Assembly (NCBI GenBank): GCA_030247885.1
Contig: JAPDRO010000002.1
Span: 1,860,001 to 1,924,000, forward strand
Source of the DNA: Taxawa tesnikishii (nom. ined.)
Lineage: Eukaryota; Ascomycota; Dothideomycetes; Dothideales
Direction: 5' to 3'
Length of the DNA stretch: 64,000 bases
The notes beneath the pieces were generated by a model that saw only the letters and a program-made list of their open reading frames with translations, ran no database searches and was not told the origin of the DNA. The translations under genes were made by a program, and so were the position numbers. This document shows, piece by piece, positions 1 to 64,000 of this stretch (the first letter of the stretch is position 1; every line of letters begins with the position of its first letter).

Positions 1-1045
1 CGAGAAAGTGCTTTGGAAGATTTCGACAACTCCAGCTTTGGCTGCGCAGACGATGCAGACGGGGGCGTCGGAGGCTTAGACGGAACGAAAAGCCCGGCAG
101 AGCCGCTACGGAGGACTGGATAGGCATTAGACCAACCTGCGGTCGCGATCTGAGAAAAAAGTACCACGATAGCAGTATATAAGACCAAGTTTGGTACACC
201 AGAAGGCTCTGTTGCCCAGAAGGGGCCAATGAGTTGACCAAGCTGCGGTTCGACTATCAGACACAACCTGACATGGGAAGCTGACTGTACTCACCGCGGC
301 ACCCAACGGATTAGCAAGTGATGCAACGGCTGTGGCAGAGACCCTTCCTTTGTCAGTAAACCAAAGATCGCTATACCGCGTCGGTGCAGATAATACGAAA
401 GGCTGCGCAAAGCCACTTCCAGTGTCGTCAGCCAAAGTTCGACATGAAGTTTTCGGAAACACCTACATAAGGATTTGGGAAAACAAGACCGCTCCGTAGT
501 TGCCTCCGGCTATCCTAGTTCCAGCATAGCGAATCCAATTACCAACGAGAATCAGGACACTTGCGGCGAGGATGGCGGCCTTGGGTCCGCCCTTGTTCAA
601 CGTCCATATAACCAAGGGGCCACCAGAACGAAAGCGAACAAAAACCAGTACTGAGCCAATTGATGGCGCTTTCCGACACGCCGAAGTACTGCGCGCATGT
701 ACTTGATGAAGCAGCAAAAGTGAGCCACTGCGATTTTCAGCCTAACACCAGAGCAAAAGAAGCAATCCCACTCACGTCCCAGCTTACTGCGATGTTGAGC
801 AGTACCAGCTGGATCAGTCCGAACCAACGTCGTTTGTAGACTCGATATTCCACATGTTGAGTGGGCTGGTGTTGTTCATACACGGAAGCATCGAAACTCG
901 GACCAGCGGTGACGTGGCTGACGGTTGTCTGACCACCCTTGCTTTGCGGCTCTTCAATGTGCTCCATTTCTATATCCGTATGGTGTTGCGAAAGTAGTCG
1001 TTCTGCGCTGTGCTGCCGTGGAGCCTTCGGAGTGCCGATGGCCAT
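1..1045 (-). CDS. FLVCR-like major facilitator transporter (partial, 3' end outside window)
   Basis: The 5' part of a multi-pass MFS carrier; the rest lies beyond the left edge. The ATG is at 1045. Exons are 776-1045, 467-727, 295-415 and 242 downward, with introns of 48, 51 and 52 bp. The acidic N-tail is followed by the motif [11 protein letters not shown] at the first membrane helix, then helices ending in IWTLNKGG (the usual MFS loop 2-3) and [11 protein letters not shown]. This order matches fungal relatives of the animal FLVCR carriers; the substrate (heme, choline or other) cannot be told from sequence. Exon 2 needs one extra base at the A run 640-644 and one at the G run 616-619. With both, the exon phases agree. 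Whether another intron lies below about 170 is unclear. Confidence 0.8.
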
Positions 1046-1655
1046 CAGTTCAGAATGTCGCGCCGACCCTTTCCATCTATAACACTAGTATTCCTCTCAG
1101 TGGGGAGACGGCCTACGATATGGCTTATGTTCTACCACCAATGAAATGCTAGAGTTAATAAGCATACACGACGAAGGCAATAGAGCCAAGCTCAAGTAAC
1201 GCTCGATTGAAATTCAAATACGATAACCCCGCAGCCAGTCCAATATGTCGGTAGCAACCCACGAAGGTGTGTCTTCGGAGGACGGAGGAGGGAAGAGTTG
1301 CGACCGTTGGAGAGATCAACCCCTATCTTGAGCCCTAAGCCGACGGGCCGACCCTTGACGTGCAGCTGAAAGCGTGGGGTTTATGACGAGAAGCTCATGG
1401 AAGCCACACCGTAGAGGGTACCATGAACCTTCGATACATTCGCCTCCTCAGACGACATGCGCCTTCCACACCACATTTCCACAACTCTTCGGAATTTGCC
1501 CGTCGCTATGCCCTGCTGCTGCCTCGCGTCCTTGTAACCGAAACGTGGGACTACATCGCGAAGCTCTGAGCCGGACGATCACCTCGTGGCCTTGCCTCGC
1601 GTATCCCGCTTGAAATCTACCATCACCACTCTATTTTGGGGGCAGTTGTTTCACG
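1046..1655. promoter_or_regulatory. Divergent intergenic region, transporter and HUL5
   Basis: This 610 bp stretch separates two divergently transcribed genes and must hold both promoters. Short open frames here show no recognisable protein. I see no clear TATA box or repeated motif. Confidence 0.5.
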
Positions 1656-4600
1656 ATGTTTCAGTCTTTCACCGGCACGTCGCGGAAACCACGCCAGGTC
1701 AACCTCTCTGGACGCAAACCGAACCCATTTGCCGCTGCCGGTGGATCAGGCGGTCCTCAGCAGGCGGTGCTTAGCGCACATCAAGACCGTCAGCAAAGAC
1801 AGCAACAACGTGCGGAACTCAATGCTGCGAAGAACATCCAGAAGACATGGCGGGGATACAACTGCCGGAAGAGAGCTAGGGATGCGTGGAGACGGCAGTG
1901 GGATGCTACGGAAGAGCAGGCAAGGAATGCAAGGTTCTACAGGTCGGCCGAGGAGTCACTCGCTGCCCTGCGCAGACTACTTCTTTTCTTCAGCGTGCAT
2001 GAAGAGACGGACACAGAAAGGTTGATTCGGTATGGAAGACGGCAAGTGGAGACAGTGGCCGTGCAAGGGAACTGCTCGGGAAGCGCCTGGAATATAGAAT
2101 ACCTCCGTTTGGAGAGGGCATGCTTGGCAGCTTTGAGGGAGAGAGTCCGCACACGACAGGTGAGTAGGCGACGATTCTCACGTTTCTCATACCTGCTTCC
2201 GTTGCGAAGCCGTTGCAGACCTTCTGCTGATAACGTAACGTGGTTTTCTGACTTCTCGTATTTTAGAGCGGTGTGGATGATTTACTCCAAGTTCTGACGT
2301 TTTCAGTGGCGCAAACTGAAAGCGTGCCTACGGACTACTTCCAAACCATGGCCGATCTGGCTGAAGCGTTACAATCACCCTCGGAGATATATTACGCGGC
2401 TGTCACAGCACCGTTGAAATCAGAGAGCAACTACGCAGGATTTGCTGAATCCTACCTCACCTTCCCTCAGAATGAGGAGCATCTTGACAAAATTGCACCT
2501 CATCTAAACAGCGCTGCCCTTGTGCGAGCGACTGGACACGCTGCAGACCGGGTGGTATCAGACATCAGACGCAGTCTCTGGCTTCTTGGGCAGTTCCTCT
2601 ATGTTACAGAAATTTGCGGCAACACACAATCCGAGTCGAGTATCTGGCGCTTGACGAACATCCACATTGTCGCTACATTGATGGCTTCGGTTGCTGACGT
2701 TATTGCTGGATCGCCCGACTCCCCTCGGCTGAGTTGGGTAACCGCGACTACGACAAACAATATCTGTCCAAGTTCTCTACTCAGAGTGTCAGTATCACAC
2801 TGAACAGGTTTCTACAGCAGCAGTTCGTTCGCTTGGTAGACCAACAAGCTGTACGCTCATTGCTTGCATCGTCCCCGCAGAATGGCATAGGTGCAGATGC
2901 AGGAGGTCTGCTAGCTGGTTATGCCTTGACTCTGTTACGCGTCTTCCCTCGACGAGCCGATGATATTCGCATGTGGCTTTACCTTGGTCCGCCTGGAAGC
3001 GATGGAGCGCCAATAATCGCTTGGTTCTGGAAGAAAACAGAAGCTACTGAGGCATACCAGGCCATAAAGGACGAACCGAGGGCGGTGATAGATCTTCTCA
3101 AGCCAAAACGGGCATCAATGCCTGCGTGGCAACCTCCAAACGCAATACTACCAGGTTTCCAGCAGCGAGATGATCAATGGCGTGTAATCCTGGTTTTCTT
3201 AGAACTTTACACATTTGTGATCAAGCTCATGGACGATGAAGAGTTTCTCAGGGAGTCGAGAGGGACAGCACGTTTGAATCCCTTGGAGAAATCTCAAATC
3301 CGGGATCTTACCATCTTCCTAAAGAATATGGGCTTCACCATGTACTTCAACTCTACGGACATCACCAGTTTCGGGGATCTGGCTGGCATCAGTGTGGATT
3401 ACGTCAAAGGTTTGGTAACAGGTCTCTTGCGGTCGATATACGAGCGTGACTCTCGGCGGCATTTCCTTCCGAAGGGCCACTGGTTGATGACTTCGCGTCT
3501 TGATATGAGCAACTTCATTTCAGCCGTGGTTGCAGAAGAGGAAAGTCGGAAGCAACTACAAGACCAGGATGAAGACGACGATCAGATGGGGTCAGATTCG
3601 GATGAAGAGTGGTACGCTAGTGCGCACCGTACCACACGGGAAGCCCATATGCGAGAAAAACGATTACGGGCTCAGAGACACGCAAGCAAGAAGAGGTATT
3701 TGCAGTCCGTGGCACCAAGGTTGGAAATCCTCCAGAACATGCCTTTCTTCATTCCATTCGAGACCAGGGTCCAGATCTTCCGCGAGTTCATTCATCTCGA
3801 TCAGGAGAAACGCCGCAACGGTTACGTGGAACCAGACCTCTGGCGACAATCCATGATGTTTCAACGTGATGGCAGCGGTGAACGAGAACTGGCGCGTCAC
3901 CATGCTAAGATCAGGCGGAAGCATGAATTTGAAGATGCCCTGGAAGAATTTTATAGCCTTGGAGAAGCTTTGAAGGAGCCGATACAAATCACGTTTGTGG
4001 ACGAATTCGATATCGTTGAGGCCGGGATCGACGGTGGTGGTGTTACAAAGGAGTTTTTGACGAGCACCACAAGCCAAGCCTTTCATCCGGAGCGAGGCCT
4101 GTTTACCACAAACGAGAAGCATTTACTCTACCCGAATCCGACAATGGTAGAGGAGACGAAGGCGCTTTTCCACGGAAATCGCGAGGCCCTGGCAAGACTT
4201 GCGCAAGAATACGAGTTTGCCGGTCGGATCATCGGCAAATGCATGTATGAAGGCATTCTTGTCGACGTCACCTTCGCACCCTTCTTCCTCTTGAAGTGGG
4301 CTCTCACTGGTGGCGAAGGAGCCGCTTCCGGAGAGACAAGCTACCGTGCAAACATCAACGACTTGCGGGATCTGGACGAACAGCTTTATGCAGGGCTATT
4401 GTACATCAAGAACTATCCTGGCAACGTTGAAGAAGACTTCTCCCTCAACATGACCATCAACGACAATATTCCGTTGCCCGGAGGAGGAGAGAAGACTGTC
4501 GAGCGAGAGCTGATCCCCAACGGCGCCAACGTTCCCGTCACCAACGAGAATCGCCTCATTTATATCAGTCGCGTGGCTCGCTATCGCCTGCAAATGCAGT

Positions 4601-5073
4601 CCGCCGCACAGACGAAAGCCTTCCTCAAGGGCCTCTCATCCATTATCCAACCCAGCTGGCTTAGCATGTTCAACCAAGCCGAACTCCAAACCTTGATCGG
4701 CGGTGCCGCCTCTTCAATTAACATCGACGACCTCCGCCGCAACACACAATACGGCGGCGTGTACGTGATCGGCGACGATCAGCAGGAGCACCCGAGCGTG
4801 CGTATGTTCTGGGACGTCATGGAGTCGATGAGCGACGAGGACCGCAGGAAGGTGTTGAAATTTGTGACAAGCACTCCGCGCGCGCCGCTGCTTGGGTTTG
4901 GCAGTCTCAATCCAAGATTCAGTATTAGGGATGCCGGGGACGACGAGAACCGCTTTCCGACGACGAGTACGTGCGTCAACCTTCTTAAGCTGCCGAGGTA
5001 TAGGAGCGAGAATATGTTGAGGGAGAAGTTGTTGTATGCTGTTAATTCGGGAGCTGGGTTTGATCTGAGTTGA
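1656..5073 (+). CDS. HUL5: HECT-type E3 ubiquitin ligase, Hul5/UBE3C type
   Basis: About 1,090-1,100 residues. Exon 1 is 1656-2159, intron 2160-2266, then exon 2 from 2267. An IQ-like motif (AAKNIQKTWRGYNCRKRAR) near residue 60 is typical of the Hul5/UBE3C group. The C-terminal HECT domain covers roughly the last 350 residues, with DEFDIVEAGIDGGGVTKEF at its start and the catalytic cysteine in TSTCVNLLKLP (codon 4972-4974), about 33 residues from the end. The family extends ubiquitin chains on proteasome-bound and misfolded proteins. Near 2699-2733 the frame changes: either a very short 35-44 bp intron with GT-AG ends is removed, or one base is missing at 2734-2735. Both restore the frame, and I cannot choose between them. 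Confidence 0.92.
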
Positions 5074-6051
5074 GAGAAGGTGGACTACCTTGCCGGAGGA
5101 TTTTTGAGTGGCGCGGCCTATCTGATTGCATCTTTTGCAAGCGCCGTGGGAGTGTCCACGGCAGGGAAGCGGGGAGTTGGGATTAGATTTACGCTCGGTC
5201 GATCATTGTTACAGGTTACACATCGTGGCAGGTTATCACGATCTTTGCATGAATACAAATAGCGCGGCATTTCAAAAGGAGCACATAAGAAGAGAGGCCT
5301 GTGTAGACTCTCAATTCCGAAACTATCTCTGGTTGCACGGCAGTCATGTCCGAGTGCTTACATAGAAGTGTGTCTACGTGGATGTGTTCACACGCCATCG
5401 CTTTGATGACTCTATCCCGCCGATTTTCTGTTCACCACATCGTTCTTCTGCGAAACGGCTATACCGAACATGAGTACACCGAGATGCGCGGGGGCAGGAG
5501 CTTGCGTGGACGCTGTTTCACTTAACAAGCCGGCTGAGTGAGGAGACGAAGCAGAACGACCAGAAGCTCCAAATCACAACTCACGAGACGTTCGCAGGAC
5601 TTCAGCAGTACCGAGCTGGAGATTATGACTTTTGTCTGTGTATTCACCGCGAGATGTAGTATCATAAATAGAATGACCAGAAAGGTCATCATTCTTCTTC
5701 GTCAAACCTGGATCCCACTTTCGGTCCTGTCTGTGTCGACGTCTACAAACAGCAAGATGTGTGTAGAGAATATGTTAATGAGGTAGCAGGCTTCTGATCG
5801 GATACTTTAAGAAAAGCTTGACCGAATGGAGCGGCAAATTATCCGCGACCGAAGGATCAGTTGGGGAGACATTACTTGTTTTGCTGTTTCCGAGAAGGAA
5901 AAAGAAAGAGATAAGCGTTGTCTAGTTCGATGGTCAAGGTTTGGAGTAGAGCGGAGTGCTAACCGTACATTGGGCACCAAATGTCATGATACAAACTTCT
6001 TCACACTCATCCTCACGGACCCTTACCCGTCGTCACACAAAACCCTTGCCT
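5074..6051. other. Intergenic, convergent 3' ends
   Basis: This 978 bp stretch lies between the stops of the convergent ligase and P450 genes. Several short frames occur on both strands, but none has conserved motifs or splice structure. I see no gene or repeat. Confidence 0.5.
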
Positions 6052-7773
6052 TCAAGCCGGGAACAGTCCTACTTGCGTTCCGTTCAAGGAGCAAAGCGTG
6101 ACGGCTACTTTTTCAGTCCATGGCTCTGGGTCTCGCGGCTCGATGCTATGAAAATGCTGCATCAAGCGAATAGTCACGTAGTACGTCTCCGTGAGGGCGT
6201 ATTGTTCTGCCAGCGTCCGTCAGCCATTTTGCATACACAAAACGTCAAGGCTTTCCACTTACGACCCAAGCACACACGCGGGCCTCCGCCGAACGGAAGA
6301 TAACCCTGTCAGAGGTATCAGAAACTAGTTTACCAAAGACTTTGAGGATACGTCTTACCCATCCCGGGCGCAACGAGGAGCTCTCCCACCTGTCGGGATT
6401 GAAGTCGAGCGCATCTTCACCAAAGATGTCTTTGCGTCGGTGCATACTCCACATGTTGTACACGAATTGTCCTCCTTCGGGAACAAAGAGTGGGGATTGG
6501 CCGTCCGGTCCGCCACCCAACGGAAGCAAAGTGTCTTTTATGGCGATTTTTGACAACAATGGTACAGGCGGATACAGCCGTAGTGCTGCCTTGTGTTAGC
6601 TAGATGATTCAATCTGCTGCACCATGGGGCGGTTAGGAACCCACTTTCACTCGCGCAGTGCTTCAAGTATCTCATGTTCCTCAACTTCTCATACGTCGGC
6701 AGCTTGCCTTCCAGCCCATCAACCTCCGCCTGCAACTTCTTCCACACTCGCGGGTATCGCGCGAGCATGAACCACAGAGTGCTGAGCAAGCTGGCCGTCG
6801 TGTCTCGGCCCGCAACCAGGAAATTGAGCACCTCGTTCTTGAGCCGGAGCGGATCGTCCGTTTCCTTAGCCAATTCATGGAGGAAAACATACTTCTCTTC
6901 TTCTACGCCCGCCTCGCCGCGCTCCTTCGCTTCAAGATGTTTGCGCCGGTACTCAAGCGCATGTTCTACATAAGGATCAACCAACCGCCGCACCTCCCTG
7001 ATCGCAGCCTTGACTTCGGCATGCGAAATTAGATGATAGAACCATCCTCGCTGACTGCGATCTGTCGCGTCCTTGAGTCCCAACTCAATTCCCTTCGCGA
7101 ACTGCTCCTGCAGTTTTGAGTGCCCTGGCAATAGGGTTCTGGTGCTCTCGCCCATCAGGAATTCCGTACTGGCATCCATCGAATAGCGATGAAAGAGCTC
7201 CTGAAGATCTACAGTGGAGCCATCACGCGGCAGCAGCGCCAGCAGGTTCTGCATGTGCTCCTCGAGCGCGTCCAGATCCGCGACTTGGTCCCGGGCAAAA
7301 TTTGGTCGTACCATAGCGCGGGAGTGCTGCCAGTATGCGCCGTCTGTCGTGAAGATCCCATCACCAAGGAGATCCTTAATCAGCACCTGACGAATTGGCC
7401 CGATGGCCCAGTCGTCGAATCTGGTCGACAGCGCGGTTTTGATATTCTCCGGCTCGTCGGTCCAGACTAAATACATGGAAAAAGTGTGATTGATCATAGT
7501 AGGAGAGTAGCGTTTGTGCAGGTCAACCAAGTAATCGAGGAAGCGGCGGCTCTTTGCTGCTCTGACGATTTGCAAGGCAAAGTCGAGCCCGAGGATTGGC
7601 TCTTTGAATGGATAGCGGTGGGCTGCGGGCGCGGGGAAGCAGTTGTTTGCGCGCATGAATGCCCAAGTACGCCTATAGCGCGAGAATCTGCGGTATGCAA
7701 AGTAGAGACATAGTGAAATGAAGAAAGAGTATATAGCAACAGACGAAATGGATTGCTCCTTGCTCGCAGCCAT
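6052..7773 (-). CDS. Cytochrome P450, CYP52-like
   Basis: A 517-residue monooxygenase in four exons (6645-7773, 6359-6585, 6263-6305, 6052-6206; introns 59, 53 and 56 bp, all GT-AG and in phase). The N-terminal membrane anchor is VAIYSFFISLCLYFAYRRF at residues 12-30. Other hallmarks are the I-helix AGRDTTAS, the K-helix ETLR restored by splicing at 6585/6645, and the heme loop FGGGPRVCLG with the ligand Cys464. The overall pattern (FDDWAIGP, LGDGIFTTDGAYWQHSR) fits the CYP52/CYP63 clan, whose known members hydroxylate alkanes and fatty acids at the chain end in the ER membrane. The substrate here is inferred, not shown. An open frame continues upstream to 7953, but the ATG at 7773 directly precedes the anchor and is the better start. 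Confidence 0.9.
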
Positions 7774-8628
7774 GTCGTTCGAGCGTCTCCAGCGGCCACA
7801 AAAGGAAGGGGTTGGAAGATAGGGTAGGGCAAGGTATGACCACTTATCAAGGCATGGAAGGAAAAGTACCTTGCTTGTATACTTACTGAACAGACCGCTG
7901 TGGTTTTTGGGGCCAGAACGCATGGTTAGAGACTCACAGCATAGGCCCGACATGGATTAGATGACTCAAATGGATGGGCTGACGTCTGGGACGGATGCAT
8001 GCCGGACGATCGTTGCAGAAAACCAATCACGACAACTCGCACTAATGGCCTGATACGCCATACACCACGAGGACTTGACTTCATTACACCAAGAACATAA
8101 ATATAGCACAGCAGGCAGCCACCGAAGCAAAGGCATGACCCGAGGGGTGTGAACCGGAAGGGAAGGGAAGAGTGTTACATGCACAAGGTGCAGTAGCATA
8201 AGGTGGATGGTATATGCAATGCAATGCGCGTTGAATGGACGCCGGAAACGCGAGCGAAAGTCTACAGTTTGTCAAACCCCCTTCTCATGCTCTTGTCTCG
8301 CTCTTGCAGAAGAATTCACGCCGTCTAGAACATGCTGCTGGACTCTGTACGTTCCTGCTAGGCTGCAACAAGAGGATCAGAGGCAGAGCTTATTACCCCT
8401 GTATTCCCTGTATTGGTTGCTTGTCATTACCCCTCTTTTGTCTGACCTTCCAAACACGCGGTTGCAGAGCCCTGTACATCTTTCTCGAGCCAACCTTCGA
8501 GAGATCCCCGTGCGCAAATTCGCGTGGAATTTGTCCTAACCCAACAGCAGCTGATCACCTCATTGTTTCCCTGAACCGTCGCAGACGACGTGTCGAACGG
8601 CCTGTGCCGCGGCACGTTCTCTTTCGCA
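7774..8628. other. Intergenic, no supported gene
   Basis: This is the upstream region of the P450 and the space before the 2EXR-like fragment. Short frames occur on both strands without recognisable content. Confidence 0.45.
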
Positions 8629-9014
8629 ATGGATGACTCCCCCTCGGACGGCTGCCTCTGGAGATTCGCACCATGATCTGGCGTTGTCTCGCGGAATCTA
8701 CTGAGGCATACGAAGACATCGACACCGCGTTCAAGCTCGATGCAGATCTATGTACCTTGGTTTCCCGATATCACGCGATAATGAGAACTTGCAAGCAAGC
8801 ACGGGAGGAATTCTTGCGTGTAAACTGGGGCGAAGCACTCGAGCCACACCATTGCTTCATAGTTGTCATAAGCGAAAGGAACGACCGGGGCTCGGGATCT
8901 AAGGTCTTGTTCGAGAATGGGAGTAGAAAAGACGCACGAGTCCATGAGAACGGCGGTGCTCTCGAGAAGCGGTCGGCAGCAATATCTGGCTACATATTCG
9001 CTGACGATTTTTGA
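8629..9014 (+). CDS. 2EXR/F-box-like hypothetical protein (doubtful, possibly broken)
   Basis: The segment RLPLEIRTMIWRCL followed by a conserved-looking helix (LVSRYHAIMRTCKQAR) resembles the opening of 2EXR-type proteins, which are abundant in filamentous ascomycetes and of unknown function. The ATG at 8629 is in frame with this motif only if the C run 8639-8643 had one more base; as written the frame is open from 8673. The reading frame stops at 9014 after a T run. Such proteins are usually longer, so the 3' part may be lost or also affected by a run-length error. I cannot tell a pseudogene from a sequencing fault. Confidence 0.4.
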
Positions 9015-9590
9015 ACTGGCCCTTGTTACCGTCGATCTATCCGACTCTTGATGCGATATGATCAACGCTGTCTTCTGAAAGCGGCGGACGTGCGGAGGCA
9101 AGTAACAAATCGTGGTAACACGACGGTACTCAGGGGAACGCAACGAGGGGTGGCAATTGGCTTTATCATGTACGACCCTTCTCCGTCCGTCTCGCATTCG
9201 TGGCATCCTTCGATGTATCTCTCTTCGACAAAGGCAAAGCTTGGAGTCCCGGATACGCAAATTGTCATTTAATCGGGGATCAATTCCATCGTGCACTGAC
9301 CCGGCATCCTTGCTTTGTATACCCAACAACAGACAAATGAGCTTCACTCGTTCTTGAGGCCGAAATCGTTAGTACGGCAGGACAATGGGAGGAGCAAAAT
9401 CACCTACCTGAGACGTGTATTTGCAGATAGGTCAGCCGTGGTGTTGAACGTGTGGAAGAGGTCCACCCGGGCTCAATCCTTGCTTGTCTCACCAAATCGT
9501 TGGATGGCTGCAGACAATATTCCAGATTACTTCCTGAACGGCAAAAACGAACTGATAACCACATGGGCCACGTACCAAAACAGAAGGTCA
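9015..9590. other. Intergenic
   Basis: I see no convincing gene. A 199-residue frame on the minus strand (8748-9347) overlaps the plus-strand 2EXR-like motif and has no family features of its own. Confidence 0.4.
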
Positions 9591-9678
9591 GGGCCTGACC
9601 GTGGATCGAACACGGGGCCTCTTGCAACCGAGTCTTGATGTACCCAAAGCGAGAATCATACCACTAGACCATCAGGCC
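9591..9678 (-). tRNA. tRNA-Pro (UGG) with intron
   Basis: Read on the minus strand, GGCCTGA at the 5' end pairs perfectly with TCAGGCC at the 3' end (7 bp acceptor stem). The D-arm holds TGGTCTAGTGGTATG, which is both the A box and the eukaryotic tRNA-Pro signature. The anticodon loop reads TTTGGG..T, giving UGG. An insert of about 16 bases follows position 37, the standard intron site. The T-arm holds GTTCGATCC (B box). The anticodon stem has one C-A mismatch compared with the usual perfect stem. Confidence 0.9.
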
Positions 9679-10155
9679 AATAATAAATATAGGCTAGATT
9701 ATAAAAATATATATAGCACGTTTTTGTAATGTCACTGCCGAGGCCGCGTCAAGCACGCTTCCGTCCAAGATCTCATGTTAACCACGACGTGAGTTGTGCA
9801 TTCCATATACATCGTAAGACAGCAATAATGGCGCAGGAGGCTGTAGCGGATACAGCAGATGTTTTGACGACATGAGCATTTCATAATAAACAGCCATACG
9901 CACAGCTGAAGTCAAGCGCTCGCTTGCAGACTAGCTATGTATACACGATGCCTGTGAAAACCTCATCTCATCGACATAGTCCAAAACTCGTAGTGCCCCT
10001 CTTGCTTGGCACTCTTCGTTTCTCTCTGAGCCTTGTTCACGATTATGCATAATTGACGGATGATGCTCTGCTCTACCCTGAGAATCACCCACTCGCTGCG
10101 GACTTACGATGTGTCCGTTTCAACCTTCCTGCTCTCAACGTACGTTCTTTCAAGT
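9679..10155. other. Intergenic between tRNA and secreted-protein gene
   Basis: The first 50 bp next to the tRNA are AT-rich (ATAAATATAGG, ATATATATAG). No gene is recognised in the rest. Confidence 0.45.
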
Positions 10156-10979
10156 TTATCCTTCAGACGGGCGAAAAGCGACCTCGAGATCGTCAATGCA
10201 GAAAGGCCAGTCCTTGCCGTCTCGCGTCGCGCCGAAAGCCTCAACCATGTTGGTCCTGTTGCCCCAGTGCGGACCAAACAACTTCTGCATGTCCACATGG
10301 ATGGACGGGTGAATGCCCTGACCTCCGAAGAACATATACACAGAGCTCACGTTTTTGTAGTGCCCATCTTCAACCTCATACGCGTTGATCTGGATGCGGG
10401 TGAGATGAGGCGTCGACCATCCTACGGGCTTGATGGAAAGTGCTCTGAAGCTGAAATACTCTGACAGGTTCGCGACTTGCAGCGCAGTAGAGTTCGACAC
10501 GAAGCGTGGCCATGCTTCTCCGAAGACTCGCTCACCGAACAGTGAGTTCGGTGCAGATGATGCGCAATCCATGTCTCGGAAGTCGATTAGTTCCTGCTGC
10601 GCGGCGTAGGTCACGTTGACGACCTTGAAGGTGCTAAAGTCAAGGAACGAGTAGGCGGTCAGGTTCTCCTGTCCATTGCCAGTAAGGTCAATATCGTCGA
10701 ACTGGAACAGCAGATCATATTAGCACCTTGAACATGAAAATTTGCCTCCCTGCTTATACCCAGAAGGTCGGATCGACATACAGTCAAAGTGTTGAAACTA
10801 TCCTCCGAACTATTATCGTTTGGCTGTTCGTAAGCAAAGGTGGAAACCCCATCAGTAAGGACAATGCTATGGTCTCGAGCTGTGTCCATAATCTCTTGGT
10901 GCTGAGCATCGATAGCAGCTCCTTCGGCTAGACGCAGAGAGAGCAGCAAATTTACGACAGCGCAGCGCAAGAACAACAT
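10156..10979 (-). CDS. Secreted orphan protein
   Basis: A 247-residue protein in two exons (10782-10979 and 10156-10701, intron 10702-10781 with GTATGT...CAG). A hydrophobic N-terminus (LFLRCAVVNLLLSLRLAEG) followed by AAIDAQ looks like a cleavable signal peptide. Several N-x-S/T sites (NSS, NLT, NVT, NST, NLS, NVSS, NRT) suggest glycosylation. No domain is recognised. The sequence after the splice (FDDIDLTGNG) runs straight on, supporting the intron. It is divergently transcribed from the lycopene cyclase/phytoene synthase gene over a 736 bp gap. It might be a cell-wall protein or effector, but function is unknown. Confidence 0.75.
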
Positions 10980-11715
10980 GATTTAAAGAGTTGGCCTTGT
11001 TAGTTGTTGAGAGAACACGCTCGAAATCAACGAGAGTTAGAAGAATGATTTACTTGTTGGCTGAAGATGGAGCAGCAATCAAGGCGTTCCGTCAAACCTG
11101 TCAGGACGGGGTATCACCATACCGGTATAGAGAGGGGTAAAAGTCGAAGGATTACAGCCTGATTCAGCGCCAATGGCATCTCCATCTCGTATATCGTCGT
11201 ACATTTCCTACCTTGGTCTCGTTCCACTGCTATTTGCATACTGTAAAGCGGAATCTAGCCACATGTCATGGGGAACTACACGTCGGCCGTAAACTTGAGC
11301 AGATTGACAGCCTCTCGACGAGAAGAAAGAGCACTTTGTGCTTGGTAGCAAGGGATTGAGATGCAGCACGCAAGATGGACGCCAAGCTGACGCTGTGGCT
11401 TGCTGTCCTGCATGCGGAGCGCTGAATTCTCCGATCTCCACTGAACGAATGAGAAGCTGCTTCGGATCTGCTCGGAAACGAAGGGCCAAGGAAACAACAT
11501 GATGCTGGGCAACGCCCTGGTCTTGTTTGGAAGATTGCGTTGACCGCTCACAGACGAACAGGTTGGCCTTTTGTTGGCTTGCTGCCTGCCGGCTTGCCGT
11601 GTATTGCTGTGTTCTCGGTCCCGGCCTCTGCGCGCCTCTTCATGCTGTCTCCTGCACATACGCACACATCTCTGGATGGAAGTCCAATAACCACCACAAC
11701 TGCCAGCGCGCGAGA
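10980..11715. promoter_or_regulatory. Shared promoter, secreted protein and carotenoid cluster
   Basis: This 736 bp intergenic DNA lies between two divergent starts. A 172-residue minus-strand frame (11276-11794) overlaps exon 1 of the cyclase/synthase gene and has no family features. I see no strong operator-like repeat. Confidence 0.5.
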
Positions 11716-13740
11716 ATGGGTATCGACTATGCCCTCGTGTAAGTCCCTTGCACGATCCGCGAACCCCAGTCATGCTGATCTCGGCAACAGACATCTCAAA
11801 TTCACCGTCCCGCCGGCCATCCTCCTTACTCTACTCTACTGGCGGTTGCTGACGCGCCTCGATGTCTACAAGATCCTGTTCTTGATTGCTGTATGCTGCC
11901 ATGTCTCCAGACGCTGCACCGCTTGCTGAGACTCGAACAAACAGACTGCCGTCATCGCAACAACACCATGGGATTCGTACTTGATCCGCACCAACATCTG
12001 GAGCTACCCCTCCGACGTGATCATAGGACCGAAGTTCTTTGATATACCCCTTGAAGAGCTCTTCTTCTTCGTAATACAGACATATAACACGACTCTCCTG
12101 TACCTCCTACTCAGCAAGCCCACCTTCCATCCGATCTATCTGCGCCATGAAGAGAAGTCAGACAGATGGAAATACTTCAAGCTGGGTGGTCAATTGCTTC
12201 TGACGGTGGGAATCAAGAAGGGAATAAACTACATCAAAGAAGGAAAAGAGGGCACATACCTTGGACTGATCTTGGTGTGGGCTCTGCCGTTCCTTCTCCT
12301 GCTCTGGTATGCGCAGCCTCAACAACGCCCGAGGCAATGACTTACGGAAGCAGGTCTCTGGCATATCAGTTCATCCTTGGTCTACCGCTCTCGAACACCT
12401 ACGTTCCGATCATTCTTCCGACAGTCTATCTCTGGCTCGTGGACACCCTAGCTTTGAAGCGCGGCACTTGGGTGATTGAAACAGGCACCAAACTCGGTAT
12501 ACATCTTTGGCCTCATCTGGAAATAGAGTACGTATACGTCGCGCATGGATGTATCAATCAGTGCTTACACATTTAAAGGGAAGCCGTTTTCTTCTTGCTA
12601 ACCAACACACTCATCGTGTTCGGATTGATCGCATTTGATAATGCAATCGCCATAATCGATACCTTTCCGCACCATTTTCCCACGGCACCGGCTCTGCCAT
12701 CGCCTGCCTTCCTGGTGTGCGCCCTCCTACTTCCAGTGGCTGGTTATGACGCGGAACGGATTGCAGGTCTATCGCAGGCGGTTGCGCGTTTGCGCCGAAA
12801 GAGTCGCAGTTTCTATCTCGCGAGCGGGGCCTTTCAGCGTCGGTTGAGGATTGATCTTATCATCCTGTACTCCTTCTGTCGGGTGGCTGATGATTTGGTG
12901 GACAACGCGCCCTCCACCGCTGATGCTCGAAAATGGATCAAATGCTTGAGAACATTCCTGGATCATTCGTACAAATCTTCAAATCCAAACCCGGAAGATC
13001 CTAACAGAGGCATTGCCGCCCTCTATGTCACTCAGCAATTCCCGAAGAGCACGCGCTCTGCGCTGCTACAGCTTCCCAGAAACAGCCTCTCTCCGCAGCC
13101 CCTCTATGATCTTCTCAAAGGATTCGAAATGGATCTGGAGTTCAACGAGGGTAAAGAGAAGGAGTCGAAATTCCCTATCAAAACGGAACATGACCTTGAC
13201 TTATATGGATCTCGCGTTGCTGGAACTGTTGCACAACTTTGCATTGAACTGGTCCTCCATCACTATCCCCGGCGCATGTCACAATCCGCACAAAAGGACG
13301 TGATAGCTGCAGGAGGGAAAATGGGCATTGCGCTGCAGTATACCAACATCGCGCGGGATTTGGCAGTGGACGCATCGATCAATCGGATCTACGTCCCTAC
13401 GACCTGGCTGAAGCAGGAGAAATTGACCCCAGAGCAAGGTCTTATCATCTTGGGCCATAGAAAGCCTGCACAGGCAGACCAGAAGATGGACTCTTTCATT
13501 GCGGGCAAGATCGAGACTCTCCGGTCGCGGCTCCTGGATCGGTCATTTGCACTTTACGAGGATGCGCGCGGCGCTATTGAGAAGCTACCCACCGAAGCCA
13601 GAGGTCCGATGAGAGTCGCCGTGGAGAGCTATATGGAGATCGGTCGCGTGCTCAGACAGAAGGGGTTTGTGGTGAAGCGAGGCCGCGCAACCGTACCTAA
13701 GTGGCGGAGAATAAAAGTCGCATGGAAGGCGCTGGGTTAA
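11716..13740 (+). CDS. al-2: Bifunctional lycopene cyclase/phytoene synthase
   Basis: A 606-residue membrane enzyme in five exons (11716-11738, 11791-11890, 11945-12306, 12354-12527, 12579-13740). Introns of 52, 54, 47 and 51 bp all have GT-AG ends and matching phases. The N-terminal third is the fungal heterodimeric-type lycopene cyclase with two repeats, each containing PLEE/EIEE near a helix ([16 protein letters not shown] and LEIEEAVFF). The C-terminal two thirds is phytoene synthase: DDLVD at about 324-328 and RDLAVD near 479-484 are the Mg-diphosphate motifs. It joins two GGPP to phytoene and later cyclises lycopene ends. It is orthologous to Neurospora al-2, Fusarium carRA and Mucor carRP. 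It starts the plus-strand cluster with the desaturase 335 bp downstream. Confidence 0.97.
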
Positions 13741-14075
13741 CAAGGGGTCGTCGTGTTGTGATTCTGTTTCGCGTTGATACCCCGTTCTGCGTAGGCAGTC
13801 GATTGGTGTACATACTGCACTGCCTAATTGCCATACCATACCATACAATACAATACAGATTGCACTATACCGGACTAAGTGTAGCAAACTAGCAATATCT
13901 CCGATGAGCCGCTCTCGGATGCGATTCTAAGATCCGCCTTTGGCGTCGATCTCACATGTGAATCGGCCGGGAATCTCCATTGCATCGTCCAAGTCTCGCT
14001 GCCCCGTTAAACATTTGTTTCTCTAACGCTCTCCAACATGTGAACACACTAGGGAGTCGTTTCGACTATCTTTCA
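13741..14075. promoter_or_regulatory. Intergenic promoter of phytoene desaturase
   Basis: This 335 bp spacer lies between same-strand genes. It contains the short direct repeat CATACCATACCATACAATACAATAC near 13834-13857 written as five-base units, and a cluster of GATNC/CGATC words at 13923-13953. Confidence 0.5.
13923..13953. promoter_or_regulatory. Candidate light-response GATC cluster
   Basis: Three words, GATTC (13923), GATCC (13931) and CGATCTC (13947), fall within 31 bp about 125-150 bp upstream of the desaturase ATG. White Collar complexes bind paired GATNC/CGATN or GATC words in light-induced fungal promoters, and carotenoid genes are classic targets. The match is to short words and may be chance. 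Confidence 0.25.
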
Positions 14076-16221
14076 ATGGCGGAGAAGTCGGAGCAGAAGA
14101 CAGCAATCGTGATCGGTGAGTCGAGTCTCCTGCCGGAGTTGTGTGATGGGCATTGGAAGATGCGGCAACCGCTCGATCCATGCTACGAGAATCAGACGCG
14201 CGCACACACATATCTGAGGCAAGGAACGGCTCGGTCATGCTAACACGACGTGTCGCACAGGCGCCGGTGTCGGTGGTGTGTCTACCGCAGCACGGCTTGC
14301 GAAGGCGGGCTTCAAGGTCACAGTACTGGAGAAGAATGACTTCACCGGCGGACGATGCTCGTTAATACACCATGACGGATGGGTATGCGCCAGCCCCGTT
14401 CTTCTGCACACGAAGTGCAACAGTAGGACCGACCGTTGCTGACCCTGCCTTCTCCCCAGCGCTTCGACCAAGGCCCTTCACTCTTACTCCTTCCCCATCT
14501 CTTCCAAAGGACTTTCACCGAACTGGGCACGTCCCTCAAAGCGGAGGGAGTACACCTGCTGAAATGCGAGCCCAACTACAACATCTGGTTCGGCGATGGT
14601 GAGCTGTTCCGTCTCTCCACCGATCTGGCAGCCATGAAAGAGGAGGTTGAGAAATGGGAGGGCAAGGACGGTTTCTCACGCTACCTCGACTTCATGCGCG
14701 AATCGCACGAGCACTACGAGCTCTCGGTCACTCATGTCTTGCTCAAAAACTTTACGTCTATACTGTCTATGATGCGACCTAGTTTCCTACGACATTTGCT
14801 CACGCTGCATCCGTTTGAGAGCATATACTCGAGGGCGTCGAAGTATTTCTGGACCGAGAGGTTGAGGAGAGTGTTTACGTTCGGTAGCATGTATATGGGG
14901 ATGAGTCCGTTCGATGCGCCTGGAACGTACAGTTTATTGCAATACACGGAGCTAGCTGAGGGGATATGGTATCCTGTTGGAGGCTTCCATAAGGTAGGAC
15001 TGGACCCGTTTTGGAATGTCCCGACTTGACGTGTGCAGATGCTGATGCTTAGTAGGTGGTTGATGCACTGGTAGAACTGGGCAAGCGGTTAGGGGTGGAA
15101 TACCGACTTTCAACCCCGATCTCCAAGGTCACTCTCTCCGCAGACGGGTCTCGCGCCACCGGCGTCGTGCTCTCGGACGGCGAAACCATGACGGCAGATG
15201 TAGTAATTAACAACACCGACCTTGTCTACGCTTACAACAACCTCCTACCGAAAACAGCCTACGCAGAATCTCTCGCACAGCGACCTGCCTCCTGTAGCAG
15301 CATCTCCTTCTACTGGGCGCTAGACCGCAAAGTGCCGCAACTTGAGGCACACAATATCTTCCTAGCGGACGAGTACCGCGAAAGCTTCGACAGTATCTTC
15401 AAGAAACACCTGATCCCCAACGAACCGAGCTTCTACGTCAACGTACCTAGTCGGGTAGACGCCTCGGCCGCACCGGAAGGCAAAGAAACAGTGGTCGTGC
15501 TCGTGCCTGTCGGCCATCTCCTGGACACCGACACGGCAGGCTTCCCAGACCCTACCGCAGACATGTCCACGACGGCAAACGGCAAGTCCGCCGACGTTGC
15601 GGCCAAGCTGGGTGCAGCGAAGGGCTCCGGCATCGTGCCCACAACGCAACAAGACTGGCCACAGATGGTCGCTCTGGCACGCCGGACCATTCTCTCCACC
15701 ATCCAGGCGCGCACGGGCGTCGACCTCGGGCCTCTGATCGTGCACGAAGCATCGAACGACCCGTCAACGTGGCGCACCCGCTTCAACCTCGACAAAGGCG
15801 CCATCCTCGGCCTCTCACACTCTTTCTTCAACGTCCTCTCCTTCCGCCCGGCGACGCGGGCAAGGCGCGGTGGTTGGCTGGACGGCAAACTCGGCGGCGG
15901 CGTGCTGGGACGCGTCGGCGAGGTGCTGTCGAGTGGTGGCGATATCAAGGACCTGTACATGGTGGGCGCGAGCGCGCATCCCGGAACGGGCGTGCCGATC
16001 TGTCTCGCGGGCGGGAAGATGGTCGCGGAACAGGTCTGTATGGACCTGGGCGTGCACGTGCCTTGGACAGTGGGTGAGGGGAGAAGGTGGAGGCTGAGAA
16101 GAAGGGGTTGGGTAGGGATATCGATAGAGCGCGGAGTGGGCCGCTACTGGACTCTTTTCAGTATCTGGTGATTGCGCTTCTTGTCGCGCTGGTGGCGGCT
16201 TTGTTGATGCTGGTGAGGTGA
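14076..16221 (+). CDS. al-1: Phytoene desaturase
   Basis: Four exons (14076-14115, 14261-14382, 14460-14993, 15056-16221); introns 145, 77 and 62 bp. The FAD dinucleotide fold is at residues 11-40 (IVIGAGVGGVSTAARLAKAG, then EKNDFTGGR). The C-terminal CrtI signature GASAHPGTGVPICLAGGK lies near the end. It converts phytoene to lycopene or 3,4-didehydrolycopene in fungi. As written the frame ends at 16171 with an arginine-rich tail. One extra G in the run 16078-16081 instead gives a 620-residue protein ending in a hydrophobic segment (YLVIALLVALVAALLMLVR) at 16219-16221, the membrane tail expected for fungal al-1/carB. I therefore take 16221 as the true end. Confidence 0.95.
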
Positions 16222-17933
16222 TGTAAAGAGAGGTAGAGCGTATATAAATAGATCGCGTAGTGTTCCGACTACTTCATGTACTCGATTGCAAACTGGTCGA
16301 TATTTGACTGCGTATACATGGCCCGTATAACCAATCGCTTCGCTTGCAACATTGAACGCTAGACTCTAGCGATGACTTCGAAGGGAAACAAACGGGCAGG
16401 TTTGCCCAGCACAGTGCCCCAACATACGATACGTGTAAGTCTTTGTCGCTTTCCGTGGAATTGTGCCCTGTGCAGTACATTCTATTCCCAGGTTTCGCGC
16501 TCGGCAAGACGTGAACAGTCCTCACCTACCTTGCTGTTCTTCTCGTGTGTGCGGGAAGACGAGACGATTTTTCACGAGTCTTTTTGTTTTCAAACCCCTA
16601 ATCTCGGACGAGTGGTTTCGAGGCGATGCGTTCGTCGTCCGTCCGTCCAAAAGTAGGTTGGCTTGGCGCAAGCGCGAATAGGCACATCATCACGGCAGGA
16701 TGGGAATTTGAGTATTCTCCGATAGAGTTGACGGGCAACGCAACGGCTGCTAGTGGACAGAGTCGCAAGAACGAACCCCTATGACGCGGAGTAAAAGAGG
16801 AGGAAGCCGAGGAACGTTTCACGCACACTTCACCTCGCCCTGTGCGTTCGTCTCCTGACTGCCGCGGGATGCCGATTGTACGGATGCCCCCAATCTATCG
16901 GGCCTTCCGCAGTGAGCCGTGAGGTCGAACAAGTCAGGCGATGTTTGATTGCAATATGCAGAGTTTTTCGGTTATGATGATTTGAGGTGAGAGGTGAGAG
17001 GTGTGGTGTGGTTGGATTGGCTTCCGAAGTAGCCGAAGGGGAGGAGCTTTGACGGTGCTGGTGCCAAGTGCTGTCTGATCAAGCTTTGGGAAAGCAAGCC
17101 AGTGCATGCAAGCCCTGCAAGCCTCGATCTGTTTCGGGTCGTGTGCCCGAGCACCTTAGCGGCGATGGCAAAGAGGCTTGACGTCAAATCCAATGCGCCT
17201 AAACATCATCATTGAACGTCGACGTACGAACACCTGGAGAGGGGAGCGAAGAGTGCTGAACAGTGGAGTTTCCTGCAGTCGTTGTCATCGGCATGTCAAC
17301 AACGCGCCTGCCTTTCCGGTGCGTTCCTGACATGGCGGTGACAACGACTGCCGTGTAGCCCGTGTCGCGACTACCGTATACATCAGTGCGTAAGAAACTA
17401 CACATACAAGCAAAAGCTTTGATGTCTCACCCGCCATACATCAGGTATTGGCGCCGATCAACGTGCGATCCTCGGCTCGTTCGTGATGCAGCTGGCTTTG
17501 GAGATATTGGCGTGCGGCTCCGATTGCTTGGGCGGTTGAGTGATGGAGCGATTTGGTGCTTTGATTGACCGGAAGACGAGCCGACTGTCTGCCAGTCGGT
17601 CAGTCCTTTGCTTGGAACATGTGAAACTTCGACCTCCCCATATCGCTGATGTCATGGCACCGACTTCAGGAAATCGCACTGCAGCACGCAGCAGCATCAT
17701 ACGCGTGACGCCTTTGCGCACATTCCTCACTCGCACAAAACCCTCAATCTCGCCCTCTCCCCTCCCCTCTCTTACTTTCTCATCCACACCGCACCAACAC
17801 CAACACCATCAACACCACCACCACTACTCCTCCTCCTCCGCCTCCTCTTCATCTCACACAACCATACTAGGCAGTCCTACCAAAGGCATCCTACCCTTGC
17901 ATACACAGATCAGGCAACAGGAACACCGCCACC
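16222..17933. promoter_or_regulatory. Long upstream region of the opsin gene
   Basis: This 1.7 kb stretch has no supported gene. The last 150 bp before the opsin start are pyrimidine- and CA-rich (CACCAACACCAACACC, then CTCCTCCTCC), as in strong fungal promoters and 5' leaders. Confidence 0.5.
17456..17470. promoter_or_regulatory. Candidate paired GATC light-response site
   Basis: Two GATC words sit 11 bp apart (17456-17459 and 17467-17470), about 465 bp upstream of the opsin start. This spacing is like paired White Collar sites. The evidence is weak, because such pairs occur by chance. Confidence 0.22.
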
Positions 17934-19020
17934 ATGATTGAGAAGCGTAACCAGGCTCTTCAGATCAACCGTAAGTCGCCTCCTCCTCACTCGCCCACAT
18001 GTGTACAGCGCGCGACGCGACACAACCACACCTTTCACTGAGCCCCAGTCACTGACACCTCCTTCAGCCAACACGGTCAATGGCAAGTCCGTCGCCATCG
18101 CCATCACCACCCGCGGATCCGACTGGTACTGGGCGGTGTGCGCCGTGTAGGTCTACCTGACACTCCTGCGTCCTACAACGGTCTGCTAACACAGAACCAG
18201 GATGACCCTCTGTACCTTCATCTTCGTCGGTCTGGCCTTGACCAAGCCCCGCCAGCACCGCATCTTCCACTACATCACCGCCTCTGTCACCATGGTCGCC
18301 GCCATCGCCTACTTCTCCATGGCCTCCAACCTTGGCTGGACCCCAATCGATGTCGAGTTCCCACGCAGTGACCCTCGTGTCGCCGGCGTCAACCGCGAGA
18401 TCTTCTACGTCCGCTACATCGACTGGTTCATCACCACCCCGCTCCTCCTGCTCGACCTGCTCCTGACTGCCGCCATGCCGTGGCCCACCCTCCTCTTCGT
18501 CATCCTCGTCGACGAGGTCATGATCGTCACTGGACTGGTCGGCGCTCTCGTCCGCAGCTCTTACAAGTGGGGTTACTTCGCCTTCGGTTGCGCTGCTCTC
18601 CTTTACATCCTCTACCAGCTCGTCTGGGAGTCACGTCGCCACGCCAGCGCTCTTGGCTCTGACGTTGGCAAGGTTTTCTTGACTTGCGGATCCCTTACCT
18701 CCCTCCTCTGGATCCTCTACCCAATTGCCTGGGGTGTCTGCGAGGGCGGCAACGTCATTGCTCCAGACAGTGAGGCCGTCTTCTACGGTGTCCTTGACCT
18801 TCTAGCCAAGCCAGTCTTCGGTGCCCTCCTCATCTTCGGCCACCGCAACATCGATCCTGCCCGTCTTGGCTTGCACATCCACGATTACAGTGAGAAGGAT
18901 ATTATTGCCGAGACTAAGAACGGTAACCACACCACCAATGGCCACACCAATGGTCACACCAACGGCGTCACCAATGGCCACACAGACGGTATCACCAACG
19001 GCCACACCAACGCCGTCTAA
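17934..19020 (+). CDS. Microbial rhodopsin (proton-pump type opsin)
   Basis: A 311-residue, seven-helix retinal protein in three exons (17934-17970, 18068-18146, 18201-19020). The start lies in a strong context (GCCACCATGAT). Helix C reads RYIDWFITTPLLLLD, so both the proton acceptor Asp113 (Asp85 in bacteriorhodopsin) and the donor Asp124 (Asp96) are present, as in the pumping Leptosphaeria rhodopsin and Fusarium CarO. Neurospora NOP-1 lacks the donor acid. Helix G has Asp238 and the retinal Schiff-base Lys242 (LDLLAKPVFG). The tail has an unusual asparagine-glycine-histidine-threonine repeat. Codons are almost all C-ending, implying high expression. Position after the carotenoid genes links it to retinal supply. 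Confidence 0.97.
18931..19017 (+). repeat. NGHT repeat in opsin C-tail
   Basis: Six imperfect copies of a four-to-six-residue unit (TNGHT, TNGV, TDGI) fill the last 25 residues. The DNA unit ACCAATGGCCAC recurs with third-base changes, so this is an older expansion kept at protein level. Confidence 0.85.
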
Positions 19021-20109
19021 GCCTGTGCAGAATCACAGTTTCCCACCGCCACTGATTTCCAACTCGATACTCGTGTAATTCGATGATCCGCAAATGCACA
19101 CCACCGAGGTCAAGTTTGTTCGCTCAAACTTTAACGCGACCAGCGTCTCATATCGGTTTCCTTATTCACGGTTCGTTACTTGGTCAGCTACCAACACGAT
19201 ACCACTGTTACGCGTTACGAACCTGTAATGTTTCATTGATTACTGCATAATAGGCCTTGGTCAATCGCCGGGCTGTAGCTCTGCATTGCGGCAAGGGCGA
19301 GGGGATGGCGTGTAGAAGTTAATGCGTGTACCACAAACAAAAATAATGCTTCATTGACCCAAAGCACTCATCGTCTCAAGTGCTTTCTCGTGGTTTGGTG
19401 TAACTGCAAGCTCTTCACTATTCGTGTGCATTTTCCTACTCCGAAGGAATGGGAACTTCTAAAACGAAGGTCCTGCAGATCATCTGTTGCCCTGTGACAG
19501 TGCCTTGCAAGGCCGGATCGACTAACGTCTTGAGAGGACAAGCTCATACGTGCAGGTTCCATGTTCGACCCCGAGCGCTCCGTAACGTCTTCTCCTCTGC
19601 CTTTACATGTAGCGGAATCCATCTCCCATCGTGGGCAAATCATCCGGGGAAATTAATTTGAACGTCTGCAACGAGCCTACCCCTTACTCGTTCTACTGGA
19701 AGAAGGCACTTGAAGAAGGAGTGGCAGGACCGACCGTTGCCCACTGGCGCCAGGGTGCATCGAAAATAATCACATTCTTGTAGTAGCCTTCAGCCCTCAA
19801 TATTGTGCGAACCGGAAGAAAACCCCAGTTCGCATATAATCTGTACATACGCCCCGCCCCCGCATCCAGCACTCGTCGGACGCCCGACTTCTAAAAAAAA
19901 GCGAAAGGAGCAAAAAAGTGACATCAGACGCGTATACGGTGAATTTGATGCCGGGAGGGAATCGAACGAGCGCGCAAACAGGAAATGACAAGAACTCCGA
20001 AAAGATTTCCCCTCCCCCTCCCCTCCCAAGCTCCACCTTTCCACAACTCGTTTCGAACAAGAACCACGACAGGACTTGTTGAACGTGGCGCATGAAGCAC
20101 TCACTCCTT
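19021..20109. other. Intergenic between opsin and tea1-like gene
   Basis: This 1.09 kb region holds the convergent 3' ends. Short frames carry no family features, and I see no gene. Confidence 0.5.
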
Positions 20110-23100
20110 TTACGATGCGCTCGTGCCAGCAGCAGCAGCGGCGGCGGCAGCCGTGTCAACCTTCCCTCTGGGACTACGCGGCTGCTCCGTCCCCGCCGTG
20201 GACGGTCTCGTGACGTCGTCGTCGTCGTCTTCCTCTTCAGCCAGACCTCTACGCCAGTTCGCGAGCGAGCCGAACTCGCCACTGACGTGGCTCTGCGTCG
20301 GCGTCCGCTCGAAATCGAACCGGTCTGAGAGGCGGTAGTGCTGCTTGTTGGTCGTCTCCCAGTGCGAGCGCAGCGCGTCGAGCTCGCTGGCGAGGCTGTC
20401 GAGGGCCATGCTGTTGCGGTGCGGGTCCGAGGCATCGTCGTTGTTGGACTGGGTTTCAGTCGCGCCGGAGGCGCTGTACACGCTGTCGCCGCCGAATGAC
20501 GCGCCGCGCGTGTGGTGTGGCCCGTCGTGGTTCATGGTGCTGGTAGTCATGTTGCTGACGTCGCTCAAACCACGGCGGTGACCGTGGCCGTTCATGTTGG
20601 GTGCCAAGCCGTGTGACTGTGACTGTCGACGGTAGTTGTCGACTGAACTCTCGACTTGGTCGAGGAGCAGTTGAACCTTGTTCTCTGCATCGCGAGCGCG
20701 TTCTTCCAGCACGCTGTTTTCGCGCTGCAGGCGTTCGAGGTCGGCGCGTGACCGCTCGTGCGTGGCGTGGAGTGTTGTGAGGTTGGATTGGGTGTCCTTG
20801 TGTGAAGTGCGCAGCGTCTCCAAGTCCTCGTGGCGTTCCTGTAACTCCGATTGGAGCTTTGTAATGCGAGACTCCAGGGCAGACTTGGATGAAATAAGAT
20901 CCTTCTGCACACTCTCTAGGTCCTTCCGCAGGCTCTCGCGTTCCTGCTCCCATACCGGTGGAGCCTCGGTCTCGGCAGCTCTGCTAGATTCCTTAGCTTT
21001 GGCGGCCTCGAGCTCCTTGTGATAATCCGCAGCCTGATTCTTGACACGCTGCAGCTCCTGTTTCATCTTGCTCAGCATCTTCTCGGTGCCACGAAGGTAT
21101 TTCACTGCGGCTTGATGATCGTTGTCCAGTGCGCTCAGCTTGTCCTCATACTCTCGTCTCGTGGCCCCTTCACGATCTTGCACCTCCTCAAACTGCGCCT
21201 TCATCTCGTCGTGCGACCTTAGCGAAGCTTCGAGTTGCTGTTCCAGCTCTCTCACACGGTGAATATCAGGAGTACCAAAGCGACCATTGGATGTTTGCGA
21301 TGAAGGCGAGTCGAGGCCTCGGGACCGACGGACCTCAGACGGATTGATGCCACGCTCGGCCAAGATGTCCTTGAGCGCACCATGCTGGACAGCAATGGCG
21401 TTTGTCTCCAGCTGCTGGCTCTGAAGTTGTTGCTGCAGGTCGGCCTTCTCTTCATTGAGTGACTTGACGTTCCGCAATGCCAACTGCAACTGCTTCCGGA
21501 TGCTGAGGCCTTCACGGCTCGCCTGCTCTTGGTAGGCCTCGAGACCAGCGATGCGCTCCTCTGCACTGCGGAGCTTCTCCGAAGCCGAGTCAGCCGCAGC
21601 TTGATTCTGTCGAACCATGGCGTTAGCAGCCTCAACCTGCTGATGGAGGATGGTAACACGCTCGTCAACAGCGTCGCTGTCGTCTACACTTCGGTCAGTG
21701 ACCTTGGCAAGGCCATCTAGAACAGCTTGTCGATGAGTGCGCGCTTCGTCGGCATGCTTCTCCGCAAGCTCCTCGGCGTCCCGCAGACGTCTTGCAGTCG
21801 TTTCGAGCTCGTTGGTGCGTTCTTCGTGTTGTGCCCTCAACTGGATGAGCTTCTGCTCCAGAGACTCTCGTTCACGTCTTTCCTCCTCCAACTTCTGTTC
21901 CAAGAGAGCCGCCTTGTCTGTAGAGGCGGTTACGGCTTCCTTGAGCGAGTCTAGGATTGAGATGTGGTTTTGGGTCTCGGCCAAAGCACGCTCAAGTTTG
22001 CCGTTCAGTTCGTTCTTGTCAACAGAGATCAACTTGTGTGCCGCAACGGCTTCGGCGCAGTTCGCAGCTTCTTCCCTGGCTGTCTTTTGGGCCTCGTGCA
22101 GTTCAGCACGCAAGCTTTCAATCTCCGATGCGTTCCGTTGCCTGTCCGTGTCAAGCTCGGTGACACGCTTCTGTGCAGCATCTGCGGTATCTTCGGCCAG
22201 TTGGCGGGCTTGCTTTTCCGCCTCGTTTTCCTTGGCAAGGCTGTCCGTCTTGCGCTGCAATTCGTTTTGAGCGGCCAAGGCCGCTGCAAGCCTCTTGTTT
22301 ATTTCGTTGGACCGCTCAGAGTCTGCGCCGCCGTCGCCTCGGTCCAGGTTGGGAGAACCACCAGACTGCGCCGCGAGCTTGGCTTTCGCAAACACAGCTT
22401 CATTGATAGCAGCATCGCGCTGTTTCTCAACCTCAGCTATCCGTTCAGCTGCCGAAGCTGCATGGCTGTCGATGGAGCTTTGAATTTTCGTAAGCTCGGC
22501 ACGCATCTTTAAAAGTGCTTCAATGAGCGGCCGATCTTCGTCGTCCACGGCGTCTGCGGCCCGCTCATCCAGAACTGAGCTGTTTGACGAACCGAGCGTA
22601 TAGCCCGCTTTTCGTGCGAGAGCTAGCTCAGATGTGTACCAGGCATTCTTACTGCGCTCTGCTTCTAGTTCCTTCGAAAGGTCATCGTTCCGCTGGCTGA
22701 GTGCAGGCGAAGAGCCAACCCCACTGTCAACCGGCTCTTCTCGTACAGCATCCTGCCTCGATGCAGTTCGTTTGTTGAGAGATGTTGAACGGTCCATAGA
22801 CGGTCTTGCATCCATAGACGGTCTGGGAGTCTCTTCTAGGCGTTCTACAGACGGTTGAGACTTATGCTGGCGTGCGTTGTTACGGGAAGAGCTTCGTGAG
22901 GGTGGCACGAGCGGGTGAGGGCCGGCGGTCTCAGCAGGAGCCGGTGGCGTCGGCTTGTACGTCTGCGGCGTAGAATCTTGGTCTCCTTGGAAATAATTCT
23001 GATCGTTGCCGAAAGAGTTTGAGAGGCTCCCGTCACCAGCGGGTGTTTCGGGAAAGTTGCCTGGCATTCCAGGCAACTTGACTGGAAATGGGTCCCTCGA

Positions 23101-25047
23101 TACTGGGGAGTCCGTGGGAGGTGGTGATACGACCCTTCTCGTCTCGGCGGAGATAGCCCCCATCTGTTCGCTAGTCGGACTCAATGCTCTCTCCGGGCGT
23201 GTCGGCTGCCGATTACCTGATGGACCGATCATTCTGGGCTGCTGAGGTACTGGGTCAGATGGTGGTTGCATCCCTGGGGCGCGTGGCAGACGCGAACTAC
23301 CATCTCTTGGATCGATTCCGCGGTTCGCGGGCGGTATGCTATTCTCTCGTATGCGTCGCGGTCCGTCAGTGGGCGAATCTCCATGTTCCCTCTGCTGCAA
23401 TTGTCGGGCTTGAGGTATGCCGGTCTTCTCGCCACCGCTTGGCCTCCTGTGGCCCTGTATGCGCTGGTCAGGTGGGGCCTGAGAGTGCGAGTCGACCGGA
23501 TAACGAATCTTGCTTGTGTCGAGAAAGTATATTAGACTGAGTTCGCTAGCGTCCCGTGGCGCCGAGCTTGGCTCTCCCCAAGCACGACGATATGTTTCCC
23601 GGAAGCGGTCATGCTGTGTCCGGACCGCGGAGATGGTGACGGGCCCATGTTCTGGAAGGTGTACCATCTCCTCGAAGATATCCGGAATGCAGCCAAGTCC
23701 CCGAGATCATTGCCTTCTTCTGTGCGGCCACCAAATACGTACATCACGTCGCCCACTAGTGCAGCTGCGTGACCCTCTCGAGCCGCCGGTATGTAGCCAA
23801 TGCACTCTAACTGCGTCCAGGAATTTGTTCGCGGGTCGTAAGACCAGACATCGTTGAACCATTGTACACCATCGGTGCCTCCGAATCTGCGATGCATTAG
23901 AAATCAGAATTCGCAAATACTCTGTGCAACTTACAGATAGAGCTTGTCATTCCAAGTCACCATAGAGTGGTTCGTACGTGCCGGTGGAATCTGTCCATGC
24001 GGAGGGCCTCCGTCAAACGTGTTTTGTATCAGTATTTCCCAGCGGTTGCTTGCTTGTTGGAGCGCATTCAGGTCGAAGGCAACAAGATCATTGAAAAAGA
24101 AGCCCTCTACCTGTCCACCGAAAATATAGATTTTGGATCCGAGGATATTGAGAGAGTGACCGTATCTTCCAGGTGGACGAGGACCAGCTGGGGCTGCCCG
24201 AGACCACTGTTTAGTTGCTTTGAGAGGGTCAGCCGTGTGCGATGTGTATGCTGCGAATTGTGCCTACAGGTATTCAGAAGATACAAGGTATCATCAAGCA
24301 TGTCGCTCTCTTCTGTTTTTGTGTCACCCCGAAGACAATAAATGCATTGCCAACAAGCAAACTCGCATGTCCGACTCTTGGTCCAGGACCTTCTGAAGTG
24401 GTCGCTACGGGATAGCAGTTTGGATTTTGGTGGGAAGCCTCCACCATCCACAGATCCCCTTTTACTGTAGAACCGTTGATCAGACCTCCCATAACATAAA
24501 CGGCACCATCTTTAGACGCGACTGAGTTTACAGCAGCGCCGTATCGAGGAAATGGATGTGTGCTGGGCGCTCCGGAGTCAAGGCGACGTTGCGACCAAGG
24601 ATACGGCGAGGAATCTGGAGGCGGCCTGGAAGGGGCGGGGGCCATACGACTGCCCTGTAATTGGTGTGTTAGTGTGCAATGTCCCACGCAATGCGACAGG
24701 CCTCTCGAGCCTAACAAACTCACATGTTGCTCGCTATCGCTCCGGGATCTCAGAACCTTCTGCTCCGGGCTTGGTGTGCTTGCAGTCTTCTCATCTGGGT
24801 ATGCGCCACTCTCATCTAAACTGCGCATAGAAATCTTCTCACCGAGGGAATTGAGCGAGTGGTTAACGCTGGCTCCCGGGGTCGGCGACGGCCCAGCAGG
24901 TGTCCTCGCATCTCTTGGACTAACGGCGCCGTTGAGTGTCGGTATCTGCGATCCTACGGCTGGACCATCGGCGGACCTGATGTTGCGTGTTGCTGCAGGC
25001 AATGCACTACCCTGCTGCTTCTTCGACGACTTAAACAAGAAAGACAT
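20110..25047 (-). CDS. tea1: Tea1-like kelch-repeat, coiled-coil cell polarity protein
   Basis: About 1,590 residues in four exons (24724-25047, 24268-24654, 23935-24217, 20110-23886; introns 69, 50 and 48 bp). A basic, serine-rich N-tail is followed by five or six kelch blades (RYGAAVNS..VYVMGG, RVGHASLLVGNAFIVFG, RYGHSLNILGSKIYIFGG, RTNHSMVTWNDKLYLFGG, REGHAAALVGDVMYVFGG, RSGHSMTASGKHIVVLGG). A long low-complexity linker leads to a coiled coil from about residue 750 to 1430, rich in E, Q, K and R heptads. The order kelch then coiled coil is that of fission yeast Tea1 and budding yeast Kel1/Kel2, which mark growing tips via microtubules and formin. The frame needs one extra base at the C runs 24327-24330 and 23576-23579; both fall in the glycine pair ending a blade. 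The C-terminus is an alanine run. Confidence 0.93.
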
Positions 25048-26513
25048 GGCGGATGCGCGCCTTTAGGAAGGCCGCAGGAATCGGGTAGCGACAGACAAAC
25101 AGGTGTTCATGCAATCGTGAGCGTGCGTCAATGGACGTAAAGGATATTGTGTGTCGTCGCAGTTGTCAGAGGCGGATCATGAGGCTTGGTTGAAGGGCTG
25201 GCGTAAAGTATGTCCGAGTGTTGAATACCGGATGGCGCGCCCAGACCCCGAAACAGTGTTGCACGAGACTGAGACCGAGGCCAGCAAACACAACAGAGCA
25301 GAGTCGTTCGCAGGAAAGCGAGTCGTTAAGGCAGAGAATCAGTTTGAGAGGCAGCGGGAGCGGAGCAGTGCAGGCAGTGGAAAGTTGGAAGTCCGAAGAT
25401 GGCCAAGGGTTAGCTGAGCTAGAAGTGGCTAGTATTCGGGGCGGGCGACTGGGGGGGAGGGTTCGCACGAAACACGGCTAATCAACCGTTATAACGCAAG
25501 ACGCGGTCGTGATTTCCCGCGCGCAGACGGGCAGGTTTGCAGGCACTAGTTGCGTGTAGTTCAAGAAATTCCAGGGCCAGGACGGGAACAACAAGGAAAA
25601 GGTGGGAGTCCTGCCGACTGCTCTGCGAACCCGGTGAGCCTCTTGATGCGCACGTCCTTTCTAAGGCCTTAATGCAGTGTGCTAAGGCCGGCCTCTGCTT
25701 GGCCGAGTTCCCCTGAATGAGATCGCGCTAATGCACTATCTAGAAACACGCCAGAACTGCGCGTGGATTCTGATAAAACCGCCAGCTCGCATACAACCGG
25801 GCGTTCGATGACCGTTTGTACATGTTGATACGAAGAAACATGCGGTGAGAGCCATACGCGGCCTTGATTGCATGAAGAGAGGCGCAACTTGACAGTTGAC
25901 GGCTCGCAGGACAGGTACATGGGCATCTCGGTACCGAGGTATAGATCGTGAAACGACTGTCGAGACCATACGTACTGTCAGCCTCACCAAGAATGGGATC
26001 ATGTGTTCCTAGTTGACTGAGCATTGCTCTCTGCTCGATCGACTCCAGGCCATCGGACGTTCCTAGAGATTATGATATCCATCCTTCATCATGCTTCTCC
26101 ATACATGTCCACAGTGGTGAGAGATAGATACATTAGCAGAGTTCACAGGTGTGGAGCTCATGGAATCCAGTAAAGTACAGGCAAACGACCACTCACGCCA
26201 CACGTGAATCGCGTAGACGCGTTGCTTACTTGAAGGCTGGTCATGGCTGGTACCCGTTTTGAAGGAGAAGGGAAAACAAGCGTGGTCGGATCAGTGTGAT
26301 TAGATAAGATGGGAGTAGCCAAGCATCCGCCCACTGCTCAAGCTGCGCGTGATGTAAGTTAACCCGATTGACAACTGCCTTCCATGGCGAGGCGCTGTTG
26401 AAGTGAGCGCCCTGACAAGCAATCGTTGTAAGACACCGGATTACTCCGGGCTGCACCTCTCGATCTCCTTACAGCAACTCCATGGTGGATGGACGAGCCA
26501 CCAGAGCTGAGCG
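25048..26513. promoter_or_regulatory. Divergent intergenic region, tea1 and KOG1
   Basis: This 1.47 kb region lies between two divergent starts. Short frames on both strands are unconvincing. It may contain long 5' leaders. Confidence 0.5.
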
Positions 26514-29500
26514 ATGCGCAAGACGACGAGGATAGGCTTCGAAGAAGCAACTGATCTTCCCAAAGCGAAGCACCCTCAGCCAGTCCTTGATCCCTTACCC
26601 ACCGATCTACGAGAAGGTGCCATCGCTCCGGACGTTGCGACCCGGCCTACCAGCGAATCCCGAGCCGACGGGATATACGAGACAAATGGCCATGCTGCCG
26701 ATAACGATTCCTCCGACACCATCGCCGAGAACGATGTTGTTGTTGAGCGTAGGAAACCGGCTATGCTCAGGGCAAGGAGCGACTTTGGTCCGCGACACCT
26801 ACGAGTGAACGGTCACAACGCACCCAAGGATGGAAAGGATGACAAGGGCGGCGAGGTAGCGAGCAAGCACACGATGCGGCACGGGTGGGAAGCGCAGCTC
26901 ATGTCGCCAGAGAAGGCGGATCTGCTATCTCAGGTCCGTACAAGGTCAACGTTGGAGCAAGATGAGGGTTAACACTCATACACATACAGACCTTCTACAT
27001 GTATTACATTGACAAGCGTCATGAGACGGCGGGCAACCCAAAGAATACCAAGGACTTCGAAATCCAGGAATGGCGTATGAAGGACAGACTGAAGACCGTG
27101 TCGGCCATCCTCGCTGTGTGCCTCAATATTGGCGTTGACCCTCCTGATGTCATCAAGACAAACCCGTGCGCCAAACTGGAGTGTTGGATAGACCCCTCCC
27201 AGCGGTGGCTGAAGGCCCGCCCGGATCTTCGGGCAGCGCAAATGCGCAGATTGCGAAGAACCTGCAGTCACAGTACGAGACCCTGAGCATGCGCGTTAGG
27301 TACAAAGCGCTCATGGATCCGAGTGTGGACGAGATGAAGAAATTCTGTACGTCACTCAGGAAACAGGCAAAAGAGGAGAGAGTGCTCTTTCACTACAACG
27401 GTCATGGCGTGCCGAAACCGACCAGTGCAGGAGAGATCTGGGTCTTCAACCGCTCCTATACCCAGTATATCCCGATATCTTTGTTTGACCTTCAGAGCTG
27501 GCTTGCCGCGCCCGGACTTTTCGTCTATGACTGCTCAGCAGCTGGCGGCATTATCACTACCTTTATGAGCTGCGCGAAGAAGCACGAAGCAGATCAGATA
27601 GCCGCCAAACAGAAGGATCCCCAGCTTCCCATGATCAACTGGACAGATGCTATACATCTCGCAGCTTGTCGAGACAACGAGACGTTGCCGACAAATCCGG
27701 ATTTACCGGCAGATGTTTTCACTTCGTGCTTAACAACGCCAATTGAGATGGCAATACGCTTTTTCATCCTGCAGAACCCTTTGCCAGGAGGGCCTACCCT
27801 TGAGGAAGGACGTAGGATTCCGGGCAAGATATCTGAGCGGCGGACACCATTGGGCGAGCTCAACTGGATATTCACTGCTATTACGGATACTATAGCCTGG
27901 ATGTCATTACCAAAACCGCTGTTCAAGAAGCTGTTCCGTCAGGATTTGATGGTGGCAGCTCTTTTCCGTAACTTCCTTCTTGCGCAGCGAATCATGCGTC
28001 CATATCACTGTCATCCTCAATGTTATCCGGAAATTCCCAGCACACACAACCATCCGTTGTGGGAGAGCTGGGATTATGCTGTCGAGATGATTCTAGCGCA
28101 ACTTCCCAGCCTCGTACAGCAAGCCAAGGAAGGCAAAGAACTGGAATATCAACATTCCGACTTTTTCGCTGACCAGCTCAGCGCCTTCGAAGTCTATTTG
28201 CAACAAGGAGCTGTGGAAAACAGCGTACCACAGCAACTTCCGATCGTGCTGCAGGTGCTTCTTAGTCAGGTTCACCGGCTTCGCGCGCTTATCCTGCTGG
28301 GTAAGTTCCTAGATCTCGGCCCATGGGCTGTCAACTTGGCACTGAGCATTGGGATATTTCCCTATGTTCTAAAGCTGTTACAGTCTCAGGCGATTGAACT
28401 GAAACCCGTCATGGTGTTTATCTGGGCTCGCATCCTGGCCATTGATCAGTCATGCCAAGGTGATCTTCTGAAGGACAACGGCTACCAATACTTTATCAGC
28501 ATCGTCAGTCCTCAGACGGGTATTCCTGTTGGCAATATGGCGGAACACCGGGCCATGTGCGCTTTCATTATTTCGATGTTTTGCAAAGACTTTCGGCCTG
28601 GTCAGAATGTCTGCCTGAATACCAATCCGGAACTCATTGACAGCTTACTCAGCCATCTCATGGATATGGAGAATCCGCTCCTCAGGCAGCACTCCTGTTT
28701 GTGCATAAGCATGCTGTGGGTTGACTTTCCAGAAGCGAAATGGATAGGCATACGATCTCAGGCACATCAAAAGTTGTGCGATCTGGTCATGGATCCAGTC
28801 CCCGAGGTCAGGACGGCGATGTTGCACGCCCTCACTAGCTTCCTGGGCATTCCTCATCTAACTGACCAAGTGGCTTATGTTGAAGAATCCGTTGCCTCAT
28901 GGGTACTTCCTATGGCGAATGACGGAAGCGGCATGGTTCGTAAGGAGCTCTTGGTGTTTTATTCGACGTTCGTTGTCCGATACAAAGACAAGTTCGTCGT
29001 TACTGCCTGGGAGCAGTTGAACGAGGAGAGGAACAACCAGCTCGATCAAGAGATGGAGCCACAACCTCCCATGAACGGCTATTTTGACCACAAGCGTAAT
29101 CCGTCAAATTCTGGGCCACTGTCGTCCGTCTCGAGAAGCACCGTCTTCCAAGCCATCTGGAAACAGATTCTCATCTTGACCGCAGATCCGCATGCTGAGG
29201 TCTCCAAGAGTGCAACCACTATTTTGGATTACGTATTGGCTACCTTGTTTGAATCACCGCTTGGCAATTTCGCCCACCAGACTTTGGACGAGATTATCAG
29301 TCACGAAAACAAGCCTCTGCATGCACATGTGGGTAGCTCAGATGGCTCGCTTAGACCGTCATTCGACTCGAATCGTGGCCCGCCATCACCAACACCTTCC
29401 AACAGCGGGAAGCACGACGGCTACCTCGCCGCAGGTCTGCGTCGAACTGCCAGCATGGCCGCGTCTATCAAGAGCCTTGCATCTTTCGCCACGCTCAAGC

Positions 29501-31095
29501 AAGCACACGAGGACAACGACAAGAACAGGCTACAGACGCAAACACAGTCGTACAAGGGACCACTTCCGAGCCGGCCACGCTCACAGATTCCGGCGGACTG
29601 GACCAAACCACCGGATGCGTATGATCCTCATCCAACATCTGGGAGATACTCCGACGCCAAGCAGGTACCTGTACGTGGCTTTGAACCTCGCAATCTTGCT
29701 CAGCCACCGTCCCTGCCACTGAAATCGGGCTTTCTCGAATGGTCCGCATCCTACTTCCGTGAACCGCAGATGCGGCCGTCCGAGGCGGATGAGCCTGGTT
29801 CACTCGATTACAACGAGCGACTCTGGCGCCGCAATCGCAACGATAGAATCATTGCCTCCACGCAGCCGCTGAAAGAAATTGCTGCGACAGGGCGTTGGGA
29901 TGTTCCTGCCGGCGTCCTAATGAATCAGACGCCACCGATGAAGATGATATTCCATCAGTTCGAGAACCACCTCGTAGTCAGCGACGACCGAGACGGCATC
30001 AGCGTGTGGGACTGGGCCCACGACCGCCGAATCGCGCGCTTCAGCGCAGGCAATCCCGGCGGAAGCCGTATCAGTGATTTACGCTTCATTAATGAAGACG
30101 ACCAGGCGCTACTGATGACCGGTAGCTCGGACGGTGCTGTGAAGATCTTCCGGAACTACGACAGCCAGCGCAACGTCGAGCTCCTGGCCAGCTTCAGGGC
30201 GCTCACGGATCTGGTCCCCAGCACGCACAATGCTGGCCTTGTCTTTGACTGGCAACAGGGTCAAGGCCGCATCCTAGTCGCGGGTGACGAACGTGTCATT
30301 CGTGTCTGGCAAGCGGGTAGCGAACTGTGCATTGCAGATATACCAGCCAGGTCCAAAGCCTGCGTGACCAGTCTAACGTCGGACCAGGTGGAAGGCAACG
30401 TCTTCGTGGCTGGATTTGGCGACGGTGCCGTCCGCGTCTTCGATCAGCGTCTTCGCCCTACCGAGAGCATGGTGCGCGTCTGGAAAGAGCACAAGAGCTG
30501 GATTGTGGGATGCCATCTTCAGCGCGGCGGAATGCGAGAACTTGTCACGGCTGAACGCAGTGGTGCCGTCAGGCTGTGGGACATTCGGAGTGACAAGAGC
30601 GTTGGTGTTGTCAAAGGGAAGGGCGAAGGTGGGGTCGGCACCACCAGGACACTCAGCGTGCATGAGCACGCACCTGTGTTCGCAACGTAAGTACTGTTCA
30701 TGTTCCCTCCAGTAGTCTTTGCCGCAACCCCTCCATCGTACGGTCCAGATGAGAGGGCTTCTTGAGGGTTTCACTCAACACGCACTAATTATCTCGAAAG
30801 CGGCTCCTCCCACAACGCCGTTCGAGTCTTCTCAACGGAAAACCTGAACCCGAACGCAACTCATTCGAGGCCCCTGACCACCATCGAGCCCTTTGGAAAT
30901 TTCCTGCACACCAATGTGCTGTCCTCCCACCGGCCTACCCCAATCGCGGCAACCGCCTTCCATCCGCACAGGATGATGCTTGCATGCTCGGCCGTCGGCG
31001 ATGGACACATCAGCTTATTCAAGGTCGTCGGCAGAGATGGGGCCGCAGTGCATCACCAGCAGAACGGTAACACGGTGAAGGAGCGGGATGGTTGA
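26514..31095 (+). CDS. KOG1: KOG1/raptor, TORC1 subunit
   Basis: About 1,470 residues. Exons are 26514-26933, 26990-30686 and 30801-31095 (introns 56 and 114 bp). Region 1 is the raptor N-terminal caspase-like domain, opening with WRMKDRLKTVSAILAVCLNIGVDPP, then HYNGHGVPKPT and FVYDCSAAGGI. HEAT-type helices follow (ARILAIDQSCQGDLLKDNGY, RQHSCLCISMLWVDF). Seven WD40 blades close the protein (VVSDDRDGISVWDW through HPHRMMLACSAVGDGHISLF). Kog1 presents substrates to the TOR kinase in nutrient signalling. The frame changes at the C run 27193-27196 just after ECWIDP; one extra C restores both frame and homology. The start is chosen as the first in-frame ATG after stops; the N-tail is poorly conserved. 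Confidence 0.95.
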
Positions 31096-32002
31096 CTCGG
31101 ACTACATGGTAAGTCGTGAATAGTAGCGAACACCTGCTCTGCCTCGAGTGTCGCTCCGTGCCTACGCCCGCCACCTATTTGGTCTTTCTTCTTCTCTTGT
31201 ATTTTACCCAGCGGGCTTGTCGTCTGCCGCGGGATCGGGGAGTTTTCCAAAGCAAAGGAGGAGGGGTTTAATGGATTGGTCTTTTGCATAGCGATGGGTT
31301 ACTGGCAAGGGTGGAGGAAGAACGGCGTTTTTGCTCGATTCCTGTACAAGTGAGAGGCTAGGCAGATGTGATCTGCCTTTGCGCCCTCTAGGTGCGTATC
31401 TATAGCGTTGCTCCATGGATGTCAATGGGTTGTAAAAGCTGTAATCATTCAGTTTACATCTACTCTTATTTCTCCTTGCTTCCTCTCCTTCCCCCGTCTT
31501 TTGTTGATGCAAGCGTGAGGTTGGAGCCTGCGTACCGGATGCGCGGAACTGTAGAGAGTCTTACACTCACAGCAGTGGGTTACCCAGTGCACCACCCGAA
31601 CGGAAGTTCTAGCCCGGTGGTGAGGACAACCCTACACTGCAAGCGCCTGTCGGGCCACAAGCAGAACGGCTCAATGACTGCGGTTGAGTGAACGGCACAG
31701 GTCAATGGGACTAGACCAAACACAACGGACGGCCCTGCAAGTGCTCTCCTGTAGTAGTATACTCATTGCAAGACGACTCGCTACCAAACCCTCGCAGAGG
31801 ACCCTTCTTGCGCTTAGCCCGCTCTCGTCTCAGCAGAGCGATCATTGCATCGTTCTGACTGGCCGCGAGCCAGTCTTTGAAGGCGAACCATAGTGATCGT
31901 TGTGGGAATGCCATCGCGAAGCAAACAATAGTACGGTGATACTCGAACCACTCATAGAAGAAAAAGCAGCTAGCTCCTTTCGTTTTTCTTACAGCCCTTC
32001 AC
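31096..32002. other. Intergenic, convergent 3' ends
   Basis: This 907 bp region holds the 3' ends of KOG1 and the hydratase gene. No gene is recognised. Confidence 0.5.
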
Positions 32003-32968
32003 TTACAGCTTCGCCTTGTTCGCCTCCCAACTCTTGACCTTGGCTTCCCGGTCTTTCGACTCCCTCTGCCGCGCCAGTTCGGCTCGAATCTCCTTCCCGC
32101 TCTCCTCATCCCAATTCTCCAGGAACGAGACCGTCTCGCGCCACATCTCACGCTTCAGCGCTCCGTACACGCCCTTGTCGGGCTTACTCACCAACCTCAT
32201 CTCGCGCGTGTACGTCAGTGCCTCGTCGAGGCCACCGACGCCATCAATGATGTTCTCCTTGAGCGCATCGAGCGCCTGTGTCTCCGTCAGCACCCTCAAG
32301 ATATCCCGAGCAACGTCAAGGAACCGAAAACGTACCTTGAACCGCTTTCCCTCCAGCACCAAGGTCCTGTAGGTCTGCGGCGAGACCTTTGTCGGAAAAT
32401 CGACGACATGGGCGGCCGCAGTGGAACGCCGAGCTCGACTTCGTTCAGGCACAGGTAACCCCTGTGCGGGTTCATGATGCGGTAGTCGTGCATCATGGCG
32501 GTCATGAGCGCGCCGGCGAAGGCGTGGCCGTTCATCAGGGCGATGGTCGGCATGGGGTATGTCAACAGACGCCGCCATAGTGCGTACAAGCTGTCGCCGA
32601 AGAAGCCGGGCGTCCAGTTGGCGTGCTCGAGGTCGAGCCCGTTGCTGTAGAATTTGGGGATGCCGGATGTGGTTATGACGACGCCGTGGGGTAGCGTAGC
32701 TCGACGATGTCGAGGGCCAGGAGGAGGGATTGACAGAATGCCTGAGAAGGAGGGGTTTTCTCAGATGTGGTCCTCTCGCAGTTTCGCGGGGCCCTGCATA
32801 TCTTATGTGGCCACGCAAGGGAAAGTATCTCGAACTTACAGTCACGAGCCGGTTGTCGGGAGGCGAGGTGAATTGCAGTACATAGACCTTGTCGGCAGGC
32901 CTCAGGCATACGACCTTGCCTTCGGCGCCGATGGGCACCTCGAACAGGGTTTCCATTTCTTTGGCCAT
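32003..32968 (-). CDS. Peroxisomal enoyl-CoA hydratase/isomerase family protein
   Basis: About 269 residues in three exons (32840-32968, 32336-32741, 32003-32275; introns 98 and 60 bp). The crotonase fold is visible in SGIPKFYSNGLDLEHAN (first oxyanion loop) and IALMNGHAFAGALMTAMMHDYR (second loop), followed by LCLNEVELGVPL. The C-terminal AKL is a peroxisome import signal (PTS1). The group includes fungal delta3,delta2-enoyl-CoA isomerases acting on unsaturated fatty acids, so a role in beta-oxidation is likely. The exact reaction cannot be fixed. Exon 2 has two breaks, at the G run 32688-32691 and the T run 32388-32390 (plus-strand letters). Adding one base to each makes the exon 408 bases, which fits the splice phases exactly. 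Confidence 0.88.
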   Translation of the reverse strand: MAKEMETLFEVPIGAEGKVVCLRPADKVYVLQFTSPPDNRLVTVSSRYFPLRGHIRYAGPRETARGPHLRKPLLLRHSVNPSSWPSTSSSYATPRRRHNHIRHPQILQQRARPRARQLDARLLRRQLVRTMAASVDIPHADHRPDERPRLRRRAHDRHDARLPHHEPAQGLPVPERSRARRSTAAAHVVDFPTKVSPQTYRTLVLEGKRFKVRFRFLDVARDILRVLTETQALDALKENIIDGVGGLDEALTYTREMRLVSKPDKGVYGALKREMWRETVSFLENWDEESGKEIRAELARQRESKDREAKVKSWEANKAKL

Positions 32969-33554
32969 ATTGCGATAGAAACAGAGATTTACTGTATCAT
33001 ACGGGAGCAGGTGAAGTGAGATGAAGGAATGTTTCCTTGCAGCGATGTCTGAGGGTAACGGACATGGACCAGGATCACTCATAGCCTCGGCTCATCACGT
33101 GAGGGAGCGGTTGACCGAGGCGTGAACGGAGCGAGTGACTTGCATTCTTGCCGTGTCTTCCCTTGTTTGATGAGGAAGAGACGTAGAAGCATCAAGAAAC
33201 ACGATCGCTGTTGGCATACCAAGCGTGTGGTCAAGCCCAGTCGTGTGCACGACGGAGCAGACGAGATGGGATGTATGGAGCGTGGAGCGTGGAGCGTGGA
33301 GCGGAACTGCGATCCGCTCGGACGGTTAAGCACCGCACGGTTGGAGAGCAAATTAAAGTATGCCGCTGACGCAGACATGCAGCTCACGTTATCGTTAGTC
33401 ACGTCCAAGTGTTGGCCCTTTGTAAGCCGTGTGAAGCTTGTTTGGCAATCCCAAACAGCAACGGCAGAAATCAACATCCGCTCCTTTATCCACCTCCGTC
33501 TCTATCTCTGCGGTAGAATGCCGATTGCGACAACCCTCACAGTGTGTAGCCACC
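32969..33554. promoter_or_regulatory. Divergent intergenic region, hydratase and DUF2985 gene
   Basis: This 586 bp region lies between two divergent starts. It contains a short tandem repeat at 33276-33304. Confidence 0.5.
33276..33304 (+). repeat. Tandem 7-bp repeat
   Basis: Four copies of the unit TGGAGCG are placed head to tail, about 250 bp upstream of the DUF2985 start. Confidence 0.85.
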
Positions 33555-35778
33555 ATGGAACGCGGCGACCAACCCCTGCCTATCCAAACGAGCCCAGCCC
33601 TCACCCAACAGAGCAGCCTCGATGGCATCCGGCCCACCCAACCGATATATACCGCAGAGCAGCGCGCACGATATCTCAGGGCAAACAGGCCCAATCTGGG
33701 CTCGAGAGAACCCAGTATACGCATCCGCCGCTCACCTTCCAACAACGAACTTGCAAACTACAACAACAACCGCAGTGAGGGCATCGACGCCGCCGACCAT
33801 GCAAACCGACGCCGTAGTTTCTCCAATCCAGAGGACCGGATGCGCCGGCCCGGGCCTCAGGAACTCTCTCTCGCGAGAATATCGACCTTTGACCCGTCCA
33901 ACCTCCAGGCTGTAGCTGAGGAAGGTCCGCGGCATGAGCAGGTCGTCCCTGAGCGTTTAGCGCCTCCTCAGTCGGCCGGCTTACGCGACTCTCCCTCGAA
34001 GGCGTCCTTAAGAAGTTGGAATGCACGATCTGTCCTGGGCTTGAACCGTGCTGGCAACAATGAAGGCAATACTCCAAGGAGAGGCCGGGCAGGGACTGCG
34101 CCCTCAAGGCAACACGTCGAGTACAACCCTGGCATGGTCGATTACCTGGATGTTCTGGATCCCGAAGTTTCGACGCTGACGACGCTCACCAATGTACAAA
34201 ACTCTCTCTTCGTCCCGGATCTTGGAAGGTTCTTGAACAGGAGGCCGACGTATACGCTTAGCTCTCGTCCGACGAGCACACCTACCGCACCTGATACAGC
34301 CCTTCCTGCAAAAGGCGCCGAGCGGGCGACGAAAGAACAAGGGATGGAAGAAGCTCCGGGAAGGCTGGAACTGGAGAGGACTACATCGCTGGCTACAATC
34401 ACCTCACGAATGAGCGAATCCCGCTATGCAGTTTTGCCGCATGGCGCGTCCCTAGAAGGCTGGACGGACGCGGAAAAGGAAGAACTGAACGACCATGTTA
34501 GACATTTGCTGCACTCAAAAAGAGCCGCGTTCAAGCGAAGTATGAAGGGATTCTGGCAATACGTCCGAAGACGTGAGTTCTTCACCTTACCTATGCAGCA
34601 TCGCTCACTCAGCATCTGACCACTCATGCAGCGCTTGGCTTTTTCGTTACGCTCTATGCCACCTTGATCACGCTTTTCGGTCTTGCATGGGTACTCTTCC
34701 TAATCGGCTGGATCAGTGTTGGCAGTCAGCAACTGTACGTGATCAACGTCATCGACAACGTCCTGGTTGCCCTCTTCGCCCTCATCGGTGACGGCCTTGC
34801 ACCTTTCCGCGCCGTCGATACATACCACATGATCTTCATCGCGCACTACCACCACCTGACCTGGCGATTACGGCGGGAGCGTTCTCTGCCTAAGCTGACC
34901 GATCATAATGACCTTCCCACCGTGCGACCGGGCGACGAGGTCGAGCTCGCCAACAACGAAACCGACCTCGACGTCGAGGACATAGCAGCAGAAGACAAGG
35001 ACGACCGAACACACGAATTTAGCGTACTGAACGCCAAACAACAAGCCCGCCTGCAACACCACCAGAGGAAGTTCGCAAAATCGCACACCTTCTACAAGCC
35101 GCACGAGACGGAAACCCACCACGCATTTCCCCTGCGTCTCCTCGTCGCCATCGTCGTGCTGCTCGACTTCCATTCCATCTTCCAAATTGCCCTGGGCACG
35201 TGCACCTGGAGCATAAACTACCAAGTGCGACCCTTCGCTTTGACGACGGTGATCCTGTGTTGCTCACTCACGTGCAACATCACCGGCGGCATCCTCATCT
35301 CCATCGGGGACCGCCGCACGCGCAAGAAGGACGTCGTGGAGCGCATGTTCAGGCAGGAGCTGACGGAGCAGGCGATGAAGAAGTTGGAGAAGCGCAGGAG
35401 GAGGGAAGAGGAGAGGAACGAGGAACTCGAGATCCCCATCAGACCGGGCACCGAGGAGCAGCAGCGGGCCAGAAGTGGCACTCGGTCGATTCCGACGTCC
35501 TCCCGGACACGCTCGTGCCGGACGCGAGGCAGAGTGGGGAGAAGGAGAGCAGGTATCGTGGTTTGCAACCTTCGGTCGAGTCTGCAGTGGGTGGGGATGT
35601 GCCGGATCTGAAGTCGCACATCCCAGGCGTTGGAAGCAAGGGGAGCCAAGGCTCCACTCGCAAGTGGTGGAGCGCAGCGGGCGGCGCGGGCACCTGCTGC
35701 CGCGCTCGTTGCGCCCGAAGTCTCGAAACCTTACGAGGGAACCTAGCCGATCGTTTATTGGATCTATCCTGGATATAA
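33555..35778 (+). CDS. DUF2985 membrane protein
   Basis: About 721 residues in two exons (33555-34572, 34632-35778; 59 bp intron). The start has a perfect CCACCATGG context. The first 330 residues are disordered and Ser/Arg/Pro-rich. After the intron comes the DUF2985 core: PLGFFVTLYATLITLFGLAW (helix), IDNVLVALFALIGDGLAPFR, TYHMIFIAHYHHLTW, then two more helices near LLVAIVVLLDFHSIFQIALG and LTTVILCCSLTCNITGG. A basic-acidic helix (RRRREEERNEE) follows. DUF2985 proteins are fungal, multi-pass and uncharacterised. At about 35466-35468 (GGG) the frame must gain a base; it then reads a plausible tail (QKWHSVDSDVLPDTLVPD) to a stop at 35778 instead of an arginine-rich end at 35611. Confidence 0.88.
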
Positions 35779-36222
35779 TATCGAACAATGTTAATACCCC
35801 TCGTCACGACCACGCATTCTTGGTTCTGTTTGGCCCACCGAAAAGCGGGATGGGAAGGCGATGGATTCGTGAATTTTCGAAACTTTGCGCCATCTGCGCT
35901 TGAACGCTCCAAAAAAGTAAAGAAGAAAAAGAACCCGGTAAAAACGCCTGGCGGATGGAACGACGACAAGGCCCCAGGACCAACCGGTAGATAACCCCTG
36001 GGCCACCACAGAACACGCACCACCCACCCTTCCCTCCCCCTCCCCCTTTCCGTCTATATGCGTGCGCTGCCATACCTATCAAGACGAACCTCCAATCTCG
36101 GCAGCTCCATTGCACACATGGCACATGCAACCAGACTCGAGCCAGCAAGATACGCGCTACACAACGTGATCCGCCACTGAGACAATTGTTCACAAGGATG
36201 GTATATACTCGGCATACGGCGA
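35779..36222. other. Intergenic, convergent 3' ends
   Basis: This 444 bp region has no gene seen. It includes pyrimidine-rich stretches (CCTTCCCTCCCCCTCCCCC). Confidence 0.5.
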
Positions 36223-37892
36223 TCAACGCTTCTCGAACGCCTGGGGCGCGACAACGACCACGACGACCAGACTGGTGATGATGAGGGCCGCCGACAGGGC
36301 CGAGACGAGGATGATGCTCCCCGCGACGCCGGGAACTTGCCGCGGATCACGTAGTGCTGGCTCTCGAAGTATCGATGGAAGCCCAGGAGGAGGATCAGGA
36401 TCGCTTTTTCGACGTCTTTTCGTCAGTCGTCTGTACGGCATGTACCTTTGTCGAGAAGCACTCTCGGAAAGAGGGGTTTGGGAGGGAAGGAAGGGAGGAA
36501 GCAACAGAGGAGGGGGTGGGGGAGGAGGGGCGGGGTCGGGACTTACAAATTCCGAGGAACGTCGCTCCGAGCGGTTTGCCGACGTGTCGGAGCCGCGTCT
36601 GGTCGGCGAGAGGGGTTACGCTGGAATCTGTCCCGTCGGTGCTGCGGAGCGATGTGTTGAGCCGGAAGAGTTGTGTGACGGCTATGCCGATGGAGGCGAA
36701 GGAGAGGGATGTGCGGAGCCAGGCGAGGAACGTACGTTCTATACAGGGCAAGGTTAAGATTCAAGTTCGGTTTTTACGGGAGCAACGTGCGAGAGGGCTA
36801 AGAGGAAGAGGTGTTGACGGGGGTTGTTGGTTTTCGGAAAAGCTGGAAAGGCGTAAAAAGGTGCGGGTGCACAAGATAGAGACGTACCGAGCGCCAGATG
36901 ATCTCTCGCAACACTGCCTTTGTTCTCCAGTTCGACACTGCCGTACTTTTCCACTAGACTCCTCCACCAACTCTCACGCTCGTTTTCTTCCTCCTCTGCT
37001 CCATCCGAGCTCCTCGTCTGACTCCGTCTCCTGTCGACTCCAGTCGTTCCAACACCAGCACCAGCACCAGCACCCGTTCTCCTACCCTCTCCCGCCCCTT
37101 TGGAGAAGCTGCTTTTCCTCCTCCTCTGCACAGGGCTGAGATCCCCACTCGTCCTGCGCGGTCCTTCTTCCTCGGCTGCACCATCGTACTCGTCCAATCC
37201 GGCGTCCTCGGTTCTCGAGGTCGTGGTTGAGCCGTAGCCGGCCAGGCTCCGTCGGAAGATGGCCGTGTTTTCGTCCGCGCTGCTCTCGGCTTCTCTCTCC
37301 TCGCTCACGCGGCCGTTCCGCGGTGACGCCGTGGGCGATCCCCGCGAGCGTGCCATTAGGTAGCTCCCCACCCGCTCCGGGCGAGGGCTGGACTGCGTGC
37401 TGGGGTGGAAGGTTACGCTGCGTTGGCGCGAAGGCACGGCAGATGTCGCTGCGGCCGAGAAGCTGGATCGGTTGCTGTTGTCCTTGTCTTTGGGACGGTC
37501 GGGGCTCTTGGGCGATTGAGCAGCCGACTTGGACGATTCCTGGAGTGAGCCGGAGCTGCTTTTCCCGGCTAATGGGAGTGGAGGATGGCCTTCTGTTTCT
37601 GTTCTCTCGGCCGTGTCCTGCTTACTGCTCGTAGGGGGTCGGCTTGCTTGATGCTGCCACCAGGGCTTTCGTCTGCCGAAGTAGAGGTATCTACATGGGG
37701 GATCTGTCTATCGCTAGACCAACGATGGAAGGCAGGGAGTGGGGTAGAAAGCTTGTCGATCGTGCGTTCAGAGGCGGCAGCAGGGCCGGGGCGTGGTGTG
37801 ATCAGGGAATCCTCAGAGTCCGAGCCGTCGCACCCTTGGGAATGCGTATCTTCCCCTGCAGAATTGGAAACGGGAGAGCAGGGGAGCGGCAT
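36223..37892 (-). CDS. DUF202 membrane protein with long disordered N-terminus
   Basis: About 459 residues in three exons (36888-37892, 36547-36738, 36223-36403; introns 149 and 143 bp). The first ~300 residues are low-complexity (Ser, Arg, Glu, a GAGAGAG run). The last ~150 are a DUF202 (PF02656, YidH-like) domain: [20 protein letters not shown] with a helix, then [19 protein letters not shown], then a terminal helix [19 protein letters not shown]. The core element RTFLAWLRT is rebuilt by splicing across 36738/36888. Similar domains occur in VTC polyphosphate proteins, but no SPX or VTC catalytic part is seen here. Two missing bases are inferred, at the G run 37634-37638 and the C run 36319-36322. 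With them the start at 37892 and the stop are in one frame. Confidence 0.85.
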
Positions 37893-38633
37893 GGTGGGCT
37901 AGCTATATCCTTCCTTAAGCTTTCAAGGGAGGATCGGATGTCGCAATTGAGGGTCTACTGGAGGAGCCTAGCTCGACGGCGATGGCGTCCTTGCGGGACG
38001 AGTAAAACAAAAACGGTCCTTGGTATGCAGGGCTTTGCGGCTGGCCAAGTACCGAAGTCGGTATAGAGGTAAAACGAAATGAATACGAGCAGTTTATTGG
38101 CTACAGCTAAGTGTCAAAGCGGTAGTAAGAGTACCTGTTGATCCAGATCGGAGGTGAGATCATGACGGGATGGCGTTGTTACTTCTGCTCTGCTTGCAGA
38201 CGATGCTCTGCGAGCGGAAGCGGCAGCGGCAGCGGCAGTGGCTGTAGCAGTGGCTGTAGCAGTGAGGTGTTCGGGTGAGAGCGAGGAGAGATGAGGTGCT
38301 CGAGAGTCGAGGTTACGTGCGCGCTAGGACGCAGTTCTCAGGGTCTTCCTGCACGTTGGAGAACGTGCGCAACGTTGAGCGGGGCGATCGAACGAGCTAT
38401 CCTCAAAAGAGCCTCGGACCAGTTCCATAACAGCTTCCTTTAGAGACACAAAGGTGCTCAACATACAGTACACGGTAACGTCAAGGCACGCGAGCAAGGC
38501 AGCTCGGTCTAGTATGTATGTATGTGTAGTAATGTACAGAATCACAGGTTGTACCACTTAGGTACGGGGCCCAAGACCAAAAACGCCACGCTATAGGTCA
38601 CTTCCGTGCATCTAACACCAGATCCGAGCAAGC
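37893..38633. other. Intergenic, upstream of DUF202 gene
   Basis: This 741 bp region lies between same-strand genes. No gene is supported; it carries a GC-rich tandem repeat at 38214-38261. Confidence 0.5.
38214..38261 (+). repeat. Compound tandem repeat
   Basis: Roughly four AGCGGC/AGCGGA units pass into two copies of a 12-bp unit, TGGCTGTAGCAG. Confidence 0.8.
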
Positions 38634-40255
38634 TCACTCGTCGTCCTCGTCCTCCTCCTCATCTTGCTTGCCCGACTTCTTGTTTGTCATATCCCTCTTC
38701 TTCCTCTCCTTCCTCAAAGCCTCAGCCACCTTCTCGTCCAACTCGTCCTTCCTCTCATCCCAGTCGACGTCGTACTCCTCCGCCACAAGCTTGATCTCTC
38801 TGCGCAGCCGGTTTCCTTCCTCGATCAGGTTCTCCCATCTGGGAAGGTCGAACCCGCGCTGCTCGTACAGCTTGCTCTGGCGTCTGCTAACCGTGAAGTT
38901 CATCGCCGACCGGTAGCTCACCTCGCGGTTGTGGTACAGGAACCACATGTAACCTCCAATCAGCGTCGACAGACCGACCAGGTAGGTCACGGGTTCCATC
39001 ACATCCCAGCCCAATTCCGTCTCGAACGTAAGCCGGTATACGAGGTACCACCAGCCGACGAGGACCGCGAAACCGCCCTGCGCGACACGCTTCGCGCCCC
39101 GGTGAGCCAGCGTATCGCACTCCTTCTTCAGGTCGGCGAGGTCCGCGATCTGCTTGCTGGTCTTGCGCAGCCGCATGCGGAGGTAGTACGTTCTGTCCTG
39201 GAATGACGGAACGGCGATGTAAATAGGCGCGGGCGCACCCTCAACATCAACACTGAACTCTTTCCCACGTGCGGCGTCACGGATGAAGTCACCAATCTCA
39301 GTACTAGGGCTCCAGCGCACGAAGTTGGGGTGATCTGGATCAGGCTGGATCTTGTCGGCTCTGTCGGTCTTGCCAGCCTCGCTCTTAGCCTCCTTTGTCG
39401 AGCCGAGTTTCCCTGTACGCACTTTGTGCCCGTTCTCCAACATATAGTCGGTCGAAGAACTGTCGAATTCTTCTTCGTGTGGAGGCTGAGAGTCCGTATC
39501 GCGCCGCTGCGAGGTGCTCAGCCGGTCCGCTGCCAGCGCGTCTTCGCCAGAATCTTGTGCTCGGAAGTAGCTGGCAATGGTCAATACATTGCCCTAGTTC
39601 TGAGCGGAGTGTGTCACGTACACTGATGGTATCCTCTCCCTGTCACCGTCTCTGATGGTGGGAAGCTCGGACTGAATCAGCCGCTCGAGATATGACAGTG
39701 GCTGTTGTGGGTGCACAAGAAGGGCGAGAGGCTCCACGTCCTTACGATCGTTGTTGAAGTCGCGTGTGGTCAGTGGCAAGATGAGCTTCAGCATCCGTGA
39801 GGGTGTAGTCAGGAGCTTGCCTGTTGTCGCTATCAGCTACTGATTCCTGAGGGATCGTGTTCGCACGCTTCCTACTCACCTTTCGTCATGGCGCCAGCAG
39901 ACCTCTGCCTCGCGACAGGAGGCTTGTCACTACCTTCCCTCATCCACGGCGATCGCATCTGCTTTTCCTTGCTATCCTGAACCGTCTTCTCATAGTGCTC
40001 CTTCTCTTCTTGTGTGACGTCCTGGCTCAACTTGTGTGCCGGCTGCCCGTGGGCGCCTGCTTCGATCTGTGGGCCTTGGTCAGGATTGAGTGTGACCGAG
40101 CGACATGAGGATATTGTGAAGGCGCGTCGCGCTTGTCTGGCAAGATGGCGCTGTGTAGAAGATGGCTTGATGGCTCGCCGTCCTTGTAATAAAGTGCAGG
40201 CCTTGTGTGTCTTGGGCGCAGCCTGAGCCACGAGCCTAAACAACAGCGGCTCCAT
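38634..40255 (-). CDS. MCU: Mitochondrial calcium uniporter (MCU)
   Basis: A 503-residue pore protein in three exons (39880-40255, 39622-39820, 38634-39570; introns 59 and 51 bp, phases agree without correction). An arginine-rich, acid-free N-terminus with [11 protein letters not shown] is a typical mitochondrial presequence. Two coiled-coil segments flank two membrane helices: [18 protein letters not shown] (about 358-375) and [17 protein letters not shown] (about 388-404). Between them is WDVMEP (380-385), the Ca selectivity loop; animals have WDIMEP. The C-tail is very acidic (EEDEDDE). It transports Ca into the matrix across the inner membrane. Fungal MCU usually works without the EMRE subunit. 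Confidence 0.96.
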
Positions 40256-40696
40256 GATAGAGACAGGATTGGCGACTCGGGATGTGTTACTGTCGCATGC
40301 CAGCAAGGAAGCTCAACTGAACGACACGCGATCAGATCTGTCAAAGCACATGCTCTGCATGCGCTGTTACCAACTTTCCAGGTTGGGCAACGCCAAGGCA
40401 ACGCGAACTGACAGCGGTTTGACGTCACAGTCAATATTGATTACCCCTTTCGTTCCAGGTTCTCGGGTTCCGCCGCCCGAAGATGGACTAACCGCTTTGG
40501 ACAAAATTGCTCAACTTGACTTTGAACTTTTTCGGTAAAATTGATGGAGGTTAAGACCACGACCACTGCTTCGAGTGTTTTTAGATAGACTGATCCCCAA
40601 GAGAACGTTTCTGAAGACGTACTGCCTTCGTTAAGATTTGGTCCCGCCTTAGGAAAGATCACGCCTCGAGACTGCGAGAGACATATCCGTTTCAGA
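40256..40696. promoter_or_regulatory. Divergent intergenic region, MCU and SET gene
   Basis: This 441 bp region lies between two divergent starts. No gene is seen. Confidence 0.5.
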
Positions 40697-42794
40697 ATGG
40701 AAGCTTTAGAGCAATGGTTCAAGGACAACGGAGGGTATTTGCACCCCTCCGTCCATCTTGCCCGCGATGAAGAGCATGGTGTGCACTTCCGCGCTTTTGC
40801 CTCGTTGGGTCCGGGAACGCACATTCTGACCGTGCCGCATCATCTTGCGTTGTCCAACTTGAACGCGCAGGTAGATGACGCTTTTACGGTCTTTAAGTCA
40901 AAGGCAAACTCGTTTACCGTGGAAGCGTTGAGCTTCTTCTATTTGATGGCTCAATGGCTGAACAAGGAGAAGTCGTTCTGGAAACCGTACCTCGAAGTGC
41001 TGCCGAGTCCTGAAGAGGGTTATGGTACGCCGTTCTGGTTCGGAGATGATGATTTGCTGTGGTTGGAAGGCACCGATCTTGCTCCGAGTTTTGTTGGAAG
41101 GAGGGACATCTGGCAGAGGTATTGGAGAGAAGGTGTACGAGTTCTGAAAGAAGCCGGTACGGACACTAGCGGATATACATGGTAAGTCAATGCATTTTCG
41201 ACTATTATTTCGGTGAGAAAAGCATCATAGATCACGCGAACCTAGCCGTGAGGTTTTATAACGGTGAGCCCTTTCTACTTATGCCAAAGGAAAGAAGCCA
41301 AACCGGTCGAGCACTTCTGTTCGAATGAACAGTACATATCTATTGCTGAGTTCTGGAGAAGCACGCTGACGTCGCGACAAGGGAACTATTCAAGTGGGCC
41401 GCCACTGTCTTCACTTCCCGTAGTTTCAACGGGAACGCCATCCGTCCACAAGACAGCAGATATTGGCCCGCTTACAAGCATGGTCCGCAAGGCCGACAAA
41501 CCGTCTTGCTTGATTTGTCTCATGCACCAGAGGATCGAAAAACATTCTCTGTGCTCTTTCCACTTATGGATATAGGAAACCACAACCCAATCGCCAAGGT
41601 GGACTGGACTTACGATCCTGGGCGCTTTAGCCTGACCGTTCAAGACGAGATTGCCAAAGGAGAACAGGTCTTCAACAACTACGGACCCAAAGGCAATGAT
41701 GAGCTACTGATGGGCTATGGGTTTTGCATCACGGACAATCCTCACGATTGTGTGCATCTAGCCATGAGACAGCCTCAGCCCGGATTGCAAGAGATGCTAC
41801 GAACCAGCCGTCTGGGATACTTCAAGACTTCCGGAGAATGGAACACTGAAGCCGCGACATTCAAGCTTGTACGCTCCCAGGTGTTGCAAGCAGTATCGCA
41901 AGAGAGTACTCCATCTCAAATATGGGATGCCATCCCCGTACCTCTTGCGGAATTCTTCTGCTACAACGTCCAGCTGGAGCGGGGCCATACTATCTTGCCG
42001 ATTGGAGATCCACAACAGTACCTCTATCACGGCTGGGGTAGACGCTTGCTTCCACGCATGGCGTATCATATGCTGATGGCTCTCGTGCCCAAGACCACCA
42101 AATTGGCACAATCGACGACTACACTGCCGTCCACTCCACAGAACCCAAGACAAGCCAACGCCAAGATCTATCGCGACGGTCAGTACGAGATCCTGGACGC
42201 CGTGCAAACTAGCCTGGCTCGGTTTGTCAAGTCCCTGCGGCCTGCAGAGGGTCCTGTGCCTGGCCCCGCTGTGTGGAAACTAGAAGAGGTATTTGACGTC
42301 TGGAAAGCCGAATCGCCTGATTTGCACAAGTCATTTACGGCGGGGATGAAGAAATTCTTGGGCACGAGCAAGCTGAGCAAGCTGCCGGATACCGATCAGG
42401 AGGAGCAAGTCTGGGTTCTCTGGCTTTGCTTTCTCGTCTTGAATTCTGAACCGGCTGCCGCTGAATCGGACACGTCTGACGTTAGTGGCACGGTACGCAA
42501 GTGGCAAGTCAGCCTTGAAGCAGAGTACGGAGATCCGAGAACGGGCCTGGCCGGGGCGGGGAGAGTGACGAAGAGGAAGATGAAGAGGATGAGCAAGCAG
42601 CGTTCTACAAGAGTTGTGTCAGAAGAGCGGCTATGTTCCTCCCTGGATCTGTTTGGACGAAGCCTGGGTGGAGTACCGATCTGATCTTGGACTGGGGTGT
42701 CAAAATAATGAACTCTCAAGGCACGCTGATGAGATTTGATGAAGGTGGCGTGGAGGATGTGCGATACGTCCTGTATCTGCACGTTGATGAATGA
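40697..42794 (+). CDS. SET-domain protein lysine methyltransferase (Rubisco-LSMT/SETD family)
   Basis: About 632 residues. Exons are 40697-41181 and 41382-42794; the 200 bp intron may hide a small extra exon. The split SET domain shows EEHGVHFRAFASLGPGTHIL (start), FPLMDIGNHNPIAKVDW (NHxP motif) and VFNNYGPKGNDELLMGYGF (AdoMet/substrate site). A helical region like the Rubs-subs-binding domain follows. Known relatives (yeast Rkm1-4, SETD3, SETD6) methylate ribosomal proteins, actin or transcription factors in the cytosol or nucleus; the substrate here is unknown. As written the frame ends at 42684. One more G in the run 42558-42561 gives an acidic stretch (ESDEEEDEEDEQ) and a conserved-looking end (FYKSCVRRAAMFLPG) to the stop at 42794. 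Confidence 0.9.
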
Positions 42795-43265
42795 TCTAGG
42801 TAGTAGCTACATGCTTCCTACCTTAGCGTGTTGTGTCAATTTGACCGTCGCAAGCGGGAACGGGTTAGATCCACCTGTCGACGGAGCGCTACGAGGCCGT
42901 TGTCCGTAAGTGATGGCTGAAGAACCCCAAAAACTCTGAACAATGGGTCAACACCCAAAACTGTACAAATAGTCAACATTAAAGCCTTTATCACGTCCAT
43001 CCCTCTCCCTCCATCCGTTGTCTCCAGTGCCTGGGGCCGCACGAAAGCCCAACGCCACCTACGCCTCAACAATCACCTATGAATCATCATGGTTAGAATA
43101 AACTTTGCAAGAAGGGAGGAAGAGCAGCAGCGAAAGCTCCCAAGTGCAGTGGCTACGAACGGCTAGAGAGACACGACGCCCAGCTCTGACAGCTCTACTG
43201 TCACCCCGCCCAGCTCCACTTCTGAAGGCAACACGGCTTCCGACTTCACACACAGAAGTTCAAAC
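42795..43265. other. Intergenic
   Basis: No supported gene. An open stretch rich in Ser and Thr (43187-43265) runs in frame into the F-box-like motif of the next entry and may be its original N-terminus. Confidence 0.4.
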
Positions 43266-44609
43266 ATGCTCCGCTGCTACTTCCTCGAGCTGCCGCCAGA
43301 GCTCCGAGAGATGACAAACCGCGAGCTCCTCGTTTCCGCGTCGCGCGTGTCAATCAGGGATTGGTACCGGCTAGGTGTTCCTAATTCCGCCGGAATACCT
43401 CTGCCGTATCGAGCAGGACTAAGTATCGACCGCTACGTACGTCTCCTCATCACTTGGAAAGGCGGCGTGTAAGAGCTAAGCTCATAGTTACCTACCCCGG
43501 TGGTACTTGCGTCGCGCGTAAGTGTTTTCTCTAGTCGTAGGAAACCTTTTAGGAACACAGGCAGGTACTGCTTAGATGCACCTAGCACGTTCGCGACACT
43601 GAGGGGCCTGATCGGCATTGCAATATTGGACGATGAGTGCCATTGCACTACGGAGAGAGGTGAGGCTTAAGCTTCAGAGCACGTCTAAGAAACGTTCGGT
43701 CACTAGCCGTTTGTGGTAAGGCTCCCGTTCGTGATCAGCCCTACGCTCACCGTGCTCAGGTTTTCGGAGTTGTGATTATCAGAAAGGTGAACTGCAGCTC
43801 CTTTAGGAAATCCATTCTCCTTGACAGAATCGCTGAACTGACCGGCCAGAACAGTTGGCCCGAGACTCGTCTCGATCTGGCTTTTGCAACTGCTTTTCGA
43901 AAACCACATCTATCTCGTGAATGTTTTACAAATCATGTCCGATGCCTGGTCCGGAAATGCCATAGCACCAAAAGGCGTCGCAGAAGACGGGCTGCCACCC
44001 TGAAGAGGCGCAGGCACTAGAAGACTATCTTCGAGCACGTTACTACGGACCAAGCTGCGGTACGGATAGCCAGGTCCACAGAACAGAGCTCCGACCCATA
44101 CGGTTGGTTGCCCAGTTCATGGGGTATGCTATGTGACGCACTGCTCGAGATTCCAGATTCCCAACCCAGAACCATCCGGCTGCTACAAGCAATCAAGAAA
44201 AAGATAGCACCCTATGTGACAAGCATACTGTTACAGCAGCTATGGCACGACCCGTCTTCTTTCGGTCACCAGTGGCATGATCATAAGTAGTGGTACCACC
44301 AGAACCAGTGGCACAGTCAGACAGACAGATACGCTTCGAAGGTGAAGCGGGCCGAAAAAGAGCGCATCGTCAGGGATGAGGCGCAACTAGCAATTTGCGG
44401 TCCCCGGTGTTGTAGAAGACACTTTGTACTGGGTCCGCGAGAGACTCTGCGATACATTGGAAGATGAAAATGCTGTGATAGATGGGGAGATGCCCGCGGT
44501 GAAAGCATGGCTGGAGGTCGCAAGACTCCAGCTCTATGTTGAGGCTAGGGAAGGTCATGATATCTATATGCTATGGTCTGGCAAGTATTTCACAGAAGGC
44601 ATTGAATAA
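43266..44609 (+). pseudogene. Decayed F-box-like gene
   Basis: The opening FLELPPELREMTNRELLVSA has the shape of a fungal F-box-like or 2EXR-like start. Coding-like pieces follow in changing frames: one near 44000-44130 (EEAQALEDYLRARYYG), one near 44133-44390 (IRLLQAIKKKIAPYVTSILL, then YASKVKRAEKERIVRDEAQ) and a last one at 44400-44609 (MPAVKAWLEVARLQLYVEAR) with a natural-looking stop. Between them are an in-frame TAG at 44288-44290 and several frame changes. Unlike the other broken frames here, single run-length fixes do not mend this one, so real decay is likely. No function can be assigned. Confidence 0.45.
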
Positions 44610-46507
44610 GGAAGGATGTTTTATTCGCAGAAGGATTGTCGTGCGTTTTGGCAGGAAAGTGATGGTGTGAGCTAAGAACGATGGCAATTCTGGATGCAGC
44701 GTGTGATGAATATGCAGCACGATAAGGGTTTGATAGAAGGGACAGGAAAGGCTGCCTCTGGGGCAATCAGTGCAGTGAAGGCGAGCCAACGGTAGGCCAA
44801 GTTGGTGGTAACCTCCGTAAATTCCTGTCCGATACTGGTCGTTGCCAAAAACATCTGCCCTGCAGTGGTCCGAGCACGACATCTGCACCATGAGTCCCCA
44901 ACGTGCATCAAAGGAGGCCAGCATGAGGCAGGAACGACGTGGCAATCGCCGATTCTCAGGCAAACATCAGAGCCAAGCTGACAGGTCTATCAACTATCCG
45001 AACGACCCACCAGACGATCCGGGCGACGACTGAAGCGGCCTCGTGACTATCCCACGGCGTTCACCGCACGAGATCCAGGCGCTGCTGCTGCCCCATTTTA
45101 GGCCCACTGGATGAAGAGCAGCACGGCGTTGACGTTACGCGCGATGCTGAGGTTACTTGAAGATGACAAGATGCTTGTGTGGATGGAACCACGGTCAGCG
45201 GCACGGGTGAGGCCGTAGCGCGTCTCGAACGCGTATGTCTATGTCAAAGCGCTTGCATCGGGAGGCTGACGGAGAGTGTCGAACAAGGCTGAAGAGGCGG
45301 GAGTCGAGGAGTATGAAGGGGCGAAAAAGAATACAGGGCCTCGTCAGCTCCCTACTACATGTGCTAGTCCTGCGCTCTTGAATCGAAACGAAGCGGCTTT
45401 GGTTACAATGATGAACCAAAACCATCGCTTGAAAAGCGGTTCATGGCTTATGGACCGCAGCGACATCGGTCATGCAAATGGCGGGTTACCCGCGGTTTCC
45501 CCATCTGAGCCTCCATAGCCAGGGCCTCCATAGCCAGTTTTCATAAAGTTCCTCCGCGTAGTGGGGATTGTATGGAGCAATGTCTGGGCGGAAAAGACAA
45601 TGCGTCGCTCCCACTTGTATTCTTTCAGCGTAGCATAACAATTAGAGGTCGAAAGAAAACTGTCGGCGTTTGAAACTGGTTCGCTTTACCGAGAGCCCTA
45701 ATGCATCGGCCAGCCACGCGACAAGTAACATGGAAGTTCCCAACGGGGCCTTGCGTGGAGCTCCAGAAACCACCTCCTCCACAGTTCTCCTCATCTCGCA
45801 TGTTTTACCGAGGTACTGGGACTTGAGAACGATGATCTTCGCACCGACAAGCAGGGTGTGCTCTGACACCCACTCTCCAACCAATGGCCATTCGTGCGAA
45901 TTCCGACTTTCTGCCGTCGCTACCGCTGGTCTACGCTAGCATCAGAGGTGTCTCTCTCTCGGATAGCCAGACTTAACTCTATATCGCACTCCAGACTCAA
46001 TGTTGAACATGAGTCGAAGCGCAAGGCGGAAGTATATGACAAATGGTACTAGCGTTGGACGTTGACGGTCCGTGTACTCACGCTGCTTCTTGTCCTCCAA
46101 ACAACGTCGAGTGGGTGTATCACTTCTACGCGATACCCACACACGAGCCGTAGTTAACCCGGTGCTGCTCCTCAATGGTCCGAAACGGCGAATCTTCGGT
46201 ACCTGCCCCATCATCGGCAGCATTAGCTCCAACTTTCTTGAACCTTTGCGGGGTGATTTACCTTAGCCTTCAAGCTTCACCTGCGATCGCCCGTGTTCGT
46301 TCATCTTGGCTGACAAGTTGGCTTAAAGCATGGAGCATCGACGCCGTCTCAGGCAGATGGGAGCGGCATTGTGCCTGTCCCGTGGCCTGTAATTGGGGGG
46401 CATGCTTGTATACTATAAAGTCAATCCCTCGCTGCGCATCGAGCTGAAAATCATACAGTTCCCAGGCATTCCAGAGACTTTGACTCGCCAATCACAGGCT
46501 TTCCAGG
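44610..46507. other. Gene-poor region with coding-like fragments
   Basis: I can support no complete gene in this 1.9 kb. On the minus strand, a stretch near 46140-46250 (KVGANAADDGAGTED, EEQHRVNYGSC) and the 80-residue frame 45642-45884 (VSEHTLLVGAKIIVLKSQYL) look coding-like. They do not join by obvious introns and match no family I know. Confidence 0.3.
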
Positions 46508-49092
46508 ATGCGCTTTACCACCCAGTTGCTGGCCGTCGGGCTGGCGCTCATCGAGTTCACCTCCGGCCAAGCTCTCACCACCGCCGAGCTGGCCAACCTC
46601 GAGCACTACTGGTCCTATGGGAGGTCGGCACCAGTCTACCCTACTCCCCAGACCTCTGGGCTCGGTGAGTGGTCTACGGCTTACGCAAAGGCGAAGCAGT
46701 TGGTCGCCCAAATGACCAACTACGAGAAGAACAACATCACCTACGGCCAAACCTCTACGACTGGTTGCTCTGGTGTGTCCGGAACTGTACCAAGACTTGG
46801 GTTCCCAGGCCTTTGTCTGCAAGATTCCGGCAATGGTGTGCGCGGAACGGACGGTGTCAACGGTTACCCCTCTGGTGTTCATGTCGGTGCTTCTTGGAAT
46901 GAAGACCTGGCCTACGATCGCGCGCTGGTAGGTCTTACTAGTCGACCACAAAAAGTGACTATGGACTGATGTGTCTGCAGTACATGGGCGCCGAATTCAA
47001 GAACAAGGGTGTCAGTGTCGCTCTTGGTCCTGTAGTAGGCCCTCTTGGCAAGGTTGCCAAGGGCGGACGTAACTGGGAGGGCTTCAGCAACGACCCCTAC
47101 TTGAGTGGTAGGCTCGTTTACGAGACTGTGCAGGTGAGTTTGTCCCGCAGCAAACTGCGGAGACTGTGACTCAATGGCTAACGCCTTGCTGCAGGGATTG
47201 GAGAAGAATGTGATGTCTTGTGTCAAGCACTTCATCGGCAATGAGCAAGAGACCAACCGTATCCCACCTGCTCTGATCAGGGGCGCGCAAAACCAGTCTC
47301 TTTCGTCCAACATTGATCCAAAGACGGAGCACGAGCTTTACCTGTGGCCCTTCCAGGACGCAATCAAGGCCGGTGCGGGATCCGTCATGTGCAGCTACAA
47401 CCGCTACAACAACTCCTACGGCTGCCAGAACAGTTACAGCATGAACGGCTTGCTAAAGGGCGAGCTTGGTTTCCAAGGATTTGTTGTTTCTGACTGGGGC
47501 GCTCAGCGCACCGGTGAGGCTAGTGCCAACTCCGGTCTGGACATGGCCATGCCTGGCAGCACTTACTGGCAAAACGGAAACCTCAGTCAAGCTGTCACCA
47601 ACGGCACGGTTGCTCAGTCCCGCCTTGACGACATGGCTACTCGCATCATTGCCACCTGGTACCGCCTTGAGGAACTGAACAGCCCGGCCTTCGAGAATCC
47701 TGGCTTCGGTCTGCCCGCCAGTCTTCTGACCCCTCACACCTTGGTAGATGCCCGCGACCCAGCTTCCGAAGACACGATCTTCCAGAGCGCAGTTGAGGGT
47801 CACGTGCTGGTCAAAAACGTCGGTAACACCCTGCCACTCAAGAAGCCCAAGTTCCTGTCTCTGTTCGGTTACGATGCCGTTGCCGCTACACGTAACACGC
47901 CTACCGCTGGTACCAAGTGGAGTTTCGGTCTTGAGAACACGCAAGTTTACCCTAACGGCACATTCTTTAACGACACTTTCCTCTTGGCAACCTTCCTCTC
48001 TAGCGAGCCTGCCGGCACCACCGGTCCAGGTGTCGCTCTCAACGGTACCATGATCACAGGCGGTGGATCTGGCTCCGTGACTCCAGCGTACATTGACGCA
48101 CCCTTCGACGCGTTCCAGCGCCAGGCTTTCCAGGACAAAACCCTTCTTGAATGGAACTTTGCCGACTTGAACGTCACCGTCAACCGAGCGAGCGAGCACT
48201 GCATTGTGTTCATCAACTCGCAAGCTTCCGAGGGTTGGGATAGGCCAGACCTCGCGGATCCCGGTTCTGACGGGCTCGTCGAGATTGTGGCTTCGCAGTG
48301 CAACAGTACTATTGTTGTCCTGCACCATGCTGGCATTCGTCTTGTCGACCGCTGGATTGAAAATCCTAACATTACCGCTGTCATCTACGGTCACCTTCCA
48401 GGCCAAGACAGCGGCCGTGCCCTGATCGAGGTCATGTACGGCAACCAATCCCCATCCGGCCGCATGCCCTACACTGTGGCCAAGAACGAGTCCGACTACG
48501 GCCACCTCCTCAACCCAGTCCTTCCAGTTGGCACCGAGTACTACACGCAAGATAACTTTACTGAAGGCGTCTACATCGACTACAAGCACTTCATCGCACA
48601 AAACATCACTCCTCGCTACGAATTTGGTTTCGGGTATGTGTTCTAACAAGACCAGCATAGTAAGAACGGATACTAACGAATATCCTAGTCTGACCTACAC
48701 CACCTTCAACTACTCCTCCATCCAGGTCTCGCGCAGTAACCACGTCAACACCCAGTACCTGGCCCCCAACACCACCCTCGCCGAGGGCGGCTTGAGCTCT
48801 CTGGGAAACCATCGCCACCGTCTCCTTCAGCGTGCAGAACACGGGCAGTGTCGCTGCCGCCGAAGTGCCTCAGCTGTACGTCGGGATCCCCGGCGGGCCG
48901 CAGAAGGTGCTTCGCGGCTTCGGCAAGCAGACGCTGAAGCCAGGCCAGCAGGGCAACTTCTCCTTCGACCTCAACAGGCGCGATCTGTCTACTTGGACGG
49001 CGCAGGGTTGGGCACTGCAGAAGGGCACGTACCAGCTCTATGTCGGAAAGAGTGTGCTGGATATTCAATTGACGTGCTCGCTTACTATCTGA
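46508..49092 (+). CDS. Secreted GH3 beta-glucosidase
   Basis: About 805 residues in four exons (46508-46927, 46981-47133, 47195-48633, 48689-49092; introns 53, 61 and 55 bp; the last has TACTAAC). Signal peptide [20 protein letters not shown]. The GH3 N-domain shows [32 protein letters not shown] and the nucleophile Asp291 in [11 protein letters not shown]. The C-domain has [15 protein letters not shown] and a closing fibronectin-III-like domain ([19 protein letters not shown]). Many N-glycosylation sites support secretion. It releases glucose from cello-oligosaccharides or other beta-glucosides. Near 48797-48802 the (CT)3 run seems to lack one CT unit; with it [18 protein letters not shown] reads on to the stop. 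Codon use is strongly C-biased. Confidence 0.95.
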
Positions 49093-50493
49093 GTGAAGTG
49101 GGCGGGGATGATGTATCACTCGTACATGAATATATGATATCCCGTTTTTCTTCCTTCACTTCGCTAGACATTCTTGTTGTGCCGAAATTCACGAACGTGA
49201 TAAAAAGTCCCCGTCATATACTGCACTCTACACTTGCGTTGTCCAGTGTCGCGAGAGGGTGTTTACTCTCTGTTGAAGATAAGCGATTCAATGCAGTCTG
49301 GAGACGAACCTAAACGCTCCGACTCGGTTCCCGGCGGTGATGGAGGTGAACGGAACAACGTCGACCGACAGCATCAAGCGGAACAAGAGCAAACAAAGAC
49401 ACTGGAGGCATAACTTGCGGAGCAAACTTCCGAGGTCCAACGGGCAGACCGTCAAGCTCAGGAAGCCAGGCCCGGCGCTCAAGGACACGGATGCACAAGC
49501 TTGCTGCCCTCTTAGTGCAGGCAGAAGGCTGAGGGTTCCAATCCCTTTGGGCTTGCTAGGCAACATACAGAGCGAGTACAGAAAATTGCACTAGAAGAGC
49601 TTCATGGTCCATCCGACCGAACCGAGCGCTTGTAGGGCAGTCTATAAAGCCCACACAGCAAGACAAGGCGGAGAACGACCGCGAAGAGACGAATGGAGGC
49701 AGGGCCAGATGACCACGCTCATGGAAGAGCAAAGAGCACCGACAAGACCGGATCGTCACACTGGTTTCGAGGGAAACGAGAACGCGTCGGGAGGACCAGG
49801 CTGCCGGGGCTGTCGGAGATCGCTCACCCTCAGGCATCCGCTTGGGTTCCGAGAACAGATCGAGTGCTCGGTTCCGTCGCCGTCGGGAATTTCGAGGAGG
49901 CCCGGGCGGTGTATGAATGAGCGCGACGTGGCTGATGAAGACGATCGTGATACAGGGTGGGAACGAGGCCACGGCTGAGCCCAGCGAGCGAGAGCAGTAT
50001 ATCATATGGAAATTGTCAGGAGGACGGGAGGGGACCATGATGGACAGTGGTCGTTGCTCGGTTCGCTGGGGAAGTGCAAAAAGAGCTGGACGGTATGAGT
50101 TAAGGGGAGCCTGTGAATTTTTTCGTTCCTCTTTTGTTCGAGGCGCGGAGAGAAGCATGGAATGCGAGTTCATCAATTCGCTTCATTTGACATGGTTGTG
50201 CACGATGACTTCAGCAACGGTCGTGGTTCGGACGGGTCGAGTATGTGAGCGAGGATGCAAGGTTACTGAGCCATCTTGTGGTTTTGGGGTTATGGTTGGT
50301 CTGTTCTCTTTGATTTGCTGGCGTTTACTTGCGATGTTGCATAGACATCAGTCTGATCAGCATAGAACATAACGATTTTTGTTGGTTCTGAACTACTACT
50401 CATTATACAGTTTGCCTGTAAGTCTTTGGCACTGCCTCCAGGCAAGCCATTCTATGCAGCCGACCTACCAATTGGATATATGGAGATATGTCT
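49093..50493. other. Intergenic, convergent 3' ends
   Basis: 1.4 kb without a supported gene. Frames of 100-206 residues occur on both strands (for example 49556-50176 minus) but lack family features and overlap each other. A short match to a tRNA B box near 49531 has no tRNA around it. Confidence 0.45.
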
Positions 50494-52279
50494 TCACTCC
50501 TCGCGCCAGAACTTTCCAATCACGTCCGGAGGAACAGACTTCCTTCCACCTTTCTTCAACTCGAAAACCTCCAGCTTCAGCAGCTTGACCTTGGAATCGC
50601 ACGTTGCAGCACAAACTCCACCATTCGCTTTCTTCGCAATCTCCTTCAACCCCGCAATCAAGCTCGCCAGTTTCCTCAAAGCGTCCTGGTTCAGCTCTTC
50701 CCATGCGGCAAACTGCACATTCGCGTCCCTGATATCGACCTTGTTGAAGACGCCGTCACCTTTCTCGTGCAGGCCGGTGATGATGTGAGGGATTCGACCG
50801 AACCACAGCTGCGGAAGGTGTTCGCCTATGCTTTTTGGCTTCGCTTTGGCGCGAGTCTTGAGTTCGGCGAGCGCGGATGATGGAACGTTGCTTCCACGAT
50901 GCGAGACTGCAACATCACGGTTGTGACTGGAGGCTGCCGCCTTACCAAAGTTCTGAGCGCTGTATGCTTTCGGTTCAGAAAGCGACAGCTTGTCGAGCGC
51001 CGGCAGCGGTAGTTCCTCGTTCCGAGACGACGAAACATCCGCTTGAGTGACGTCTGTAGAACTGTCCTCAGCCTCGTACCAAGCGTCAACTTCGAATTGA
51101 ACGACACAGTTCAGGCCGCCTAGATTATAGCGGATGACCCGATGATGGCCCTGAGCATCTTCGAGGCCTGAGGTCATCTTTGTAAACGCCGACTCAAAAC
51201 TGTGTCCGAAATTCTGGCCAGACCCGCGTATCAAGTCGCGGACATTTCGTTCATGGCGGAACAGAACAAGCGTGTCTTGTACTACATGCATGTCAATGCG
51301 AAAGCTGTCTCGCACTGACCCCTTGACAAAACTGAGGAGCTTGCGTAGACCGTTGCGGTTTGTGATGCAGTCAACAGCAGTGAAGTTGAAGCCTGGGGTT
51401 ACCTCGCCGACCGCTTTGAATAGAGGTGCGAGGGGAAAGACAGGTACCCGGGCACCGTTCTGATCGATGTAGAGCCCGCCTGCATCCGGCTTGAGTTTGA
51501 TTGGCAAAGTAGGCGGCGTCCACTTTGGCGGCGCACCTATCTTCTCGTGAGCAAGGAGATTAAGGCGTTAGGGGTGGTTTGCTATGATATAGCTGCCAGG
51601 AACAGCATGACTCACCGGGTACATATATGAGATGCGCTTTAGCCCAATCGAAAGAGCCAAGTAGCTCAAAGCCGCTCTGGCTGTCGACCGGCACGGATCC
51701 AATGTTGATATCAGCGGCAGTGACTGTCGCTATCCTTTTCTCTGTATTCCTCAGGATCCAGGAACTCTTGTTACGAACCTTGTCGCCACTGCCAGTGGGA
51801 TATTGACGCCGCTGATTCTCAGTCCTGCTCTGGGCTCTGGTGTTTGAGGCATGCTGCACATGGAAGGCGCCGGCTTCGGGATTGAGCGTTGTCCGTGGGG
51901 AAGTCGGACCCCGAGAAGGACCAGCGACCGCCTGATCGATACCATTGGTGGACTGCTTAGTTTCCGACGCTGACCGATCGGCCATGCTGTTCATGGGAGC
52001 ACTGTGATGTCCTCCGTTCGAAAAAGATGATAGTTTCGTGGTTGCGAACCGACCAGTTGAAGTATTAGTGTTAGGAGGGCAGAGCCGTGTAGCGGGGCGC
52101 CGATCTCCAGCGTGTCTTTTGAGAATTGCCGTTGATGTGGTGCTGCGGTCGTCTGCGAGCTGTCGTGGTTCGGAACGCGTGGAATGGTTTCGGTTGCGCT
52201 TAGCACGCGAGTCTGGCTTCACCTGCGAGGCTGTAGCTGCAGCTTGGGCTGGCGAGGCCTTACTGTCACTCAAATCCAT
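50494..52279 (-). CDS. Fungal hypothetical protein of the 'GGPP synthetase'-labelled family
   Basis: 568 residues in two exons (51616-52279, 50494-51536; 79 bp intron, phases agree). The N-terminal 200 residues are disordered. The conserved part begins GFELLGSFDWAKAHLIYVPG, continues across the splice with APPKWTPPTLP, DQNGARVPVFPLAPLFKAV and FRIDMHVVQDTLVLFRHE, and ends LPQLWFGRIPHIITGLHEKG. This pattern belongs to a large fungal family often annotated as geranylgeranyl pyrophosphate synthetase. No DDxxD prenyl-diphosphate motif or terpenoid-synthase fold pattern is present, so I do not accept that function. An upstream in-frame ATG at 52408 is possible but less likely. Confidence 0.8.
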
Positions 52280-54254
52280 GTTTGGAGGTGCCAACTTTGT
52301 GATGCCAGACTGGTGGAGGGAGCGGCACCTTGGTTGCAGTGGCCGGGGGCGATTGTATTGCAGGGTTACGTTGCTGTTGGTGGGAAACGGGTAGCATCCG
52401 GAAAACAACGAGAGGGAAGGACCTTGTGGTGATAAAGAACTGAAGAAAACGACAAATGGCCTTACGTCGCGGGGAAACAGAAGACTTTAGCAAAAGCTAG
52501 CCGCATACAGTCATGGAGTGAAGCAAACCTGGAATCCGAGACCTGTCGTTGTCCATGCAATAATCTAGGAGCACTCAGCTGCCCAGCACGGGCCGCGTGG
52601 GGCGGCGAAGCAGCAGCTAGCCATACATATGGAGATATATATATCGGCCTCGAAGACTTGAGATGAAAGTTTCTGATTGACGCGCCAGGATGGAACGCAC
52701 GCTTGTACATGGGACGTCGGGAGTGAAGCTGGACCAAGGAGGAGAGAATTCCGAAGCCGTCAGGAGCTCGGACCATCACATGAGCAGTATAAATGATTCA
52801 TCTATTCGTCTTAATGTTCATCGCACACAACCATCTTGGAGCAAACTCCCCATTGTTTTTGTCTTATAGCCCGCTATTGTTCCCCTATGTAGAACTGCAA
52901 GCCCCACTCATAGTCACGTGGTAGGTGCATGAACTCTTCCGTTTGTACCATTCTTGTCCATCTTCATTTAACATTCTCTCCCTCGCTCTTCCTTTCTTCG
53001 TATTGAGGCTATCATCATAAGCGTTGCCAAGTTCTCTAAGGTCTTATGCTCGCGTTGGGATACTGTCCCTTCACTTCATCAGCAGGCCCTGCAGCCGATG
53101 TTCACCACAGAGCAAGCCGGTACGGTCCACGAGCACTTCAAGTAACCATTGCTTTGGCATCTGACACAGACCAGCTGAGCTTGCCCGTAAAAGATATTCC
53201 GACCATGCTGCGTTCCTTTAAGTAGCCGTGGCGCCCTCGTACAAATGTCGGCACCAGAAGCACGTCATATCGCAGCACCTCTTCGCTGAGCGTGCTACCA
53301 CCGACCGTGGTCGTCATCCGAGCCGGCCGCATCTCTGGAAGAACCTTCGGGCTGGTCTGAGACCATAGACGATGGTTGAAAGAAGGCAGCCTTGCGGCGG
53401 AGAGCACTGAGATGCCTCGTGTGTTTGACGGCGATCTGGTTCTGCACCACTTGACGGAACACTTCGACCTGGAAGCAGAGTTCATCCGGCCAAAGGCAGC
53501 CGGCGTTGCCGCCGCGTTTGGTTCTAGACAGCGACAGTCCAAACGATCACACCCCAACCAAATCCCCCAGCGACCGTTGTTCGCACGGGACCACCACCGT
53601 TTATCATCTTACATATATATATAGTCTTGAGCAGGTGAAGAACCCCGCCACGCAATCAACTCCATGCAATAGAGCAGTGGCCGCGCCGGTGTGGCTTCAC
53701 ATGAAAGACAAAGGGGTTTGAGAGCATGAAGAGTACGAAAGGTGCGACTACAGCTTCGTCGACTACGCCATGATGGTGCCCATGACGGAAGGTCCCTCTC
53801 TCTCCTGTCAACTCCTCTGCCATCAGGATACCCCGTCCATCTATCCTGTATGTCAATGGACACGATGAATAGAATAACCATGAATCAATGAAAGGCGTAC
53901 TCGACATCGAGGTTGACGTTTGGCTGTTGCAAATCGAGTGTTGCCCACCGGCACAAGAATGCCTTTTGCAGAATCAAGACCATGCTGCGCGCTTGATACT
54001 GTTGCTCTACCTGCCGCGACGAGGCTGATCAGGCTTGGTTGTAGAGATCGCACATTTGATATTAGTTCCATTACATAACCCGTACATTCCACCAATGGTA
54101 TTGCCCCAAAAAGATGACAGGACAAGAAAAATAAGAAGAGCACGAAAACGCTCGCTAGATGGCAACCCAGATCTCTCACCCAGCGCCAGTAAAGGTAAGT
54201 GCCTTGCGTCAACACCAACAAACCAAATCGTTATAAACTGCCGCGCAGCAACAC
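52280..54254. other. Intergenic
   Basis: Nearly 2 kb without a supported gene. A 139-residue minus-strand frame (53138-53557) is the longest isolated candidate; it has no motif or splice support. Confidence 0.4.
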
Positions 54255-55044
54255 TCAGTGCTCACCATTCGTCATGGGCTGATCACCATCCTCCTTGGGC
54301 TCTTGCTTGATATTGGTCTCCTGCTTGACAACATTCTTCTCGCCCACGGGCTTGTCCTCGACGATCGGAACCACGCTCTGTTGTCTCGCATCAGGCACCT
54401 TGTCCTTCTCCAAGTGCCACTTCTGCACCGCCATGATTATGTCCACAGCCAACTGGCCGTTCTTCCTGAGCGCCTTGTCCCACTGCGACGGCATGCCGTC
54501 GCCCAGCACCAAGAACCTGGCCACCGAGCTGACCAGCAGCTGGCGCATAGGCGAGTCCTCGGTCGTCTCGGCGTACACGTATTGCACGCGGCGCAGCGCG
54601 GGGTAGGTGTTGTTGTCGTGGTAGAACGTGCGCACGGCGTCCAGGACGTCGACGACGAGGTTGTGGATGCTCCACTTCTCGCCCATAAGGTACAGGTCGA
54701 ACAGGCTAGTCAGGTCCTTTTCTTCCTTCGGGGCGGGCACGTGGGAAGAGTAGAGCCAGCCGACGAAGATGCGGAAGGGCTCGTCGTCCTCGTCTGGTAG
54801 CCCAAAGGCCGTTGTGCGGCTCGATTCGGAGTAGAAGATGTTGCGGAAGAAGGTCGAGCGCGCGCAGAGGAGCTTCTCGTGGAGGATCCAGTGAGTGTTC
54901 TCGGGGCCGACGTAGATGTCTACCATGTCGCGGGAGAGCAGCCTGAGAGGGTGTCAATTGGAACTTTCGAGAGGGAAAATGGTGAATGGGGGATGCTTAC
55001 TCGTGGAGCTGCTTCTCCCTGGGTTGGGTGTTCTCTTCGGCCAT
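54255..55044 (-). CDS. BTB/POZ-domain protein
   Basis: 243 residues in two exons (55001-55044, 54255-54942; 58 bp intron). The BTB fold starts with MVDIYVGPENTHWILHEKLL, followed by RSTFFRNIFYSES and DDEPFRIFVGWLYSSHVP, the standard fungal BTB pattern. A helical part (LVLGDGMPSQWDKALRKNGQ) leads to an acidic/lysine tail with two IKQEP/VKQET motifs that resemble SUMO-acceptor sites. Fungal proteins of this size usually have BTB as their only domain; partners and role are unknown. Confidence 0.88.
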
Positions 55045-56165
55045 TGTAGTGTTTTGGGGTTGTTGCTAGCTGTATGCGCTGTGGTGAATATGGTACTCGG
55101 TTGAGTGCGATGCACAGGTTGTATGCGATGAGGCGCAGTAAGACGATATACCACCGTTGATGTTTTGCGGGACAGGGATAGAGAAGACGGGGACAGGGAT
55201 AGGGAAGACGGGGAGGCTGGTGAGGTGAGGCGCCCCTTAAGTAGAGTGGAGTAGGGAGGCTGGTGAGTGGGCTTTGGTGCGTCCAAGAAGTTCATCCATC
55301 GACGTCATCTTGACCGGGCTTGTGTGGCTGCACGTCACGTCACTCACTCCTGCCAAGCTGGGCAGCAGCTCTTACAGCACATGTACTTCTCTCGCCAACT
55401 CGCTGCCACGGACTACCAGCCACGAGCCACGGTCCGCACCCGAAGGTCAACCCACTTCATGCGCCTCGACTTGCACACATACTATGGCCAACCATCCATA
55501 CGCTGTGCCAGTCAACTTATTCAGCTTCAATCGGCAATCCACCCTTCGAAGACCAGCCAGCAACTGATCCATGAGCAAGGCCGCGGTGATGAGACATCGT
55601 CGTCCACCGAACTGGCATATTCAGATGTTGAATCGACCAGATACGCAGGATGAGAATGCCCCCAAATATTTTCAGAGAACATCAAGCGTGCTTCGGATCA
55701 GAGGAAAAGTTGTTTTTTGAAAGTTCGATGTCCATCCCACACATGGCCTCAATACCTCAGCTCAACATCAATCCACTCCATCCATCTACGTACACACTTC
55801 TTCTTAGATAACATCCACACATGCCTCAAGATGAAAAAAAGGAGTTTCGTGACCAAGTCAGTCCCAACACCGCTCCTTGACGCCTCCACCGAATCCCGTC
55901 ATGAAACCTCTTGGTACATCTGTCGCAGGTTAAAGATGGTAGAACAGAAAACCAAAAGAAGCTCCCTCCGTCGCGAGATGCCAACCCATCAACCCAACAA
56001 GCACAAGAACAAAAAAGACGAAAACGAACGAGGAAAAAACAAGGAAGAACACCCATCTTTTCGCCACTGCTCCTCGCTCCAATCGGACAAGTTTCACACC
56101 AACCATATACCCTTTTTGTTGCTTTCTTCAATCATGGAACAGATCCCAGACCATCTCGCAGAGTC
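55045..56165. other. Intergenic, upstream of BTB gene
   Basis: 1.1 kb between same-strand genes. Apart from a short tandem repeat, nothing is recognised. Confidence 0.5.
55169..55211 (+). repeat. Tandem 22-bp duplication
   Basis: Two near-identical copies of GGACAGGGATAGRGAAGACG lie side by side, about 130 bp upstream of the BTB start. A GGGAGGCTGGTGAG word follows and recurs 43 bp later. Confidence 0.75.
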
Positions 56166-57818
56166 TCAAAAATCCTCCTTCTTCCCGTTCCTGACGTGTT
56201 CCTTCCATCTATTCCTGCCCGCTTCGTCCCTCTCGCCCAGCGCTTCCACGCCGGCCCCGATGGCGCTCATGAACACCGATCCGAACGACTCGGGCTGCAT
56301 CTTGCGCTGTGACCGTTTATACTCTCCGTTCCCCTCTTCTGGGGATCCGTTGTCACGCTCATACTCGTCGCGTCCACGACGCCTGCCGATTCCACTGCTG
56401 GGCACACGCGCCGGATCGAAGTGGGCGCTGCTGGTGGGTTGGGTGGCCGAGGCGTGATACTGGGCGCTGTGGGCGTGATGCGGGTGGTTCGGGGGTAAGG
56501 GACTCGGTGGCGTCGGTGGCTGATGCGGGCCTGGACCGCCGTAATGCACGATCTTGGGGAGGAGATCTTCGCGTCCGCCGGCCATGTTCGCGACGGCTTC
56601 CTCGGCACTGCGGAACTCCCTTCGTCGCTCGGGTTGCTGCGACTGCGGTTGTTGAGATGGTTGTTGCGATGGGAAACCGGGAGAGCGAAGTGGTGGCTGA
56701 TAGCCAGGCGAGTGCTGTCCGGGGTGTTGTGAAGGGGTAGGGTGGTTGTGAGGCGTGGGGTGGGCAGCGAAACCGGGCCGTAGTGATGCGGATGCTGGAC
56801 CTGCGGCGAGTGTTTCGGCGGCGAAAACGTCGGCGATGGGTGGTAATCGGTTATTTGTCTGAGTTGCAGGCACGTGGTGGATGTGGCTTGTCTGGCTCAG
56901 GTTGCTGGGTTGATACATGTTTCCGCCAGGACGTAGGCCGGTGAAAGACTGGTGGAGCGGTGCGGATTGGATCACTCTTTCGTTCGCAAACTGCGCGGCT
57001 GAGGGCGCAGAGATGGACAATCCAGGAGGTGGGCCTTTTCGCTTGCTGATACTGGGTGTACGTGCAGGCATGCCGAAGGACGAGCTGTCTGCGGGACGCA
57101 TACTGTGATTGTGGCCATTGAGGACGGGTTCGGAGTCGTTGTGCATGAGAGCTGGACGCGCGGAGCCCTGCCCCTTCTGTCGCGCTTCGATGAGCTGGCG
57201 TTGTTGCTCCCTCACGTCCAGACTGCGCTGGAGTTGTTCGCGCATGCTGGGGTCTTGTGTCTGAAAGCCTGGGGACAGGCACGCGATGCCCATATCTTTT
57301 ATTGCGAGTCCCGCAGACTCTTTGCTCGTCAGTGGAGCCGAGGGACGACCTGCTGAGCCTGTTTGAGGTCCACGGCTCGTGGACATGCTAGCCGTGAGAT
57401 CCAGTCGGCGAGGACGAGGTCGGGCAGAACCCGACTGAGGTTGAGTGTTGGGAGAGGAAGGTTCCTTCTTCACTTTGATCATTGGTGCGATTGTTGTGCG
57501 GAGGCTGTTTGAGGGATGTCACAGTCAGTCCCGGCGTTCTCTCGGTTGTTTGTGCGATGGCCGTGGATGGATCCGAACTCACGAGTTTGGAGACAGTTTT
57601 CCATCCGAGCCTGTTTTGTGTGATGTTTCGGGCGAGTTTGAAGCATTGCTGCGCGGCGTGTCCGTCCCGTCTTCTCGTCGCGGGTTGATGTTCGGCGGTG
57701 CCGATACGGCGTGCGACGTGGGATGCCTCTCAGTCAGCGGTCGTGGATCGATCTGGGGGTTGTCAATTGTAGGTGTTAGCGAGACAGTAGTCGCGGGAGC
57801 AGCGACAATGGTTGTCAT
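56166..57818 (-). CDS. Disordered fungal protein, function unknown
   Basis: 524 residues in two exons (57583-57818, 56166-57504; 78 bp intron, phases agree). Most is low-complexity, rich in Pro, Ser, Gln and His (HPTPHNHPTPSQHPGQH). Four blocks look conserved: MIKVKKEPSSP, a helix CLSPGFQTQDPSMREQLQRS with LDVREQQRQLIEARQK, FRSAEEAVANMAGGREDLLP, and the C-terminus MQPESFGSVFMSAIGAGVEA with charged residues. Short basic patches and VKKEP suggest a nuclear protein. I do not recognise a family. A (GT)18 tract lies about 205 bp upstream of the start. Confidence 0.75.
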
Positions 57819-58018
57819 TGTGCGGAAATGCAGGGTCGGGCGACTCTAGAGGGAGCGGAAGCGCTATCGAAAGACTGCGGGCGGGAGCCTGCAAAGATCG
57901 ACGTTCCCAGTGTCGGCCGGTGCGATACGCTCGGACGGCTGGTGTGGCCGTCGGTGCTGTGCCTCGTCACTCGAGATGATCTGCGAAGCACAACTATCGT
58001 CGATATCACGTGGGATGG

Positions 58019-58059
<41 letters not shown>

Positions 58060-60310
58060 GCCGCTTCGTTCTCTCGTGGAGCAGAAGGGAAGGGAAGGCA
58101 AGGGAAGAGAGGAGCAAAGGGAGAGGCCGCGTGCGTGTGGAGCAGGCCGGCGTCTATAATAGCTGAGCTTCGATGAGAGGGATGAGACTCTGGCACGGCG
58201 TGGGATGGCACGGGCAAGCGTGTGAGACGACACTAGTTTTCCCAATGCAGCAGCCCTGTCTGGACCCGTTACCCGAATCGTCAACGACCGGCAGACCAGC
58301 ACTCCCTTGCGCATCACTACTGCCCGGACTAGTGTTTCGTGCGACGTACGCATATTCCCATAATCACGATTCTTTATGTGGGGATAGACGAAGCGACGAC
58401 GATTGCCAACACGATTGACAAGACTGTTGATGGTTTGCGCTGTGTGCATCGCTGCTTTACGGGGTCCCGGTGTCAGCGACTGCTTGGCGCGTTTCATCGC
58501 CAGCAGGCTCAGGCTGATGACTTCGCACCAAGCGAACCGACGTTTTTGCTGTCGAGTCGGTTTCGTGCCGGGTCTTGCTGCAGTCCTGGGCCTCGATTCA
58601 TCCGCTGATGACCACCCCAGACCGGCAAAGGGAAAAGGAGTGCGGCAGCCTTCTTTTCTTTTCTTCGGCGCGCGCAAACCCAACATCCCTCGCTTCAGCG
58701 CGCTTGACCAGCAAGTGGAGGGACCCCAGCACCAGCTGTGCGTGTCTATTTCTATTTCTCCAGCCAAATGATTGGCTCGCCTTGGCCGCAACCCTTGCAC
58801 GTCAGAATATTGGTTTCGGTTAAATTGGCTGCCAATCGTTTTGGGATCTCAGCCGCCGGTTGGGCCGTGTTTTACATGAAACCCAGGCTCCAGGATCCCG
58901 CTACTACTAGCGGGGATCATTGCTGTCGCCATCCCATCTATATGATTGTTTATTGTCACCCGACCCCATGGCTTGCTAGGCCATGTTACAGATATACTTG
59001 ACGCGAGATATCTGCTAGACTGCAATACAAACCCCGAAGAAACGGAGTGTGCGTATCGCTGGCGTCAGCAACCTTCTGCCCCTAACCCCTTTGCATAACG
59101 CTTTCAACGACGATGCAATGCCGCCGACTCTCCGTTAGCCGTTGCAGCCGTACTACGTTTGTATGCGTCCATTCTCACACGACACGACGGCATTATCTTT
59201 TACCACTCGTAATCACCAGAGTCATGACGGCGCGTAGATCGGCAAAATGTTCGGTCTCAAGGCCTTCACCGTTTCCATACGTGCTGCAGGACGAGTCGTG
59301 TGCTACTTGCATACGTTTACACCCGAGTTTTGTCACCGCCCGCCTTCTTCGACTTCCTCGACGCGGAAAAAGATTACCCTGCTAACATGACTACTCTCTC
59401 TCTGTTGGTTCTTGCATGTGGCTGGATTATTAGCAACGAGGTGTGCGAGGAAAGTATAGACCCGACTCAACCGGACAGCAAGAGTGTGTGCATCTTCGAC
59501 GTCGACTACTCCCGACCGCTCAGCTATCAGTCAGCTCGGTTATCGACTGCTCGCTTACATGGCATCCATGTTAGCATTCAGCATCCAAGTGCCTGAACGA
59601 TTGCTTCTTTGGACGGTCGTTACTCGGTGTTTCACTTGGTTGAATTCTACTGCAGCCGAGATCACGACAGTACTTCTCATCACGCTACCGTTCACACCCA
59701 CTAATAGCGCGGTTCAGACGGAAGACATGCGGCCCGTCTTCCTCATTCCTTGCTGACTTGTTGTCGACTTCATGTCAACATTAAGAAAATCGTAGGTTCA
59801 AGGACGTGCTCCCACCGACGACCCAAGTCAATCCATTGATCGTGTCAGCCGCGGGGACTGTGTCCAAAACAGGGCTATGCCATCACGCCAGGGCGGATCT
59901 GCAGGTGTTTTGATGGAAAGAAAATGCAATTCCGCTCCGATGAACCTCGTCCCTTCCAGGCGGCAAAGCCACGACTCACCATCACACGCACAACGGCGCA
60001 GGAGACGGTCCTCTACGAGACAACATCACAACACCCCTACAACCGTCTACCGTCTCACGCCACTAGCTGACGTCGCTCGAAAGAGTGATGGATTAAAATC
60101 ATCGCATTGCCTTCGCGAACGAGCGTACAACCCGTCACGGTTGGGATTTGGGTATCAGTCAAGAAAGATCAGAAACTCGCAGCAAAAGCCCCGACTGGCA
60201 CCTTGACAAGCGAAGCGTATAGCTCGCCGGAAGACACCAGCACGAACCCCAGGAAACGCCACCGAGAAACCAGTGAACGCGACCAAGAAGACCCGCTCCG
60301 GGTCATCACC
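57819..60310. other. Intergenic, no supported gene
   Basis: 2.5 kb. The largest frame (58006-58800 minus, 264 residues) runs through the GT repeat as a His-Thr run and has no family features. Nothing else is seen. Confidence 0.45.
58023..58058 (+). repeat. (GT)18 microsatellite
   Basis: Thirty-six uninterrupted bases of GT repeat in the upstream region of the gene starting at 57818. Confidence 0.98.
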
Positions 60311-60720
60311 TCAGCGTGATGGCCTCAGCTTCTGTGGATCTTTGCTTGGGTCGTAGCTCACCTCCCAAACACCGTTCCTGACCTGAGTCCTGCATACTAT
60401 CAGTCCACTTTGCCGATACATGCAGAGCACACCGGCGTCACGCTCACCAAGTCTCGCCGGGTAGGGGATCGCGTGGTCCGGATTTATGCTCGGCCTGGCA
60501 GGTGCGCAGCGTTAGTATGTCTCGTTTGTGGCGAAGCCGATGTGTGCTGTAGGCCTTGGGTTGTGGTCGCATGGGATGCGCGACTTACGATGCACTTGGA
60601 GCAGAGGGCGTATCTCTGTGTGACCATTTCTCTGCAACCGCTCTTGTGCTGCTCGAAGCAGGGCCACATGTTGTAGCCTTGGCCGTGCATGGTTTGGCGG
60701 TCGAATTCCGAGGTCTGCAT
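60311..60720 (-). CDS. Small cysteine-containing protein, 85 residues, three exons
   Basis: Exons are 60589-60720, 60448-60494 and 60311-60389; introns of 94 and 58 bp have GTAAGT/GTGAGC donors, CAG acceptors and a TACTAAC branch word in the first. Lengths add to 86 codons including stop. The protein opens MQTSEFDRQTMHGQGYNMWP; cysteines follow as C-x7-C and then C-x2-C (ALCSKCI), which could bind zinc. The third exon gives WTQVRNGVWEVSYDPSKDPQ, a natural ending. The clean three-exon fit argues that it is real. No known domain is recognised. The frame is open upstream to 60822, so a longer start is possible. Confidence 0.7.
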
Positions 60721-61858
60721 GGTGATAGGTGTTGGAATTTGGGTAATTAAGTAGGGTTCTATCGATGCTGTTCGTTGGTTGGGGGTTGACGGAGATACAT
60801 GCAAGTACCAAGAGGAACTCACTTACTTGGAAGGTGTTGGTGTGTGGTATTCGTACTAGTGTGTGGAAGGTTGTGACTGTGTGTACGTGTTACGTTGGGT
60901 TGTAGGAAAGGGTCGGGGCTACAAGAACAGTACGTATATATATATAACCCCTTCCACATGAAGACTGTCCGGCCACGCATGCTCTTAGAAGGGCATACGG
61001 GCAAGGTCTTACGTCAAACTAGCAGCACCTTTCACCGAAGAAAAAAAGGCCACTGGTGTATGACGGACACAGTCATACCTGCTGTACTCCAGACTCCGCT
61101 CGAAAACCGTGGAGGATACTGCAGCATGTGTTGTGGTTGTTCAGAGGGGTTATCATATATCACATGTCCCCATTTGCAGCGAGCAAGCAAGCATTTGACC
61201 CCTCTGCTTGTTTGGTTGCCTGAACTGGAAGGAGGTGTTTGCTAGTTTGCTAGTTCAAGCTGCTTGCTTGAGCTTACCTGGCGGCACCTGCTCGTTGGTC
61301 ACCCTGAAGCAGAATAGGAAACACGACAGGAAAGTGAATAGGTGGCACGATGAGGCATTACAGGTCACCACATCATCAAGCCGGATTCGTGAACGCACAC
61401 GACAGACGCGGACAGCAGTCTTCTGCAACACGTATCCGATCTTCTTAGCCGTGGGTCAGGTCACGTACAGGAAGTTCTGCCACGTTAACTCTCACCACCT
61501 CCGCTGATGCGAGTAAGCAGGAGATATATACGGCCTTCCTCTTGCTTCTCTTCTTGTCTCAACAAGCTGAAGACAATGAACCGGACGACAGCTGTTCTAC
61601 AGTAGAAAAACGGTGACAGTGGCCTGATCGATTGTATCAGCGTCTAAGCTAGTCCTCAAACAGGTCAAACGGAAGTAGAGAATCATGTACCTTGTAGGCG
61701 AGCTTGACGCACCTGACAAAGTCGTGTTCGGAGTAAACGCTGAACAGGCTAGGTACGGTGCACGCGCAATATATCACAGGCATTGTAAACATCATCATAT
61801 TGCTCCCGCCTTGCTGTATAGGTCGGGCTCAGCCAGCGTACCGGCCAGCAGGACGTCC
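60721..61858. other. Intergenic
   Basis: 1.1 kb without a supported gene. It includes a TATATATATA word near 60935, about 215 bp upstream of the small gene. Confidence 0.45.
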
Positions 61859-63964
61859 CTATCCTGCATGGAAAGCCCCCGGTCGCAGCCGGCCAAACAC
61901 GTCCTCAGGATCCCACCTTGTCTTCACCCCTCTCAGCCTCTCCATAATTCCCTCATCCGCTCCGTAAGGACCATCCTCACTGCTGTCGAACGGATCCTGC
62001 CACCTCGCAGCATAGTTCGGATATACCCAAGGGTGCACCCAGCCTTCGTTGAGTTGCACATACATCTCGTCTCCCATGGCTCGCATGTATGATGCCATCA
62101 TATTGTCTTTTCGAGGATCCGTCCAGCGGAGTTCGACGGATAAGAGAATTAGTGGGCCGTCTGAGGGTTCTAGGGTGAAGATGTTGCTGCTTGCGCGGAG
62201 ATGTGGGACGGTGATAGGCTGGAAGGTTATTCCCAGAGTACTGTTTGCGTCGAAAAAGGGAGGGTCGGTGGTGTTGGTGGCGGAGCTCAGCCAGATTTGG
62301 AAGATCGTGTAGATTCGGTGCATGGCGGGAAAGGAGTTCTTGATGGTCAAAGTGAATTTCTGTACGCTTGGAGAAGGACGGGTTAGCCATACGACTGTAC
62401 GAGGAGTTTGTGCGATCCGACAAGTGATGGAAGGGACATGCAATCGGCGTCTCACCGAAACCCGGGCACATTGCCTTCATTAATGTCCTCCGCACTGGTG
62501 CTCATATTCATCATCCGCAAGTTGCTGTACGTGTGCGGTATACCGGTCCATCGTCTTGTCAACTTCCCGTTCGCCTTGCCGCGGTTGTTGATCAAGTACG
62601 CTACGAACGTGGATCTCTTCCACTCCTCGATCCAGGCGAAGGACAGATATCCGGTGGTCTCAACCTCCTCCTCAGCCCTAGCGTTCTGCGCCTCAAGCGC
62701 GTGTAGCAGGTCCGGCACCTGCTGTTCCTCATACCCGATCGCACCACCCCAAACCCCAGTCGGCGCAAGTCGAATTGCAGGCACCTTGATCTTCGTCACA
62801 ATGCCAAATGCACCCAAACTCCCCTTCAGCGCCCAAAACAAATCAGCATTCTGCGCAGCGTTGGCCCGTACGATCCCCCAGCTCTTTCGGCGCCCACACT
62901 AGCACCTGCATCAGCATCGGGACATGCGGTCACAACTTCGAACTCGACCACACTATCACATGTCCACCCGTACTCGTTCGCAAACCATGACATCCCGCCT
63001 CCGAGTACATATCCACCGACGCCGACGTCCGCAACCCGCCCGCCAGAGACTGTGAGAGGGGGTCATACGCTTCCAGCGCGCGGTAGACATCGCCCCAGCG
63101 CGCTCCTGTGGAAACCCATACCTCGCTGCCATCGCCAGTAATCTGGGTGACGTTCATCAGGGAGAGATCGAATGTGATGCTTTCTGTTCTCGTCAATGGC
63201 TTCGGCCGAGACCCCGCGCCTTGAATTGTATCCTGGTTTTCGACCCTGGACTGATGAGAAGAAGCGCCACCTTGGCATCCGTGATGGCATCCGGCGTTGG
63301 AGGCGCCGGTGACGGACGAGTGACCGCCAGAACGTATTGCAAAGGTAGTATTGGTGGCGACGATGACGCGGAGGCCGAGATGCGTTTCGTCGGTGGAAGA
63401 AGGGAGGAAGAGGCATGTGGGATGGAGTTCGCTCTGTTGGGCGGACCAGTATGTGGATTGCTGACGTAGGTAGGTTGGAGAGGTGGGATAGTAGACACTG
63501 TGTGGGAGGATGTGTGATAGATACCCACACTGGGGTGGAGTGCGTTAGCGGTCAGTCACTAATCTTCAGGGTGTTCTCATCAGCACAGCACGGCGAGCCA
63601 TGACGTGCTGTATTAATGTAGACGACCATACTTAGAGCCCATAGCGAACAATAAAAAGGTCAAGTAAGGTAACCTTAACGGTCCGATGAGCAACTGTGCA
63701 GTGACCGGACTGCAGACTAGATGACGAATAGAATGCTGCCATGGGTTGTACTGTACTATCCTCAGGGCGCAGTGTGGACATTGAAAACCGAAGGAAATTT
63801 TGCCTTTGATACGAAAGATGGATTGTTCAAAGACTGCAATGTAGAGTGAGAATACTCACCGCTGAACCCCCTTCCGGCGTGCTCACGCTTATCTGAGGGA
63901 CATCGTCCAGAGCTATGGCCCCCGCGAAGAGACCAATAGAAACAGCTACACCGTAGCGGATCAT
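61859..63964 (-). CDS. Secreted FAD-linked oxidase, BBE family
   Basis: About 562 residues in three exons (63860-63964, 62456-63529, 61859-62366; introns 330 and 89 bp). Signal peptide VAVSIGLFAGAIA. FAD-binding domain: SVYYPTSPTYL, STYWSAQQSELHPTC, then IRSGGHSSVTGASN with the histidine that usually carries covalent FAD, and VGVGGYVLGGGMSWFANEYG. The berberine-bridge C-terminal part ends WVYPNYAARWQDPF and RLRGVKTRWDPEDVFGRL. Relatives oxidise sugars or secondary metabolites. The residues after GASNAGCHHG are longer than usual and may hide an intron. Two missing bases are inferred, at the C runs 63035-63037 and 62875-62879; with both, all exon phases fit. Confidence 0.88.
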
Positions 63965-64000
63965 GTTATGGTATGTAGGGAGGAGAGACCTGAGAAGGAA

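Follow-up and report, generated by a model that had tools for sequence, protein, structure and literature searches.

The window analysed here, a stretch of 64,000 nucleotides of the ascomycete Taxawa tesnikishii (nom. ined.), carries genes for raptor, a HECT ubiquitin ligase, a kelch-repeat protein, a GH3 beta-glucosidase, an opsin, MCU and a P450, besides others listed in Table 1. An earlier note had proposed that many of these reading frames change at short runs by the loss of one base, and the runs that it named are indeed found in the sequence. Each site was scored by a codon model whose training data excluded the window, with 90 nt taken per side and in-frame stops left unpenalised. On the whole, the -1 relation belonging to a one-base loss is top-scoring at 15 of the 17 coordinates, and its lead over an unchanged frame is greater than 5 nats at 14 of the 17 claimed sites vs 25 of 773 control runs, which have a length of at least 4 and come from single-frame decoder stretches away from calls, with a resulting bias toward no change. 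The site at 2734-2735, suspected as a further one, also favours the -1 relation (5.5 vs -2.4), and four-base runs of G or C, said to be the usual form, occur at 8 of the 15 homopolymer sites. The frame change claimed at 8639-8643 is not upheld, there being no coding piece in the region and scores of 0.3 for a deletion vs 0.8 for none. The (CT)3 repeat said to lack a unit falls into the +1/-2 class with a score of 17.6 vs 4.0 for none. Together with two P450 joints of the same class it makes the statement that the change is always a deletion an overstatement, although the strong deletion bias behind that statement is confirmed. The opsin and MCU genes are decoded without repair, as had been described. 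For the P450 gene of the window, a GT-AG intron of 54 nt, identified by eye, accounts for the frame; a candidate reading of this P450 as broken, with its heme motif in another frame, was rejected on the same intron.

Table 1. Runs and frame relations in the window; runs of genes on the minus strand are given on the gene strand, and paired values are codon-model scores.
Gene or stretch	Run	Position	Strand	Frame relation
Weakly coding stretch	GGGG + AAAAA	616..644	+	-1 best, low scores
HECT ubiquitin-ligase gene	CCCC inside	2709..2735	+	-1 class; decoder deletion 2709
No gene found; claimed site, unsupported	run of five	8639..8643	-	
Amino-oxidase-type gene, near end	GGGG	16078..16081	+	-1 class; 1.5 vs -4.5, codon statistics only
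Kelch-repeat gene	GGGG	23576..23579	-	-1 class; weak, -2.3 vs -3.1
Same kelch-repeat gene	GGGG	24327..24330	-	-1 class; -9.0 vs -15.1
Raptor (KOG1/Mip1) gene	CCCC	27193..27196	+	-1 class; 6.2 vs -5.8
Enoyl-CoA hydratase-like gene	AAA	32388..32390	-	-1 class; 8.3 vs 0.6
Same enoyl-CoA hydratase-like gene	CCCC	32688..32691	-	-1 class; 10.2 vs 4.6
DUF2985 gene	GGG	35466..35468	+	-1 class 12.3 vs 3.7 none; +1 class 10.6
DUF202 gene	GGGG	36319..36322	-	-1 class; 14.8 vs 6.3
Same DUF202 gene	CCCCC	37634..37638	-	-1 class; -0.7 vs -9.5
Gene with sub-threshold SET match (E=0.038), near end	GGGG	42558..42561	+	-1 class; 9.7 vs 4.0
GH3 beta-glucosidase gene	(CT)3	48797..48802	+	+1/-2 class; decoder insertion 48804
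FAD-binding (berberine-bridge-like) gene	GGGGG	62875..62879	-	-1 class; 4.8 vs -14.5 none
Same FAD-binding gene	GGG	63035..63037	-	-1 class; 3.7 vs -5.1

Homology bears on several of these sites. At the raptor break the left frame matches Raptor_N profile positions 2-39 and the right frame positions 44-151, while chain 6zpn aligns with residues 222-290 on the left and from 297 onwards on the right; by our own arithmetic 20-23 surplus bases remain, and therefore there is no space for an intron. The piece after this break extends over 1180 codons and matches 6zpn with E=0. In the FAD-binding gene, FAD_binding_4 28-84 ends in one frame and 97-131 starts in the other at 63035-63037, with 38 bases between the blocks where 39 are expected, so that homology spans the change and leaves no room for an intron; a Pfam search with the piece downstream of the other run of this gene gave no match. 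The match to the kelch profile PF24681 stops at profile position 220 of 221 near 23577, on the run itself, past which the other frame is open for 3463 nt, and we take the gene to be Tea1-like. In the new frame after its second run stands DTKTEESDMLDDTLYLLNT, presumably kelch-like residues to judge by the motif, and the piece beyond this run has no Pfam match. In the enoyl-CoA hydratase-like gene, ECH_1 42-130 begins near 32685 and lies in the new frame, the decoder placing a deletion at 32701 and the second change at 32425. GH3 structures align from 48799 in the new frame, with an Fn3-like domain further downstream, and the piece upstream of 48797 has no clear structure match. The HECT domain lies downstream of its frame change, while the Amino_oxidase match (E=4.4e-5), the DUF2985 domain and the DUF202 domain lie upstream of 16078, 35466 and 36319 respectively; the amino-oxidase-type gene we assume from its neighbourhood to be a phytoene desaturase. 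No Pfam family is matched by the stretch with 616-619 and 640-644.

Several window sites have the support of codon statistics alone, and the decoder at its working penalty calls just 4 of the 17. When introns are allowed, it accounts for several sites by introns. This is what would be seen if ordinary short introns had simply been missed in the earlier reading. However, the family pairs examined form two groups, one with a surplus of at least 38 nt (many 48-63) and one of ten joints with -7 to 5 nt, and at the two window sites where homology was measured in addition to these ten joints, the raptor and FAD genes, the surplus is that given above for raptor and -1 for FAD. Actually, the decoder itself invents one intron across the raptor break and another across the MLH1 break, in line with the false introns predicted by the earlier note, and such introns would remove raptor and MLH1 residues that are aligned with known structures. 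Short introns are thus highly unlikely as the general explanation.

Conserved genes are broken elsewhere in the genome as well. Among the ten joints of Pfam pieces with small surplus, which belong to P450, CCT and HSP70 genes, eight are of class -1 and two of class +1; one of the broken CCT frames lies at about 528262 of contig C1. Each of the eight class -1 joints has a run of four or more bases somewhere within the 71-141 nt inspected around it, the chance reference being a 60-nt window, which holds such a run in 35% of cases. One class -1 joint, in the C33 P450, spans 33 unaligned model positions and may conceal an intron. Joints between repeat domains (FF in L007, HMA in L019) were left out of the counts because their adjacency is ambiguous. 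In addition, our own arithmetic gives a one-base deficit twice in PTPA and once each in ribosomal S10 and ARMT1, both sides being verified by Pfam, and a one-base deficit in MLH1, whose frame is broken at AAAAA (L028, 1738-1742) with the same signature as the other breaks. Raptor, CCT, HSP70 and PTPA, all of which should be essential, are hit as well as the P450 and FAD genes.

The polarity of the breaks was then taken from a frame decoder. A first version with loose intron rules hid most breaks in long introns of poor quality and was replaced, splice tables being learned from its 134 introns of at most 85 nt and the penalties then tightened. In 264 kb at equal penalty there are 26 deletions vs 1 insertion (p = 4e-7), spike-ins being recovered with nearly equal sensitivity (deletions 48/83, insertions 37/65); a further insertion call comes from an extra locus, L023. 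Deletions outnumber insertions at all five penalties (45/9 at -7, 31/3 at -9, 26/1 at -10, 13/1 at -12 and 4/1 at -15), the number of calls depending strongly on the penalty. The deletion calls are shown to concentrate near runs of at least 4, with 14 of 26 at most 10 nt away (null 14%) and 22 of 26 at most 30 nt away (null 35%). Of the deletion calls, 22 lie outside the window; their 39 distinct pieces were compared with Pfam. Four of these joints are confirmed from both sides, and the other 18 have one side, repeats or no family. With stop read-through allowed at the same penalty, 0 stops are used vs 26 deletions, at a stop sensitivity of 10/37. Pseudogene decay, to which broken frames would be natural, has to face this absence of stops, as far as that sensitivity reaches, as well as the nearly single indel polarity and the long conserved frames past the breaks, such as that of raptor, and we give it almost no chance. 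The 26 calls fall in about 125 kb that the decoder took as coding; with a sensitivity of about 58%, this gives a rough estimate of a break every 3 kb of coding sequence and, by extrapolation, of the order of 5000 breaks in the 29.4 Mb genome, figures which depend on the penalty.

The run-length spectrum is cut off at long runs. Long ORFs have 1 C/G run of at least 6 vs 43.1 expected and 7 A/T runs vs 32.1 expected from a synonymous-codon shuffle, while three stretches of E. coli K-12, a bacterial and not a fungal control, have 7 vs 17.7 for C/G and 90 vs 104.5 for A/T. A simple Markov expectation was dropped because the model was trained on the same sequence. For five-base runs the ratio in the E. 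coli control is 0.5 for G5 and 1.11 for C5, and in its first 50 kb alone both looked depleted; since G5 is scarce in E. coli too, depletion at five is weak proof, and we rely on runs of at least 6. Restoration of the proteins by programmed ribosomal frameshifting or transcriptional slippage would fit the location of the breaks at runs, but it would have to act in many unrelated genes, on different bases and even at runs of only three to four bases, and it leaves the scarcity of long runs unexplained, so that its probability is practically negligible.

The runs might also be truly contracted, slippage having accumulated in a strain without mismatch repair; the MLH1 frame itself has a break at a run of A, and hypermutator fungi with run indels are known (PMC5614558). 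In MSH2-defective Cryptococcus deuterogattii, whose MSH2 lesion was confirmed by Sanger sequencing, indels are concentrated in homopolymer runs as they are here. However, those are real mutations, comprising both additions and deletions and affecting longer runs, about 24% of run mutations being at nine-base runs, unlike the 26 vs 1 found in our analysis, where the breaks are mostly at runs shown as four or five and long runs are near-absent, not variable. Moreover, the examined portion of MSH2 has an uninterrupted frame of 761 codons, raptor, CCT, HSP70 and PTPA are broken along with MLH1, and the estimated density of breaks seems incompatible with life. Mismatch-repair loss is therefore very unlikely, even as the least improbable of the alternatives, and slightly less probable still is a genuine mutator in which MLH1 is broken, runs are contracted wholesale and the products are rescued by slippage.

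The deletion bias, the position at runs, the cut-off spectrum, the breaks in conserved and presumably essential genes across the genome and the lack of called stops support the under-called homopolymers put forward in the earlier note, and given these an assembly artefact fits better than decay, introns or recoding. With a probability of about 0.93, we attribute the frame breaks to under-called homopolymers in an assembly of long reads that was not sufficiently polished with short reads, while the cellular DNA would carry the longer runs. The sequencing technology was most likely nanopore-like. Noisy single-molecule reads of this kind with inadequate short-read correction would give a consensus in which runs are shortened, above all G/C runs of at least 5 and A/T runs of at least 6, usually by one, and each exon base lost would flip the reading frame, so that intact genes would seem to be split or cut short, or to carry false introns. 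In nanopore-only assemblies of Drechmeria coniospora (PMC7500977), run-length errors likewise break the frames of conserved genes despite high contiguity, and genes with improbably short introns may still pass completeness checks; after polishing, however, insertions exceed deletions there, whereas deletions dominate here. The Homopolish paper (PMC8011154), based mostly on bacterial data with known truth, describes systematic nanopore indels in homopolymers, with deletions leading after some polishing chains, as here. One isolate after Racon and Medaka has 7891 deletions vs 1114 insertions, another data set after the same treatment has 704 insertions vs 324 deletions, and in unpolished drafts insertions dominate. 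Given the insertion excess in the polished data of PMC7500977 and the unpolished data of PMC8011154, polarity alone is not diagnostic of nanopore reads.

If the shorter runs were real, the organism would be a remarkable mutator. Under homopolymer under-calling, gene sets from this assembly likely include many genes that are split, cut short or given false introns, and any gene losses, pseudogenes or new introns reported from it deserve distrust until the run lengths are verified.

Frame changes were placed with a decoder that models coding frames on both strands together with introns, charges the same penalty for a missing base as for an extra one, and was trained with each locus left out in turn. 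Over the window and 20 stretches taken at round coordinates (264 kb in total), its calls at the working penalty of -10 come to 26 deletions and 1 insertion (binomial p = 4e-7); the counts shift with the penalty, with deletions ahead at all five penalties tried. Sensitivity to the two classes is equal, spiked-in deletions being recovered with the right sign in 48 of 83 cases and insertions in 37 of 65. Read-through of stops, for which sensitivity was 10 of 37, was permitted at the same price and used 0 times. The commonest intron length is 50-59 nt (69 of 216 introns), and in eight loci fetched around repair-gene matches the calls are two deletions and one insertion. The deletion calls concentrate near runs of at least four bases: 14 of 26 lie within 10 nt of one, against 14% expected (p = 2e-6). 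At a distance of up to 30 nt the figure is 22 of the 26, against 35% (p = 2e-7).

The window, 64 kb long, belongs to contig C12; the assembly has 34 contigs and 29,367,862 bases in all. The source is probably an ascomycete-type fungus, judging by the intron lengths, by the carotenoid-type cluster with its opsin, and by a raptor gene that matches 6zpn best. In the window the earlier note had listed 17 sites, most of them single-base runs shortened by one base, together with a (CT)3 short of a unit and a tentative site at 2734-2735, and the runs do lie where it placed them. Each site was scored on the gene strand over 90 nt on either side, by a codon model whose training set excluded the window, for no change, one base missing, and one extra (or two missing). 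The relation with a single base missing scores highest at 15 of the 17 sites, and at 14 its lead over no change is larger than 5 nats. Control runs of at least four bases were taken from coding sequence at a distance from decoder calls; 25 of 773 reach this margin and 597 prefer no change, these controls being drawn from stretches already decoded in one frame and thus biased toward no change. At the working penalty the decoder recovers just four of the 17 (near 2734, 32388, 32688 and 48797), because it explains the others by introns or shortened genes. The note had also predicted false introns, and the decoder itself bridges the breaks in raptor and MLH1 with an invented intron each.

The top structure match of the raptor gene is 6zpn. 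One frame follows the Raptor_N profile as far as position 39 and the other takes it up at 44, and the Raptor-like chain 6zpn is matched over residues 222-290 and then from 297 onward. By arithmetic from these matches the surplus is 20-23 bases, too few for an intron, and leaves a remainder of 2 modulo 3, which means one base missing. Apart from the raptor, FAD-binding, beta-glucosidase and hydratase genes, the listed sites are judged on codon statistics, to which a family on one side is added in some cases.

Sites and features in the window and elsewhere in the assembly
Feature	Position	Observation
Weakly coding stretch	616, 640	basis of both sites is this stretch
Listed run	8639	shortening unsupported by codon-model scoring
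Predicted gene without Pfam family	10713	extra decoder deletion call at gene start, absent from the earlier list
Carotenoid-type cluster	11716-19020	lycopene cyclase (match below cut-off), phytoene synthase (SQS_PSY), amino-oxidase-type gene and rhodopsin-type opsin, mutually adjacent; known fungal car clusters have the same genes side by side
Kelch gene	23576	profile ends at the run; score margin small
Raptor (KOG1/Mip1)	27193-27196	one base missing
Hydratase	32688	ECH profile starts immediately past the run
GH3 beta-glucosidase	48797-48802	frame change upheld, as one extra or two missing rather than one missing; C-terminal part matches GH3 structures from 48799 onward in a new frame; no structure clearly matched by the piece upstream
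FAD-binding gene	63035-63037	FAD_binding_4 stops at 84 and restarts at 97 in the next frame; 38 bases present, 39 expected
MLH1	L028:1738-1742	one base short at AAAAA
Further upstream of this	L028:2593	another decoder deletion call
PTPA	L004:2394-2720	two one-base-missing changes about 300 nt apart
P450 joint, contig C29	23912-23935	no intron room; sole nearby run TTTT, some way upstream

Joints between pieces of one gene were also collected by searching the entire genome in six frames with models for P450, CCT and HSP70. The paired pieces fall into two groups, one with an intron-sized surplus (at least 38 nt) and the other made up of ten joints whose surplus lies between -7 and 5. Eight of the ten are one base short. 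The least certain of these, on contig C33, leaves 33 model positions unaligned across the joint. In each of the eight, the surrounding 71-141 nt contain a run of four or more bases. The remaining two read as one base extra; one is located on CCCCC then GGGG, where two separate losses would give this reading, while the P450 joint on contig C29 does not fit the one-base-loss pattern simply. Outside the window, deletion calls with families matched on both sides are found in PTPA (twice), a ribosomal S10 and ARMT1, and arithmetic from the tables shows each of the four to lack one base; having been found through deletion calls, they have no independent bearing on polarity.

Long runs are depleted. 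In the 264 kb there are no C runs of six or more and six such G runs. Compared with a synonymous-codon shuffle, long ORFs hold 1 C/G run of at least six against 43.1 expected, and 7 A/T runs against 32.1; the same procedure on three E. coli K-12 stretches gives 7 against 17.7 and 90 against 104.5, a comparison that is supporting evidence only, since E. coli is not a fungus. Five-base G runs are scarce in part for natural reasons. Isolated long runs (A12, G9, G11, G13, T9, T11) persist in the sample while runs of six to eight are scarce.

We consider it highly probable (about 0.93) that homopolymer runs are under-called in the consensus, as an assembly artefact, and this would be a single cause behind nearly all the observations. 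Such under-calling is well known for nanopore-only assemblies. In PMC7500977, less than one sixth of a set of 305 conserved genes came out full length in the initial assemblies, and about one fifth of the examined single-exon genes still carried errors once long reads had been used for polishing. Its authors also note that improbably short introns can make an assembly look falsely complete. In that study insertions outnumbered deletions after polishing, whereas deletions dominate here. PMC8011154 describes insertions as dominant in drafts before polishing, and deletions as dominant once certain polishing chains have been applied.

Among biological alternatives, only a mismatch-repair mutator deserves mention, because MLH1 is broken in the assembly. 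Against it, genes that we presume to be essential have breaks in similar positions. Moreover, the known mutator example shows both additions and deletions, and nine-base runs account for about 24% of its run mutations (PMC5614558). Under-calling in the consensus is preferred, and the broken assembled MLH1 could mislead one into calling this strain a mutator.
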